Shown here piece after piece: positions 1-64,000 of a stretch of 64,000 nt of DNA. The notes under the pieces are model-generated. The model was not told the DNA's origin, made no database searches, and was given only the letters and a program-made list of their open reading frames with translations. The position numbers were made by a program, and so were the translations under genes. How positions within the stretch are numbered: the first letter of the stretch is position 1; each line of letters opens with the position of its first letter. This stretch comes from Nemopilema nomurai (taxonomy: Eukaryota; Cnidaria; Scyphozoa; Rhizostomeae; Rhizostomatidae): NCBI GenBank assembly GCA_003864495.1, contig PEDN01001356.1:682001-746000 (forward strand), read 5' to 3'.

Positions 1-129
1 GTAGATGAGGGCTCCTTTTTGATTATGCACGAGAACAAGAATGTAAGCAAAGAACAAGATCTCATTTCTTCGTTTCTCACATGAAATCCTCTCGCATAAG
101 TCTGCGCCATACAGCGTAAGACCTTTACA
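1..129 (+). repeat. 3' part of the 5' LTR
   Basis: Matches 3232-3360 over its whole length except two substitutions (near 28 and 104). It ends in TTACA, complementary to the TGTAA that begins the 3' LTR. The upstream part of this LTR lies before the window. Confidence 0.9.
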
Positions 130-134
130 AAAGT

Positions 135-148
135 GGTGTAGGACCCGA
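135..148 (+). promoter_or_regulatory. Candidate primer-binding site
   Basis: Five bases after the 5' LTR comes TGGTGTAGGACCCG. It begins with TGG, as expected of a site complementary to a tRNA 3' CCA end. The core GTGTAGGACCCGA is repeated at 171-183. The tRNA was not identified. Confidence 0.45.
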
Positions 149-198
149 AATCGTGCGTGCCTTCACAAACGTGTAGGACCCGATTAAATAACACCACA

Positions 199-1572
199 AT
201 GACATCGCCGGAAGAAGTTCTTGGAATCGTCAAAGGACTCGCTGATGTTGTTCGTGACCACCATAATTCATCAAAAGAGGTTACGAATCAGACTCAGCAG
301 CAGATCCAAGACCTTTTGCATGCCGTTGCTGACCTTTCGCTCTCCATTCGTGCCCGCGATGCCTCACCTCACCAATCTATTCGCTTACCTCCTCTCAGCC
401 TGCCACAATTCACGGGAGCTGAACCGATCGACCGTTTTGCCGAGCAGTTAACCCAAGTTTTGGCAACATCTGGGGTTTCTCCACGCCTCTGGCTCACCTA
501 CCTTAAACAACAAAGCCAGAAAGACTCTCGTGCCTTCGACATAATCTGCGCCTTCGAAACCTCCAACGCCACAAAATTCACTTCGAAAACTACGCCTGAT
601 GAGTTTTGTACCCTCTACGATCAATGTCTTCACAATTTATGCCGCCAGCGGGGAATTCCGAAAGAGGAACAGCTTCGTCAACTCTTGGCCGTTTATTACT
701 CTATGCGCCAACAACCTCAAGAGTCTGTATCTAATTTTGCCCACCGATTCCTCGAAACCCAACACTCCTTGGAAAAACTTCTCCCAGGCATTCACACCTC
801 TCCAGATGGCCAGCAGCTAGAGCCGATACACGCCTTTGCCATGAAGCTTCACCCACCCATTGCCAAGGATCTCTTGAGCCGAGATGAACCTTTCAAATCC
901 CTTCCTGCTATCATCGAAGCCGCCAAACGCCATGAATCTGTTCTGCCTTCTACGGACCCTTTGCCTAAGGCGCTCTTCGCTGAACCAAACAAAACACCTC
1001 CTGGATCAGGTATGAAGAATTTTTCAAGCTCCTCATTGCCTTCGCTAATCTGTAGAAACTTTAACAAATTTTCTCATTCGCATTGTCAATTACCTGGCAA
1101 TAACTGTAGGTTTAAACGCTTGCACAAATGCTTGAAATGTAATAAGTTTGCCTGTAAAGAGATTTATCATGAGCAGCATACTAATTCTCCTGTTACTCAG
1201 GCATCTACAACTCCTCGTCATAGAAATTTTGTTCGCCATATTCCCAAAGTTTCCGCTCATACAGCTGTCTCTAATTCACATGAGTCGGTTTTACTTAGTT
1301 CAGTAAAGCAAATTGTTAACGATTCTCTTGTTGATTTGCGCCAAGAACTCACTACCAGCATTAAAAGGGAAGTGGAAAAGTGTCTTCCACAACCCTCGGT
1401 TACCCCTTTTTCTGCCTCGGCAGACTCTTCGCAAGATCCTCTTTTTGGCATGCCAGCCATCACAGCTTTGCCCACCAAGTCCAAAATTTCGGCTATCGAT
1501 CTTGCGAATAAAAACAATTCTGTGGACAAAGGTTTCTTCTGCGGGTGTGTCCTTACCCTTGCCTCTCGATAG
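199..1572 (+). CDS. Gag-like capsid/nucleocapsid protein of the LTR element
   Basis: The first ATG in this open frame is at 199, giving 457 codons. The middle part has a retrotransposon capsid pattern, with the motif LPQFTGAEPIDRFAEQL and helices rich in W, L and Q. Around codons 285-330 lies an unusual cysteine/histidine cluster (CRNFN, then C, C, KRLHKC, LKC, C) rather than a plain CCHC knuckle; it probably binds RNA. The frame closes at 1570-1572, while the protease frame is already open one base later. Expression of the downstream region would need a +1 shift near 1526, or a base has been gained there. The reading frame itself is intact. Confidence 0.8.
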   Translation: MTSPEEVLGIVKGLADVVRDHHNSSKEVTNQTQQQIQDLLHAVADLSLSIRARDASPHQSIRLPPLSLPQFTGAEPIDRFAEQLTQVLATSGVSPRLWLTYLKQQSQKDSRAFDIICAFETSNATKFTSKTTPDEFCTLYDQCLHNLCRQRGIPKEEQLRQLLAVYYSMRQQPQESVSNFAHRFLETQHSLEKLLPGIHTSPDGQQLEPIHAFAMKLHPPIAKDLLSRDEPFKSLPAIIEAAKRHESVLPSTDPLPKALFAEPNKTPPGSGMKNFSSSSLPSLICRNFNKFSHSHCQLPGNNCRFKRLHKCLKCNKFACKEIYHEQHTNSPVTQASTTPRHRNFVRHIPKVSAHTAVSNSHESVLLSSVKQIVNDSLVDLRQELTTSIKREVEKCLPQPSVTPFSASADSSQDPLFGMPAITALPTKSKISAIDLANKNNSVDKGFFCGCVLTLASR

Positions 1573-2578
1573 TTGCTGTTCTGTTTCGCTGGTGAGTCAA
1601 AAACACGCCGATACCGTGGCGAAGTATAATTCAAATTGTAAATTCACCAAATTGGAACAGCACGTCCCTGTCTCGGTAGCTGGACCATGCTCAGCCCTTC
1701 GGGCAGTTGGTACCATGCAAGTCCCCATAGTCTGGGAAAACGGTAGGTCGACCACTTTTACAATGCTGGTAGTTCCTAACCTAACATGGCCAATCTTGTT
1801 TGGTCAAAATCATCTACACCAAACAGATGCTATCATTCGTTCTCGTGAACTTACTGTGTATTTTGCAAATAAGGCCATGGATTTTGAAGTTAAGTGTTAT
1901 GATTCGAACCCCGCACTTGCTTTTCCAAGTTTAGATTTCTCTAGGCCAGGATCTATTGCTAATGTTACATGTCTGCTTACCGCGAAGCCTACGCTTACTG
2001 GCTCGCCGAACAAGGTTTACTTAGAACGCGGGTTCAATCTTGTAACTGTCTGTTTTTTCATCGCAGCCTCATTAGTAAGCTCACCCCTTTTTTCCGGCCC
2101 TTTATGGTTAGAGGGTAACAGATTTTCACCAGGTCTTGAAACCCTTAGTGGCCCCATAGACCTACATTCTGTAGACAACTTCTTTTTTCCTGGTGAAACC
2201 CCGCCACCCTTTCTTACTGCTAATCGCCCCACCCATCCTAAGTGTCGCCCTAGTCGCCCTATTCCTCCAGCTGACCAGTATTGCATGGGCGCCTTGTTCT
2301 CTGCAGGTGATAATAGAGTACCAAACGCCGCTAATCCTATTTGCTTTCAGGCGCATATTTTAATCCGTTCTACAAAGGGTAAGGCGGTGCTTCCTAGCAA
2401 CATTTCATTAGGCTCCATTCGAACGCCTCATGCAGATGACATTCAAGTAATGGAATGCGCAATTAATCATACTGCTAATTGGGTTTCTGATAGGTGTTAT
2501 GCAGCGCTTGCCGCCAACAACTCTATGCCTGACATTCCTGTCACTCCAAATAGTGCCACCGCCATTCATTCATCGTGA
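1526..2578 (+). CDS. Retropepsin-like protease region of pol
   Basis: In the +1 frame relative to gag, a retroelement aspartic protease starts near 1526. The active-site region reads PLDSCCSVSLVS, with DSC where most retropepsins have DSG or DTG. It is followed by a typical beta-rich protease body ending near ILFGQNH. Whether the cysteine is normal for this lineage or a loss of function cannot be settled here. Downstream to 2578 is low-complexity linker. The frame is closed by TGA at 2576-2578, but the same frame continues open after it into the RT stub. Expression probably depended on fusion to Gag. Confidence 0.7.
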   Translation, partial: TKVSSAGVSLPLPLDSCCSVSLVSQKHADTVAKYNSNCKFTKLEQHVPVSVAGPCSALRAVGTMQVPIVWENGRSTTFTMLVVPNLTWPILFGQNHLHQTDAIIRSRELTVYFANKAMDFEVKCYDSNPALAFPSLDFSRPGSIANVTCLLTAKPTLTGSPNKVYLERGFNLVTVCFFIAASLVSSPLFSGPLWLEGNRFSPGLETLSGPIDLHSVDNFFFPGETPPPFLTANRPTHPKCRPSRPIPPADQYCMGALFSAGDNRVPNAANPICFQAHILIRSTKGKAVLPSNISLGSIRTPHADDIQVMECAINHTANWVSDRCYAALAANNSMPDIPVTPNSATAIHSS

Positions 2579-3013
2579 CATGATTCAACCCTGTTGGCAG
2601 ATTTTTTAGATCGCAATCTCTCAGATCACGAACACGCATTACCTCCTACGGATGACCCACATTTAGATCCTTCTTCTGAGATGTTTTTTACTGAACTATG
2701 CAATGCGCTACGTATAGACACGCTCTCTTATGCTCACGTGCCTCAAGACATTATGTCTAAGTTCAAAGGTTTGCTCAAACGATTCCCTCGCGCCTTTTAT
2801 TTACCAAATTCTCCTTTATCGCCGATACAAGGGTTTCATCACAACATTGATACAGGTAATGCATCTCCGGTTTATAAATTGCCTTATCGTAAGAGCCCTG
2901 CAGAACTCGCGGCTATTAAAACTGAAATTGAATGTATGTTGCGCCTTCGCATTATCGAGCCGAGCCACTCTCCTTGGGGGGCACATATATCTTATGTACG
3001 AGAAATATACTAA
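2579..3013 (+). pseudogene. N-terminal stub of Ty3/gypsy reverse transcriptase
   Basis: The same frame as the protease resumes after the TGA at 2576-2578. The segment contains the standard lead-in to a gypsy-type RT: HNIDTGNASPVYKLPYR, then an EIE..L helix and IIEPSHSPWGA. The protein breaks off directly afterwards, before the FCVDYR and YxDD motifs. The sequence changes to AT-rich DNA and the 3' LTR starts at about 3016. A large internal deletion has removed the catalytic core and everything downstream. Confidence 0.85.
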
Positions 3014-3015
3014 TA

Positions 3016-3360
3016 TGTAACAAGCTTGTAATCACAATTGTATCGCGTAATAATCAAAAAAAAAAAAAAAAATTCTCACTGTATTCGCATTTTTTTTCGT
3101 TAGGAGGGGCAGGCTGTAACAGGATATTTCTTATATTGTATAACCTCGTTTTCATTTGTACCTCGTTTAGTTTTATGTCAATCATGTAATTAATCTATTG
3201 TATGCCGTTAGTATAAATATCATGTGATTCTGTAGATGAGGGCTCCTTTTTGATTATGAACGAGAACAAGAATGTAAGCAAAGAACAAGATCTCATTTCT
3301 TCGTTTCTCACATGAAATCCTCTCGCATAAGTCTGTGCCATACAGCGTAAGACCTTTACA
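3016..3360 (+). repeat. 3' LTR
   Basis: The right part (3232-3360) is supported by the match to bases 1-129. The left boundary is inferred from TGTAA at 3016, the inverse of the TTACA end at 3360, giving about 345 bp. It contains an A tract near 3057-3072 and a TATAAATAT box at 3212-3220, which would place transcription start near 3240. The following bases (TTGTT) would be the target duplication, whose partner lies left of the window. Confidence 0.8.
3212..3220 (+). promoter_or_regulatory. TATA box in the LTR
   Basis: TATAAATAT lies about 20 bases upstream of the 129-bp segment shared by both LTRs, a normal U3 promoter position. The corresponding site in the 5' LTR lies outside the window. 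Confidence 0.5.
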
Positions 3361-3362
3361 TT

Positions 3363-6359
3363 GTTAAGAGCTATCAGGAAAACAGAGATATGAGAGAACT
3401 TGAGGGAATACTAGACACAGATATTGCATGGGCTCTAGCCGCCTCTACATCAGACAATCGGAAAGAAGTACAAGGTTATATGTTTGACTCGGATAACATT
3501 GAAGATAGACAGCTTCCAGATGAGTTTGTTGGTTCGTGGACCGCATTCAATAAGAAAGTAACATCAGTTGAGACCACGCAATCAAGAGATGAATACCTTC
3601 CCACTATTCCCCATCCTCCAGATGATAATATATGCAAGTACTATCTTGATTACATCCTTGACTTAGCAGACAGTCTTTGCTTGGACCACATTTTTGTCCA
3701 CTGTGACCAAGCTGTTTTCTGCAAAATGTAACAATAATTTGGAAAGAGATGGATAAGTCAGATAAGTACAACAAAATAAAATGCCTGATGGGAGGTTTTC
3801 ATACTCTTTTAGTGTGGCTCAAAGTTCTCAACAAGCAATTCAGAGCTCTAGGATTTCATGATTGGTGGTGTCAAGCAAACGTCATTGCAGAAGGCTCAGT
3901 AGATCAAGCAGCTGAAGGTCGAAACTATTCCCGATCTATGCGTCTTCACAAACAATCACTTGAGGCTCTTCTAAGGTTAAAAACGACCACAGTAAATATT
4001 TCGCAGACACTACACAAAGACCTGGAAGCGCTGAGGTCTGACCCATCTGCAGAGTCATTAAAAAGAGTCACTTCTTGTCTTGAGTTTGACCGTTTAAAAG
4101 CTGAAATGCTGCAGAATAGTGGAACAATGGGTCAGCTAATTGGAAGTTACGTGGAAGATACCAGTGCCATGCTTTCTTTTGTGGCAAGCTTTAGGGAAAG
4201 AAATATGGAGCTGCATCTTCAAGCTTTGCAACAATTAATTCCGATGCTTTTTGCCTTCAATCACCCTAACTATTCGCGATACTTGACACACAGTCACATT
4301 CTCTTGCCAAATTTGAAAACAGATGACCCAGATACATACGAAGATCTTTCTCTTTATGGTCCTGGGGTGAGCCTCAGTGGAAATGTATTTTCGAGTATTC
4401 CGGGAGATTTGGTGACAGAAATCGGCCCAAACCGCGAGAGTAAAATACGTGGGGGACCAATGAGAGGTGGCGACAGTACATCTCCGGAAAATGTTGATGA
4501 ATTCTATAAAAACTCTCATAAACTGGCAAAGCTGAGAAGGCATGTGAAGGATCGGATCTCATCAAAACCTCAAGTGGTCACAATGAAACCTCCAGCAGAG
4601 CTAAAGCGCGGCACGAGAAACAAGTATCGAGCTTGATTGAAAAGTTGCAGACATATCATACCCAATTTGAAGGACCAGCACGCAATATATCAACAGGGAT
4701 CGAGTTAGACCCAGCAATAGTGCAAGGGCTAATTGGAGCAAGGTCAGTTGGCGAAGAGATGCATCACATTGTCAAATAAGGTAGACTTCTTTGCGCCAAT
4801 AAAGAGGAGCACCATAAAGACAGGCCTTGAAAAGAAAACGGAAGCGGCCGCAAAAGCCTTATCTGTGCTGAGAGAAGATCGCCAGGCACTTGGTATGATT
4901 GTAGCTAAGTGTCACGACAAACGAGAAGTATTTTCACATTGCCTAACGAAGTATCCCCTCGCAATATCAACACCTGATGGGAAATTGTATCAGCCAGGAT
5001 CCAAAGCAAAGTTTAGAAATTACCTAATTGAGCAAGCATGAGCAGTAATAGAGAGTCCCCCTCGCGAGGCAACATGCATCTACGATGGGATGGCTATAAT
5101 AAGTGCGTCAAGTCCTGCTGAAACATGGGGGCAATACATGTCTGATCAACTGAGAGCTTTTACTCCTCCAACAGCTTGGCCCGCAAAAGAAATTGTGGTG
5201 GTATTCGACAACTACATCAACGATCAGGAATACTCCACGAAAGAAACAGCACGTCTCGAAAGAAGTAGCAGTCCCAGAGTTCATCTTGGTTCAAATGATC
5301 AAAAAATGTTGGGACGTAAGGAATTTCAGAGTTTTATGCAAAACAAACAAAACAAAGACGAGTTGATAAAACGTTTTAATGACTTTGCCGAGCAACCAGC
5401 AGCCAGACGTCTTCTCGAGATTCCTCTTACAATAAACCATAGAAAAAGAACAGTAAAAATAACCTCAAATGACATTGATATCAAAGTCGAATGCAATCAC
5501 GAGGAGGCGGATACTCGGGTAGTAATGCATGCTTTTAATTATGAGGGTCCTGTTGTTGTTAAAGCCAAGGATACGGACGTTCTTATTCTAATGATATATG
5601 CATTCGCATTAAAGGGGCAAGAAGCCATGTGGTGTATGCAAATTGACCATAATAAGTATGTTAATATTGGTAAAATTGTCCACTATCTCGGCGTATCAGT
5701 ATGTTTACAGCTACCAGCTTTTCATTCTTTGACAGGCTGTGATACTTCAAAAGCATCAATATTTGAAAAAGCACGAAAAAACTCTACACCTCCTTGAGCC
5801 ATTGGGCAGTGCAAAAAGTTTGGACGAAGAAGGGGCTGATAGTGTCATCAAATTTATTCACGAAACGATCTATAATGGAAAGCCGAATGACGACCTCGTT
5901 ACAGCAAGAATAAAGCAGTATAACAAGTTACGAGTAAAAACAATGCAGAGTGTTATACCAGATCCGGAAAGCATAAGGCATTTTATCAAAAGAGCATTTT
6001 ATCAAGCTGCATATTATCTGAAAGCGTTTAGCTCTCCTGTTATCGACAAAATCAACCCATGTGAAAGTGGCTGGCAAATAGATGAATCAGGATGCTTAAT
6101 TCCTCTCTAGTATCGTGGGCCACAAATACCCGCTGTTGTAAGGGCTGAACGGAGAGAAGTAGAGTATAGCCATCAAGTCATTACAGATGCAGAAGTTGCC
6201 GGTGGTGAAAATGAATTTGTTGATGCGCTTTATACAAGCTCAGAAGAGGATTTTTAGGAAGAGTTTGACTCAGACTGCGATGGATATGACAGCAATGACC
6301 TTGGAACAATGATCAGTTCTTTTGAAATGGATCTTGGAACAACCGTTGCATGGGCATGA
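3363..6359 (+). pseudogene. FEN1/XPG-like PIN-domain gene (repeat family), broken and interrupted by the LTR element
   Basis: Not a named gene. Motifs in order: GSWTAFNK (3520s); LMGGFHTLLVWLK (3790s); DFFAPIKR and GLEKK (4790s); YDGMAI (5085); VVFDNY (5200); CNHEEADTR (5490); KDTDVLIL (5565); TGCDT (5735). The acidic series, with DGMA, EADTR, DTDVL and GCD, resembles the metal-binding core of FEN1/XPG-type PIN nucleases; this is inference from the motif pattern. The frame changes near 3726, 4615-4733 and 5765. Stops occur at 5039-5041, 6108-6110 and 6255-6257. Codons are open right up to the LTR edge, so the upstream part should lie beyond the LTR element. No introns are evident, which suits a retrocopy or an element-borne gene. 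Confidence 0.72.
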
Positions 6360-7002
6360 TGTGTAGCCAAATCAAACATACATTGCTTTTAACTACGCAC
6401 GAATGAAACCTTATGTGTTGACAGCACTGCACAATTCGCGATTCAGTTACACTATTTCAAAGAGAACTTTGTTCCGAGATGCAATTCAAACGAACAGATT
6501 TAAATGCGGAAATAATCTTGTCCTAAATAAACCAGTAATACGAGGTTTTATTTGTCAGCAGTTACTCGGCCTTTGAGAAAACAATCATGCATTGCTATTC
6601 ACAATCGAAAAAACATTTAAATTTAATATACTACTGCGAGTATCTAGTTCAATTTTCAAACATTTATCTTAGATATATGGGACTGACGTCATATAGCCAC
6701 ACCCTGCCCCACCCCCCAAAATATGCAATTTTGACATGCAATCATAGAAAGAGGACAAAATTAGTTGAAAAGCCTTTCAATTTGGTTATATTAGCCACTT
6801 TAAAGGCATTTAGCCTTAGAAAAGTGCGAGTGACGTAATATGACCACGCCCTGTCACACCCACCACAAAATCGAATGGTGACAAGCATATTCTGAAAGAG
6901 CATTAAATTTCACGTAGGAAAAACATTGCCACATATATCCGTTTTCAATATACGAAAGATTCTGGCCATGCACCTGTCTATTTGTTTTCATTTGCACATC
7001 TA
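6360..7002. other. Non-coding stretch with a degenerate two-copy repeat
   Basis: No gene is supported. Two diverged copies of a segment of roughly 165 bp occur. Each starts with a TGACGTMATAT-type motif followed by a CCACRCCCTG and CCCACC run (about 6684 and 6830). They may be ends of an old short element. Confidence 0.4.
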
Positions 7003-8447
7003 CAGACTTTTCCTGAAATTAAAGAATTGAACTTCTCTGGCAAGCAGTTTGTTTGCATAAAGCCATGTGACAACCAGTATGGTGTTGTTGGAGTTAACCG
7101 TATGGGTTTTGTTTGCTATACATGCTCAATCGTTAGAAACGCGTGTGTACATGTTGGGTGTTTGAAGGGGGTGTTGCAGAAAGAGAATGAAAGCCTTCCA
7201 GATTTCATATTGGAGATGGAGTCACTTCGCTACGATATGCAGCAGACTGGGCCAAAACCAAACTGCTACTTGCCAAAAGCCATATCGGCATGCAAAGTAA
7301 CATGGAAGACAACTCATTGCCAGCAGAAAATCTATAACTTTCAAAGTGAAAGAGCACATGATCCTATCAATCTTTCCCCTCCAAATAGTATTTGTCCCAG
7401 CTGCAGCAGTGAAGTTTCAGAGCTTGTTTACCCAGTGCAAAAGAAATTGTTTCTTCGGTCAAATAATGTTACAGTGGAAGGTTAGTTTACATTCCTTTTA
7501 CATTTCTGAAAAATTCAGCTATTTGTGATTTTCGCAAAAGTTTTGCTTGTATTAGTGAGCAATTATAGACATATACTCTATATGCATCATACAGAATTAA
7601 TTCACACATCCGCTTACGCTTATAGATAAACTCCCTTTCCTGTCTCATTCACTTGTTCATGCTTCATTCACTTGTTCATGCCTTTTATTTAGTAAACTTA
7701 AATAACTCCACGATCACCAAATAACCTGAAAAAGGATCTTTTGTTTATATCTTATTTTAAGTCCTGAAGTCATGCTTTCTGTAGTTTAAAACACATGTTG
7801 ATTATATTTTTGTTTGTTTTTCAGTATATGCTCGGCTGTGTTCCAATTGTTCTTTCCTTCAACAGTATTGTGGCACTTCTGATGAAATTTTACATATGGG
7901 ATCTTTTCTAATTGGTCACGATGTTTTGCGAGAGTATTTGTTTCAATTTCTAACTGGAAACAGGTTTGTTCCTGATTAAAAGTACCTTCCAGAGTATCAT
8001 TTGTAAGACTGTCAACTTTTTATGCTTAGTGAATATGGATGAATATACAAATTGTTGATCAGAAACCTTAGATTTTATTAGAATCCTAGTTATAAGAACT
8101 TACACCATTTGAATGTAAATAAATTCAACCTCTGGTATCTACACATTGTGTGAAGTAGAGATACAAAATTTAATCATTTACTTTAATTTTATGTGACCGT
8201 TTTAATCTACATTAATGCACATGATTATATTTTTGACAATTTAATGCGAACATCAATTAAGGTTATGATGGATATTAATGACGGCTTCTTAATGGTTCAG
8301 AAACCATGCTCCTGATTAGTAATAGAGAGGTAATTCTCTAGGTACCTATCTCACCATAAACCAAATCAGCCTTCTTAGCTGCAGCATTGTCGGATTTTAC
8401 GACAAAATGGAAATTGACTTTTGAAGCGGCAGGGCTGTCACCCAAGG

Positions 8448-8491
8448 AGCTGTTAACGATTTCTTGGTAAGCTGTTAACGTTTTCTTGGTA
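8448..8491 (+). repeat. 22-bp tandem duplication inside an exon
   Basis: 8448-8469 and 8470-8491 are the same 22 bases with one difference. A single copy keeps the exon open from the KELLT motif into SFMNLLDID. Two copies shift the frame by one base. Confidence 0.9.
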
Positions 8492-10204
8492 CTCTTTCAT
8501 GAATCTTTTGGATATCGATTACGCTAATGGTTTCATATGCGACATTTGTGGGCAATTTCCAGACACTATAGTGTGTGACGAAACAACGCTTGGCTTCAAA
8601 AAGAGCTACTTCCAAGATATGCTTGTGGCTTCTGGAACTCGTCCAGAAAATGCCCTTGATGGAAGAAAAGTATTTGCTTGTCATTTTTTAACTTTCTCTC
8701 AACTAGTATTTGAATTATGTTTTTATCTTCGTTATATGCCTACCTGCATATTGATTTCTTCCGAATATTGCGTTCTTTCAAAATAAGGTTTTTTTTGTAC
8801 TTTTTGTACTGTAAAACTTTTTAAAGAAATATTTTGTCTATGTGTTCTCCTAGTGGCTTTTTGCAAGTATTTTACAGGCTTTAAGCCTGACGAGAAGCCT
8901 ACTGCAATGAAAGGTTGCAAAGTGTTTATTTTTAAAGGGTATTTGGTTCAATATATTTGTATTTCAATATCTTTTCTTAATACTTTTGATTCCTGCAAGC
9001 TCTCCGTAGGATGTGGAAAAAAAGTAGCTGAAACCATGCTAGCTGTAGCTAAGATGCTTATTCGTTTGGTTAATCCTCTTCTATATCGCCGTCTCTGAAA
9101 GCGCTAAATATGATATTAGTTGATGGTTGCTTGTTAGCATCCATAATTTTTTGCTTCTTTTCTGACTTGCATTCTCTTCAGACGTCGGCTCACCGCATTA
9201 ATCAATTGTCTCCATTCCAATAGTTTTAGGAACGAACGATGTTATCCGTAAAAGCTATCAGAGAGGAGTTCAAGAAACTTTGTGATGGTAAAGTGTCGAA
9301 TGTCAATACACTTTGTGAGCTGCTTTAGCAACACTGCCTACCCGTCGCCAGATTCTTCAATTGGTGCCTTCGAATCTACGAGCGATCAGATCTTTTTCCG
9401 CGGCTGTTTCGAAATTTTTCAGATGCATCGCCTCTGTCTCACCTGTTTGCTCTTTTTTCACTCCTGATAGTGTCTTCCATGATGTTCTAGCAGAAATCAT
9501 GGCAGGGTCGGATATAAGGACGCAACCAGAGAAACTGCTTACATTACAGCGTGTGGCTCCGATCCTATTTAACCTGCTGACTGCGTTGCCTGTAGGAAAT
9601 ATCCCAGATGAGCTCAAAACACTTTTTGAAGCTATGGCAGATAAGTTGAAGGTTACATTTTCAAAGGAAAGCCATTATCTTGACCCGATCGAAACCAACC
9701 ATGCATCTGCCTCAAACGAGATTTCGTTTCTCCCAAATTGGCCTTGGCGGAACCAGCGGGGATTATACAAGCAGGATCTTTTGAAAAGTGGACAAAATAG
9801 ACTGCAACATGACTGCACAAAGGATTATCGTGGTCATCCTCGGCTAATGCCAGGAATCTTCACTCTTTATTGCAAACATGGTATACAATCAACTTCCTCT
9901 AGAAATTAGAAAAGTTGAAAGTCCTTTAAGTACGATAAGAGCCTTTAACTTATTTTAACTAAGTTTTAATTTAAATAAGAAGTAGTGCATATTCTTGGCA
10001 ATATTTTACCTTATTTAGCTATTTAACTTTATAACTTCTTTCATTGCAAATTGCAAATAGGGAATTTTTAACTTTTATTTGTTCTACTTTTACAGGGCAC
10101 ACATTAATAACAGCAGCGTTCTTTCGCTGAAGTGTTTTTATTCATGTTTAATTATTCGAATTATTATTATTATAATTATTATTGTTATTTTTACTATCAC
10201 TCTC

Positions 10205-10889
10205 TTCCTATAGCCTCTAAAATATGGACCACGGTTCAAAGCAACATGCCCAAGAACATTTACAGTTTTACTATCAAATATCTTAGCAACTCCCTTGCCA
10301 CGCGAAAAAACCTATCTACATGGAACATTACTCAGTCGTCCGATTGCTCTCTTTGCCATATGCCAGAAACGTTACTTCACATTGTTGCAGGCTGCAAAAC
10401 ATACCTCGAAGAAGGCCGTTACATGGCTCTATAACTCTGCATTGAACTTCCTAGCACAATCATTAAAAGCTATACCTAATTGCTCTCTTTACGCAGACCT
10501 CACCCTCTATCATAACAGGAGACTCTTTCCGTCCTGATCTACTTCTAGTCACTTCTGACCATCGGCTATTCATACTCGAGCTTACATTAGGATACGAAAC
10601 TAACTTGGATGTTAATGCTAACCGCAAAAGCGGGAAATACTCGAATCTCATTCACAGCCTAAGCTCAGCCTATTCTTCTATCATGTTTGTTAATCTTTCT
10701 ATCAGTTCCCTAGGTATCTTTGGTCTCTCTTGCTCCTCTTTCATCAACATGTGCAACGCTCTAGATATCAGCGAGAATCATCTCCGCTCCATGATCTCCA
10801 AACTATCCAACTTAACCATCCGTACTACCTATTACATTTTCTGCCGCAGAAATAAATCTTGGAATAATCTTGAACTTCTTCAATTCTAA
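10205..10889 (+). mobile_element. Non-LTR retrotransposon C-terminal fragment in an intron of copy A
   Basis: The segment encodes the tail of a LINE-type ORF2: SLATRKNLSTW, a zinc-like pattern CSLCHMPETLLHIVAGC, then FRPDLLLVTSDHRLFILELT and IRTTYYIFCRRNKSW, ending LLQF stop at 10887-10889. The frame shifts near 10425 and 10500, so it is dead. It lies between the exon ending at 9880 and the one starting at 11291 and would be spliced out. Confidence 0.75.
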
Positions 10890-12420
10890 CGATCTCTGCT
10901 ACTGACGACTTCTAAAACAAACAATGACGAACACACTTTTCCCTTTTTTGTGTGCTAATTTAATTTGTTTGTGCTTGTAATAGTCTTTTTCTTTCTACAC
11001 CCAGGCTAGCCAATTGCAAATTACCTTTGTAATAGTGAAATTTGTAATTGTAGTTTTACTTGAATTGAAAATGAAAAGTTTCCATTATTATTTTTATTAT
11101 AAAATGTTTGAGATACCTTGAACTTTCCATCAAAAACTAAAAAAAACATTCAAAAACTTGTTTGCCATTCATCTTGCTTAATTTCATGGTTTTGCTGGCT
11201 TATTAAAGACTCAAAATGCAGAATATTTTTACCTAAGATTTATAAAAGGTTTCTAAAACTAAAGCTAATTTTTGGATTTTATTTCGACAGATATTTGCTA
11301 CGGATTCAGTGTAATGGATGCACAGGAGTCACCAAACATTCCATTCACAATTTTTCGCACTCTATTTGAAGAGGGTAATTGTTTGCTTTGATGATAGTGA
11401 ATGGATTTCAAACTTTTTAATGCTAATAGCAGCTTACCTTTTAACCTCTATAATGCGTGGCTGTGAATTTGTTGTAGCCTACCTTCTGTTTTCTGAATCC
11501 ATTATTGTAGCTGACATTTGCAAATATTGCCAATGTAGAATAGCAAAGCTGTGTTGATTTTAGAATTGAGGTAGAAGTAGGTAATGCAATTACAAGAACA
11601 ATTTCAAATGTAAATAGCCAAGAAAAATTTGGTTTTCAGTTTATCTTTTTGACAATACATCCATTGAAATTATATATCTGTAACTCTACAACTACAGTTT
11701 AAATCTACAACTGAATCATTTTTAACTTTATTTCTAGCACCACGTGCAATCATCTATGATAATTGTTGTAATTTGCAAAGCTACTGCCTAAATCAAGGCC
11801 CCGTATTTTTCAAGAATACGCTATTTCTTGTTGATCGTTTCCATTGGAAGAATCATAAAGGTAATAATATCTTGCTTTAGTTTATTCATTCTTTGTCCCT
11901 CTGATTGTTTTAGCTTTCAGTCGTAATCCTTCCGTGACAAGGGTCATGACAACGATTTAAACAGGGCCATATTCATTTGTTTCTATTGATCTCACATAAG
12001 AATTGTCTATAACCCTTAAATTGAATTTGAGTGGTCTATGCATGTACGTATAATTCTATTTCGGAGACCGATCATGAGGTGCACCATATGTTAGTTGTTG
12101 ATAATGGAGGAATTGCACTAGAAGATACTTAGAAACAAACTTATTTGTCAAACTTAAATATTGTCTAGATGGCAATAGTGACCAACCAGTACTCTTAAAC
12201 AACTTCTTTTACAGCTTGCGCTGATGGTTATAATTTGTCGTATTATCCGCAATACAACAAACTCAACTCTAAGATCAATGAACAGAGAAATGCGAGGTTA
12301 AAAACAGCGAAGAGCCAGCTCAGCTACAAGAATCCGAAGAACTTTTCAAACCATGTTCGCCTTATTCTGTGGTATGGCAACCAGAAAGTGAAAGTCAAAT
12401 TACGTAGTGATGTCCACTAG

Positions 12421-12997
12421 AATTCAGTAAGGCAGAGTTCACAGAGTTCAGTAAAGTTTCTTAGCTTCCTAACCTATCATACCCATTCAAATAATGTTCG
12501 CTTATTGGAAAACCTTTAGTTTTAACCTTCTAATCTAAGAACGCGTTGAAGGGCAGTTTTAAGGATAAGCTTATTATAATTGAATGGCTTGTATAGGATA
12601 TTGTCAATTTTTAACACCATTATATAACGCCTGTTTGTGACTTCTCCATGAAGTATTTTGCGTTATTGTCTTTCGTTTTAGACAGTGCTTCTCTTGATAG
12701 CAGCTTACGCTATAGCTGATTGAATTAACCTGTATAGATAAGGTATTATCATTATTATTGTAATTCATTATATGTACTTGCCTTAAAACGTTTATACAAA
12801 GAATTATAGTTTAAAAAAATTGTGGGTCCAAAACATTATGCTTCAATAACATCGTCACTTCACCAATATTCGATACATTAACCTTTAAAAACAGGAAAAA
12901 CGTTTACTCGCTTTATAAACGAAATACGGTTAATACATTACTGCGCCACCGAGAGCATTATTAGAAAAAAGACTTCGGTATACTTTTTTTTCTTATT
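12421..12997. other. AT-rich spacer, no feature seen
   Basis: No reading frame or repeat is supported between the end of copy A and the left TIR of Harbinger H1 copy 1. Confidence 0.5.
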
Positions 12998-13943
12998 AGA
13001 GAGTTTACGAAACATGACGCAACAGGTCACGACGGCGCGTTGCAGCCAATTTCGCAACGCAGATTTTGGAATTTTGCGTCGTGAGGAAAACGTGGACAGT
13101 TTTGTTGTAAGTATATTATTTAGACTTATCGATTTAATTGAATTTGAAGATTTTATTCTTTTTGCCATCTGAATAATGTGTTTTTGTTCGATATTGATAA
13201 ATTTTCCAACTTTTATAGGATCATATACAAACAGTAGAAACTGCAGAATGAGCGAACAGGGACTCAACGAGAGAAAGAACCAAAAGTTGGTGAACATTGT
13301 AGTGTATATATCGTCTACAGCTGTAGAACATCATTAATTTGTGCAAAATTTCAAAACAAACGCCGATTCCACTTCAAGGTGTATGATAGGCCAGTACCAA
13401 ATGACTGTACTCCTAAATTATTCAAATATTATGTATGTGTAATAGGAAGCTTTTGGAATATGTTTCTTGGTGTTTTCTCCTTATTTTGTATAAAATAGGT
13501 AGAAGGTATTGTTTTGTATTCCAAATTTATTATCTATTTGTGTATATGCTGGCTAAGAAATTACAAAAACCCACCTTTTAGGGTATAAAAACCTGAATCT
13601 AAATTAGGATGGAATTTTGAGCAATTTTTGTCTTTATCCTTCAGCCAACATGAAATCTTTGTTATGATTAGAATATAAACTGTGGAAATTATAAGAAGAA
13701 CTTGGGATAAGATTTAACTATAGAGGCTTTCAGCCACAGCAGAATATATTTGTTATTTATAATAACATTCTATAACTACCATGAAGAGTGGCTTTAGTTT
13801 TTAAACATATATGAATGTAAATTTCTTTTGTTTAGGTTTTAGAGTATGCAAGTTTTGTCTATATAGAGATGTATTTTTGATTTGGTTAAGATTTGTTCTT
13901 ACTCTGTTTATTCTATTTCAATACCCTATTAATTAGGCCCAAA

Positions 13944-14662
13944 ATGATTTGGACCCTTGAGCACGACACACTGCTCTGTAGAGAGATTCTTGTTGAGGAA
14001 CCCTTCAAATTTAAACTTGATACTCGGGAGTGTGGTCACAGTTGGGACAAGGTGGCCAATAATTTAAATAAAATTGGACAACTACAATTTATGGTTGACC
14101 AAAGATCAGTCCGGGACCGTTTTCTAAAGTTGGAGAGGGTTTTTAAAAGAAAGATGGTGGAAGAAGAACGTGCTAGTGGTATCAGTCCACCAGAGCAAAC
14201 TGAATTGGACCTGGCAATTCAAGATATTATTGAGAGAGGCACTGAAGCACAAGCTGTAGCTTTAAGGGTTGGGGGGAAGTGGCTGAAAAGGAGAAAGAAA
14301 GTGCAGAATCTGTAAGAAAGCGATCCATGGAAAGATTGGCAGAAACAAGAGAGAGGGAGAGTCAGGAAAGAGGGAAGAAAAGAAAGAAGGCTGATTGTGA
14401 CAAGGACACTGAGGTGATGAGGTACATGAGAGAAAAGGCTGAGACTGAGGCCAAACTAAAGAGGGAAGAGCTTGAATTAAAGAGAAGAGAAATTGCAATA
14501 AAAGAAAAGGAAATGGAAAGAGAGTGGGAAGTGAAGCAGAGGAAGCTAAGGGCAAAGAGGGAAAGTGAAATGATGGCAATGTTTCAGCAGCAGCAGGGGC
14601 AAATGCAACAACAGAAACAGCTGCTGCTTGACGTTGTAAATAAATTGTTAGACAAAGCCTAA
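13944..14662 (+). pseudogene. Myb/SANT-like DNA-binding protein of Harbinger H1 (copy 1)
   Basis: The N-terminal part has the tryptophan-spaced Myb/SANT pattern (MIWTLEHDTLLCREIL, then GHSWDKVANNL, then SVRDRFLKLERVFKRK). In Harbinger elements this partner protein brings the transposase to the nucleus and the TIRs (family knowledge). The C-terminal part is a long charged coiled coil ending in a glutamine-rich stretch. A run of six G at about 14271-14276 replaces the seven found in copy 2 and shifts the frame between the two parts. An ATG at 14279 lies within the second part but is not the true start. Confidence 0.85.
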
Positions 14663-15427
14663 ATTTTTTATGTAACTATGATTCAAAAAGGTCCCTCTCT
14701 ATATCATCAACTTTTAAACAAGCCTCTCATCAATTCTCAAATTTGATGAAAACAAATTTCAACCTTTTTAAAAAACACATTAAAGCCTACATGGATAAAA
14801 CATCTGTTTACAGGTCTGTTATAGAGAACTAAATACTGGTTGGTTGATAAATTTCTTAAGTTGCAGCTTAGGTTTATCATTCTGTCTGCTTTATTAGGCA
14901 ATGGTCCTTCAAATAAAAGGAACTTTAAATTTGTGGCTTTGTGTAATTAATTTTCCCCCTGCTGTTTTAAATTCTTAAGCAAAAATTGTTTTCCCATTGT
15001 CAAAAAGTTTGCTGCTGTTAGCCAGTAAACAGTCCCATCATCCTTATTATTTTGATTATCCTTATTTCACTGTGAACTGTTAAAATTAATTTGTTAATCA
15101 AAGAGGAACCTTTATTACCTCTGTTTAACTTTGCAATGACTGCTATAATATCTATTCCTGGTTTTCTTTTTTCTGTAGTTATTTGATTTGATTGATTAAT
15201 TCGAGTAACATTCTTTTAAGTGAACACTTAATGTTTTTTTGAATTTTGCAGCATGTTTAAAATGTTTCTGCAATTATTTAGTATGCAAAATGGCACATAG
15301 CATTTTCAGTGGTGTTAATGGGATACCATAATAACTTTGGGAATGTGGTAGTTTTTAAAAAAACTGTTTATGGTATGTGGTTTTGGCTTCATCTTCCTGG
15401 TCTTCAAGTCTGTGGAATCAAGTAGAT
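14663..15427. other. Non-coding interior of Harbinger H1 copy 1
   Basis: The space between the convergent 3' ends of the Myb and transposase genes. It is AT-rich and matches the corresponding interval of copy 2 (46728-47490) in reverse orientation. No gene is seen. Confidence 0.7.
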
Positions 15428-16496
15428 CTACAAGAAATATTCATTAAGTGTTTGGGGCTCAACTTCAAAGAATTTTGCTGTGCTGTTGCCATACAAGCAT
15501 GTTAAGGCATTTCTTAACATTGCACTGACAACATAAAATTTCCCAACAGAACTGAGGCCAATCTTGAGATTCTTCTTGAAGTCCACAAACTTGAAGGAGT
15601 TGATTATGTCGCCAAACACCCACTGGACAGAAATACTGACTTGGCTCATTGATTGATTAAAAGCCAGCTCATCAGGCATGAGAGCAGCTCTTCTAGCAAC
15701 AAGCGTTGTAGGTGAACACGATGCGGGTAAGCAGGATCACCATATATGCAGAGAGCTACACCATCTGGGGAAAAAGAGTGTTGTTCCAACTGCTCCAGTA
15801 GACCAGACATGGCAAGCAGTCTGCTGTCGTGTCTTCTACCTTCAACGGGCCCAAAAAGGTTTGCAATCATACCATTTGGAGCAATAACAGACTGAAATTT
15901 GAGTGCATGAACCCTTCTGTGCCCATTGTAGACAGCTCTCTGATTCCTTGTTGGCCTGCATATGGGCCTAACTGTGCCGTCAACAAATCCCCAGCAGTTG
16001 TCCAATGCAGCACCTTTATTATGAATCGCATCAGCAAATGACTGGAGATTCTCTCTTGAAAGCCATGGCTGGTTTAGGTTATCGAGTAGATTGGAAAACC
16101 TGTCGTATATGTCATCAACCACCAAGTTGAAAATCATGCAAAGTTGAGGAACAGGTCTTCCGAATCGTGGGACTAAATCCGTGTACCGACAGGGATACGT
16201 GAAACGCTTCAAACAGACACAAAGCGCTTCGACGGGGTCTACAATAACACCATTGTAGCAACGGTAAACTTCTGGCAGATGAAGGGCTTCAACAAGGTTA
16301 TAAATGTCCTGTTTTTGAAGCGCATTTCAACAGAGCATTCCTCGTCAGCCATATCTTCCAAGCTAAAACGTTCATATTTAAAATATGGAAGCTCTAAATG
16401 AGGATTCGCGTTGTTTGCGTTACCATGATGTAATAAGAGGTAATCATCTTGATCTTCCATATTTTCCTCGAGCATGACGAATAAATTGTTCGCCAT
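15428..16496 (-). pseudogene. PIF/Harbinger DDE transposase H1 (copy 1)
   Basis: Starts at the ATG complementary to 16494-16496 (MANNLF). It contains the Harbinger catalytic core: WGFVDGTVRPICRP with the first D, YGDPAYP with the second D, and the segment that carries the E in ISVQWVFGD. In copy 2 that last motif reads ISVEWVFGD, so copy 1 has lost the catalytic glutamate (E to Q). There are also two frame changes, one in an A run near 16325 and one near 15700. The product cannot be active. It converges on the Myb gene. Confidence 0.88.
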
Positions 16497-16657
16497 TTTG
16501 GCAGCTTTGAGTGAAATGAATTTTGGTGCCAAGCTACAATGCGTTGTCACCGGCGCGTTGTGAAACGTGACTAGAAAAAGACAACGCATCGGGCTAACTA
16601 GATCCCATACTTCCCCAGCTCGTCGTGATCTGACGCGTCGTGTTTCGTAAACTCTCT

Positions 16658-17045
16658 AGTGTCTTGTGATGGTGAAATTTGGGGCTTGGAAATCAAATGT
16701 CCTTTCTCCAAATATAATTCAAAGCTGGAGGAGGCACTTTTGGATAAGAATTTTTTTTTGAAGATTACTGAAGGTGAAGTCAAGTTAAAGAGAAGCCACA
16801 AGTATTATTACCAAGTTCAGGGCCAAATGTTTTGTGCTGATATAATGAGAACTGATTTTGTTGTTTGGTTTGGTGATGGAGAACCTTTGTTTGTTGAAAC
16901 CATATTTTATGACGAGAATTTCATGTCCAAGTTTGTTTTGCCTCAGTTAGAGTTTTTTATTGCCGAGCTGTTTTGCCAGAATTTTTACAAGAAGAGTCGA
17001 ACGTGGTCTTTTGTTATATTTGCAAGGTGGTTGGAAGAATTTTGA
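16658..17045 (+). pseudogene. YqaJ-like nuclease gene, 3' half
   Basis: Frame open from the TIR edge: CDGEIWGLEIKCPFSKY carries the LEIKCP motif (E and K) of YqaJ/lambda-exonuclease-fold nucleases, and HKYYYQVQGQM supplies the conserved glutamine. It ends at TGA 17043-17045. It has no start of its own: the first bases (AGT) are the target duplication of H1. The codons continue exactly from the gene half at 49239 on the minus strand, which ends LGASLDGI. The gene was cut by H1 and then separated by an inversion. Confidence 0.88.
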
Positions 17046-17445
17046 AAAGAGAAAGTCTAAGTGGGATTAGTAATATCATAATAAACATCTAGCATATCAT
17101 CATTTAACAGCAAGCCATCTGGAAAAGATTGACATTCTCAGAAGTAATAATAACAGATATATATATATATTCTTGTTTTATGCAACCAAATCCGGCCTCA
17201 TTGAGCAGTATTTACAGTAGTAACTTTGATATATTCTTATTCATATTGTAAGTAATGTTATTATTAATACTATGAATATCAATATTTTATTTTCAAGTCC
17301 TATACTGAGATGGCCTTTAACCAAGATACATTTCAGAAAAATTGTTTGACAGTGGTGATAGGCTAATTATACATTTCTTCGTAATACTTTTTGAAAACAC
17401 TATCAGGTCTACTAAGAGGGTTATTTTTAAAGTAAGGAAAAATTT

Positions 17446-19096
17446 TCAAGGAGGAGAAACCAAAAATGGCTGGAAATTAGTCAAAAGGCAACAGACAGAA
17501 AATTTTTTATTTAAAAGTGTTTGCAATGTGAGTGGCATAACTCCATCAAGAATATGGAAGTTCTTTACACGTCCAATAGCCCTCTCAACATGTATCCTTA
17601 CAGAAGCAATACGAGCAGTGTCTTCTACTTCTTGAGCAGTTAGCTGTGGTCGACTACCTTTGAAAGGAGGGATGTTGAGAGTAACACCAGCAGGAAGAAT
17701 ATCAGAAATATCAAACCCTCTATCAGCCATAAGATTATCACCATCTTCCAAAAGCTCCAAAATACCAGACTTTGCAGTAATCTCTTTGTCAGAAACCCTT
17801 CCAGACCACAGTTTAGAAACAAAAGTAATACAGCCAGTGGGAGAGATGCCAATCAATGCTTTCCAGGTATTGTGATGTTTATATTCAGACCAAGTTTGGG
17901 ATTGAGATTTGAGAGATGATGGAACTTGAGAAAATATTTCAGTACAATCAATAATCATTCTAGTTGTGGGGTATTCTTTAAATTGTTCAGGCATGTTATT
18001 TCTGATTCGTTCTTGTGATGGAAATGGAAATAGAAGAGGGAGTTCATGAAAAAGAAAATTTATCCAAGTAGTGAATATTTTAGACGCATGACCAATAGAA
18101 ATTCCAAATCTGTCTGCCAGATCATTCATGAATAAGCCAACTCTCAATCGCATCAATACTAATACAAATTCTTCTAGATGGCTGAGGCTACGGAAAAGGA
18201 CCAGGCTTTGATGAAGTACTAGTTTGTTGGTATGAAGGATCAGGGTTTCTTGTAGACTTTGGACCACGCCAGTATTGCACGCGCTCTAACTTAGGCTCAA
18301 AATATTCGAAGACAGCATTGAGAGATCCAAAATTTGGAAGTCCTGTGTAAAATTTAACTGCAGCATTATCATTCTTCAATTTTTCAATAGTAAAAAGGGT
18401 GCTTTTCAGTTGTGCTAGTTGCTGTTCAAGGTCAAGAACTTGTTGTGTTAAGGAAGTGACAAATAACGCCAGAGATTCATGATGCTTGCACACATTCAGT
18501 AGATCATTCTCTGTAGCAACATCATCAGGACATTGAAGATCAGGATCAGATAGGTTACCAGTGGCCTATGGAATGCAAAGCACAGAATTCACATAAGAGA
18601 AATCTGTTTGAGTAGAAACTGAAACAGTCGTTGACAAACAAGCATGATCAGAAAGAGATGAATCTTCTTCGCCAGGATAGTCAGGTATATAAGATGCACT
18701 AGCTGATGAAGGCATTAATTGACGTTTAGTTGGAGACTTACAGGATGGCTTTGCTGCGCCATGGAGATGCAACGACGGTACAGCACCTTGCCTCAGAGAC
18801 CAATGATTCGGATTCTTCTTAATATCGGAATCCAAAAAGTGTTTATCACAAAGAAAGGTACTGTTTGTGACGTTAAATCCATCCATTCCATCTACACGCT
18901 TTATGCGATTGCACCACAAAGACTTGGCTGGATTGGCTTGAGGAAATTTGAAAAAGTGATGGCCTGAAGGCAAACCGTCAGTTTGGTAGAAAGTGTTGTA
19001 GCATTCATAAGCGGCGCACTGTCTTCCAAGAGATCTCTTTTTCTTTCTCGATTCATTTTCTTTACCAGAAACTACTTTATTCTTCATTTTAGACAA
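17446..19096 (-). pseudogene. THAP-domain DDE transposase of the ISL2EU-type element
   Basis: Starts MSKMKNKV at 19096. Residues 20-115 form a THAP zinc finger: CAAYEC, then FFKFP, a W, LCDKHF and GAVPSL. A coiled coil follows (18493-18400, LTQQVLDLEQQLAQL), then a DDE_Tnp_4-type domain with IIDCTEIF (D), LMADRGFD (D) and [11 protein letters not shown] (E). All three catalytic residues are visible. A TAG at about 18566-18568 separates the THAP part from the coiled coil, and the frame changes near 18195. It is therefore inactive although little eroded. It is transcribed away from the 64-bp TIR. Confidence 0.85.
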
Positions 19097-19172
19097 GTAG
19101 ATTATTAAAAAGCAAGTAAAATGATGAACGATACAACCTTACCAACAGTCGTCAAAGCACACTAAAGATGTG

Positions 19173-19236
19173 GAACATCAATAGCCTCGTTTTCGATTAC
19201 AACGCCGTGCGTGCTACGTCATCGTGAAAAAGGCTT
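19173..19236. repeat. Terminal inverted repeat of the ISL2EU-type element (end 1)
   Basis: Aligns without gaps to 50541-50604 with about ten mismatches in 64. Both copies now run in the same direction, although TIRs must be inverted. AT follows (19237-19238). Confidence 0.88.
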
Positions 19237-19813
19237 ATTGTACACAATTTTCTAGTTCTCAACCGGTCTACAAATAGGTCTGACTGTGCCGTCGATGAAA
19301 CCCCAGCAGCTATCAAAGGCTTGACTTTCTGGAAATACTGCATTGGCATACCCTTAAAGTTGCTCTGTTTGCAGCCACTGCTGTTCAAATGTCATCGGAA
19401 AATGCTAAAATGAATCTGCAACGTGACGCATGATCTGATTTGATATCAAGCAGAGTTCATAGTTGAACCTTCCAATGCGTGATATCATGTCACTAAGACG
19501 GCACAAATATGAAAATCGTTTCAAAATATACAGAGGCCCTCAGTTTGGCTTGCAACCGTCCCTTTCACACAAACTATCATTTCTGGTACTTTGATAACCT
19601 TCGCGATTCGAGGAATATCTTGCTTTTCGAAACGAAATTCTAAGATACACTCATCCTCATTCATTTCTTCCAATGCAAATCATGGATATTTCCAGTAAGG
19701 AAACACTGGTGCTTTATCTTCCCTTTTTTTTAATGAAACATAAACTCCTCTTCGTCAACAAGGTCTTCACTGTAGAGGTAAGCTGCTACTTCAAAAAGCT
19801 CATTAGACGCCAT
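19237..19813 (-). pseudogene. Harbinger H2 transposase, 5' fragment
   Basis: On the minus strand the fragment starts MASNELFEVAAYLYSEDL at 19813. It runs through NEDECILEFRF, RIAKVIKVPE and AFDSCWGFIDGTVRPICRP (first catalytic D) and breaks at KIVYN where the ISL2EU TIR begins. Several stops and frame changes mark decay. The next residues (HKRVHALKYQ) are at 50610, 31 kb away on the plus strand. Further pieces lie at 50605-51283 and 62678-62773. Confidence 0.82.
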
Positions 19814-19937
19814 TTTGTTTATTTGTGTGGGGTCGTCCTCGTTTTGTGGGATCCTGTGGCGACAACCACTTATAGATCCCAGACTCCATCGCGATAGATC
19901 TTTGTCATCATCCTTGTTCTCATCTTCAATCTAAACC

Positions 19938-20319
19938 TCCCTATTGTCATTTCTGCGACAATGATCTGGCTGCTTATAAGTCAGAATTAATTGCCCATAC
20001 AAGAACCTTGCTTCGCATCAAATTGGCAAAGAAAGTAGAAACGAAGAAATCATTGGACACTTTTTTTGAGTTAAAGAACGCTGAAAAAATTAAAGCGGAA
20101 CTAAATACTGTTGCATTAATAGCAAGAAGAAATTTGCCGCTCAACTTCTTGGATCATTTAATGTAAACACTTCACTATGTAGCAGACGATTCAAAAGCGA
20201 TCAACATTACCTGTAACAGAACAAAGGAAATGTATTTGTTAACTGAATGTCTTGCAGTTGATGCCAATGAAACGTTGAAAGAGGAAATGAAGAAGTCCAA
20301 AGGATTCTCCAATTTCTGA
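19938..20319 (+). pseudogene. hAT-type transposase fragment
   Basis: Begins with a BED-finger remnant (YCHFCDNDLAAY, then an H in LIAHTRT). It continues into the helical region seen before the hAT catalytic domain (LPLNFLDHL, then DSKAINITCNRTKEMYLLTE). A TAA at 20164-20166 interrupts it and it closes at 20317-20319. No catalytic domain follows. Related in type to the hAT pseudogene at 44.1-46.0 kb. Confidence 0.5.
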
Positions 20320-20875
20320 ATCTCTTTTCTCCCAAAGTTGAAGCCATCGTTTTTCTTGTTATCAAGCATCACCTGGCGTATACAAACCAATTAATCCCAA
20401 AATTTTGACTCTGCTGGGGCAATCATTTCGTTTTTATCTGATACTGGCGTTGGCAGTATTAGTCGATAATTTTTGAAAATTGATTCAATATTCCTTGATC
20501 GCGACTTATTTGCGATAGGCGTACTTTGTAGAATATCTACATTCGACTCTGAGAGGGTTGCAGAACACATAGCAAACGATTCTGATGCCATTTCCTTCTG
20601 CTAACCTATCGTGTCGCAAGAATGAGTAGCAGCAAGATTATAGAAAGGAAGGAAGGAAGGAATTTAGATTGGAAATTCCGGGGCAGAACTTGCCTTGACT
20701 GGACAAGCTGGGCAAACTTCTGGGCAAGCTATTTTGGTCATCGACATTAAAGTTCTACACGTGTTCCGAAGGAAGAATTTCCATACGAAAGATATTGAAA
20801 TGTCGAAGCTCATTCTTTCAAAACGGTAAGTTGAAATGAACTTGAGAGCAAATGGGAAAACTTTATGTAGCTAGC

Positions 20876-21077
20876 CAGGGACGCCGAACGACCGAGGGGA
20901 TAATTCTAAGCTACCAACAATTCTTTCGTTAACTGTCATTTTGGCATGTTGTCACGAATAATGCAGTACAGTCAGAATTTCATATGAATCATTTCATGAT
21001 TACAAACGGCCGACGTCAATGGCACTTCTATCAAAGGGCAACAGGGGCGGTTGACCACCACAGCTCCAGCGTCCCTG
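20876..21077. mobile_element. Non-autonomous hAT-type MITE, 202 bp
   Basis: Ends are CAGGGACGCCG and CAGCGTCCCTG, inverted repeats with the CAGGG start typical of hAT elements. It is flanked by a perfect 8-bp target duplication TAGCTAGC at 20868-20875 and 21078-21085. No coding capacity. Confidence 0.88.
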
Positions 21078-21261
21078 TAGCTAGCAATTACTGGTAATAA
21101 AATAATATTTGTGCTATGCTTCATTTTAACTCACCACCCTTCCGTTTAGTAAAGGAATTTTAATTTCTGTCATTGATCTTTAAGGTTGACTGAAAATAGA
21201 GTTAAAGATTTTCTCAACCCAACATCCTCTATACATTCCAACCCTGCTTACTCTAAATTCT

Positions 21262-21650
21262 CGAATTGCCCCCCCCCCCCCTCGAAAAAGCCCACCTCTC
21301 GAATAAGTCCCCACCCTAGAACTACAAATTTTCAATAAGCCCTCCCCCTCGAATAAGCCTCCCTCTCAACTTTTTGATTTTCGACTCCTGAGGTTGCCTT
21401 TGTCATCTTAGTGGATTATCACAAAAAGTTAGTAACTTAATCAAATGCTACCTTATATTTAGATTTTTTTTTATATTATGAAAAGAAAGAAATTTAAAAA
21501 ATTATCTTTTCATGTGACATGTTTCAGGTAATTTTATAAGCCCCCCCTTTGAACAAGCCCCCCCCCTTGAACAAGCCCCCCCTTCGAACAAGCCCCCATC
21601 CAAAAATATCAAAAATAAATAAGCCCTTAGGGGGGCTAATTCGAGGATTT
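21262..21650. repeat. C-rich degenerate tandem repeat
   Basis: Irregular units of the form TCGAATAAGCCCCCC or TTGAACAAGCCCCCC, densest at 21538-21600. Interrupted by an AT-rich piece around 21400-21530. Confidence 0.75.
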
Positions 21651-21771
21651 ACGGTATTATATTTTTATTGAGTCTCATCGCCTAATTCCCGTTTTTATCT
21701 TTATCGCTCTGTCCTTTTCATTCCAGGATTGAGGAGAATTTTGTGTTTGATACTTCAAAGAGAGGTAGATC

Positions 21772-22887
21772 ATGGGTGGAAAAAATTCCAGTAAAAGCCT
21801 TAATAAGGAAAGCAAGAGAAGCTTTTCCATTAGAGAAAATTCACGAGAGGAACCTTGGACTTGCAATAAAAAAGTATTTCCTGAAGTAAAGCATCAACAT
21901 ACAAGAGGTGACCCGTATATTTATTATAGGTTAAAAGAGAAAACGACTGTGGTGGAAAAATCTCTTGGTGATACTGTCGACATTGGAAAAACTGATTTTT
22001 GTTGCCAAGTCGTGGAAAATTACGTTCACAGTTTTCCAGACAATGTCTATTCTGAAATCCCAAAAGACAGATCTCTTGATCGAGACATGTTACTTGATAT
22101 TCCTGTTGGGGTTGGGGGTATAATGCTTGGCAAAGGAACTTTCTCTTGCGTCAAAATGATGGAATTCCGAAAAATTTCAGTTGCCGTAAAAAAGTTCAAA
22201 GAAATACCTGAATTCACTTTGAAAATGATGAGAGAGCGAGCTTTGGGAGAAGCTAGGACATTGATAAACATTAGCCCTCACGAGAGTATACCTATGCTGT
22301 ATGGCATCATAATCAATTCAAGACCATTTGCCTTAGTAATGCAACTTTGTACTCAAAACAATCGATGTTTAACCTTATTACGCCTAATAAGGAATGGTAT
22401 GCTAGACATTGATGAAATGTCTTCGCTACAAATCATTACAAAGTTGGTGGCAGCTCTACAACATGTTCATCAGAATGGGTTTGTGCACAACGATTTAAAA
22501 GTTGACAATGTCGCATTAATGAGAGTTAATGAAGGAAGTGGTAAAAGAGTTTGGATCCCAATCATTTTGGATTTTGGAGAAGCAACAAAAATTAGCATTT
22601 GCTTCAAAAGGCGATATAGATCATTCCATGTGCACATCGATCCTGCAGTATCGAGTGGAAGAGCATCGCATTCGGTACAAAGTGACACTTTCTCGTTAGG
22701 AACCATCTTGAGGAGCTTGGCACAAATTATCGGTAACCAGCACTTCAAAGAGGGCTTGCTTGAATTAGCTGAATTATGTGTAAATGCTGAAGAAAGACTT
22801 TCACTTCCAAATTTAAAAAAAATCTGTGCAGTTTGTTGCCTATATAGCGAGTATACGATAAAAATTGTTGTTCTGTTCTGTGAATGA
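21772..22887 (+). CDS. Protein kinase-like protein
   Basis: An uninterrupted 371-codon frame. Kinase landmarks: glycine loop GKGTFSC at residues 120-126, the VAIK-type lysine K140 (AVKKFK), HNDLKVDN at 239-246 with catalytic D241 (HND in place of HRD), DFG D267, and SDTFSLGTIL for the F-helix. The expected APE is replaced by PAVSSG. In-frame stops precede the ATG. However, a different frame from about 21727 to 21885 also reads like protein and is preceded by an acceptor-like TTCCAG. The true N-terminus may therefore be an upstream exon joined after a one-base shift. It is the best host-gene candidate here; function unknown. Confidence 0.72.
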   Translation: MGGKNSSKSLNKESKRSFSIRENSREEPWTCNKKVFPEVKHQHTRGDPYIYYRLKEKTTVVEKSLGDTVDIGKTDFCCQVVENYVHSFPDNVYSEIPKDRSLDRDMLLDIPVGVGGIMLGKGTFSCVKMMEFRKISVAVKKFKEIPEFTLKMMRERALGEARTLINISPHESIPMLYGIIINSRPFALVMQLCTQNNRCLTLLRLIRNGMLDIDEMSSLQIITKLVAALQHVHQNGFVHNDLKVDNVALMRVNEGSGKRVWIPIILDFGEATKISICFKRRYRSFHVHIDPAVSSGRASHSVQSDTFSLGTILRSLAQIIGNQHFKEGLLELAELCVNAEERLSLPNLKKICAVCCLYSEYTIKIVVLFCE

Positions 22888-24073
22888 AAAAAGTAAAATC
22901 AGCCTCAATTTTTTACTGACTCTTTTCTATTTGAAAACTAAAGGAATTGGGGGAGGGGGCATGGGAGCTCACCCCCCCAAAAAAACACGAAAATAAGGCC
23001 TTCTCGCGAGGCAAAGCTGATCTTCGCAGAGCAAATTTTTCTACCAATGGATCTGCTTTATTTTTAATCTTGTATAAATGTAGTGAGAAGGTAGTTTATG
23101 TTTGGAAATTATACGTTCCAAAAGTAACACGATAAAGACTGCCAGTCGCGCGAAATAGGAATTGCCAGCGGTAGTATGGGCTGGAGGGACAAGAATTGAT
23201 TTTTTGGTTGATTCTGGTTTTCTTTCACTGTAGAATTAATGTTGCTCGTTGTCAGAAAACTGAGATAAAAACAAGGAAAACTAACGGGGCGCTGCCTCAC
23301 AGCCTTGTGCCGGAGGAATGATTAAACTCACAACTGTGCGTTTTACGATTTCATTGATATAATATAGCTGTAGAGTTATAAACAATTCTGTTCATACAAA
23401 ATGTTAATTTTTGCAGATATATTACGTGTGGAAATTTCAGGTCTCTGTTTTAAGAAGTTGTAGGTGTCTGTTGGCTTTGGCACAAAGAGGTGGCGATTCC
23501 CACCCCTTTCTGTAAATTTATTGCTATATCGAAGAAATTTATATTTGAGAGAAATGAGAAAGCTTCAAGAATATATTTATGCTCAAAAGAAATATTTCTT
23601 GGGAATATCGAGGGTGGAAAAAATTTGTAGTATTCTAAATATGCTTAAAAAAAATAAATGTTGCAAATTATTCAGTGGGAGCTAAAGCCTTCTTCTATCC
23701 CGCTCTGCGGTCTATGGGTTTATTATGTATGCTTTTAATGTGCTTCCTCGGTGTATCCAAGCGTTTAAGCTCTGTATCTAAGTGGCTGGCTTGTTGCGAT
23801 GCCTGCGGGTAATCTCGTCTTCCAAGTGCATTCTGTATGTTTCTAAGTGCTTTCTCGGTGTATCCAAGTGTTAAAACTGCGTATCTAAGTGCCACGCTTC
23901 GATGTCAGTGTCATAGTGTGATAGAACAGTATAAGCTTTCAACTCGTCTGCGGGAAATTTCATGTTTTTTTGGCGGGAACACCCTTTAAAAAGTGCGTGG
24001 GAAAGTTTCAAGCATGCACTTAGCCCTTCGCTAAGTTCGACGAAGTTATCTTTGTTTCTCCAACGATTTTGTG
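22888..24073. other. No gene recognised; contains a short internal repeat
   Basis: AT-rich. Two related segments of about 45 bp at 23739-23784 and 23848-23892 share CTCGGTGTATCCAAG and GTATCTAAGTG. They make a 66-codon minus-strand frame (23895-23695) repeat LGYTEKAL-like words. No family is recognised. Confidence 0.45.
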
Positions 24074-24184
24074 ATGAATTCGTTTGTCGTTTTGGAAAGA
24101 CTGGTATTAGAATGTGAGAATGTAAACAACCCAGCGGCTAGAGGAATTGCTACAAAAAATGGATCTATTTCTAAAGAAAACCTG
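24074..24184 (+). other. Possible first exon, unknown gene
   Basis: ATG at 24074 opens 37 codons (MNSFVVLERLVLEC) ending at a good donor, G|GTAAGT at 24185. It may belong to the DUF7869-like gene downstream, but nothing in the sequence proves the link. Confidence 0.25.
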
Positions 24185-25834
24185 GTAAGTTCATTCGTAT
24201 CAGAGAAAAGATTTGTGTTAGTTCCTTCTGTTACGCCTACAGATCACTCAAGGTGACCTAATTCATTTTCCAACATTTTTAAAGAAGCAAATTTGTAACA
24301 TGGAATTTAGTTGTCTTCCTTAAACTTCCATCGAACAAGCAGGGCCGCCGAAGTCTGCCTCAGGGCCTCTAGGTTTAGGGGACCTTATAAAGTAACATAT
24401 TCTATTATAAAAGAAACATAGCAAACGTATGCCTGAAATTAGTTAAACATTATGAATGACTGTCAGAAATGACTGCAATAATATTCTGAAATGCATTTTG
24501 AGCTAATCTGTAGGTCTTGGCCCTGGTCCATTGGTCCTGGTGCCAAGTTCGCCTCAGGCTCATATACGAATATATGATTTTGTACGTTTTTGCTCCAAAC
24601 GTTTTTTGTTTAAACACCCTTATCCTGCATGACTGGTATTTTTGGTCGTAATTCAGACAGTAGACTGTGGAATTCAAGAGTACCAAACCATCCAAAGAAA
24701 GCGGAGACCATTCGAAGAAATTGCAAACAAAGTTAGAAATTTGTTTTTGTTATTAACTACCTTTAAAGCTTGTGCTAGTAGTCTTAAAGATATTGCAAGA
24801 AACAACCATTTTGGGCAACAATGTTAGAATGAAGCCCTAATTACAAACATTTCACCAAATGGTTGCATTTATTAGCCCTTTGTTTTTTGATGAAATACTT
24901 AAGATAAATAGAACGTTGAGAAATTCTATGTCGATGTGCGAAATTTTATGTGCACATTGAAGATTCGAAGTTCTATTCCGGATAGAATTAAGAGGTCTAG
25001 TTTTCTGGCCCTACTCGCACACTCACATTTCCCCATTGGCTTAAAACCTCTTTGCAATCAAGCCTTTGCATAGAAATGTTTGAGAACAATAGATGTAACA
25101 GGGATTGCGCATTGAAAAAATAATTTTTATAATTCTTGAAGGGGCATAAACCCTTCTAAGAACAACAGTAGTTACAGCCCTCATCCTTTATACGCACAAT
25201 ACGTACATATTTTTGTGTATCATGATGAGTAAGATCAGATAAGTAGAGTCTTTATTTGCTGTTTCTAAGCATTTACCTGTAGCCTAAATAAATCAATCGT
25301 TGGCCATTATATTGATACAGAATCATAGAAAAATGTTCTGGATTCTTTCATTTTACGATTACGTTTGGCAAAGAAACGTATAACGGATCTGATGGCAAAG
25401 AAACATCTTCTGATGTTGCAGACTTTTTCAGCAAGTACCAAGAGCAGATTGTTTCGAGAAACGTTTGCTGCAAAGAAAAATGTTTTTCAAAGCTAAACAT
25501 TCATTCGATGTATGCAATACGCAGACAGTTCCGAGAGTTGTCTTCTGAAAAACAGAGGGATTGGATTCTCAATATGTTTTACACGTCTGGTGGAAATTCG
25601 AGTTCATTGGGGTTCTAAAGTTTTGCCGCGAGGCCTGGCAGTTTGTGAATGGCATATCGAACCATAGGTAAGCATAACTACTATAGTAATGTGCGTTTGG
25701 AATGATGATGAAATTTAATTTTTGATTACCTTTGAGGAAGCACCTCGCTGCAAATTTAACAGGCTTTCAAATGAATACGACGCAGGTAGATTATTTAGGA
25801 CTTAGTATCTACAGGCCCTAGTCAACTATCACAC

Positions 25835-26243
25835 TGTGGGGCGGATCCAGACGTTAGCAACCTTTGCGCGAGCATAAGTCAGATTTCCTCAAACAATTTC
25901 CTTTTGCATCAATTCGCTTATGTCAATAGCCTATTCCAAAATTCTATCGCGTTCAAACTCCCTTTGAAAATGTCAACAATAGCCCTTGCGATTTCCTTTG
26001 TTTCCGTTTTGTGAATGTGACGCATTCCAAGCAGAAAACAGGGATCAAAGCCTTTCTTAGATTTTATTGTATGATTTTAGCGCTGACCACTAACAACAAT
26101 TTTGATCATATGACCAAAAATAGAACAATAGTATTCACGTAGAAGGGGTGTGGCCTTTATTTTAGAAAGCCTGAAGGGCGTGACTCTAAACATTTTCCCT
26201 TCCTTTCCTGTAGTCAGATTTCTCTCTGAATCCGCCCCTGACA
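25835..26243. mobile_element. MITE-like insert, hAT-type ends
   Basis: Left end TGTGGGGCGGATCCAGA (25835-25851) and right end TCTGAATCCGCCCCTGACA form imperfect inverted repeats. The target duplication is not clear. Located in an intron of the DUF7869-like gene. Confidence 0.5.
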
Positions 26244-28642
26244 CTTTGGCCTTTAACCTGGCAAAAAATTGTTGCTTCACATGTATCTCTTGTCAACCTT
26301 TCAACTTGTCAAAACTATGATTCAATAGGCTCCTCGCCAACTTATTCAGAAAATCATTTCCACTCAATTTTTACAGGTACTGTTCGCTAAAGCGAGATTA
26401 TGAAGTTTATGGGCGTCTGGATGGTAAAAGTGAAAGATGGGGCTCTTCATATGAACAGAGGAGGTAGTAAGGTCTGTGAAATGGCTCGAAAAGTTAATAG
26501 AGGAGAAAGGTGACCAGGCCTCTGATGAGCAAAAGATCTCTCTGCCCTCTTGTTTTACAAAAGAAGACATTTACCAAATTTTTCTCGCCCAAATGAAGAT
26601 AGAAAACATAACAGATTGGGCGAACCTTGTCAGCAAATCGTGCTTTATGGCAAACTGGTCAAAACATTTCAGACATGTGTCAATTGCACCGGTAAGTGAA
26701 TCACATCAACTCTTTTGTGTATGTCTATCTTGCTTTTAATCTCTCTTTGAGCAGAACTGCTTCATTGCCAATGCTCTTATGCCAATGCTCAGAAAGTATT
26801 AGGCTTGTTGGGATAGGTTGCACCATTCATTATTCCAGTTTTTGCACAGGCAACACGATAAGCGCATTTGGAATAACAGGTATTCCACTACTGTAGTAAG
26901 AGTTGTCAAAAGAGGCACGAAAACATATGTAAATTTATGCAAATTTATGCAAAAAGTGAAAAGTGAAGAGTGTTCATTTTAACCGTGAAGAAATGCTTAC
27001 TCAAGGAAATTCTTCATAGCCCTTTAAATCTAGATCTTTATTAGCCTGCAAATCAAAGATTCAAAAATTTGATTTATTTTTAGAGAACCAAGTTCACAAA
27101 ATGTGGCATTTGCACATTTATTAAAGAGGTGAAGAAAGAATGCGGTTCTTCTGAAACAAGGGAAGAAGTAAATACCTTGAAAGCAAGCCACAACGAACTG
27201 CAACGGTAATTAATAATTAGATATACCCTTATAACAACTCAGTTATAATTTGTTTTTAATAAATTCAAAAGCATTAATTAATTCTTTTTAAAATAGATTG
27301 ATTATGACATAAATTTTAAGATACTGTATAGCAAAATGCCTTAAGTAAGTTTCTGAAGAGTTTTTCATTTGCATTTTTCTAGTGCTGAAAGAAGAGTTTA
27401 TTATCGCCATCGGGATAAAGCAAGAGCCAACCCGCAAAAATATTTTCTATGATTATTGATAGAATGGATCAGTCAAAAACGAATATTCCACACTATACCA
27501 CTGACGCAAAGGTAACGTTTCAAACCAAAGTACACAATCCTTACAGTATCTTGTCTACCCAGGAATTTTACAGTATCAAAGCCCTTGCAGTCTTCGGCGC
27601 AGACATTTTGCGAATGAAATGAAAATAAAAACTTACAAAGTTGACTTTTTTCGAAAAAAACTTTATCTTTTCGAGAAATTTTGACTCATTCGCAGTATGA
27701 TGTTTCCAGGTTGCCGATCACTGTTACTTTTGTATCATACGAAATAGGCGAAAAACAACTTCAGCTTCCAGTTTGAGCGTATGTTATTCAATTGCAGGGT
27801 CACAGAATACATTTTTTCAAGACCTACATCAATGGCGTTCTTTCCACGGAGAAAATGTATCCATTCAGTACATTGACTGTCATGAGTGGCCACACGACTC
27901 AAATATGACCATCAATGTTCTTCTTCGTTCCCTCGTTAAATTTTCAAAGGTTTGTTTTGAATTTTGTCAATGATGCTTTTTGCAAGACCATTGATATCAT
28001 CAAGCATTATCATCACCATTACCTTGTATATAATTATTTTCACGCCTTGCCAGTTCAATAGTATCTATTCTTTCTGTAGAATGGACGCTTGCCTGCAGTT
28101 CTTTATCTACAGATGGATAACTGCTGGCGTGAAAACAAAAATGTATACATGCTTGCAATATGCGCAGTCAAACAACGGATATTTCAGAAGGTATTTATAG
28201 TCTATTGTATATTGCTACTTTCATTTTACCCAAATTATTTGATTGAAGCATTTTTGACATGAAAGACATTTTTGTTGTTGCGCTTATCAAGCATGCAACG
28301 CATTGGTTAGTTTGGTTGAGTTTACATTTGAACACAGCCCCCTCTCCTTCAAGTTTGGTATAATTCGTCAATTTGTACTATTTAATTTTTTCGATTTTAC
28401 ATTTTAATTGACGTTGATCTATAGCTGCATCTTCAACTATTGCATTTTATTTCTATAGATTCGATTGTCATTTTTAATGGTGGGACATACCCATGAACAT
28501 ATTGACCTGGTATATTCTATGTTGTTAGCTTCCACCACTCCAATTACAGCAGTGTTACTATATGATATTAGTTGTACTGAAACCAATATACCTTCTTAAT
28601 GTTTTCTAATTTGAATCAATTTAAAAGGAACCTACATCTAGG

Positions 28643-28902
28643 TAAAGGCCGGTTTCCACTTGATTTGCAGTAGTCACGCGATCTGGTGAATAGGCGAATG
28701 TGCAAATAGGCAGATCTGCAACTTGGCATATTTTCTCAAGCTACACGCGACCAGCCGCTCAGTAGTTCAACTGAGTTGCTGACGACAAGATGACGGGTTT
28801 CGCATTCTCAGCGAAAGAGGAAGTTGAGTTTTGCGCATGGTTAATAAATATGCATTCGCTCAGTTGCGCGACTACTGCGAATCAAGTGGAAACCAGCCTT
28901 TA
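28643..28902. mobile_element. MITE with about 38-bp inverted repeats
   Basis: The left end TAAAGGCCGGTTTCCACTTG is matched inversely by the right end with few differences, and the similarity extends through GCAGTAGTC and CGCGA. About 260 bp, no coding capacity, lying after the VGHTHE exon. Confidence 0.82.
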
Positions 28903-29775
28903 AGAAGGCAAACGAAACATTTTGAAGGATTACATATGCTGTGAACAGTTAAAAAGCTAGTTACTACATTTTTCTAAAACAAAAGCAGCCTTCATAACCA
29001 AGAAGACTAAAAGTTAATTTTAAGGCAGTCATGCTAAATAGCATCGTCGTTAAAACAATTGTCACTTTCAATGGCAAAAATCATGTATTTTGGAAACTTA
29101 TTACCTATTAATGTTACGTTTATTTTGTAAAAAACAATGTTTTCTGAGTAATGGATTTATCTTCTTTCAGTTATTAGTCGAATAGCTGTTAGGCTACATA
29201 AACATGACGCGGCAACTTTGCCATCATTGATGGAGCAAATTCGTTTGGCATATGAAATACCCCATTCTGTCGAACGACTCACCCATATTCACGACGTCAA
29301 AGAATGGTTGAGCCCAGTCCTTAACAAACTTGAGCAACACAGTAGACCGCATGCGTTCAAGTTTCGACTTTCGGAAAATAAAAAAAATGCCCACATGTGG
29401 TATCGTCACTGGTCATCTAGAGGAGATTGGGTTGGCGACGCGGATGGGAGGCCGTTCCAAATCCTAAATGCTGCTCCATCTGGAATTCCAAAGCTCCTGA
29501 AAGCCACTTATGCTTCACAGAATCCGATGGATTCAGTAGAAAATTGTTTCAGGCAGTGTGACAAAAGATTTTCGAGTTCTGACCGTGAATGGTGGAAGGA
29601 ATTTCTGTCAGAATAGCGAGAAAAAAGAGACGGCTGGGATACCATTACCGACGATCAGCTAGCGGCTGGTGGTTCTCTGGGCTGCTATCTCAACATGTTG
29701 AAGGAGCATACTCCTATTCCAGAAAGTTATGAAGAAGAATCTTCGGACATGGAAACTAAACTCTGCGTCGTTAAA

Positions 29776-32700
29776 GAATATATAGAAAAAAGTCAACAAT
29801 ATAAAGCGGTACTTATATTCGTAGTCCTTGGCAGAATTAATCGATGTTGCCATCTTGTTAGCAGAAAAGCAGTTAGAGCGACATATTTGTGGAGGAACGG
29901 GGGAGTGACAACCTTGATTTTCAAGGGATCTGTAGCCGCATCACTGCTCGTCAATTTTAAATTTGTATCAAGAATACATAACAACAGCAAAAATACTGTG
30001 CCTTTGGGTTACGTTATATTTGACATGATTCAAATGACAACCTAGTGACCCTGATACGAGGCACCATTCACCTCAAAGGAAGGATTCAAGGCTAAACACA
30101 AAAAAGTATCAAGTCGCTTTATGAACTTTTAACTATGTGATAGTGTTATCTTTTGAAGTACAAAGTTTCAAACAATCGCAACTTTCAAACGACAAATGCT
30201 TGTAGAGATCTGTATTTATCTGCTAATGTCTACTGAGAAGGTTAATGTAAGTGTAAATTGTGTAAATATTACACAGTCACAGCCTACGCATGATGAAGCA
30301 CATAGGCCAGCTAGATAATGAATCTACAATCCTAAAATGCAATTCATATTTTTGTAGGTAACTTACAAAAAGAAGGCTGAAGCAAACAGATAAAATCAAA
30401 CAGAAAGGAAGCCACCCTGAAAACGCAAAAACACTCTTTAAAGTAAGTGGTTCGGCCATTAAAATGGTGTACCGACGCAATTAGATAAAATTTAAGCATG
30501 CATTCACAATTGAATTTAACGTAACTCAGATAAGGAAAGAGAATGGATTTTAAGAAAAAAATGCTCTAGACTATAGAAAATGCACAACACTTTAAAATAT
30601 ATCACCCCAATAATCTTCGCGAGTGCAATCTTGTCGCAAAGAATTGCAAGTTCGCAGTTCAAAACAAGGATTTCTAAGAACTTATTATCGCTAAGAAATG
30701 AATTCCTTTACAAGACAATGCGGCTTCGGTTTGTTCAATATCAACGAAAATACTCTTTAAAGTAGGTAAACCTAATAATCAGGGCCTATGAGAAAGGGGG
30801 GGGGGGTGTTGAGAGGCGCAATGTCCCCACTTTTTCAGCAAATAAATATCTTCAAGATCTTTTGCAGTGGATGTTAATTTTTTTCTTGCTTTATGATTTT
30901 AAGCTAGTTAAAAAAGACACTCTGCGCAAATACACTTTCATTTCCTTACGTGTCGTTGTGCGAAATGCGACATGAGTAAATCTGCCTGTGTAATGTGTCA
31001 CAGAGAGCGTTGACAAGTCACCCAGCCTGTGAGCACGACTAATTAACCGATTTTCAATTCAATGCCAGGTTTAGTCACATGTGAAAAGTCAAAGATGCGT
31101 GAAGATGTCGCCTCCTTCTCAATGCGGGCAAGAAATATAAACAATCTGATTTAAATAAGCAACAATCCGAATAAAGCAATCAAAAATTCAAATAAAACAA
31201 TCAACCATAAAAAAAGTCCACCCCGAGAGACAAGGCTTTTCTCTGCTCGCTTCGAAATGAAACTATTCTGTGCACATGGAAATTGAAAAGCCGAATTGAG
31301 TTCAGAGCGCTTGAGTTTCTTTCAGTTTTCCCTCTCTTTCGTGAACACTACAAGGGTTCAAACAAAACACCGAACTCAGCTCACGCCGCTTTGAGTTTCC
31401 AAGCACTTTTCATGTGAAGGGAAATTTAGAGACTCCTTGTTTATTTATAAATTTTGTGATGCTAGAGTTTTAATTTGAAAATAATTGAAATTGTAGTAGC
31501 ACAATACCCACTTTGGGGTGCTTATCAAAATTAACCAGGAGAGCGATGATGGTATCTGGGCTATTTGACACAAGGCAAAGAGCTTAGACACGAACGGGTG
31601 ATAGAGCGGAGGCGATAGGCATAATTTCCTGCAATCTATTTTGAAATATACAATTTAAGCAGGCCCGTCACTAGGCATGCTGCTCAAGGGGGTTTACAGG
31701 CCCTATCTGCCGACAAATATGATGAGCCTTCCTTAACTTGCCTACGAGTTTGTAGAAACTCCTAAATTTTGCTACGGAACTTTTCCAAATGGGGTGTTGC
31801 ACCTCCAACAAAAATTCATGCAGCAGAGTGTTGGGTTAGGAAGGTGCCAGATTTCTTCATAATTTGGGGAGAAACATTCCCTGAATCAAATTAACTTTGG
31901 TTGCTCCTGGATCCCTAACATTGGCAGGAATAAGGAGTATATTTGTTTTGTCGCCTCGCTATATTTCCGGTTAATTGTTTTTTCACTGTCACCTTTAGTG
32001 AACAAAGGAAACTTCGAACTTTGGGGAAGCACGCTTCAATACTAACACCACAGTAGGAATCATAATAGGTTGCAACTCTGCAACAGCATCAATGTTTTTA
32101 TTCAATAAATGTAGGATCGTAGAAAAGACAGATATATACTATACAGTTAATGCTTCTGAATCTAGATCCTAGATACAACACAGGATGTAGCAAATCATTT
32201 AGCGAGATCACTCGAACAATACTGACGAATTCTACTTTTTGCCGGGAAACTATTTGGCGGGAACTACAGTCTTGTCTCTGCTCATATCAGTGTTTTGGAC
32301 GATGAATGGTTTGGGTTTCATCCTTCCATGTTATACTTTGGTGAGTTCATTGTTGGTACTGTCCTGATATATTCTACCTATGTTACGGATATATCCTAAC
32401 ATATCAAATGTGTATCATCGGGAGCCAAAAAGCCTTATTTTGCTTTTACGGCTCGGGAATCATTGTCATTTAGCGGCTTATTCTTTAGTGGTATTTTTGA
32501 AGTGAGGTGTTTTTTGCAAAATAGAACTTGAAAATCACATTAAGAGGAATAACACTAAGTTTTCGAAATGCTTGTACACAGTTCCATAAACCCTATTATT
32601 TTCGAGGTTTTCGAAGAAGCGGACAGTAGTACCTCGATGATGCCCGTGCCTTTGACATTTATTCCCGTTTGGTTAGAATAAATATAATAATAAATTGCAT

Positions 32701-33618
32701 TTTCGCTTCTTTCTGATGTCAGCCTATCTTAACAGAGTCTACTTTAATGGCTCAGAATATTTTCGAATCATTTCATTCTCAATGGTCGGCCTTTGTTAGA
32801 AATATTGTACATTTGCGGGTTAAGCTATGAAGGAGCAGCGCGGACCATCAAAGGCGCTCGCACCTCGCGCGATTGTCATCAGTAATTTTCGGATTAACGA
32901 CACCTTGAGATCGAAAACTGGAAATCTAGCCCTCTGATTCGTCCAGCCAACAACTACGGTCTATAACTCATGAGATAGCGTATAGACGGCATTCGAACGT
33001 AGTCTTCGTATTTTCATTCTGGTTTTGGCGTGGAGGCTGTTTTAAGAAAATTTTGTTATCATGTGTGGATTTGTAAGTAATTTTAAGCTTTAGCCCCCAC
33101 AAATAAAACATAAAAAATCCATTTTTTGCTATGCTGCTGAGTTGGGTAAAGTAACATCAATGAAAGTAACATGTGTAAAGAACAAACACATGAGGAGCTC
33201 CTAGAGTCAAAATTTCAATTTAAATGGCCTAAATAATTCTTTATGAGAAATTGAGGTTAATTGCTTATAGAATCATAGTAACCCCAGAAAGAAGGCACAG
33301 GCCCTACGCCACTTCCAGATTTACTAAATATGGCCTACCAAATTAAAGGATGCAGAAAGTAAACAGCTTGTCAATAAACAGCGTTATCCAGTTGGTTGCA
33401 CACTTTTAAGCTATGCAAACCGTTACAACCAAAACATATTTTTTCCTTTTAAGTTTCTAAATTTGTGTCATTCCTGAACTTAATCTAAGAGAATAACAGA
33501 CATGAAAATAAGAGACAGGAAAAACTTGCTATGGCAACTACTTCAGGCCAAAAGCAAGGCAACAATACGAAGTTTTAACATATCGCGCTACTTAAAAATC
33601 CACACTTTTAGTTTATAG
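29776..33618. other. No gene recognised
   Basis: About 3.8 kb, mostly AT-rich, with a G run near 30797. Short frames here show no family. At 33061-33072, ATGTGTGGATTT directly before GTAAGT could be a tiny first exon of the downstream P-like gene, but that is unproven. Confidence 0.5.
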
Positions 33619-35486
33619 ATGCGCACTGTTGTTGTTGCTGGACATTTCGTAGCGTGTAAAAATTTCCTCGCTTCAACTCAATTTGTGCAGCGCTTTCATC
33701 ATCAAATCACAATGTGCTTCGATCAAACCAGTTCCTGCCATTTGGTTCCTCATGCGCAGTGTACGCAAGAAATTGTCCTCATAGTTCTTGATTTGCGAGC
33801 ACGCTTGTTGAGATTTGTAAACAGATATGACAGCAGTTTTAACTCAGAGAGGCCATACATCTGTACAAGACACTTCAATCCAGACTGTTTCAAGACAGGT
33901 TAGTTCACATTTGAAATTTAACAACCAAGTATTAGACTCAGCGCAGACTGCTTTTCAAGGAGTATCTACTTTTTATTGAGACATTGATGTCTGTAATTAA
34001 TCTAAATCTAATCTAATCTTAATTTTTATAGTACAGTCTCCATGATGGTTATTGCGCACTAGCGGTTAGTAGGTTAGTTTTAATAACAGAAAAGCTATAA
34101 AATTAGAAATTATACTAGTCAGCACTGCCGGATTGGTAAGCGTATAGACTGAAAAAACTTTGTTAATTTTGAAGTTCTTTCTAAATACAACTTTTTCTGA
34201 ATACTAATAGTAGTAACAACATGACCTTTTTAGTTTTTGTTGACACGATACATTTAGACCTTGGAAAGACCTTGTTGTGGGTAGCATACTGACAATTTTT
34301 ATTGCGACGAGGAGTCACGAGAGACAAGATGCAGCTGGAAGATGTCAGCTGATGCGCAACAGTGAAGTTGTTTTACCCGTATTATACAAATATAGAGATT
34401 TTAAAGAGCTAGAGAAAGACCTGTTAAAGTTAAATGCTCCTTGGGTAACACTTCAAGACACTGAAAACAATTTGGTTTTTGGCTTTATTATTACTCTGGA
34501 AGATGTTGTTCTGGTTTTGTTCTGGAGGGTAGTTTCAAGGAAATACCTGAGGACCATCTAATTTACAAAGACTTTAAGCAAACAGTTTCAGAAAAGAAAA
34601 TTAATGCAATTTTAGAAAAAATATCACAATGGAAGCCATGTCAGGGCATTGAGGACTCAGTTGAAAAGACCTATGGGCTAACGGTTATTTCCTCTTGAAA
34701 GACATAGTGGTAGTGGTTAATGGCAAGAAAGGCACAGAACATAATTTGCATAGCAGCAACTGCTCTGTTCTCTGTGAAACAGACATTTGGAAGCCATGCA
34801 CTCTTGCTGCTAAATAACTTGCAAGAAAACAAAAAGTTGAAGACAAACCGAGATTTATACCTCTTGCTACTAAAGCCCCATTAACAGAAGCTGCAAAAAA
34901 TCGACTTGCTTTAGCATTTTGCAAACTTCGGGGTAAAGAGAAAAATTGGAAGAGCAAATAAAAGCCCTTGAAGCAGAAATTGCACCAAAAGGAATAAATC
35001 TAGAAACTGAAGTGCATAAAGATTTCATAAAAATCCTTGAAAGTTGCATGAAAGAATTCCCTGAGAATTGTTTTCAACATTTGTTTTGGAAGGAGCATAA
35101 AAAAGCCTTTGACCATTCCAACCATGGGCAGAGATGGCATCCAATGATGACAAGGTTTGCCTTACATCTACATCTGCGATCCTCAGCAGCATATAAAGCC
35201 TTGAAAGAAGGCTCTGTCATCAAGCTTCCATCAGAAAGAACATTGAGAGATTATTCCAGCCTTTTTCATCTCAGAGCAGGTCTCAATAGAGATTTATACA
35301 GATTTGAAGCACCAGGCTGCTAAACTTAAAAGGAATCGGAAAGTACGTTGTGTTGATGCTAGATTATCTGTGCAAGATGATCTTGTATACAACAGCAGTA
35401 GCAATGAACTGGTTGGATTTGTTAATCTTGGAGATGAGGTAAATGAAGTCTTCAAGAAGGATGCATTAAGTACAATTGCAGCATAG
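33619..35486 (+). pseudogene. P-element-like (THAP9-type) transposase, decayed
   Basis: The left part ends in a THAP-like segment, FVNRYDSSFNSERPYICTRHF, with the C..HF pair. It is followed after an intron by a helical region (34277-34950). Then come FWKEHKKAF, RWHPMMTRFALHL, AAYKALKEG and LPSERTLRDY (34946-35323), the lead-in to the P-element RNase H-like domain. KYVVLMLD and DLVYNSSSNELVGFVNLGD (35340-35440) follow. These motifs match P-element/THAP9 transposases. Frame changes occur near 34500, 34690, 34945 and 35380. The rest of the catalytic domain is absent. Confidence 0.68.
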
Positions 35487-36289
35487 CGGACAAATCTTGA
35501 TTGGTTGTTGGGGAGATCCCCTTCCTGGGAATCCTCCAGGCAATACACCAATCACGTTGCGAGAATCAACCTCAGAAGGCCAAATTTCAGCATTTTAACC
35601 ACTCCTCGTTTAAAAAACCCGGTGTAAAATTTGCTAGCATATTTTGGTTACTTTTTTCGACTAAACTACTCTTGAATCTTATATCTAAAAATCTACCGTG
35701 AACATTTGCTCGATCTTTCTCGGTTGAAGAAATATCGCTATTCAAATACAGTGCAAGTTGTACTTACCACTCCCTCGACATTATCCACCCTCTTTACTGA
35801 AATTTCTGTTTTCTTGCCAATATAACCATAAATTATACCAATTTTTTGGAAATAAGATGCATTTGCAATTGGACTAGAATTTAATCAATGGCGACAGCAC
35901 GTAACTCTTCAACAGAAAGTGGCGGGAAAATATCACGTGCTATTGCATCTTTTTATACTGGTTGCCTTCTTTGACCTCGTGGCATGGCCCTCATGATACG
36001 GTTTGTGAAGGAGAAAAAGAATTGGTTTTAAACTGAAGTACCCTTAATGGTTTGCAGTACCACAACAATCAACATTCTCATTTTGATTTGATTTTCTAAA
36101 TTCACATTCGTTTATGTTATCTAATTTTTTACTTTTGTTGCCTATAATTCGCGCATCGACCTAATCAATTACTTTTACAAATCTAATGTAACCTTTTGAA
36201 TTCAAACAAATCAATTTTGTTGGACTTGCGTGCACTAAGCAAATATCTTATGCGATGTATATGTGGTTTATTAAACTGATCTCCGTTCA
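35487..36289. other. No gene recognised
   Basis: AT-rich; only short frames without recognisable motifs. Confidence 0.5.
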
Positions 36290-36690
36290 CTAAGAAGCTC
36301 TTGGTACATGTTTTCTTTGATAGTGGAAGCCAGCGCAGTTACATGAACGAAGAAGTCAAAGAGAAGTTGAAGCTGAATGTGAAGATAACTGAGCAGTTAA
36401 ATTTAAACACTTTCGGTTCTGAAAAATCAGAAAGGAAAAGATGTCGTCTAGTTGATCTTAACTTAGAGGTAGGCAGTGGAGAACCACCAGTTAAGATTTC
36501 AGCACTTAGTTACAACGTGATATGTACCCCTATTAATGCTAGAATCGATTTTAATGATCACCCCCACATACAAGGTCTTTAGTTAGCTGACGCGAATATA
36601 CGTAATTGAAATAAGCGCATAGATGTATTGATAGGTGCTAACTCTTATTATCTTGACGCACTACTCAAAGATTGGAAGATAGAATAGAGC
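36290..36690 (+). pseudogene. BEL/Pao retrotransposon protease fragment
   Basis: VFFDSGSQRSYMNEEV is the active-site region (DSGSQRSY) of BEL/Pao-type aspartic proteases (DUF1758). It is followed by LNTFGSEK and, after a stop at 36580-36582, by IDVLIGANSYYLD, the second protease landmark. No gag, RT or LTR was found nearby. Confidence 0.75.
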
Positions 36691-36870
36691 AGCATGTTCC
36701 CACGAGCATAAGGACCAAAACGTCTGCAGAAAGAGAGCAGCCGTGTCGAAATTGTAAAAGACGCAATGCCCAAATTAATTGCGATTCGGCTATAGGACAA
36801 CATCTTTTAGAGAATCCAGATTGCTCCAAAACATACAATGACGACAATTTTCGTATTCTGACAGTATGCT
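36691..36870 (+). pseudogene. GIY-YIG-like retroelement tail fragment
   Basis: CRNCKRRNAQINC followed by SAIGQHLLENPDCSKTY and FRILTVC resembles the C-terminal end of retroelement-encoded GIY-YIG-like domains. It is only about 60 residues, joined directly to the BEL/Pao fragment, so one inserted next to the other or the junction is a deletion. Confidence 0.45.
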
Positions 36871-36990
36871 AAACACAGGGAGCTTTGTTGTCAGCCACAA
36901 TCTTCTAAGAAATTTCATGCACCATTTTGTGCATGGAAGGTGGGTGCTGTAAGGATATTTCTTAAAAGTTTTTATGTTATGAAAACTCCC

Positions 36991-37213
36991 CAGGGGCGTA
37001 CCTAACAGGGTGTGTGGGGGGATGATACACCCCCTCCCCCACTTTTGGAAAATTGGTTGGTAAATTTGATGGATTATCGGTAGATGTTATGGATGGTCGC
37101 TGATCAAATCTTGACTTTTTATAGTATATTGGTGTGTATTGAAAACATATATTTGGTCAGTAAATTCACCTGTTTACACCCCTCCCACTCCAAATCTTCA
37201 AGATACGCCCCTG
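36991..37213. mobile_element. hAT-type MITE, 223 bp
   Basis: Perfect 10-bp inverted ends CAGGGGCGTA and TACGCCCCTG. The flanking 8-mers agree at only five positions (AAACTCCC, ACTGTCCC), so the insertion is old or the duplication is eroded. No coding capacity. Confidence 0.72.
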
Positions 37214-37394
37214 ACTGTCCCTTGTTGTGACAATCTTGTATCATAGCATTGTTATACAGAAATAAAATAGCTATTTAAAAATTATTGATTGAAATTAATC
37301 TAATAATGCTCAAACTAAATATAATTTGCCTTAAATATTACAAATGTACTATATATATTTCACCAATCTAATACCTCAATAAATACCTCTTCTA

Positions 37395-39920
37395 GGATGG
37401 CGATATTTACTTACCACACTGTGTACACCATAGACATGACTCAGATGGGCTTTGACTTGCGGCACTTCACATACAATAAGTTCAAAAATGCGTGATATTC
37501 CTTGCTTGCTTTAATTGATGTTGATTTCCATAAGGGGTTCAGTTGCACCATATGTAAAGATCAACCAAAATTGGAAATTATGGATGCACCTTGCTTGTCA
37601 TTTCCGAAGGAGATGGTAATAACTTGGAATGGTTTCTTGGCTAGAAACAAATCCATTGAGCCCAACGTTATTCCAAGAGTCAGGTTAGATTTTTATAACA
37701 ACATAGCCATATTCTTCGTTAAATTTATTAGTTCAAATGAATAGAAAATTGTCGTAACGGATTGTGTAAGCTGTTTGAAATTTTTTCCTCTTGATTTATG
37801 GTGGACCCTTCTGTCTCAAATGATGTGAATTGTAAAAGGTTTAGAATTATATTATTAGAATAATTTTTAAGCTTGTCTTCTTGATTTCTAAAATACACAA
37901 AAGATATTCTAAATGTTGACTGTTCACAGTCATTTTAGTTAGAGAGTTTATGTCACTAGCAAAAGATTTCACAACTTACTAAAAAGGTACTTGCTTTGCG
38001 GAACGAAAAAGACTGCTCCATTTGAATATGCCAATTTTGAGAAAGCTCGTAATTACCCCAGAAAACATAATGAATAACTATTGAATCTTTTCGATTTGAT
38101 CAACCGCACGTTGTGTCCTGATGATCACTCTTTCGAGATAACAACAGTGTCCCGTATTTGTGCCTGCCCTCCTGCTTCGCGATCACTCTTTCATTCAATA
38201 TCTTCCCAACACCTGTTTGCGGTCTACTCCACAGAAGTTCACAGCTCCACAATGTTGTTAAAAATGTTGCAGATAAAATTGCAGTTGGACAACTCCAGTC
38301 AGAATCTGATATGCTTGCCTTGAAGAACGAAGATCCTATGCTATATGATCATATCCTTTTTTTTCCCGACTGCAAAACTCATGCAGAGCTCTCTCCAGTG
38401 TTAGAAAAGCTTTTGTCCTTATCAAAATCACCGTTTCCGAGCCCGTCTGTGCTGCCGTCCACATCTAATTCCTTAGAAAATCCATATGGATACTGGCCAA
38501 CACTGTCGTTGCTCAGAGAGAGAGGAACCTTCGAGGTCAAGCAGAAAAGGAAAAAGGAGGAGCTCGTGTGCAAAATATTAAACAAAGGACATCTAGTTCT
38601 TCTGCCTGGTGTCTCTACTCTTTTCTGTGAACACGGTAAATGTTTTGAAATTTCAATTCTTTTTAAAAAAGTTGTTAGAATTTCAATACAAATAGAATAC
38701 ATAATAATACTACAACATAGACGATCCAATAAAAGTATGCACAGGTTTGTGCTGATAACAAACAAATTGAATTGAAATGTTATACTAATACAATAATACG
38801 AACAAATAGATAGTGTTAAGCTATAACAACATGATCCACAAATCAAGTGGATAATGTAGCATTACTCTTTTTGTTTTGTTATTTAAATATTTTGACAAAG
38901 TATTGTGAAATATGGTTGAACTTCGTATTGGTGTAATCGAATAAATGTAAAAGTGTTTTTGCGATATTGATCATGTAGACATCATGCTAAAATTACAGGC
39001 CAAATAATGATGCTTGACGTATTATGCATGGAGCATTTAGTTTATCAATTTATTGCAAAGATTTGCTACGGCTTTGAAGGCATGTTGACAAATGAGTCGC
39101 CAGATGTCACTTTTATGGTGATGTTTAGTCGATTTCTACAAGGTATGTTTCTTTAATTTGGCATCATCTTATAAAATTAGCCCATGAAAATTCGAAAGGA
39201 ATTATCTTAAAAAATTATAGTCGTAACTAATCTGTTTGATTTAAACGGGTTCTATATTTGCAGGTCTTAAAAATTAGGAATGTTCATTATGCTGTTAGAA
39301 GTCTATGCATGAGGTAAGTAGTTTTTAACAATAATTGTTTTTTTTCAGCTCTAGATGTCTGCATTTATGACTATGCGTGTAACTTGCACGATTACTGTCT
39401 CAGTTGACAACCGTCTTTCTTCGCAAATACAAAGTTCTTTGTTGACCGCCTACATTGGAATAATCATATCAGTTAAACTTGACAGTGAGGTAAACTATTT
39501 TAAATTACATTTTGTGAAAAATTATGTTTGTAACAATATCTACCAATAACTGATATGGCGAGTTATTGCAACAATAACTGATAATTTGATTATGAAATAA
39601 TTGATAATTCCCAATCTCGTAATATCAATTGAAACATACATTGATGAAGCTACATCTCATATCTGCCGATTCATTTTAGCGTGACATCAAACGGAAGTTG
39701 GATTCATGGCTCTTAACAGGATTTTGTTTCTAGGTTGCAGCGTTAGATACAATTTGGCAAAATACCCGCTATTGCAACATGTAAACGGCCAGATAAACGA
39801 GAAGACAAACTCTTGCTTAAAGCGAATCAAGCCATAGCTTTCCTACATGACGCACTGTAATTTTATGCGTCACTGCGCCTTATATTTGTGGTTTAGGAAT
39901 TCGAAAACAAAAGGGGAAGA
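37395..39920 (+). pseudogene. KDZ/HMGXB3-type transposase-like gene, copy B
   Basis: The same exon order as copy A: GFDLRHFTYNKF, then LIDVDFHKGFSCTICKDQP (37440-37683); a long exon to 38635 ending LLPGVSTLFCEHG; 38999-39142 (ICYGFEGMLTNESPD); about 39350-39490 (YDYACNLHDYCL, then VDRLHWNNH); and 39735-39920 (QINEKTNSCLKRIK). The exon ending at 38635 breaks within the HG codon exactly as in copy A, so the intron position is conserved. Stops (near 37495, 39404 and 39833) show it is a pseudogene. It is clearly diverged from copy A at the protein level, so it is not a recent duplicate. Confidence 0.62.
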
Positions 39921-42900
39921 AATGTGAAGGTAAGTAAATAGGTTTGCTGAGACAATGCAACTGCTCGATATACACGTTGAGATATTTTTGCCAGTACGGC
40001 ACATTAACATTGCCTTTGACTGAATCCCATCGTATATTCTTTGCCATGGAAGGCTCATAAATGCAATCAAATATTGTCATAAAAATTCATTTTCATAAAG
40101 GCCTGCACATTGTTTCAAGGGTAAATTTGAATTCATTGGTATATTAAAATACATAAATCCTAAAAAGTTTTTGTAAAATGTCCCTTCTATTGGTTCCATG
40201 AAGTAAAGGAATATTTTTTGGCATAAAGATTTTATCTTGTATTTTGGATCTCGTTAATTATCTTAGCCTGCTACCAATTAGAACTGAACATACCTTCTAT
40301 GCTTTTTATCAACAAAGACCATTCAAGTATGTTATGTCGATATAAGTGGATGATATATCTGGCTTTAAAAACGAACACTTTAGCTTTTTTAACATTTATA
40401 AGAATGTTTTTATATAATCTGAATATAATCTGAAAACATGCTAGATGATAGAAATAATATGAAATTGATCTTCTCGTTGATTTGACTTACAGGTTATTGG
40501 GAATTGCAGATCATTCGTATGATTTCCACCCGTTTTGCGTTACCAATATTGTAATCTCCATCGATCAAGATTTCTTGTTCTCTGACTGTGAATTCCTTTA
40601 TTTAGTAAAGATTTTTCCTGTTAGATTTTGAACAAGCAAACCCTAATGACAATTTGTGCATTTAATGGGCTATACTTAATCATGGAAGGTATACATATTA
40701 GAGTGTTAGAATGTTGTCTTATTAGCTGATAGATTCCATCAGCATTGATGATTTATTATAACATTTTTTTTTCTTCAAAGTAACTGAGAATTTGTGCTTC
40801 CTTGAAAAAACGTCAGAAATCTATTTCTGTCGAACAACAAACCAAATAACTTTTTGTTTAATGTTAGAAACTAATATTGCATGGACAAATATTTAAGGTT
40901 GAGTAGCCTTCTGTGGTCGGTAGTTCAACTCTCTTGCTAGACATGAAATATTGTGGAGTGGTACCTGAAAAAGAACGGCACGATATTTTTTGCTACTTTC
41001 ATCAAATAAATATATAAATCTCCATTCAATTTGTTATATTATTGTTATGATTGAAATGAGTTACGAAATGAAGCTTTGCTTATTTGTGTGTCCATTTTGA
41101 GGTTAGCATCAAGAGCTGGAAATATCAATTAAAGGTCAAACAAGTGGTTTTTTGAACACGGTACCTTTTACGCCCTATATTGAAACGAATGCAATTAGAA
41201 TACGTTTTGCTGCCAGGTGGCAATCAATTTTTGGTTATTTTCACGTTTACCCTTCAGAAGGACCTTCAGAAAAGGGACGTTCGATTTCTCCTAAAATTTT
41301 GTTACTGCCGTTATGTACAATCGGAATTTTTCAGCTTTGGTCAACGTGTTGTCAACGCCACAGCCTAGCGAATCCAAAACAGAATATATGGAGATAAATG
41401 TGTAGGTAAAGAAAACCAAAGCACAAAAGTTGAGCTTTCTGGACATAAGTGGTGAAAAACTTCCTACGATATCTGCAAGAAACAGATATTATTTTTTAAA
41501 GACTAAAACTTGATAGTAGCCTAACAGGAATTGTTCTTATACTTGATAATTTTGTTTCATGTTGACTGAAAATCTCTAAATCTTATTCTTGATTCTAGAT
41601 CCTAAGCTGACTTTTTAACCTACCATTTTAACAACCATTTGTGTCATTTCAAGTTGACTAAAGTCACACATAAACCATTTTGTTGATGATGTAAATCATT
41701 TACTGAAATATGAAAGAAAAGACAAAGCAACTATAATGAAGACATAGTTATCAGCATCTGTTACAAAACCTTCATCATACATCTAATTGAATGCTTCAGA
41801 TAGTTGATTAGGTGCGATAATATTTTGATTAAAATGTTTTGAGGGAGCCAAAATGAGTACATGCTTTGTGACCTTACGCACGAAAAAAATAATCTATTTT
41901 GCTGAAGGCAGGACCTCGTTTACTAGTGTTGGTTTAAAACATAAACATCGAGATCAAATAAATATTTTACCTTAAGTTGTAAGCAAAAACCAAAAAGCTT
42001 TTGTCAAGCAGACGATCATGTGGCAATACTGCAATACTGCATTAGCAACAGTTCTTCAGATGTTCGGCATTTCTCTATTATCTGCCAAATCGTGTGGTCG
42101 CCAATGAACAATGTTTTGTTTTCTAACACTCATGAAATGAAAGGGTGCATCGCCTACATTGCACCAATGGTCCCTCGTTGGAAGTGGCAATACAGCCTAG
42201 CTTTTTCGGGCCTGCACAGACTTTTGACCAATTTGCTTGTCCAAAGCTATCTTTCCCTTTGTCAGATTGCGACTTCTGTGCTCTGGTATCTATCAAGATA
42301 ATTGATAAAACGAAGCCACGATTTTCAGTGAATTTAAATGCCTTACAATCTCCAGTAGCAGAGTCACGTCCCACCCCACCTGCCAGGATCAATTTTCTAT
42401 TTTGTCTTGGGGGAGGGGTAATATTTTGGCAACATCCTTTTTTGATGTAATCCTAGCAGAACCAAACTGACATTACATAAGCAAAAGTTATTAAAGTGGT
42501 TGTTTCTTCCGAGTAATTTGGCATACCTTTTCAGTAGTGGCGTTCCTAGTGGCTGGCGCCGTTTATTATAGAAAAATATTAAGAAAAGATGAAAATTGTA
42601 AAAATCAGCAAGCAACGATGACAATTAGGAAATCAGCAAACACATTAAAAATGTTCATACCTCGAGAAAATAGCAAAGGAATGAAATGATTGAAGACGTT
42701 CGAATTTTCTCCCTTAATGAAGTAAATATGGCACTTCACATCCACAGACGGCTGACACAAACATGGTGCGATAATGCCAGAATAAAATTTGATGTCATCT
42801 TCCTAAAGCTGCATTCACATTTATCACGGTATAATGTGTCACACTGCGGCATGATGCATCAAAAACGCGTTGGTCCTGTTCACACTTGATGCGTTCTCTT

Positions 42901-42930
42901 CCTAGCGTTTTTCTGTAATGGGTGTAAACA
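39921..42930. other. No gene recognised
   Basis: About 3 kb of AT-rich DNA. Frames up to about 100 codons (for example near 42145-42450) have no recognisable motif or codon pattern. Confidence 0.5.
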
Positions 42931-43935
42931 AGACGACGTTCTGCTAGCTCTGGCCTATCGAAATCGATTGATTGCTTTGAATTTATTGGAGAAAGGCAAA
43001 AGAAAGCGGTTATCTAGGGTAAGAGAATTATGGAAATACAGAGAACAACAAGGCCACTTTGATAACTTGGTACAAGAGATGAGGGTAAACGACCACTCTA
43101 TACATTTCAATTTTTTCAGAATGCTTCCTTCTACTTTTGACGATTTACTCAAATTAGTTGGACCTGTGCTGCTTAAAAAGAAGAGCCGATTTCGGGAACC
43201 ATTATCCCCAGCATTGAGGCTTGCTGAAATTCTTGATGATATCCCTGAAAAAAATCTGTCGATCTTATGTCTAATTTCAGTACCTGTTCCTCAAGATCAA
43301 AATGCTTGGAAAAGGATCGCAAATAATTTTTGGAATCTATGGGGTTTTCCTTTATGTCTTGGTGCTGTTGATGGAAAACATTATGTTGTTGTTGGCGCAA
43401 ACAACTCAGGCAGTGCATTTTTCAATTACAAAGGGTCTTTTCCGTCGTTTTAATGACTGTTGCAGATGCAAGCTATATGTTCACTTTAGTAGATATCGGA
43501 GACTATGGCAGACAGTGTGACTCTAGTGTCTTTAATAATTCCAATTTTGGTAAGGCATTAATCGAAAACAGTCTGGGAATTACCGACAGTGACTTTTTGC
43601 CTGCCACAACAGTGAGTAGCAGGTACTGTTTTATTGGACATGAAGCATTTCCTCTTCGGGAAAATTTGCAACGCCCCTTAAGAAGGGTTTACCAGAGAGC
43701 TTAAGAATTTAAAACTATCGACTTTCCAGGGCTTGCAGAGTAGTGGAGAATGCTTTTGGCATACTCTCAGCTAGATGGAGATTTTTGAGAGCACCTATTC
43801 AAGCTCAGCCTGAAAAGCCAGTAAAAGCATCCTTGCAGCTATAGCCCTACATAACTGGCTGAAAAAGCACGATGACAGTCAAAAAGCGTACGAAAGTATT
43901 TACTGCCCCCCAGGTTACATTGATTATGAAGATCT
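42931..43935 (+). pseudogene. Third Harbinger (HARBI1/ALP1-type) transposase
   Basis: Reads DDVLLALAYRNR, then MLPSTFDDLLKLVGP, NFWNLWGFPLCLGAVDGKH (first catalytic D), NSGSAFFNYKGSF, ADASYMFTLVDIG, EAFPLRENLQRP and [15 protein letters not shown] (catalytic E), ending LHNWLKKHD. The usual GDEAFPL motif reads GHEAFPL, so the second acidic residue is lost. The frame shifts near 43445 and again near 43700, and part of the helix before the catalytic domain is missing. It belongs to a different Harbinger lineage from H1 and H2. Confidence 0.85.
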
Positions 43936-44126
43936 GGGCTCTCACTTTCAAGGATTTTTCTTTAGACTAAGGAATTTTGGATATTTTTAAGGAATATATG
44001 TTTTTGAGGATTTTTTAAGGAATTTTCCAAATTAAGAAATAAAAACAAAATGATAAATAACAAGATATTAAACAGAACAAAACTACACAAATATACTATG
44101 CAATTGCTGGCACTGCTGTAAAAGTG

Positions 44127-45984
44127 TCAATTTTTGGCAATTTTAGAAAGTTCGTTTTTAACAATTTCATGCGCTTGACTATCTGTCGCATTGCTTTTTA
44201 CTTTCTGCACCAGTTCTAATAGCATACCATCCAGCTTGATTTGGTGTGCATGAATTCCCATTGCCTTCATGCTTTGATTGGTGTGCATTAAACCAAAAAA
44301 TGTTTTTACCAGCTTCAAAAAACTGAACAAACGCTGAACAGATGCATTTGAAAAAGGTAATGAAAATGCCGTTGCTACCACTTTTCTCAAGTTTGAATAC
44401 TTGTAACCGCCGTTAAGCATCTTAGCTTCAAGTCGGTTTTTCCAAAAAGCTGTTGAGGTTTGATTTGGTAGAATATCGGTGCCCTCTTCCAAAGCTTGCT
44501 GCCTCCATTCCAAGTCTGCACGGCTACTGTCTGCTACAGTTCTTAAAAATGGCATCAGGGTGAATGCATCTTGAAGCGATGGAGGCTTGCATTGGACGGC
44601 ATTTGATGGCAGTAAAAATTCTACACATCTGAATACTGGCTGGTTGACTTCAAAGCGCTTTCTGATTTGCTTGGCAAACTCAATCAGGAGGGCAAGGCAC
44701 GAACTTCTCACTTTCAGAGCATTCTCAATGTCACTGCATGAAGATAATGTGCTGGTAGCGTTTATGCCGATATAGACATCTTTCGGCGGAACATGCTTTG
44801 ACTTGTCTACAAACTCTATCGTTAAGGGGTCACCTGCTCTTATGACTTCTAACTTCAAAAAGTCTTGCATGATGCTTCTCAACAGTTTGACAACTTCTGC
44901 TCGAAGATGATGCAGCATTGGTTCTGTTGTTTGAAACATTGTGTTAAAGTTGTTGAGCCGGTGTAATTGGTATTGCATAAATTCTAGCTGCGCTTGAACA
45001 AACGGGTTACGTAATGCAGTTAGTATTGACTCAGTTGTGTAGGATTGATCTTTACCATTTACAATAAAGTCTGTAAAGTAGAGCTGTAAAGCAGCCCATT
45101 GCTCCAATATTCTTGAAATGCAACTTTCTCGGGACAGCCATCTGGTTTGACCACAGCGCAGGATTTTGTGGGGTTCGGCTTCAACAAACTCTTGAAATTG
45201 CTTAAGTTCTTTTTGTCTCAGAGAAGATCTTGAATAATGGGCATAAATGTTTCTGCAAAGATCTTAAAGTGAGGTAGAAAGCTTCAAACATGCACGTGAA
45301 GCACACAGATGTATCATGTGGCAACTACATTTTATTGCCACAAGACCAGGAATGTCTTTTGACACCAGCATAGCTAAGCCATTAAATTCGGCAAACATCA
45401 CATTGCAGGTATCAGATGAAAACCCTATAATATTACTTATTAGAATACCTTTCCCTTCAAATGCTTGCTTAATTGCTTTGTGCAGTCCCATAGCACCCCC
45501 GTCTTCAACAGAAATCATGTCAAAAACGTGTTACTGGCGTAAATTCTACTTCATCCATGTACATTATGCAGATGCCAAGTTGCTATTCAGAAGAAATGTC
45601 AGTACTCTCATCAGGAATAATACTGAACTTGTGGCTTTGCAAAATATTTACCAGCTGCTTGGTATAATATAAGCCAGTTTCTTGTCGAATCACATTTAAG
45701 CACTTTGTTGCTGCCATGTGCTTTTCTTTAAGACTACTGCTTTCTTTGCTGTCTTTTAAAGCTCTTGCCTTTATTAGGTTCAGAAGCGGCTCACTCAAGG
45801 TCACTGGCAAGTTATTTTCCAAAATTAATGACGCAATTTGCACCGCTGTGGCTTCTTTATATGTGTTTTTTTCTACTTTATCTTGAATGCAAGCTGTAAG
45901 ACTTTTCTGTGTTGCTGTACTCAAAGCTGCCTTCTTATGTTGTGATGTTCCGCTATGTCTTTGTAGAGATGTGTTTGAACAAGA
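44127..45984 (-). pseudogene. hAT-family transposase (BED/DUF4371-like)
   Basis: On the minus strand the gene opens within a BED finger (CSNTSLQRHSGTSQHKKAA) whose first cysteines are lost at the junction with Harbinger H1 copy 2. PDESTDISS (catalytic D region), IIGFSSDTCNVMF, KCSCHMIHLCAS and TRWLSRESC follow. The long intact part (45107-44127) ends with the hAT dimerisation motif SNASVQRLFSFLKL. A stop near 45583 and a base loss in a T run near 45520 break the frame. A further frame change lies near 45260. Dead, but only moderately decayed. Confidence 0.82.
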
Positions 45985-46727
45985 CACGATTCGGAAGACC
46001 TGTTCCTCAACTTTGCATGATTTTCAACTTGGTGGTTGATGACATATACGACAGGTTTTCCAATCTACTCGATAACCTAAACCAGCCATGGCTTTCAAGA
46101 GAGAATCTCCTGTCATTTGCTGATGCGATTCATAATAAAGGTGCTGCATTGGACAACTGCTGGGGATTTGTTGACGGCACAGTTAGGCCCATATGCAGGC
46201 CAACAAGAAATCAGAGAGCTGTCTACAATGGGCACAAAAGGGTTCATGCACTCAAATTTCAGTCAGTTGTTGCTCCAAATGGTATGATTGCAAACCTTTT
46301 TGGGCCCGTTGAAGGTAGAAGACACGACAGCAGACTGCTTGCCATGTCTGGTCTACTGGAGCAGTTGGAACAACACTCTTTTTCCCCAGATGGTGTAGCT
46401 CTCTGCATATATGGTGATCCTGCTTACCCGCATCGTGTTCACCTACAACGCCCGTTTGCTAGAAGTGCTGCTCTCATGCCTGATGAGCTGGCTTTTAATC
46501 AATCGACGAGCCAAGTCAGAATTTCTGTCGAGTGGGTGTTTGGCGACATCATCAACTCCTTCAAGTTTGTGGACTTCAAGAAGAATCTCAAGATTGGCCT
46601 CAGTTCTGTTAGGAAATTTTATGTTGTCAGTGCATTGTTAAGAAATGCCTTAACATGCTTGTATGGCAACAGCACAGCAAAATTCTTTGAAGTTGAGCCC
46701 CCAACACTTAATGAATATTTCTTGTAG
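45985..46727 (+). pseudogene. Harbinger H1 transposase (copy 2), 5'-truncated
   Basis: Open from the junction (FGRPVPQLC) to TAG at 46725-46727 without a frame break. It holds the complete DDE set: WGFVDGT (D), YGDPAYP (D) and ISVEWVFGD (E). It lacks the N-terminal 110 or so residues present in copy 1. The ATG used by the reading frame (45909) lies in hAT DNA and is not native. Confidence 0.85.
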
Positions 46728-47490
46728 ATCTACTTGATTCCACAGACTTGAAGACCAGGAAGATGAAGCCAAAACCACATACCATAAACAGTTTTTTTTA
46801 AAAACTACCACATTCCCAAAGTTATTATGGTATCCCAGTAACACCACTGAAAATGCTATGTGCCATTTTGCATACTAAATAGTTGCAGAAACATTTTAAA
46901 CATGCTGCGAAATTCAATAAAACATTAAGTGTTCACTTAAAATAATGTTACTCGAATTAATCAATCAAATCAAATAACTACAGAAAAAAGAAAACCAGGA
47001 ATAGATATTATAGCAGTCATTGCAAAGTTAAACAGAGGTAATAAAGGTTCCTATTTGATTAACAAATGAATTTTAACTACAGTTCACAGTGAAATAAGGA
47101 TAATCAAAATAATAAGGATGATGGGACTGGCTAACAGCAGCAAACTTTTTGACAATGGGAAAACAATTTTTGCCTAAGAACTAAAAACAGCAGGGGGAAA
47201 AATTAATTACACAAAGCCACAAATTTAAAGTTCCTTTTATTTGATGGACCATTGCCTAATAAAGCAGACAGAATGACGAACCTAAGCTGCAACTTAAGAA
47301 ATTTATCAACCAACCAGTATTTAGTTCTCTATAACAGACCAGTAAACAGCTGTTTTATCCATGTAGGCTCTAATGTGTTTTTTAAAAAGGTTGAAATTTG
47401 TTTTCATCAAATTTGAGAATTGATGAGAGGCTTTTTTAAAAGTTGATGATAAAGAGAGGGGCCTTTTTGAATCATAGTTACTTATAAAAA

Positions 47491-48236
47491 TTAGGCTTTG
47501 TCTAACAATTTTTTTACAACGTCAAGCAGCAGCTGGTTCTGTTGTTGCATTTGCCCCTGCTGCTGCTGGAACATTGCCATCATTTCACTTTCCCTCTTTG
47601 CCCTCGCCTCAAAATCTTTTTCTTTAATTTTTAGCTTCCTCTGCTTCACTTCCCACTCTCTTTCCATTTCCTTTTCTTTTATTGCAATTTCTTTCCCCTT
47701 AATTAAAGCTCTTCCCTTTTTAGTTTGGCCTCAGTCTCAGCCTTTTCTCTCATGTACCTCATCGCCTCAGTGTCCTTGTCACAATCAGCCTTCTTTCTTT
47801 TCTTCCCTCTTTCCTGACTCTCCCTCTCTCTTGTTTCTGCCAATCTTTCCATGGATCGCTTTCTTACAGATTCTGCACTTTCTTTCACCTTTTCAGCCAC
47901 TTCCCCCCCAACCCTTAAAGCTACAGCTTGTGTTTCAATGCCTCTCTCAATTATATCTTGAATTGCCAGGTCCAATTCAGTTTGCTCTGGTGGACTGATA
48001 CCACTAGCACGTTCTTCTTCCACCATCTTTCTTTTAAAAACCCTCTCCAACTTTAGAAAACGGTCCCGGACTGATCTTTGGTCAACCATAAATTGTGGTT
48101 GTCCAATTTTATTTAAATTATTGGCCTCCTTGTCCCAACTGTGACCACGCTCCCGAGTACCAAGTTTAAATTTGAAGGGTTCCTCAACAAGAATCTCTCT
48201 ACAGAGCAGTGTGTCGTGCTCAAGGGTCCAAATCAT
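47491..48236 (-). pseudogene. Myb/SANT-like protein of Harbinger H1 (copy 2)
   Basis: Same protein as at 13944-14662 (MIWTLEHDTLLCREIL, GHSWDKEANNL). The seven-G run that copy 1 lost is intact here, so the SANT domain and coiled coil are in one frame. A GAA-to-TAA change near 47703-47705 then ends the coiled coil early, after KLKREEL. Copies 1 and 2 carry different disabling changes, so both were inactivated after separation. Confidence 0.85.
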
Positions 48237-49238
48237 TTTGGGCCTAATTAATAGGGTATTGAAATAGAATAAACAGAGTAAGAACAAATCTTAACCAAAT
48301 CACAAATTCATCTCTATATAGACAAAACTTGCATACTCTAAAACCTAAACAAAAGAAATTTACATTCATATATGTTTAAAAACTAAAGCCACTCTTTATG
48401 ACAGTTATTGAATGTTATTATAAATAACAAATATATTCTGCTGTGGCTGAAAGCCTCTATAGTTAAATCTTATCTCAAGTTCTTCTTATAATTTCCACAG
48501 TTTATATTCTAATCATAACAAAGATTTCATGTTGGCTGAAGGATTAAGACAAAAAATGCTCGAAATTCCATTCTAATTTAGATTCAGGTTTTTATACCCT
48601 AAAAGGTGGGTTGTTGTCATTTCTTAGCCAGTATATACACAAATAGATAATAAATTTGGAATAAAAAATCATACCTTCTACCTATTTTATACAAAATAAG
48701 GAGAAAACATCAAGAAACATATTCCAAAAGCTTCCTATTACACATACATAATATTTCAATAATTTAGGAGTACAGTCATACACCTTGGTACTGGCCTATC
48801 ATACACCTTGAAGTGGAATCGGCGTTCGTTTTGAAATTTTGCACAAATTAATGATGTTCTACAGCTGTAGACGATATATACACTACAATATTCACTAACT
48901 TTTGGTTCTTTCTCTCGTTGAGTCCCTGTTGGCTCATTCTGCAGTTTCTACTGTTTGTATATGATCCTATAAAAGTTGGAAAATTTATCAATATCGAACA
49001 AAAACACATTATTCGGATGGCAAAAAGAATAAAATCTTCAAATTCAATTAAATCGATAAGTCTGAATAATATACTTACAACGAAACTGACCACGTTTTCC
49101 TCACGACGCAAAATTCCAAAATCTGAGTTGTGAAATTGGCTGCAACGCGCTAGATTGGAAATTTATGCGAAGACCGCGCTAGTTCCCAAACTTCCCCAGC
49201 TCGTCGTGACCTGTAGCGTTGTGTTTCGTAAACTCTCT

Positions 49239-50457
49239 ACTATTCCATCCAACGAAGCACCAAGGTATGGACGACACTGAGAAACCTTCAAACCCACCTC
49301 CTCAACATTAACATTATAACCTTTTTCATAAAGTGCTTTACAGTAAAGATCTCTAACATGTCCTTCAAACTTGTTACCATGGTTAGTGCTTGCTGAATGA
49401 AATGGAGAATAAAACATTGACTTTAGTTTGGATGATGGTTCCACCCTGTTGACTGCAGCTGAATAAAAATTAGAGGCAGTAATTCTGTACTTCCTTTGCT
49501 CCATCCATTTCTTATTGAGGCTTTGACCAGATGTCGACTGTTCAATGGCATGTATTTCTTCAGGAGTGGCTGACATGTTCTGACAACAGATATCCATCAT
49601 TTCTTTAAAAGAACTAGTTGAAATATCATAGAAATCAGAAAAAGCACTGTCTGAATCAGAAAGTTCAAAATCTTTGCTTGATGAAGTGGTTGGTTGATTT
49701 GGTAGAGAAATAGAAGTTTCCTTGTCATGAAAACCAAAGTAGCAGCTGTTAGGAATTAGTGAAGAAAGTTTTGATGTCAGAATGACAACACTTTCCTAAT
49801 TCACTTGTTGATCAGCAATGGCTCGTGGATCATAAATATTATATTTGGAAACCTGCGATTGATTACTATTCCAAATTTGATCTTTTTAATGACAACTTCA
49901 TCTATTGGCATTGGATACACAATTTGAGATGCACTTGGGACATTCCAGGAGGACACCATTGAAGTGCAAGAAACTGGTTCAGGACATTTCTGCAAACCTT
50001 TCCTGTTGAAATCTTCCAAAGCAAACAAAACTGCACCAACATGATTACAGTTTCCAAAACCTCCCAAACCCATACCAGCAGGACACGTACATGCAGCAGC
50101 CAGTACATCACCAGAAGTGTTGGAATTTTTTAGAAAAATTTTATAAAGAGTTCTTATCATAGAAGCCTTTATGCGCACATCAAAAAAAGTGAAATTTTGA
50201 TCTCTGGCAATATCAATCTTTCTGATGAAACCTTCATAGAAAAAATTGAATGCCTTGAGCTTCTTGTATGCAGTGCTCTTCATTAAAATATGCTTGAACT
50301 TCTTTGTGCGAATGACAAGATATTCGTAATGCTGGATAAAATTAAATGTTGGTGTTCCTCTGAGGTCAGGTGTCCATAGTAGATTCGAACAGAACTTGTT
50401 GAAAAAAATTGATATGTCCAAGCGTCGATATAAACTGATCCATAGTTGAAATTTCAA
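49239..50457 (-). pseudogene. SWIM/YqaJ gene, 5' part
   Basis: From 50457 leftwards the frame carries a SWIM-type zinc finger (ACTCPAGMGLGGFGNCNHVGA, around residue 125, pattern CxC...CxH) and CTSMVSSWNVPS. A one-base shift near 49835 and a TAG near 49797 separate it from the YqaJ N-terminal region (WMEQRKYRITASNF, GNKFEGHVRDLY with the conserved E, then RPYLGASLDGI). The codons stop exactly at the H1 target duplication at 49239-49241; the remaining half is at 16658-17045. In related elements the YqaJ gene accompanies the DDE transposase; its role in transposition is not known to me. Confidence 0.85.
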
Positions 50458-50540
50458 GAGATTGACGAGATACCAATGAATTTAACTATAAGAATATTTA
50501 ATACAGCGACTAGCAGTCAGATGAATGAGTTCTTGAGTTT

Positions 50541-50604
50541 GAACATCAATAGCCTCGTTTTGGATTTCGACACATGGCCAGCTACGTCATCGTGAAAACG
50601 GCTT
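50541..50604. repeat. Terminal inverted repeat of the ISL2EU-type element (end 2)
   Basis: Partner of 19173-19236; the tip reads AAGCC outward-in on the minus strand. Flanked by AT at 50605-50606, equal to the AT at 19237-19238. Confidence 0.88.
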
Positions 50605-51283
50605 ATTGACACAAGCGAGTGCACGCTTTAAAATATCAAGCTGTTGCTGCTAATGGGTTAATTGCTGATCTATATGGACCAGTTGGTGAGTTTCTTTTAT
50701 ATATTTAATTTAGCACCTGTTGATACAGTATTTTACTGGTGGATCAAAAGCATCACTAAGTCTACCTTAAAATTGTTTAAAAACTTTTTACTCAGTGTCT
50801 TATTGATATTTAAACCATTCAGAATATTATCTAGGGAAGTTTTTAATATAATTCTTAGAAAAATATTTGCAAGGATTTATCAGTTCTTTTGAATAGCCCC
50901 CTTCAAATGTTATCCTCGCAACATTAATTTTTGCTGTGCTACCTTTTTCAGAACGAAAAGGACATGTTGCAAGGTTGCTGAGGGAGTCTGGCATTATCCA
51001 GTTGCTTAAAAATCATTCAAACAGGTTAGATGGGACACCATTATGCATCTACAGAGACCCTGCATACCCTCTCAGGCCCCATTTACAAGCTCCTTTCAAG
51101 AACAACCACTTAACAGAAGAACAACAGGCATACAATAAGGCAATGTGTAAGGTTAGAGTTTCAGTTGAGTCGGTGTTTGGTGAAATTCTACAGTACTTTG
51201 CCTTTGTTGACTTCAAGAAGAATCAAAAGATTGCTCTCTCAGAAATGGGGAAAATATACAGAGCTTGTGCCCTTCTACACAAT
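50605..51283 (+). pseudogene. Harbinger H2 transposase, middle fragment
   Basis: Starts HKRVHALKYQAVAANGLIA just after the TIR and AT, ends the first exon at 50685 (GTGAGT donor) and resumes at 50952 after TTTTTCAG. The second exon has YRDPAYPLRPH (catalytic D) and VRVSVESVFGE (catalytic E) and runs to RACALLHN at 51283, where the LINE tail begins. It continues the 5' fragment at 19237-19813 and is continued by 62678-62773. Because this part is open, H2 was probably functional until the insertions. Confidence 0.85.
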
Positions 51284-53357
51284 GGAAATCAAATCAAATC
51301 AAATCAATCAAAACTTTTTTCAGCAACAAATCAATTAATCACAAGATACGTTATGCTAGTTGTTAAGATACAATCATTAATAACAATAAAGATTACATTA
51401 CAGGGAACAACATAAGATATTTATAAGATCAGCTGATGGACACATTGAAAAAAATCATGAAGGAGCTATCAGAGCCAGCTGCCCAGTTTGATGTGAAATG
51501 ACGATAATTTAATATAAGTTTTGTTTGAATAATAACAGTAAGAATAAAAAAATAACAATTAAAAAAAATGGTTTACAATATGCCCAAATGGTTAAATTGT
51601 GTTAGAATGGAATAAATAGGACTAAAGGTTCTCTAGAAGGTAGTTTTTCATGTTTCTTTTGAAAGATTGCTTAGTGGCAGCATTTTTCAGGTCTAGAGGC
51701 AGAGAATTCCATAATTTAACACCATCAAATGTAAGGAAGTTTTTTTTTAAATTTGTTGAAATCGGAAAAACCAAGGCTAGAAGATTGTCTAGTATTGTAA
51801 TGATGAAGATTTTTTGTTTTTAGAAATTCCGCTCCTAAAGTAGAGAACCTAGCATCTTTATTTATTTGGAACATGAATTTTCCTGTTTCAAGCTTGTAGA
51901 GATTATCGAAATTCAAAAGTTTCAAACGTTTAAATATTGAGTCACTATGTGCAGTGTACGATGCCAAGTCAGCTACTCTAACAGTTGATTTGTTTGCGCA
52001 CCCCCAATTTAATATGCCATACATTGCATGGGATTGAATAAATGAGTTATAAAGTTTTCTTAAAGTAGTTTTTGGTACAAAATGCCTTAGTCTATGCAGA
52101 ACTCCAATACGTTTACATATTTTAATGTTTACTTGTTTTACATGCTGTTTCCAATTTAGCTTTTCATCTATTATACTACCAAGATATTTTGTATAATTTT
52201 CCTGCTTAAGTTTTTCATCATTTATTTTTAGGTTGATAGTTTTGGGTACTTTTCTTGGACTTATCAGAAGGAAGTTAGATTTAAATACGTTTAATGATAA
52301 GATATTAGCTTATAGCCATTCGGATACTTTTGTCAGTTGAGAATTCACAGTTTGTTCCATAAAATCAAGATCAGCAGTTTATTAGCTGAGATTGAAGCTC
52401 TAAAATTGCTAGAGAAGTTGACCTGTTTTCTTGAAAGCCGTACTGATGTTTATATATAATATCATTTATTCCTAAGAAACTGACCAAACGAGAATTCATC
52501 AATTTTTCAAGAATTTTGCTAAAAATTGGGAGAATAGAGATACGACGATAATTTCCATGATCCAGGTTTGATTTACTTTTATGTATAGGAGTGACTTTTG
52601 CAAATTTTAATTTGTCTGGAAATATTTCTGCCAAAAATGAAGAATTTGCTACGATAGAAAAAGGTTCAGAAATGGTGTAACGAGCTAGTTTAATGAGCTA
52701 GTTTAGGAACATTATAAGAGTCATTTGATTTACTTTCATCGAGATTAGCTATTGTATCATTGACCTCCGCCGGGGTTACTGGGTGTAGAAACATGCTATT
52801 TACATTTGGATTTGTCAAATAATCATTAAAATCCTTTGTAGATAGCTTCATCTTTTCAACTAGTTTCTGTGCAGCTGAAGTAAAATATTCATTAAATGAA
52901 TTAGCGACAATTTTGCTATCAGATATAAAATTTCCATTTATTAGTAAATTATGTTTTTGGTTAAAACTTCTATTGTTTGTTGCATTTATTATTTCTTTAA
53001 CTCCAGACCAGAGTTTCTTACTATTCTTTTGGAATTTTTCGAAATATGCAGCATAGTAGCTTTTTTGCTCTTTCTTATCAGGTGATTAATAAGATCTCTG
53101 TAGTTTTTATATTTTTTAAATATATAGGGGTTTTTTGTTTTCAAAAATTTCTTATAATATCTATTTTTAATTGAGATGGATTTTAGAATTCCTTTGGTGA
53201 TCCAAGGTTTTAACTTTTGTTTATAAGCTTTCTTTGATACTGGTTTTAAGGGGACGTGTTTATTGATAGTGTTAAGCAAGTTTTCATGAAATAAGTCATA
53301 TTGCTGATTTGCTCCCTGCATTGAATTGATAAATGTTTCAAGATTCTTTTCCCTTAA
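51284..53357 (-). mobile_element. CR1-like LINE, 3' part (tail, RT)
   Basis: The minus-strand element ends at its 3' side in short ATCAA-type repeats (51287-51310) next to the H2 codons. It is interrupted at 53354-53357 (TTAA) by the Kolobok element and continues at 60169-62677. The intact element would be about 4.6 kb. Confidence 0.85.
51624..53353 (-). pseudogene. LINE ORF2, reverse transcriptase part
   Basis: From 53353 downwards: linker (NLETFINSMQGANQQYD), LKPWITKGILKSI (the WIT motif), FPDKLKFAKVTPIHK, NYRRISILPIFSKILEK and HQYGFQENRSTSLAI (RT fingers), then a break. Sequence resumes at about 52370 with DLDFMEQTVNSQL, SLNVFKSNFLLISPRK, YLGSIIDEKLNWKQH and the C-terminal TFDGVKLWNSLPLDLKN, with the stop at 51624-51626. 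The RT catalytic YxDD block is deleted, as are about 100 residues around it. The copy cannot retrotranspose. Confidence 0.85.
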
Positions 53358-53607
53358 AGGGCTTATGAAACCAAATTTTCGATAGCTATTTTATTAGCTA
53401 CACTCATAGATTCAAAGGTTCCCGTTCTTAATCAAAAAACAGAATTTCTAAAGTCCTTGTCGTTTCTTTTTTATTGCGTGTGAAAAACGACACATTACGC
53501 ATATTCATTGCGAAATCGGATGTCCTCTTGTGACGTCACATTGATGAGTCGTGATATATGAATGAATAGGTCACGCATTCATTCATGGCTATAGTAGTAG
53601 AAGTAGC

Positions 53608-56600
53608 ATGGCAAATTCGAAGCGCTCTTCAGGTTATGGTCGATCCTGCGTTGCTGGAACATTTGATGGGACCAGTTGCAAGAATACACAGTTTACAGAG
53701 GGTATCTCGCTCCATTATTTTCCCGATAAAACTGTGGACAGAACAAGACATCAGCAATGGGTGAGATTTGTTCGCCGGCACAGACAAGGTTTCAAACCAT
53801 CAAAATACTCTGCGTTGTGTTCAATTCATTTTGAAGACACGTGTTACACGATGAGAAGGGATTTAGCCAAGGAGCTCGGAATAAGAACAAAACTAAAGGC
53901 TGACGCTGTTCCGAGCATTGATATAGCCAACGAGAGAGTTGATAGTGGCACAACCTTCCGAGAACGAAAGCAGGTAGGGCCTAAAACAAATCACTCATGC
54001 TATAAAATTAGGTCCTTACTTCTGTAGAATAGGGTCAAAACTTTATCTTTCTCTAAAACTGAAATAAAATTACTTAGGTATATTTGATCAGAATACGTGA
54101 ATTGTCAAAATAGAAAAGGGTGATTATAATTAGGCAGAAGCCTAGTTGATATTATGTGTGTCATATTTAGAAAGAAGACTAGCCTTTATTTTCTCAAAAA
54201 GCAACACATTTTATTGTCTTCAATCCACCAGATTTTACGAACGACCCTTGACAAAATGGAGCAACAAGATGAAACTACTGACGATGAAGAAGTCCGCGAA
54301 GACTCCAAACTAGACCCTCCAGTTGAAGTTCAAACCCTCAAAAAGAAAATAATTTCCCTTCAAAAGACCAACTGGGCAATTCGAAAAGAGAAAGCTGCAT
54401 TACGTTGTCAACTTGATCAAGTAAGTATGATAACATAACCACAGACCTCTTCTTTGACTTTATCACTTTGATATACAGGGGCGTTGCAAGTAGGATTTTT
54501 TAGGAGGGAGGGGGGGTGTTGCAGACCATTCCCCCTGGATACACCTAGACTGCTGCTTTATTTTACATTGAAAATACAACGTTATCCAAATCATCTTACA
54601 AAAAGCCTAGGATGTTTTGAAATGTGTAGGTCTCATGAGATCTAGAGGGCTCAGGCCTGTCTCACATTCTTTCTACCTGGATAAACTTAACAGCCTTGTG
54701 TTTAGCCAATTTTTAGGTGAGTGTTATTAAGGTGAGTATTTTTCATATGCAGGCTCGTTCAAATAAAGAATGTACAGAAGAGGACAACCAACCAAGCTGC
54801 AGTAGGAAAAGGACAGTTTCAGAGACGAGCAGTGTTCAAGATGAACTTTTAGAGATGGGTGAATTCGAGAGTTCCGAGTATGAGGATACTGATTGGGTGT
54901 CCTGTGAAGAAATTGCGGAGACGTCTGAGGATGAGGAAATGGAGGATGGCTCTAAAAACACTGTAAGGTATGTAAATAATGGCAAAATATGTTTGATATA
55001 TGGTAGTGTTTGTCACTCTAGTTCATGTTTGCATATATAGTGCTCCAGGGGGCAACTGCAAAACAATTTTGATGGCAAATTCATATATTCTAGATAGAAA
55101 AATATAACCAATATGCTCATGAAAGCTAGTTAAATGGGTCAGATTAAAATTCAATAAGTCTAAATTATGGTAAAGATGTGGATTTTAATATCCTGTTGAC
55201 CTGTATTTTACAAATTGTTTTGATTTTTTATTTATCTATTCTAGTATTGCACCTGGTACACAGCCAAAAGATGAACCAAAATTTATAGTGTTTTTTGGAA
55301 TGCTACTCAATTTGTTTCAGATGTTCTGCTACCATTGCAGAGCTCCAAATCCGAAAGTTACAATTAAACGGAATGGAACCATGGCTACTGTCATTCAGAA
55401 ATGCTCACATTGTGGCCAACAGTTTACATGGAGAAGTCAGCCATTCATACATGGAAGATATCCTGCTGGAAATTTGATGATGAGCTTTGGCATATTACTG
55501 TCTGGTGTGAACATCAGCCAGGTATTTCTTATGTTCAGGCACATGGGCCTCTCAGCAATATCACCAAGATCCTACTTTCTCCATCAGCGAAAATTTTTGT
55601 TTCCCTCAGTTTTTATGCATTGGCACAAGTATAGAGCTGCCCTGATCGACAAACTAAAATACATAAAGAATTCTCAGTGGTCAGGAGATGGCAGGTTTGA
55701 TTCGATGGGCCATAATGCCAAGTATGGTGTTTACACGATGTTTTCAAACTCAATTTCAAAGCTGGTACACTTTGAATTGTTGCAGGTATTACAATATGCT
55801 TTTTTCAAATTAAATTGAGTAATATAGTCATAATAGTTATAGCAAACAACTGCGTTTAGAACATCAATGTGTTGCTGCTGACATGTGTGCCAATATTTTA
55901 TTTCCAGAAATTTATTTTAATTTACAGAATTTTTCTTTTATTTGCAGTCAAATCAAGCTGGAAGCAGTAATGCCATCGAACTGAGTGCTGCTAAATTGTG
56001 CTTTCAGTATCTCAATGATTGTGGTTTGCATGTCTCAAATTTTGTAAGTGACCGTCACAGAGGCATTGCAAAGTGGATAAGAGAGAAACAGCCAGGCACA
56101 AAGCATTTCCACGATCTCTGGCATATCGTCAAAGGAGTTTCAAAAAAGGTTCTACAAGCCAGTAAGGAGAAAGGAAATGAAAAACTTCAGGGTTGGCTGA
56201 AAGGTATACGGAGTCATCTATACTGGTGCGCTGTGTCAACAAAGCAGGGCTTTGGAGAAATGATTGTTGCCAAATGGAAGTCGTTGATGCGACACATTTC
56301 AAATAAACATACTGACCACCCCGATCAGCTTTTTGACAAATGCGCTCATGGTCAACTCCAGCCACGAGAGTGGCTCAAGACAGGTACCCTTGCAGTATCT
56401 ATATCCTCTGAAGCTTATATATTATGCTTATTCTTTAAATTCACATTCACACAAATGTATATTATGGTGAACATGATTGGTGCTTTTGATGTCATAAACT
56501 GGGGTGCGATCTCAACCAAGTGCATTATTTATATATATATATTGAGATTTTTTTCCCTACTAAGGTTATATTCAGGGTTCTAGGAAGATTTCAACATTTT

Positions 56601-58090
56601 CCTTATTCCCAATATAGTTTCATTTGTGTCCCCCTGTTTCAAATTTGATTGATTGTAAAGGTTGGAACATAATAATGAATGAATCTTATTATACTGTATT
56701 CACTTGTTGCTGCCGTATCTTCTTGTCCTAAAGGCACATTTTGTAAATTATCCAAATTCAATTAGTAAATAAATTGTAATACCCAGTTATTATCATTCTA
56801 AAGGATCTGCAGCACATGAAAGGTTACACACCATACTTATGAATGCAAATCTATTGAATGATATAAAGATGGCCTCGTCAGATGCTCAAACAAGTTGTTT
56901 GGAGAGCTTTCACTCAACTTTAAATCATTGGCATCCCAAAATGACTCACTATTCATGGCTTGGTACTTTCTGTAGGTAAGTAGCACAACAAATTGCTTAG
57001 CATAACCTTTAGGCATACTTAGGAAATCAAGGCATACAAGATGAGTCATTATGTAGTTTTGTTTGTATCCCAAAGTTCCTAAATTCATCAATTGTTTATG
57101 CAAGGGCATATTGCATTGTAGCGAAACTTATCATCCTTTATCATCCTTTATCTATCACATGTTCATGACTTATCTTTTGTTCAAGGCATATTCTGGCAAT
57201 ACTCCATTTCAACGAAAACCTTCGCCGTGAGAAAAAAAAAACCAAAGATGGAGCAACATACACAAGTGTAACATATCCAAAATATAAATTTGGTGAAGAA
57301 TTAGTTCGAGAAATTGCAGTTCCTCCAACATATGGTAATTATAGTACTTATAAAGGTGTCTTTGAAAAAGATATTGTCACGGACTTGTAGAATTAACATA
57401 GCAAAGATTCTTTGACCACGAGGAGTATGTCTATTCAGTAACAAAGCTTTAATAATTTGTCTTTATGGTAGTTTATGTTGGAGAAATCAAAGATGTGATG
57501 TTTTCAACCAGTGAAAAGGACAAAAGTGAAGCTCTTGCTTCATACCTTGACCATCAGCCCCAGCCATTGACCACACAGTTTGGGGAAAGACTGTCCAAAG
57601 GAGATGCAATGGAGCAACAAATGCAAAGACGGACAACTACTACCCAACTGTATCCACACAGTAAGTGGAGTAAGATTAATTATTTGCATGATTTTCTAAA
57701 GTAAACAACATAATAATGTTTATAAATACTAAAGGAGGTATGTCAGAATTTTGATAAAATTCAACTTAAATGCCAAACAGATGGTTGGTATATCCTGTGT
57801 GACAAAATCTATTTACTTGTTTAAAAACAACACAATCTTGAAAGCAAATATTTTTTGTAGATCAAGATGTTTTTTGAGCCAATTTAAAAATATTTTTGAA
57901 AGGGCCTTGACAATTTGATGCACTTTGCCAATTCTTCATAGTTCACGAACAGACAAACTTGGAAAAGTCTCTAGCTGTTGCTGCTGCTAAAACCCAGGTC
58001 AGAAAAGGAAGACAGTGCCGTAAATGTCAACAGCCCATGAAAGGTCATCCAAGAGGACATTGCAACACTACAGAGATTAATGAGGATTAA
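53608..58090 (+). CDS. Kolobok-type THAP-DDE transposase, nine exons, 801 codons
   Basis: Exons 53608-53973, 54232-54420, 54753-54967, 55245-55785, 55948-56383, 56804-56975, 57186-57334, 57472-57660 and 57942-58090 all have GT-AG ends. Phases match, and they total 2406 bases. Residues 14-120 are a THAP finger (C14, C24, C71, H74; FP at 38-39; W51; DAVPSI). Then follow a coiled coil (exon 2), an acidic serine/glutamate linker (exon 3), a four-cysteine zinc ribbon (CYHC, CSHC), and the putative catalytic domain. That domain has D405 (SGDGRFDSMG), D472 (FVSDRHRGI, then HFHDLWHIVKG) and E616 (CLESFH). A C-terminal knuckle (CRKCQQPMKGHPRGHC, 778-793) closes it. The DDE assignment is from motif pattern. 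Expected to bind the TIRs and cut and paste at TTAA. Confidence 0.88.
54476..54560. other. CAGGGGCG-type motif in an intron of the Kolobok transposase
   Basis: CAGGGGCGTTGCAAG followed by a G-rich run resembles one end of the hAT-type MITEs elsewhere in the window (compare 36991). No matching inverted end was found, so this may be a remnant or chance. Confidence 0.3.
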
Positions 58091-58392
58091 TTAGAGTAGT
58101 TACTCTAAGGTGCCTTATATGCCCCCCCCCCTTTTTATTTTGCAAAGTTCTATATTAATTATTTTTTTATGATTTTCATCTACATGCAAGATGCAGACTT
58201 TATCCCATAGAGAGTTTCATTTCCATATTATTCCAACCTCTGCTTACTAAATATTTCTTGAAGTTCCAACCCCTTACCTTTTCTAACCTCCCTAAACTCC
58301 ATCTATTGGGCACCTTAAAGTACTTCAAGTGTTTGGTTAGCTTATGTTTAATATTAAATTGATTTAAATAACAATTTATAATATATCTTTAT

Positions 58393-59887
58393 TTACTGTC
58401 TTTCAAACGAAGTAGCATAACCAGTCAATTGCATAGATGGATACTTTGTTCTGATATGATGGTATGCACAGGCAGGCAGTGGCCTGGTGTTGTCCCATCC
58501 AAGAAAGCCAAAAATGTAGCGTATCACCCATCTATAAGCAACAGCTCTCAAATACCTGTAAATAAAAGAATCATATAAGAGGAAGTTGCCCATGATTTTT
58601 TAATTATAAGGGTATTGCCCATCAAACATGAATAAATGTTGGATGTAGGCAATCAATCTACCACATGTTTACATATAGTACATCACTATTGTCAACCATA
58701 CTTTCTAGTGTTTGTTACTTTTGAGTCCCATTTGGACTTTAAAAAAAACCTATATTAAAGCTTCCAGCTTCAAGATAAGGCACTGCAAACTGTTTGTTTA
58801 ACTTTTTTAGATTTAAAAATGTTAATGGTCATTAAGAAATATTTGTATGCTAATTAACAGAATGGGGCATCCCCCACCCCCTTATAACAGATAATTTCAT
58901 TTGTCTCCATTTAAAGCACCTGGAAAGATAATTTAGGTGACAACAATTCCAAACAACTGCTAACTGCCTAAGTTAGCCTCTTGTAGGGCCAAATCGACAC
59001 TGCGTTGAATGTTTATGTTTAGGTCTTGACCTAAGACTACTAATTACAGTGCTTCTAATTCATATTTGAATTTAAAAAATGAAAAATTTTCCTATTTCAG
59101 TTTTTGTCCCCTATGTGTTAATCTTAGTGCATTCCAGCTACGTTTATATGACCATATTCTGTGAACTGGGACGAAAATTATTTGTCGATTTACTTACTCG
59201 TTTTTTGTATGACCGGCCCGTTGCTTGTAGACTCTGCCATTTTTGTCCTTTAGCAGTGTACCCACGTGAGAAAGCACCACCGTCTCTGTCAATTTTTTAT
59301 AATCCTCGTGCTCTGTTATGCACTTTATCCTCTCAATGCTGCCATCAGTTGCCAATTTTTCAACAGCGGCATTGACCTCTGAGCAACATCGGTATTCTCT
59401 AGCACCATTTAGGACCGAATCATTGCATTTTTGGCATTTACACCTGGTGTTAGCAGAGATATACAATTTATTCAATAATTTAAAAAACAAATAGAAAACG
59501 AACGTTGCTTACTCGTCCATCGACGTTTGGAAACATTATATGAAGTGAACGGAAAATTTACTAGGCCAGCTCGGTTAGGCCCATTGGTCGGCACAAGACA
59601 AGCGCAAAAAAAATGTTGGTAAATACTTGAAAAATCATTTACCATTCATTAAGTGGAAACCTTTTCTCAAATCTTGCCTCAAGACTCTCTAACGGTATTC
59701 CGTCTATGTCTTCCTCTTCGTCACTTTCTTCTTCGGCAATATCGTCAGGGAGGATCGGCTCATCTTGGTACGGCACGATACCTGCAGCTCCCAAATTGAC
59801 AACCCCATAATCAGATTCTGAATCGCTCTCTGCCAGTGAACTTTCGTTCGAAACATCCGTCATTTCTTCATACTCAATGTCAGACAT
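58393..59887 (-). CDS. P2X7 C-terminal-like (P2RX7_C) zinc-domain protein, three exons, 217 codons
   Basis: Minus-strand exons 59887-59643, 59443-59198 and 58555-58393 have GT-AG ends and sum to 654 bases, an exact multiple of three. The protein starts MSDIEYEEMTDVSNESSL, has an acidic N-terminus with GIVPYQDEPI, then WCKCQKC spanning the first intron, YRCCSE, IKCITEHEDYKKL and VVLSHV. The last exon has AYRW, GFLGW, RPLPACAYHHIRTKYP and GYATSF. This is the pattern of the cysteine-rich ballast domain of the P2X7 receptor tail, but with no channel part. It lies within the Kolobok TIRs, tail-to-tail with the transposase. Inferred to be an accessory DNA- or nucleotide-binding factor; its role is unknown. 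An alternative start lies at 59905. Confidence 0.82.
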
Positions 59888-60172
59888 CGTAAACTGTTTA
59901 TTCAAACGTCAATGAAGAACTACCTCTAAATTTGTGCGAGTACTCTATAACAACATACGTTCGTGTCCTGCACAGTGATCATCCGACTCATCACTGTGAC
60001 GTCACAGAATGCAATTATTTTTCGCAATGACTGCCAAATTTCAAATTGTAATTACACAACCTTTTAGATGTCATATGCTGATAGTTGATGTACGAGACTG
60101 ATCACAAAAGATTGAATTTTGATAAAATCAAAAAATATGAACGTCAAAAATTTGGTTTCATAAGCCCTTTAA

Positions 60173-61655
60173 GTCACGTATGTATAAATCAGGGTTGAAG
60201 CTCTTAAAGTCTCGAAAAAAACCCTATTGTTCTTTGGTGATTGAATTGTAAGTCTTAGCAGAAAATAAAATTCGGCATATGATCAGATAGTTTGTAAATC
60301 AAATTTGCACTAAAAGTCTCATGATCAATAGAATTCAGAAAATATTATCAATTAGTGACGGTTTGCTATTATTTACTATTTTGCTAGGCTGGAGAATATG
60401 CGGCTGAAAAAAGTTAGAGAGGAGTAAATTTAGGAAACTTTCTGTATATTCATCGGAGTCAATGTTTAAAAGATTGATATTGAAGTCCCCTGTTATAAAA
60501 ACAGTTTTCTTTTTTTATTTTCCTTGAAATTATATTGGCTAAATAATCTAGGAAACTTCTATCAGTTCTTTTTCTTGGGTGACGGTAGATAACTGCAACT
60601 AGGGAGCTTTTATTATTTTTGGATTTGACCGCTATCCAGTTTGCCTCAAACTCACATTCATTAACTGTGTGAGAGAGATCTAAATCTGTTCTGGGAATAA
60701 AACAGAGTTCATCAGAAACAAAGAAACTACACCCCCCTTTTAAACGTTTACCCAGTATTCCATGATTTTTGGTAACCTGGAAAAGACAGATTATTAATGG
60801 TTGATTCGTTTCTTTCTGTTATCCATGTTTCAATTAAAGCTATGACATCAAATTTATGTCCTAACGATGTAATTAATAGTTCTAGTTTTTCAAGATTTTT
60901 ATTCAGTGAACAAATATTGGTATGCATCAGACTAAATAGTGGTGATTTGTCTTGATTTATTTTTTTGCATAACTTGTGAAATTCATGTATGGTATGATAT
61001 TTGAAATTTAAGTTAAAATTCAGGTTATGATCAACGTCATTATCAAAGTCAGGGTGAAATTTATTTAGATTTAGTTTATCTAAATTAAGCTCAGTTATTG
61101 TGTCCAGGCAGTCAAAATATGTCAAATCCCTTGTGTCATTGCAGATACAATAATCGTTGGAGTTAAAATTGTTGGATAAGATCGCATTGGTGCTAATACG
61201 GTTGAAAGGAAAAGAGTCATTACGGCAGCTTTTGCAAAACCATTGTTTAATCTTGGCACCAAAATCAATAATTTGCTGTTCAGATAAACAAGAGCATTTC
61301 CTGTGAATAAACTTCTAACAGCAATTACAGGGTACTGCCTTTTCAATATTAATCACACGTCGGTTGCAAACCGAGCATGTTTTATCAAAATCTTTGGGTG
61401 GGTCATATGCTTTCCTGTCAGGGCATTGATAACTAAAAACTGATTGTTTGAGACCTTTTGAAAAGTTAAGGCCTCAGTCAAACAGTTTTTACAAAACCAG
61501 TTTGATAACAAATTATTTCCCAATTCTAGAAAAACTTTTCGGGTTAAACCACTACATTTAAGGTGAATCCATTTGCAACAAATGTCACAGGAGATACAAT
61601 CTTGATTATCAAATGCGATTTTATTGCACTTTGGGCAAATTGGTTTGTCATTCAT
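60173..61655 (-). pseudogene. LINE ORF2, PHD fingers and AP-type endonuclease
   Basis: Starts MNDKPICPKCNKIAFDN at 61655 with a PHD finger (CPKC, CISCDIC, H.KCSGL, WFCKNC). A second PHD-like finger follows after a frame change near 61380 (CNCC, FIHRKCSCL, WFCKSC), with a stop between. Then come the endonuclease motifs LMHTNICSLNKN, FDVIALIETWI, LVAVIYRHPRK, ITGDFNINLLN, SLIDNIF and LSDHMPNFIF, which hold the catalytic N, E, D/N and H positions. The end, FRDFKSFNPDLYIRD, joins to the RT part across Kolobok. Frame shifts near 60745 and 60500 and stops near 60335 and 60225 make it inactive. Confidence 0.82.
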
Positions 61656-61953
61656 ACTAGCCTAGGGAGAGGGTATCCAAGTCTATCTGTAAAAATAGTT
61701 CAATACTATTAGTAAAAGAAGGTACAACCTAAACATAAGAATAGTTCGAGATCAGATTTTGCAGATTTGTTATCTTTCCGTGTGTAAATTGTACCATGTT
61801 TTGACAAGGCGTATTTCCATTTTAGCTCTTTCTGCTTATCCCTGACTTTCTTGAAAGGAGCCTTCGAGCGTCTTTTCAGCGACTCGTTAATGAAATTTTT
61901 CCTCTGTTCCCATTAGTTGGAGGAAAAAAGCCAATATCGATGTTTGTGATAGA

Positions 61954-62498
61954 TTATACTTCGTTCCTTTGATTCATGATTTGATCTCTAACTTTTCTTG
62001 AAAGAAACTTACAGATAATTGCCGCATTTACGTTATTCGTGATGCGATGACAAGCTTCGATATCGTATTTTTTGACTTCTACGCCAACACTTTTTGCAAT
62101 GTTTATCACAATTTCTTCCGTATTTTTGCCGTTTAAACGAGGAATCACACCAAACTCTAAAGTGTCTCGACGACCATATTGTTCTAGATCGTTGTTCTCT
62201 CTTTCCAAGATAGCAATGTCATGTTTCAAACCTTTCATAAGTTTTCTTTGAGTTCAGCGTTCTCTTTCCTGATGTTGATGTTATCTTTAATACAGCAGTC
62301 TGAAGCGTTTTTTTGTTTTTCTAATTGATTTTGCATAAACTCGTTAGATCTCTCGATTTTGCTGATACGTTTGTCCATTTCTTTAAATTGGGTAGAAAAA
62401 TCAGTTTTGATTTCCATCATCATCGTAATAATTTGATCTAGTCGTTTCTTGAGTCCCTCGTTGATTGGAATTTCAGGATCAGAAGCTTTGTTCGCCAT
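61954..62498 (-). pseudogene. LINE ORF1 protein (coiled coil plus RRM-like)
   Basis: Starts MANKASDPEIPINEGLKKRL at 62498 with a long coiled coil (MMMEIKTDFSTQFKEMDKRI). A frame change near 62237 follows. It then reads NNDLEQYGRRDTLEFGVIP, AKSVGVEVKKYDIEACHRI and IICKFLSRKVRDQI, the pattern of ORF1 RNA chaperones of L1/CR1-type LINEs. The product would trimerise and coat LINE RNA. Confidence 0.82.
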
Positions 62499-62677
62499 TT
62501 TCGATAATTTGAAATTCCCTGGCTATTTAATCCATTAATAAAGTTGCATATTGTAAAAGTAAAGGTAATAACAAAGTAACTAAATTTGGTAAAACATAGG
62601 TAATTCAGAGTATTTGACTTACATTTCACCGCTCTCAAAATCACGTCCGCACGCCAAGGTGACATGCGTAAAACCCT

Positions 62678-62773
62678 GCAAGAGCATGTTTAGATGAATC
62701 ATCAGTGAGCAGATTTATGAGCATTGAACCACCATCATTAGGAACATACTTTCATTATGATCAGCAAAATTAG
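62678..62773 (+). pseudogene. Harbinger H2 transposase, C-terminal fragment
   Basis: ARACLDESSVSRFMSIEPPS then LGTYF matches the usual Harbinger transposase C-terminus and continues the codon at 51283 (CALLHN). It stops at TAG 62771-62773. The LINE separates the two parts by 11.4 kb. Confidence 0.8.
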
Positions 62774-63225
62774 AAAAAACATTAAAGAAAATAATGTGTT
62801 AGTGTATGCTGATATACTCTAAACTTTATTTCACAAGAGCTGGTAAATTGAAGTTCATGCTGGCTGTTTTAAATTTTTCCAAAACATTGAGGCTGGAGTG
62901 TTCTGAAATTAAGGGAAGTAAGTCATCCTTTATTTGCAGAAAAGTTTGAAAACTCAACAACAAAGCTGACCCCTAGATGGCAAAAATTTTGTAAAAAGGC
63001 TGCACAACTTTGTTAAAAAATAACGTCTTACAGAACCTCAGCCTCAGCTTGTTCTTAATTTGTTTCTAACATCTGGCCAATTTGAAGGCTTGTGTTTTCA
63101 GAAAATCATGCTTATAAAAAAGGTGAAGAGGGCCTATATACAATATTAAATAAGTTAAACCTTTAATTGTTCTTGATGTTATGGATAGAACTTATCATTT
63201 CGTTCATAATAGCTGATGTTTGCAT
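62774..63225. other. Probable 3' flank of Harbinger H2; no gene seen
   Basis: AT-rich, following the H2 stop codon. The H2 terminal repeat was not identified before the next LINE copy begins at 63226. Confidence 0.45.
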
Positions 63226-64000
63226 AGCAGAAAATAAAATTCGGCATATGATCAGATAGTTTGTAAATCAAATTTGCACTAAAAGTCTCATGATCAATAG
63301 AATTCAGAAAATATTATCAATTAGTGACGGTTTGCTATTATTTACTATTTTGCTAGGCTGGAGAATATGCGGCTGAAAAAAGTTAGAGAGGAGTAAATTT
63401 AGGAAACTTTCTGTATATTCATCGGAGTCAATGTTTAAAAGATTGATATTGAAGTCCCCTGTTATAAAAACAGTTTTCTTTTTTTATTTTCCTTGAAATT
63501 ATATTGGCTAAATAATCTAGGAAACTTCTATCAGTTCTTTTTCTTGGGTGACGGTAGATAACTGCAACTAGGGAGCTTTTATTATTTTTGGATTTGACCG
63601 CTATCCAGTTTGCCTCAAACTCACATTCATTAACTGTGTGAGAGAAATCTAAATCTGTTCTGGGAATAAAACAGAGTTTTTCAAAAAAAATCAGAAAAAA
63701 CACCCCCTTTTAAACGTTTACCCAGTATTCCATGATTTTTGGTAACCTGGAAAAGACAGATTATTAATGGTTGATTCGTTTCTTTCTGTTATCCATGTTT
63801 CAATTAAAGCTATGACATCAAATTTATGTCCTAACGATGTAATTAATAGTTCTAGTTTTTCAAGATTTTTATTCAGTGAACAAATATTGGTATGCATCAG
63901 ACTAAATAGTGGTGATTTGTCTTGATTTATTTTTTTGCATAACTTGTGAAATTCATGTATGGTATGATATTTGAAATTTAAGTTAAAATTCAGGTTATGA
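63226..64000 (-). mobile_element. Second LINE copy (endonuclease region), running off the window
   Basis: Nearly identical to 60257-61030 at an offset of 2970, apart from a cluster of changes at 63676-63703. It encodes the same endonuclease motifs (HTVNECEFEANWIAVKS, AVIYRHPRKRTDRSF). Homology ends at 63226, at the last bases of the endonuclease domain, so the RT side is absent. The 5' part lies beyond 64000. Confidence 0.9.

Follow-up and report, generated by a model that had tools for sequence, protein, structure and literature searches.

The window examined here, the whole 64,000-nucleotide stretch of the Nemopilema nomurai contig PEDN01001356.1, carries two copies of a transposon, H1, in opposite orientation. 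Copy 1 (12998..16657, + strand) has both of its ends, and copy 2 (45985..49238, - strand) lacks its own right end (488 bp). Self-BLAST of the window aligned the two in opposite orientation over 3174 columns (95.9% including gaps), with differences at 83 of 3127 ungapped bases (2.65%), in agreement with the inverted arrangement described in the first-pass annotation. Reading the terminal repeat as AGAGAGTTTACG made the ends at 12998-16657 and 45985-49238 exact; relative to copy 2, copy 1 has a 51-bp gap near its left end. A Pfam match to DDE_Tnp_4 was identified in each copy (frame 15646-16212, - strand, in copy 1; frame 45909-46727, + strand, in copy 2), and a second frame (13893-14315 in copy 1, 47703-48287 in copy 2) had no Pfam match. 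The truncated end of copy 2 adjoins a 5' truncated element that we take to be hAT-like (43933..45987, - strand), for which Pfam gave no match. The two meet at a 3-bp GTG microhomology (45985-45987). The missing 5' end of the hAT-like gene was not found when sought to the left of copy 1, where it would reunite at the other breakpoint, and the fetched piece of a second hAT-like copy (L070) matched the window only at 43933-45987.

Analysis of the target duplications bore on the class of H1. Those readable in the window (ATT, AGT and AGT) all fit ANT. Elsewhere in the assembly, duplications matched on both sides of copies C37 (AAT/AAT) and C143b (AGT/AGT), and single ends read ATT (C1, C89) or AAT (C143c, C45); the exact end motif was absent from the two C136 pieces searched. 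PIF/Harbinger elements are defined by a TWA duplication, and no shift of the C37 or C143b ends gave a matching TWA on both sides. Because its duplications follow ANT, H1 is Pangu-type rather than the canonical Harbinger it had first been called. Like Pangu, a member of the PHIS superfamily, it has ends starting with AG, a length of about 3.5 kb and a DDE frame accompanied by another that has no known domain. Published Pangu terminal repeats measure 11-40 bp and usually start with AG or GG; unlike these, the similarity between the left and right ends of H1 reaches 61 bp in C37. A TA target duplication was also considered for H1 and was replaced by ANT on comparison with the C53 relative described below and other copies.

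Each H1 copy is flanked on its right by one half of a second transposon, an ISL2EU element. To the right of copy 1 lies the 3' half of its YqaJ gene (16658..17045, + strand), with a frame at 16659-17045 covering positions 107-148 of PF09588 (E 0.0018; 19 bits, by itself under the family cut-off of 22). Outside copy 2 lies the 5' half (49239..50457, - strand), with a frame at 49163-49600 covering positions 1-103 (E 7.7e-07; the related PF01771 scores better, 3.8e-12). These matches confirmed the earlier assignment of the two flanks to complementary halves on opposite strands. Pfam matches further identified the transposase frame with HTH_Tnp_4 and DDE_Tnp_4 (17446..18267, - strand) and a THAP-domain frame (18566..19096, - strand). 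The inner terminal repeat (19173..19236, + strand) ends the element at 19236 and is followed by the target duplication AT at 19237-19238; the outer one (50541..50604, + strand) ends it at 50604 and is followed by AT at 50605-50606. Compared over 19173-19247 and 50541-50614, the two repeats are 85% alike and at present lie in direct orientation, as had been noticed before, and their alignment scores 52, whereas none of 1000 shuffles scored above 15. The YqaJ gene, HTH/DDE transposase, THAP domain and AT duplication are all features of ISL2EU, another member of the PHIS superfamily. Its published target, A/AT/T, is that of the window element, and the C53 relative has ends that agree with it as well (CAAT..ATTG). 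Unlike known ISL2EU elements, the window element has its THAP and HTH/DDE domains in separate open frames and is halved, on our reading by the H1 insertion and a flip.

Joined with one 3-bp AGT, the YqaJ halves gave a single frame through the domain, ..SLDGIVSCDGEIWGLEIKCP.., in line with the reunion of the gene that the first-pass annotation had proposed. An uninterrupted relative at C53 reads ..SLDGIISCRSEKWGLEIKGP.. and has the same length as the rejoined gene; aligned to it, the two halves need no gaps and abut at one and the same residue, with none gained or lost. At the H1 insertion point this relative carries no interruption, but about 40 codons upstream it has a frame shift of its own. 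In the window gene, the part upstream of the domain sits in another frame. An older transposase pseudogene, H2, rejoins as well, again as predicted. Its 5' half (19237..19850, - strand) and 3' half (50605..51330, + strand; DDE_Tnp_4 in frame 50936-51415), both with approximate outer limits, joined around a single 2-bp AT into one frame, ..CRPVEN*KIVYN*HKRVHALKY.. with its stops kept, and the join site is an A/AT/T target. The split features had been counted as three independent ones. All three fit one flip; since they are nested shells around one junction, they represent three join points of one event and not three events.

We also searched the 213-Mb assembly for second copies of the halves. 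None was found for the ISL2EU YqaJ 3' half (40 of 100 first-look candidates scored), the YqaJ 5' half (40 of 54), the H2 5' half (8 of 8) or the H2 3' half (19 of 19). Among the candidates scored, the only full-length match to each half was the window itself; other matches reached at most 76% over parts or were fragments no longer than 104 bases (76-98%). Among these candidates, the C53 and C87 elements ranked in the top three relatives for each of the two ISL2EU halves. The possibility that the YqaJ halves came from unrelated paralogues, which had been named as a result that would overturn the inversion together with an intact element elsewhere, was ruled out among the candidates scored, and no complete YqaJ-H1-ISL2EU composite was found elsewhere in the assembly. 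Transposition or duplication of composite elements can occur, and the locus might on that basis be explained by two copies of an ISL2EU element carrying H1, each of which lost the complementary half, with no inversion. This explanation requires two losses ending exactly at H1 ends, neither half has a second copy among the candidates scored, and none of the matches listed for the halves adjoins another H1 copy; we consider it extremely improbable.

On copy 1 the left duplication, ATT (12995..12997, + strand), does not match the right one, AGT (16658..16660, + strand), which equals the AGT outside copy 2 (49239..49241, read on the - strand). In the two other H1 copies readable at both ends the duplications match. 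An exchange of target duplications between the copies fits in the readable part; the inner duplication of copy 2 is deleted, and because the duplications follow ANT the middle base alone is informative.

To place the two copies among their relatives, trees were built solely from H1 copies found in this genome, the partial ones being gapped. Copy 1 differs from C37 at 45 of 3131 bases (1.44%) and is closer to it than to copy 2. Over 13470-15650 it clustered with C37 and C143b, away from copy 2, with 98% ultrafast bootstrap, and a tree with copies 1 and 2 as sisters was rejected (AU p = 0.019). Therefore two separate insertions existed, and the copies are not a duplication produced by the inversion. 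These comparisons weigh against a scenario in which the inversion itself made the second copy, through staggered breaks with fill-in or insertion of a hybrid element, so that both copies would derive from the H1 element in YqaJ. Such a process would leave inverted copies at both breakpoints, and hybrid insertion has an outcome close to that of ectopic recombination, except that its copies are identical, according to the available text of PMC2775673. Two sites, 13858 and 13888, are common to copies 1 and 2 alone. Given the greater closeness of copy 1 to C37 and the rejected sister tree, we judge this scenario very unlikely.

Sites along H1 were then used to examine where an exchange may have occurred. 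Across 13470-15650 there are 17 substitutions and 2 indels at which copy 1 agrees with C37/C143b and copy 2 with C143c, with no switch of state between them; site 13103 has the opposite pattern. A crossover profile, computed from the same copies and omitting the first 37 bp and the gap at 13034 (where an apparent match of copy 1 to C143c arises from missing C143c sequence and the gap columns were left uncounted), had its optimum at 13170, with 13034 to 13423 within 0.9 lnL. Positions 13470 to 15247 were worse by 4.4 to 13.9 and positions 15274 to 16043 by 2.1 to 3.6. Neither sliding identity nor trees built separately for the left and right parts located a crossover. The profile suggests an exchange near the left end of H1 or, less well, near its right end, and the middle is disfavoured. 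The flipped length is about 29.8 to 36.2 kb, a range because it is set by the crossover point; the earlier figure of ~33 kb falls within it, and the flip itself was supported.

Placing no exchange within the compared part (13034) lowered the profile by only 0.61 from the best crossover, nearly equal to a left-end crossover, and is what would be expected if transposase had driven the flip. In that case the outer left ends of the H1 copies would have acted as one composite transposon of ~36 kb that was excised and reinserted reversed, and the copies would not be chimeric. By reasoning, this route should leave target duplications no different from those of a crossover, and inversions through alternative transposition have been published for maize, as presented in the available text of PMC8225341. 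Such a flip requires excision and reversed reinsertion at exactly the same place, neither of which is required for homologous exchange between inverted sequences that are 97% identical over about 3 kb, and no PHIS case appeared among the papers listed in our literature search, mainly of titles and abstract openings. We regard it as unlikely; if true, it would mean that elements of the PHIS type are able to invert DNA in situ without homologous crossover. Non-allelic recombination, also favoured in the first-pass annotation, is still the simplest mechanism for the flip, and we infer it; no sequence switch inside H1 emerged from the comparisons.

An assembly error that reversed the segment at the H1 copies, the real chromosome being uninverted, would produce the same picture, as may happen wherever inverted repeats are misjoined. 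Exact identity between the copies extends over at most 182 bp, and the whole repeat measures 3.7 kb, a size that long reads would span, within a contig of 774 kb in an assembly of 226 contigs; an artefact of this kind is decidedly unlikely.

Taken together, these data make it probable that a segment of ~30-36 kb was flipped between two inverted H1 copies by non-allelic homologous exchange, which split the nested transposons. In the order of events that we propose, an ISL2EU transposon would first have inserted into the older transposase gene H2 at a CA/AT/TG site. A Pangu-type H1 element, Y, would have entered the YqaJ gene of this ISL2EU element, duplicating AGT, and a second H1 element, O, of a slightly different sublineage, would have entered the chromosome about 30 kb from there, oppositely oriented and with the left duplication ATT; these two insertions may have occurred in either order. 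The H1 copies would then have recombined by non-allelic homologous exchange, flipping the intervening segment, after which copy 1 would combine the left flank of O with the right flank of Y, and copy 2 the left flank of Y with the right part of O. The missing right end of O would reflect a separate microhomology junction with the hAT-like gene, formed before or after the flip.

Comparable rearrangements are known from insects. As in the Galileo inversions of Drosophila buzzatii (2j, 2q7 and 2z3), opposite copies of one DNA transposon lie at the breakpoints and further transposons surround them; the target duplications that can be read here would fit an exchange like that of Galileo. For 2z3, the available text of PMC2775673 describes chimeric copies and sequenced uninverted chromosomes; unlike in that case, the ancestral order here was reconstructed, in one assembly, from the transposons that the event had split. 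PIF/Harbinger MITEs have been reported in the breakpoint regions of Anopheles X-chromosome inversions (PMC11122324, available text). As here, PHIS-superfamily copies lie at the breakpoint regions and ectopic recombination between transposons was suggested, but several transposon families were present there and the available text ties no copy pair to the event. Among the papers listed in the literature search, confined mainly to titles and abstract openings, none attributed an inversion to paired copies of Pangu or of another PHIS element. The flip appears to be a clear new example of a known route by which transposons rearrange chromosomes. The event is readable from a single genome, in which the nested transposons preserve the states before and after the event, with three joins resolved to the base, and reading split transposons in this way could allow transposon-mediated inversions to be counted in whole assemblies without a second genome.

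The window (C143:682001-746000; assembly of 212.9 Mb in 226 contigs) carries two copies of H1, a 3.7-kb DNA transposon, in opposite orientation. Copy 1 (12998-16657) has both ends; copy 2 (45985-49238) has the left end only and lacks the last 488 bp. Over their shared part the copies differed at 83 of 3127 ungapped bases. Just inside the left end, 51 bp present in copy 2 and in the H1 elements C37 and C143b were absent from copy 1 (13034-13035); the H1 copy on contig C1 lacked 41 bp at this site. Reading the H1 end as AGAGAGTTTACG gave 3-bp ANT target duplications, which matched in both other copies with two readable ends (C37, AAT/AAT; C143b, AGT/AGT). The first-pass annotation had labelled H1 as Harbinger, a name that does not suit it, as the TWA duplication of PIF/Harbinger was not found. 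Because of its ANT duplications, ends beginning AG, length of 3.66 kb, and DDE frame with a second frame lacking a Pfam match, H1 appears to match the Pangu group within the PHIS superfamily, the traits of which are described in PMC4482050. The terminal repeat range published there for Pangu is shorter than the 61-bp end similarity of H1 (measured in C37).

The right flank of copy 1 contains, in order, a YqaJ 3' half (PF09588 positions 107-148; 19 bits, alone under the cut-off), a DDE transposase, a THAP frame and a terminal repeat of the YqaJ-bearing ISL2EU element. The other terminal repeat lies in the outer flank of copy 2, together with the YqaJ 5' half (PF09588 positions 1-103). The proposal that flipping the interval reunites YqaJ around one H1 was borne out: when H1 and one 3-bp AGT duplication were taken out, the halves formed one frame through the domain (..SLDGIVSCDGEIWGLEIKCP..), and both aligned gap-free to a relative on contig C53, meeting at the same residue. 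This relative reads ..SLDGIISCRSEKWGLEIKGP.. and is uninterrupted at the equivalent point; it has a frame shift about 40 codons upstream of the H1 insertion point. Each ISL2EU repeat is flanked on its outside by one half of H2, a broken transposase gene of older origin. These halves meet at a 2-bp AT within A|AT|T, the ISL2EU target given in PMC4482050. Two stop codons close to the join in the reunited H2 frame were left as found. The three split features, previously counted as independent, all rejoin exactly but are nested, and so record a single event at three exact joins.

A genome search for the YqaJ 3' half with the transposase (2589 bases) and for the YqaJ 5' half (1375 bases) returned the window alone as a whole-query match, with 40 of 100 and 40 of 54 first-look candidates scored, so that more distant copies may be missed. 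The same result was obtained for the H2 halves (753 and 716 bases; 8/8 and 19/19 candidates scored). No half thus had a second full-length copy among the candidates scored, as a complete element elsewhere, with paralogous halves here, would provide. The remaining ISL2EU matches scored were 66-81% alike over parts, and the remaining H2 matches were fragments no longer than about 200 bases. Among the matches scored, the C53 and C87 elements both ranked in the top three for each ISL2EU half; the two lists differed in the remaining element, at C133:2373387 in one and C133:2200866 in the other. As far as the assembly can tell, the ISL2EU and H2 halves are parts of one element each. Two 22-kb contigs, C213 and C214, had ISL2EU matches at identical positions and are perhaps two haplotypes of one locus. 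Contig C143 (774 kb) is also rich in YqaJ matches and holds four of the eight H1 elements with >500-base matches at >90% identity (the window pair, and elements at 423-434 kb and 294-305 kb). At C143:296017-296451, a YqaJ match (profile positions 2-149) separates two pieces of the H1 copy C143c, a reverse nesting with a YqaJ-bearing insert within H1.

Copy 1 had mismatched duplications, with ATT at its left end and AGT at its right; the right-hand triplet is identical to the one outside copy 2. An inversion between two insertions is expected to produce such an exchange. The sign is weak by itself because only the middle base of ANT varies and the other duplication of copy 2 is gone. The pattern resembles the exchanged target duplications described for inversion between Galileo insertions in PMC2775673.

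In a tree of 13470-15650, C37, C143b and copy 1 formed a group that excluded copy 2 (98% ultrafast bootstrap). When two constrained trees of seven sequences were compared over this region, the tree forcing copies 1 and 2 together was rejected (18.4 lnL difference, AU P = 0.019). At seven sites copy 1 shared its state with C37 and C143b but not with copy 2 or any other copy readable there; two sites were common to copies 1 and 2 alone. Copy 2 was also nearer to C37 (69/3152 different) than to copy 1. Hence the inversion most likely did not create the second H1 copy.

Across 13470-15650, 17 substitutions and two indels had the C37/C143b state in copy 1 and the C143c state in copy 2, with no switch; site 13103, in the left part, showed the opposite pattern. 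Copy 2 was not C143c-like overall (102/2583 different) and branched immediately outside the clade formed by copy 1, C37 and C143b. We then rebuilt both parental elements for every possible crossover point and compared likelihoods. The optimum was at 13170, with 13034 to 13423 all within 0.9 lnL; crossovers at 13470 to 15247 were worse by 4.4 to 13.9 lnL, and those at 15274 to 16043 by 2.1 to 3.6 lnL. This profile places the probable exchange near the left end of H1 or, with less support, towards its right end. An exchange at the left end is indistinguishable in the profile from absence of exchange within the compared part, and so keeps in play a flip by the H1 transposase using the outer left ends of both copies, without exchange inside H1, which we consider unlikely. 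Depending on the exchange point, between about 29.8 and 36.2 kb was flipped; the segment includes a protein-kinase-like frame (21772-22887; PF00069, 4.4e-20).

The truncated end of copy 2 runs into a 5'-truncated gene that we take to be hAT-like; a Pfam search with this gene gave no match. A second copy of the element, on C45, retains the gene start absent from the window. The junction (45985-45987) is a 3-bp GTG microhomology that both parents share; it is of the end-joining type and distinct from the H1 ends. Elsewhere in the window, direct repeats of about 775 bp (60256-61030 and 63225-64000; 98.7% identical, 2970 bp apart) lie in what looks by eye like a LINE endonuclease frame on the reverse strand. 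Another direct repeat (1-129 and 3232-3360; 98.45% identical) flanks frames of retroelement-like look by eye, and a Pfam search with frame 157-1572 gave no match.

Taken together, the first-pass annotation was right in observing inverted copies with split flanks, and the exact joins and the single full-length copy found of each half support its inversion reading well; a misassembly is a possible alternative. Homologous recombination between the copies would be the simplest mechanism for the inversion. This kind of event is already known, and the window is a cleanly readable new case.
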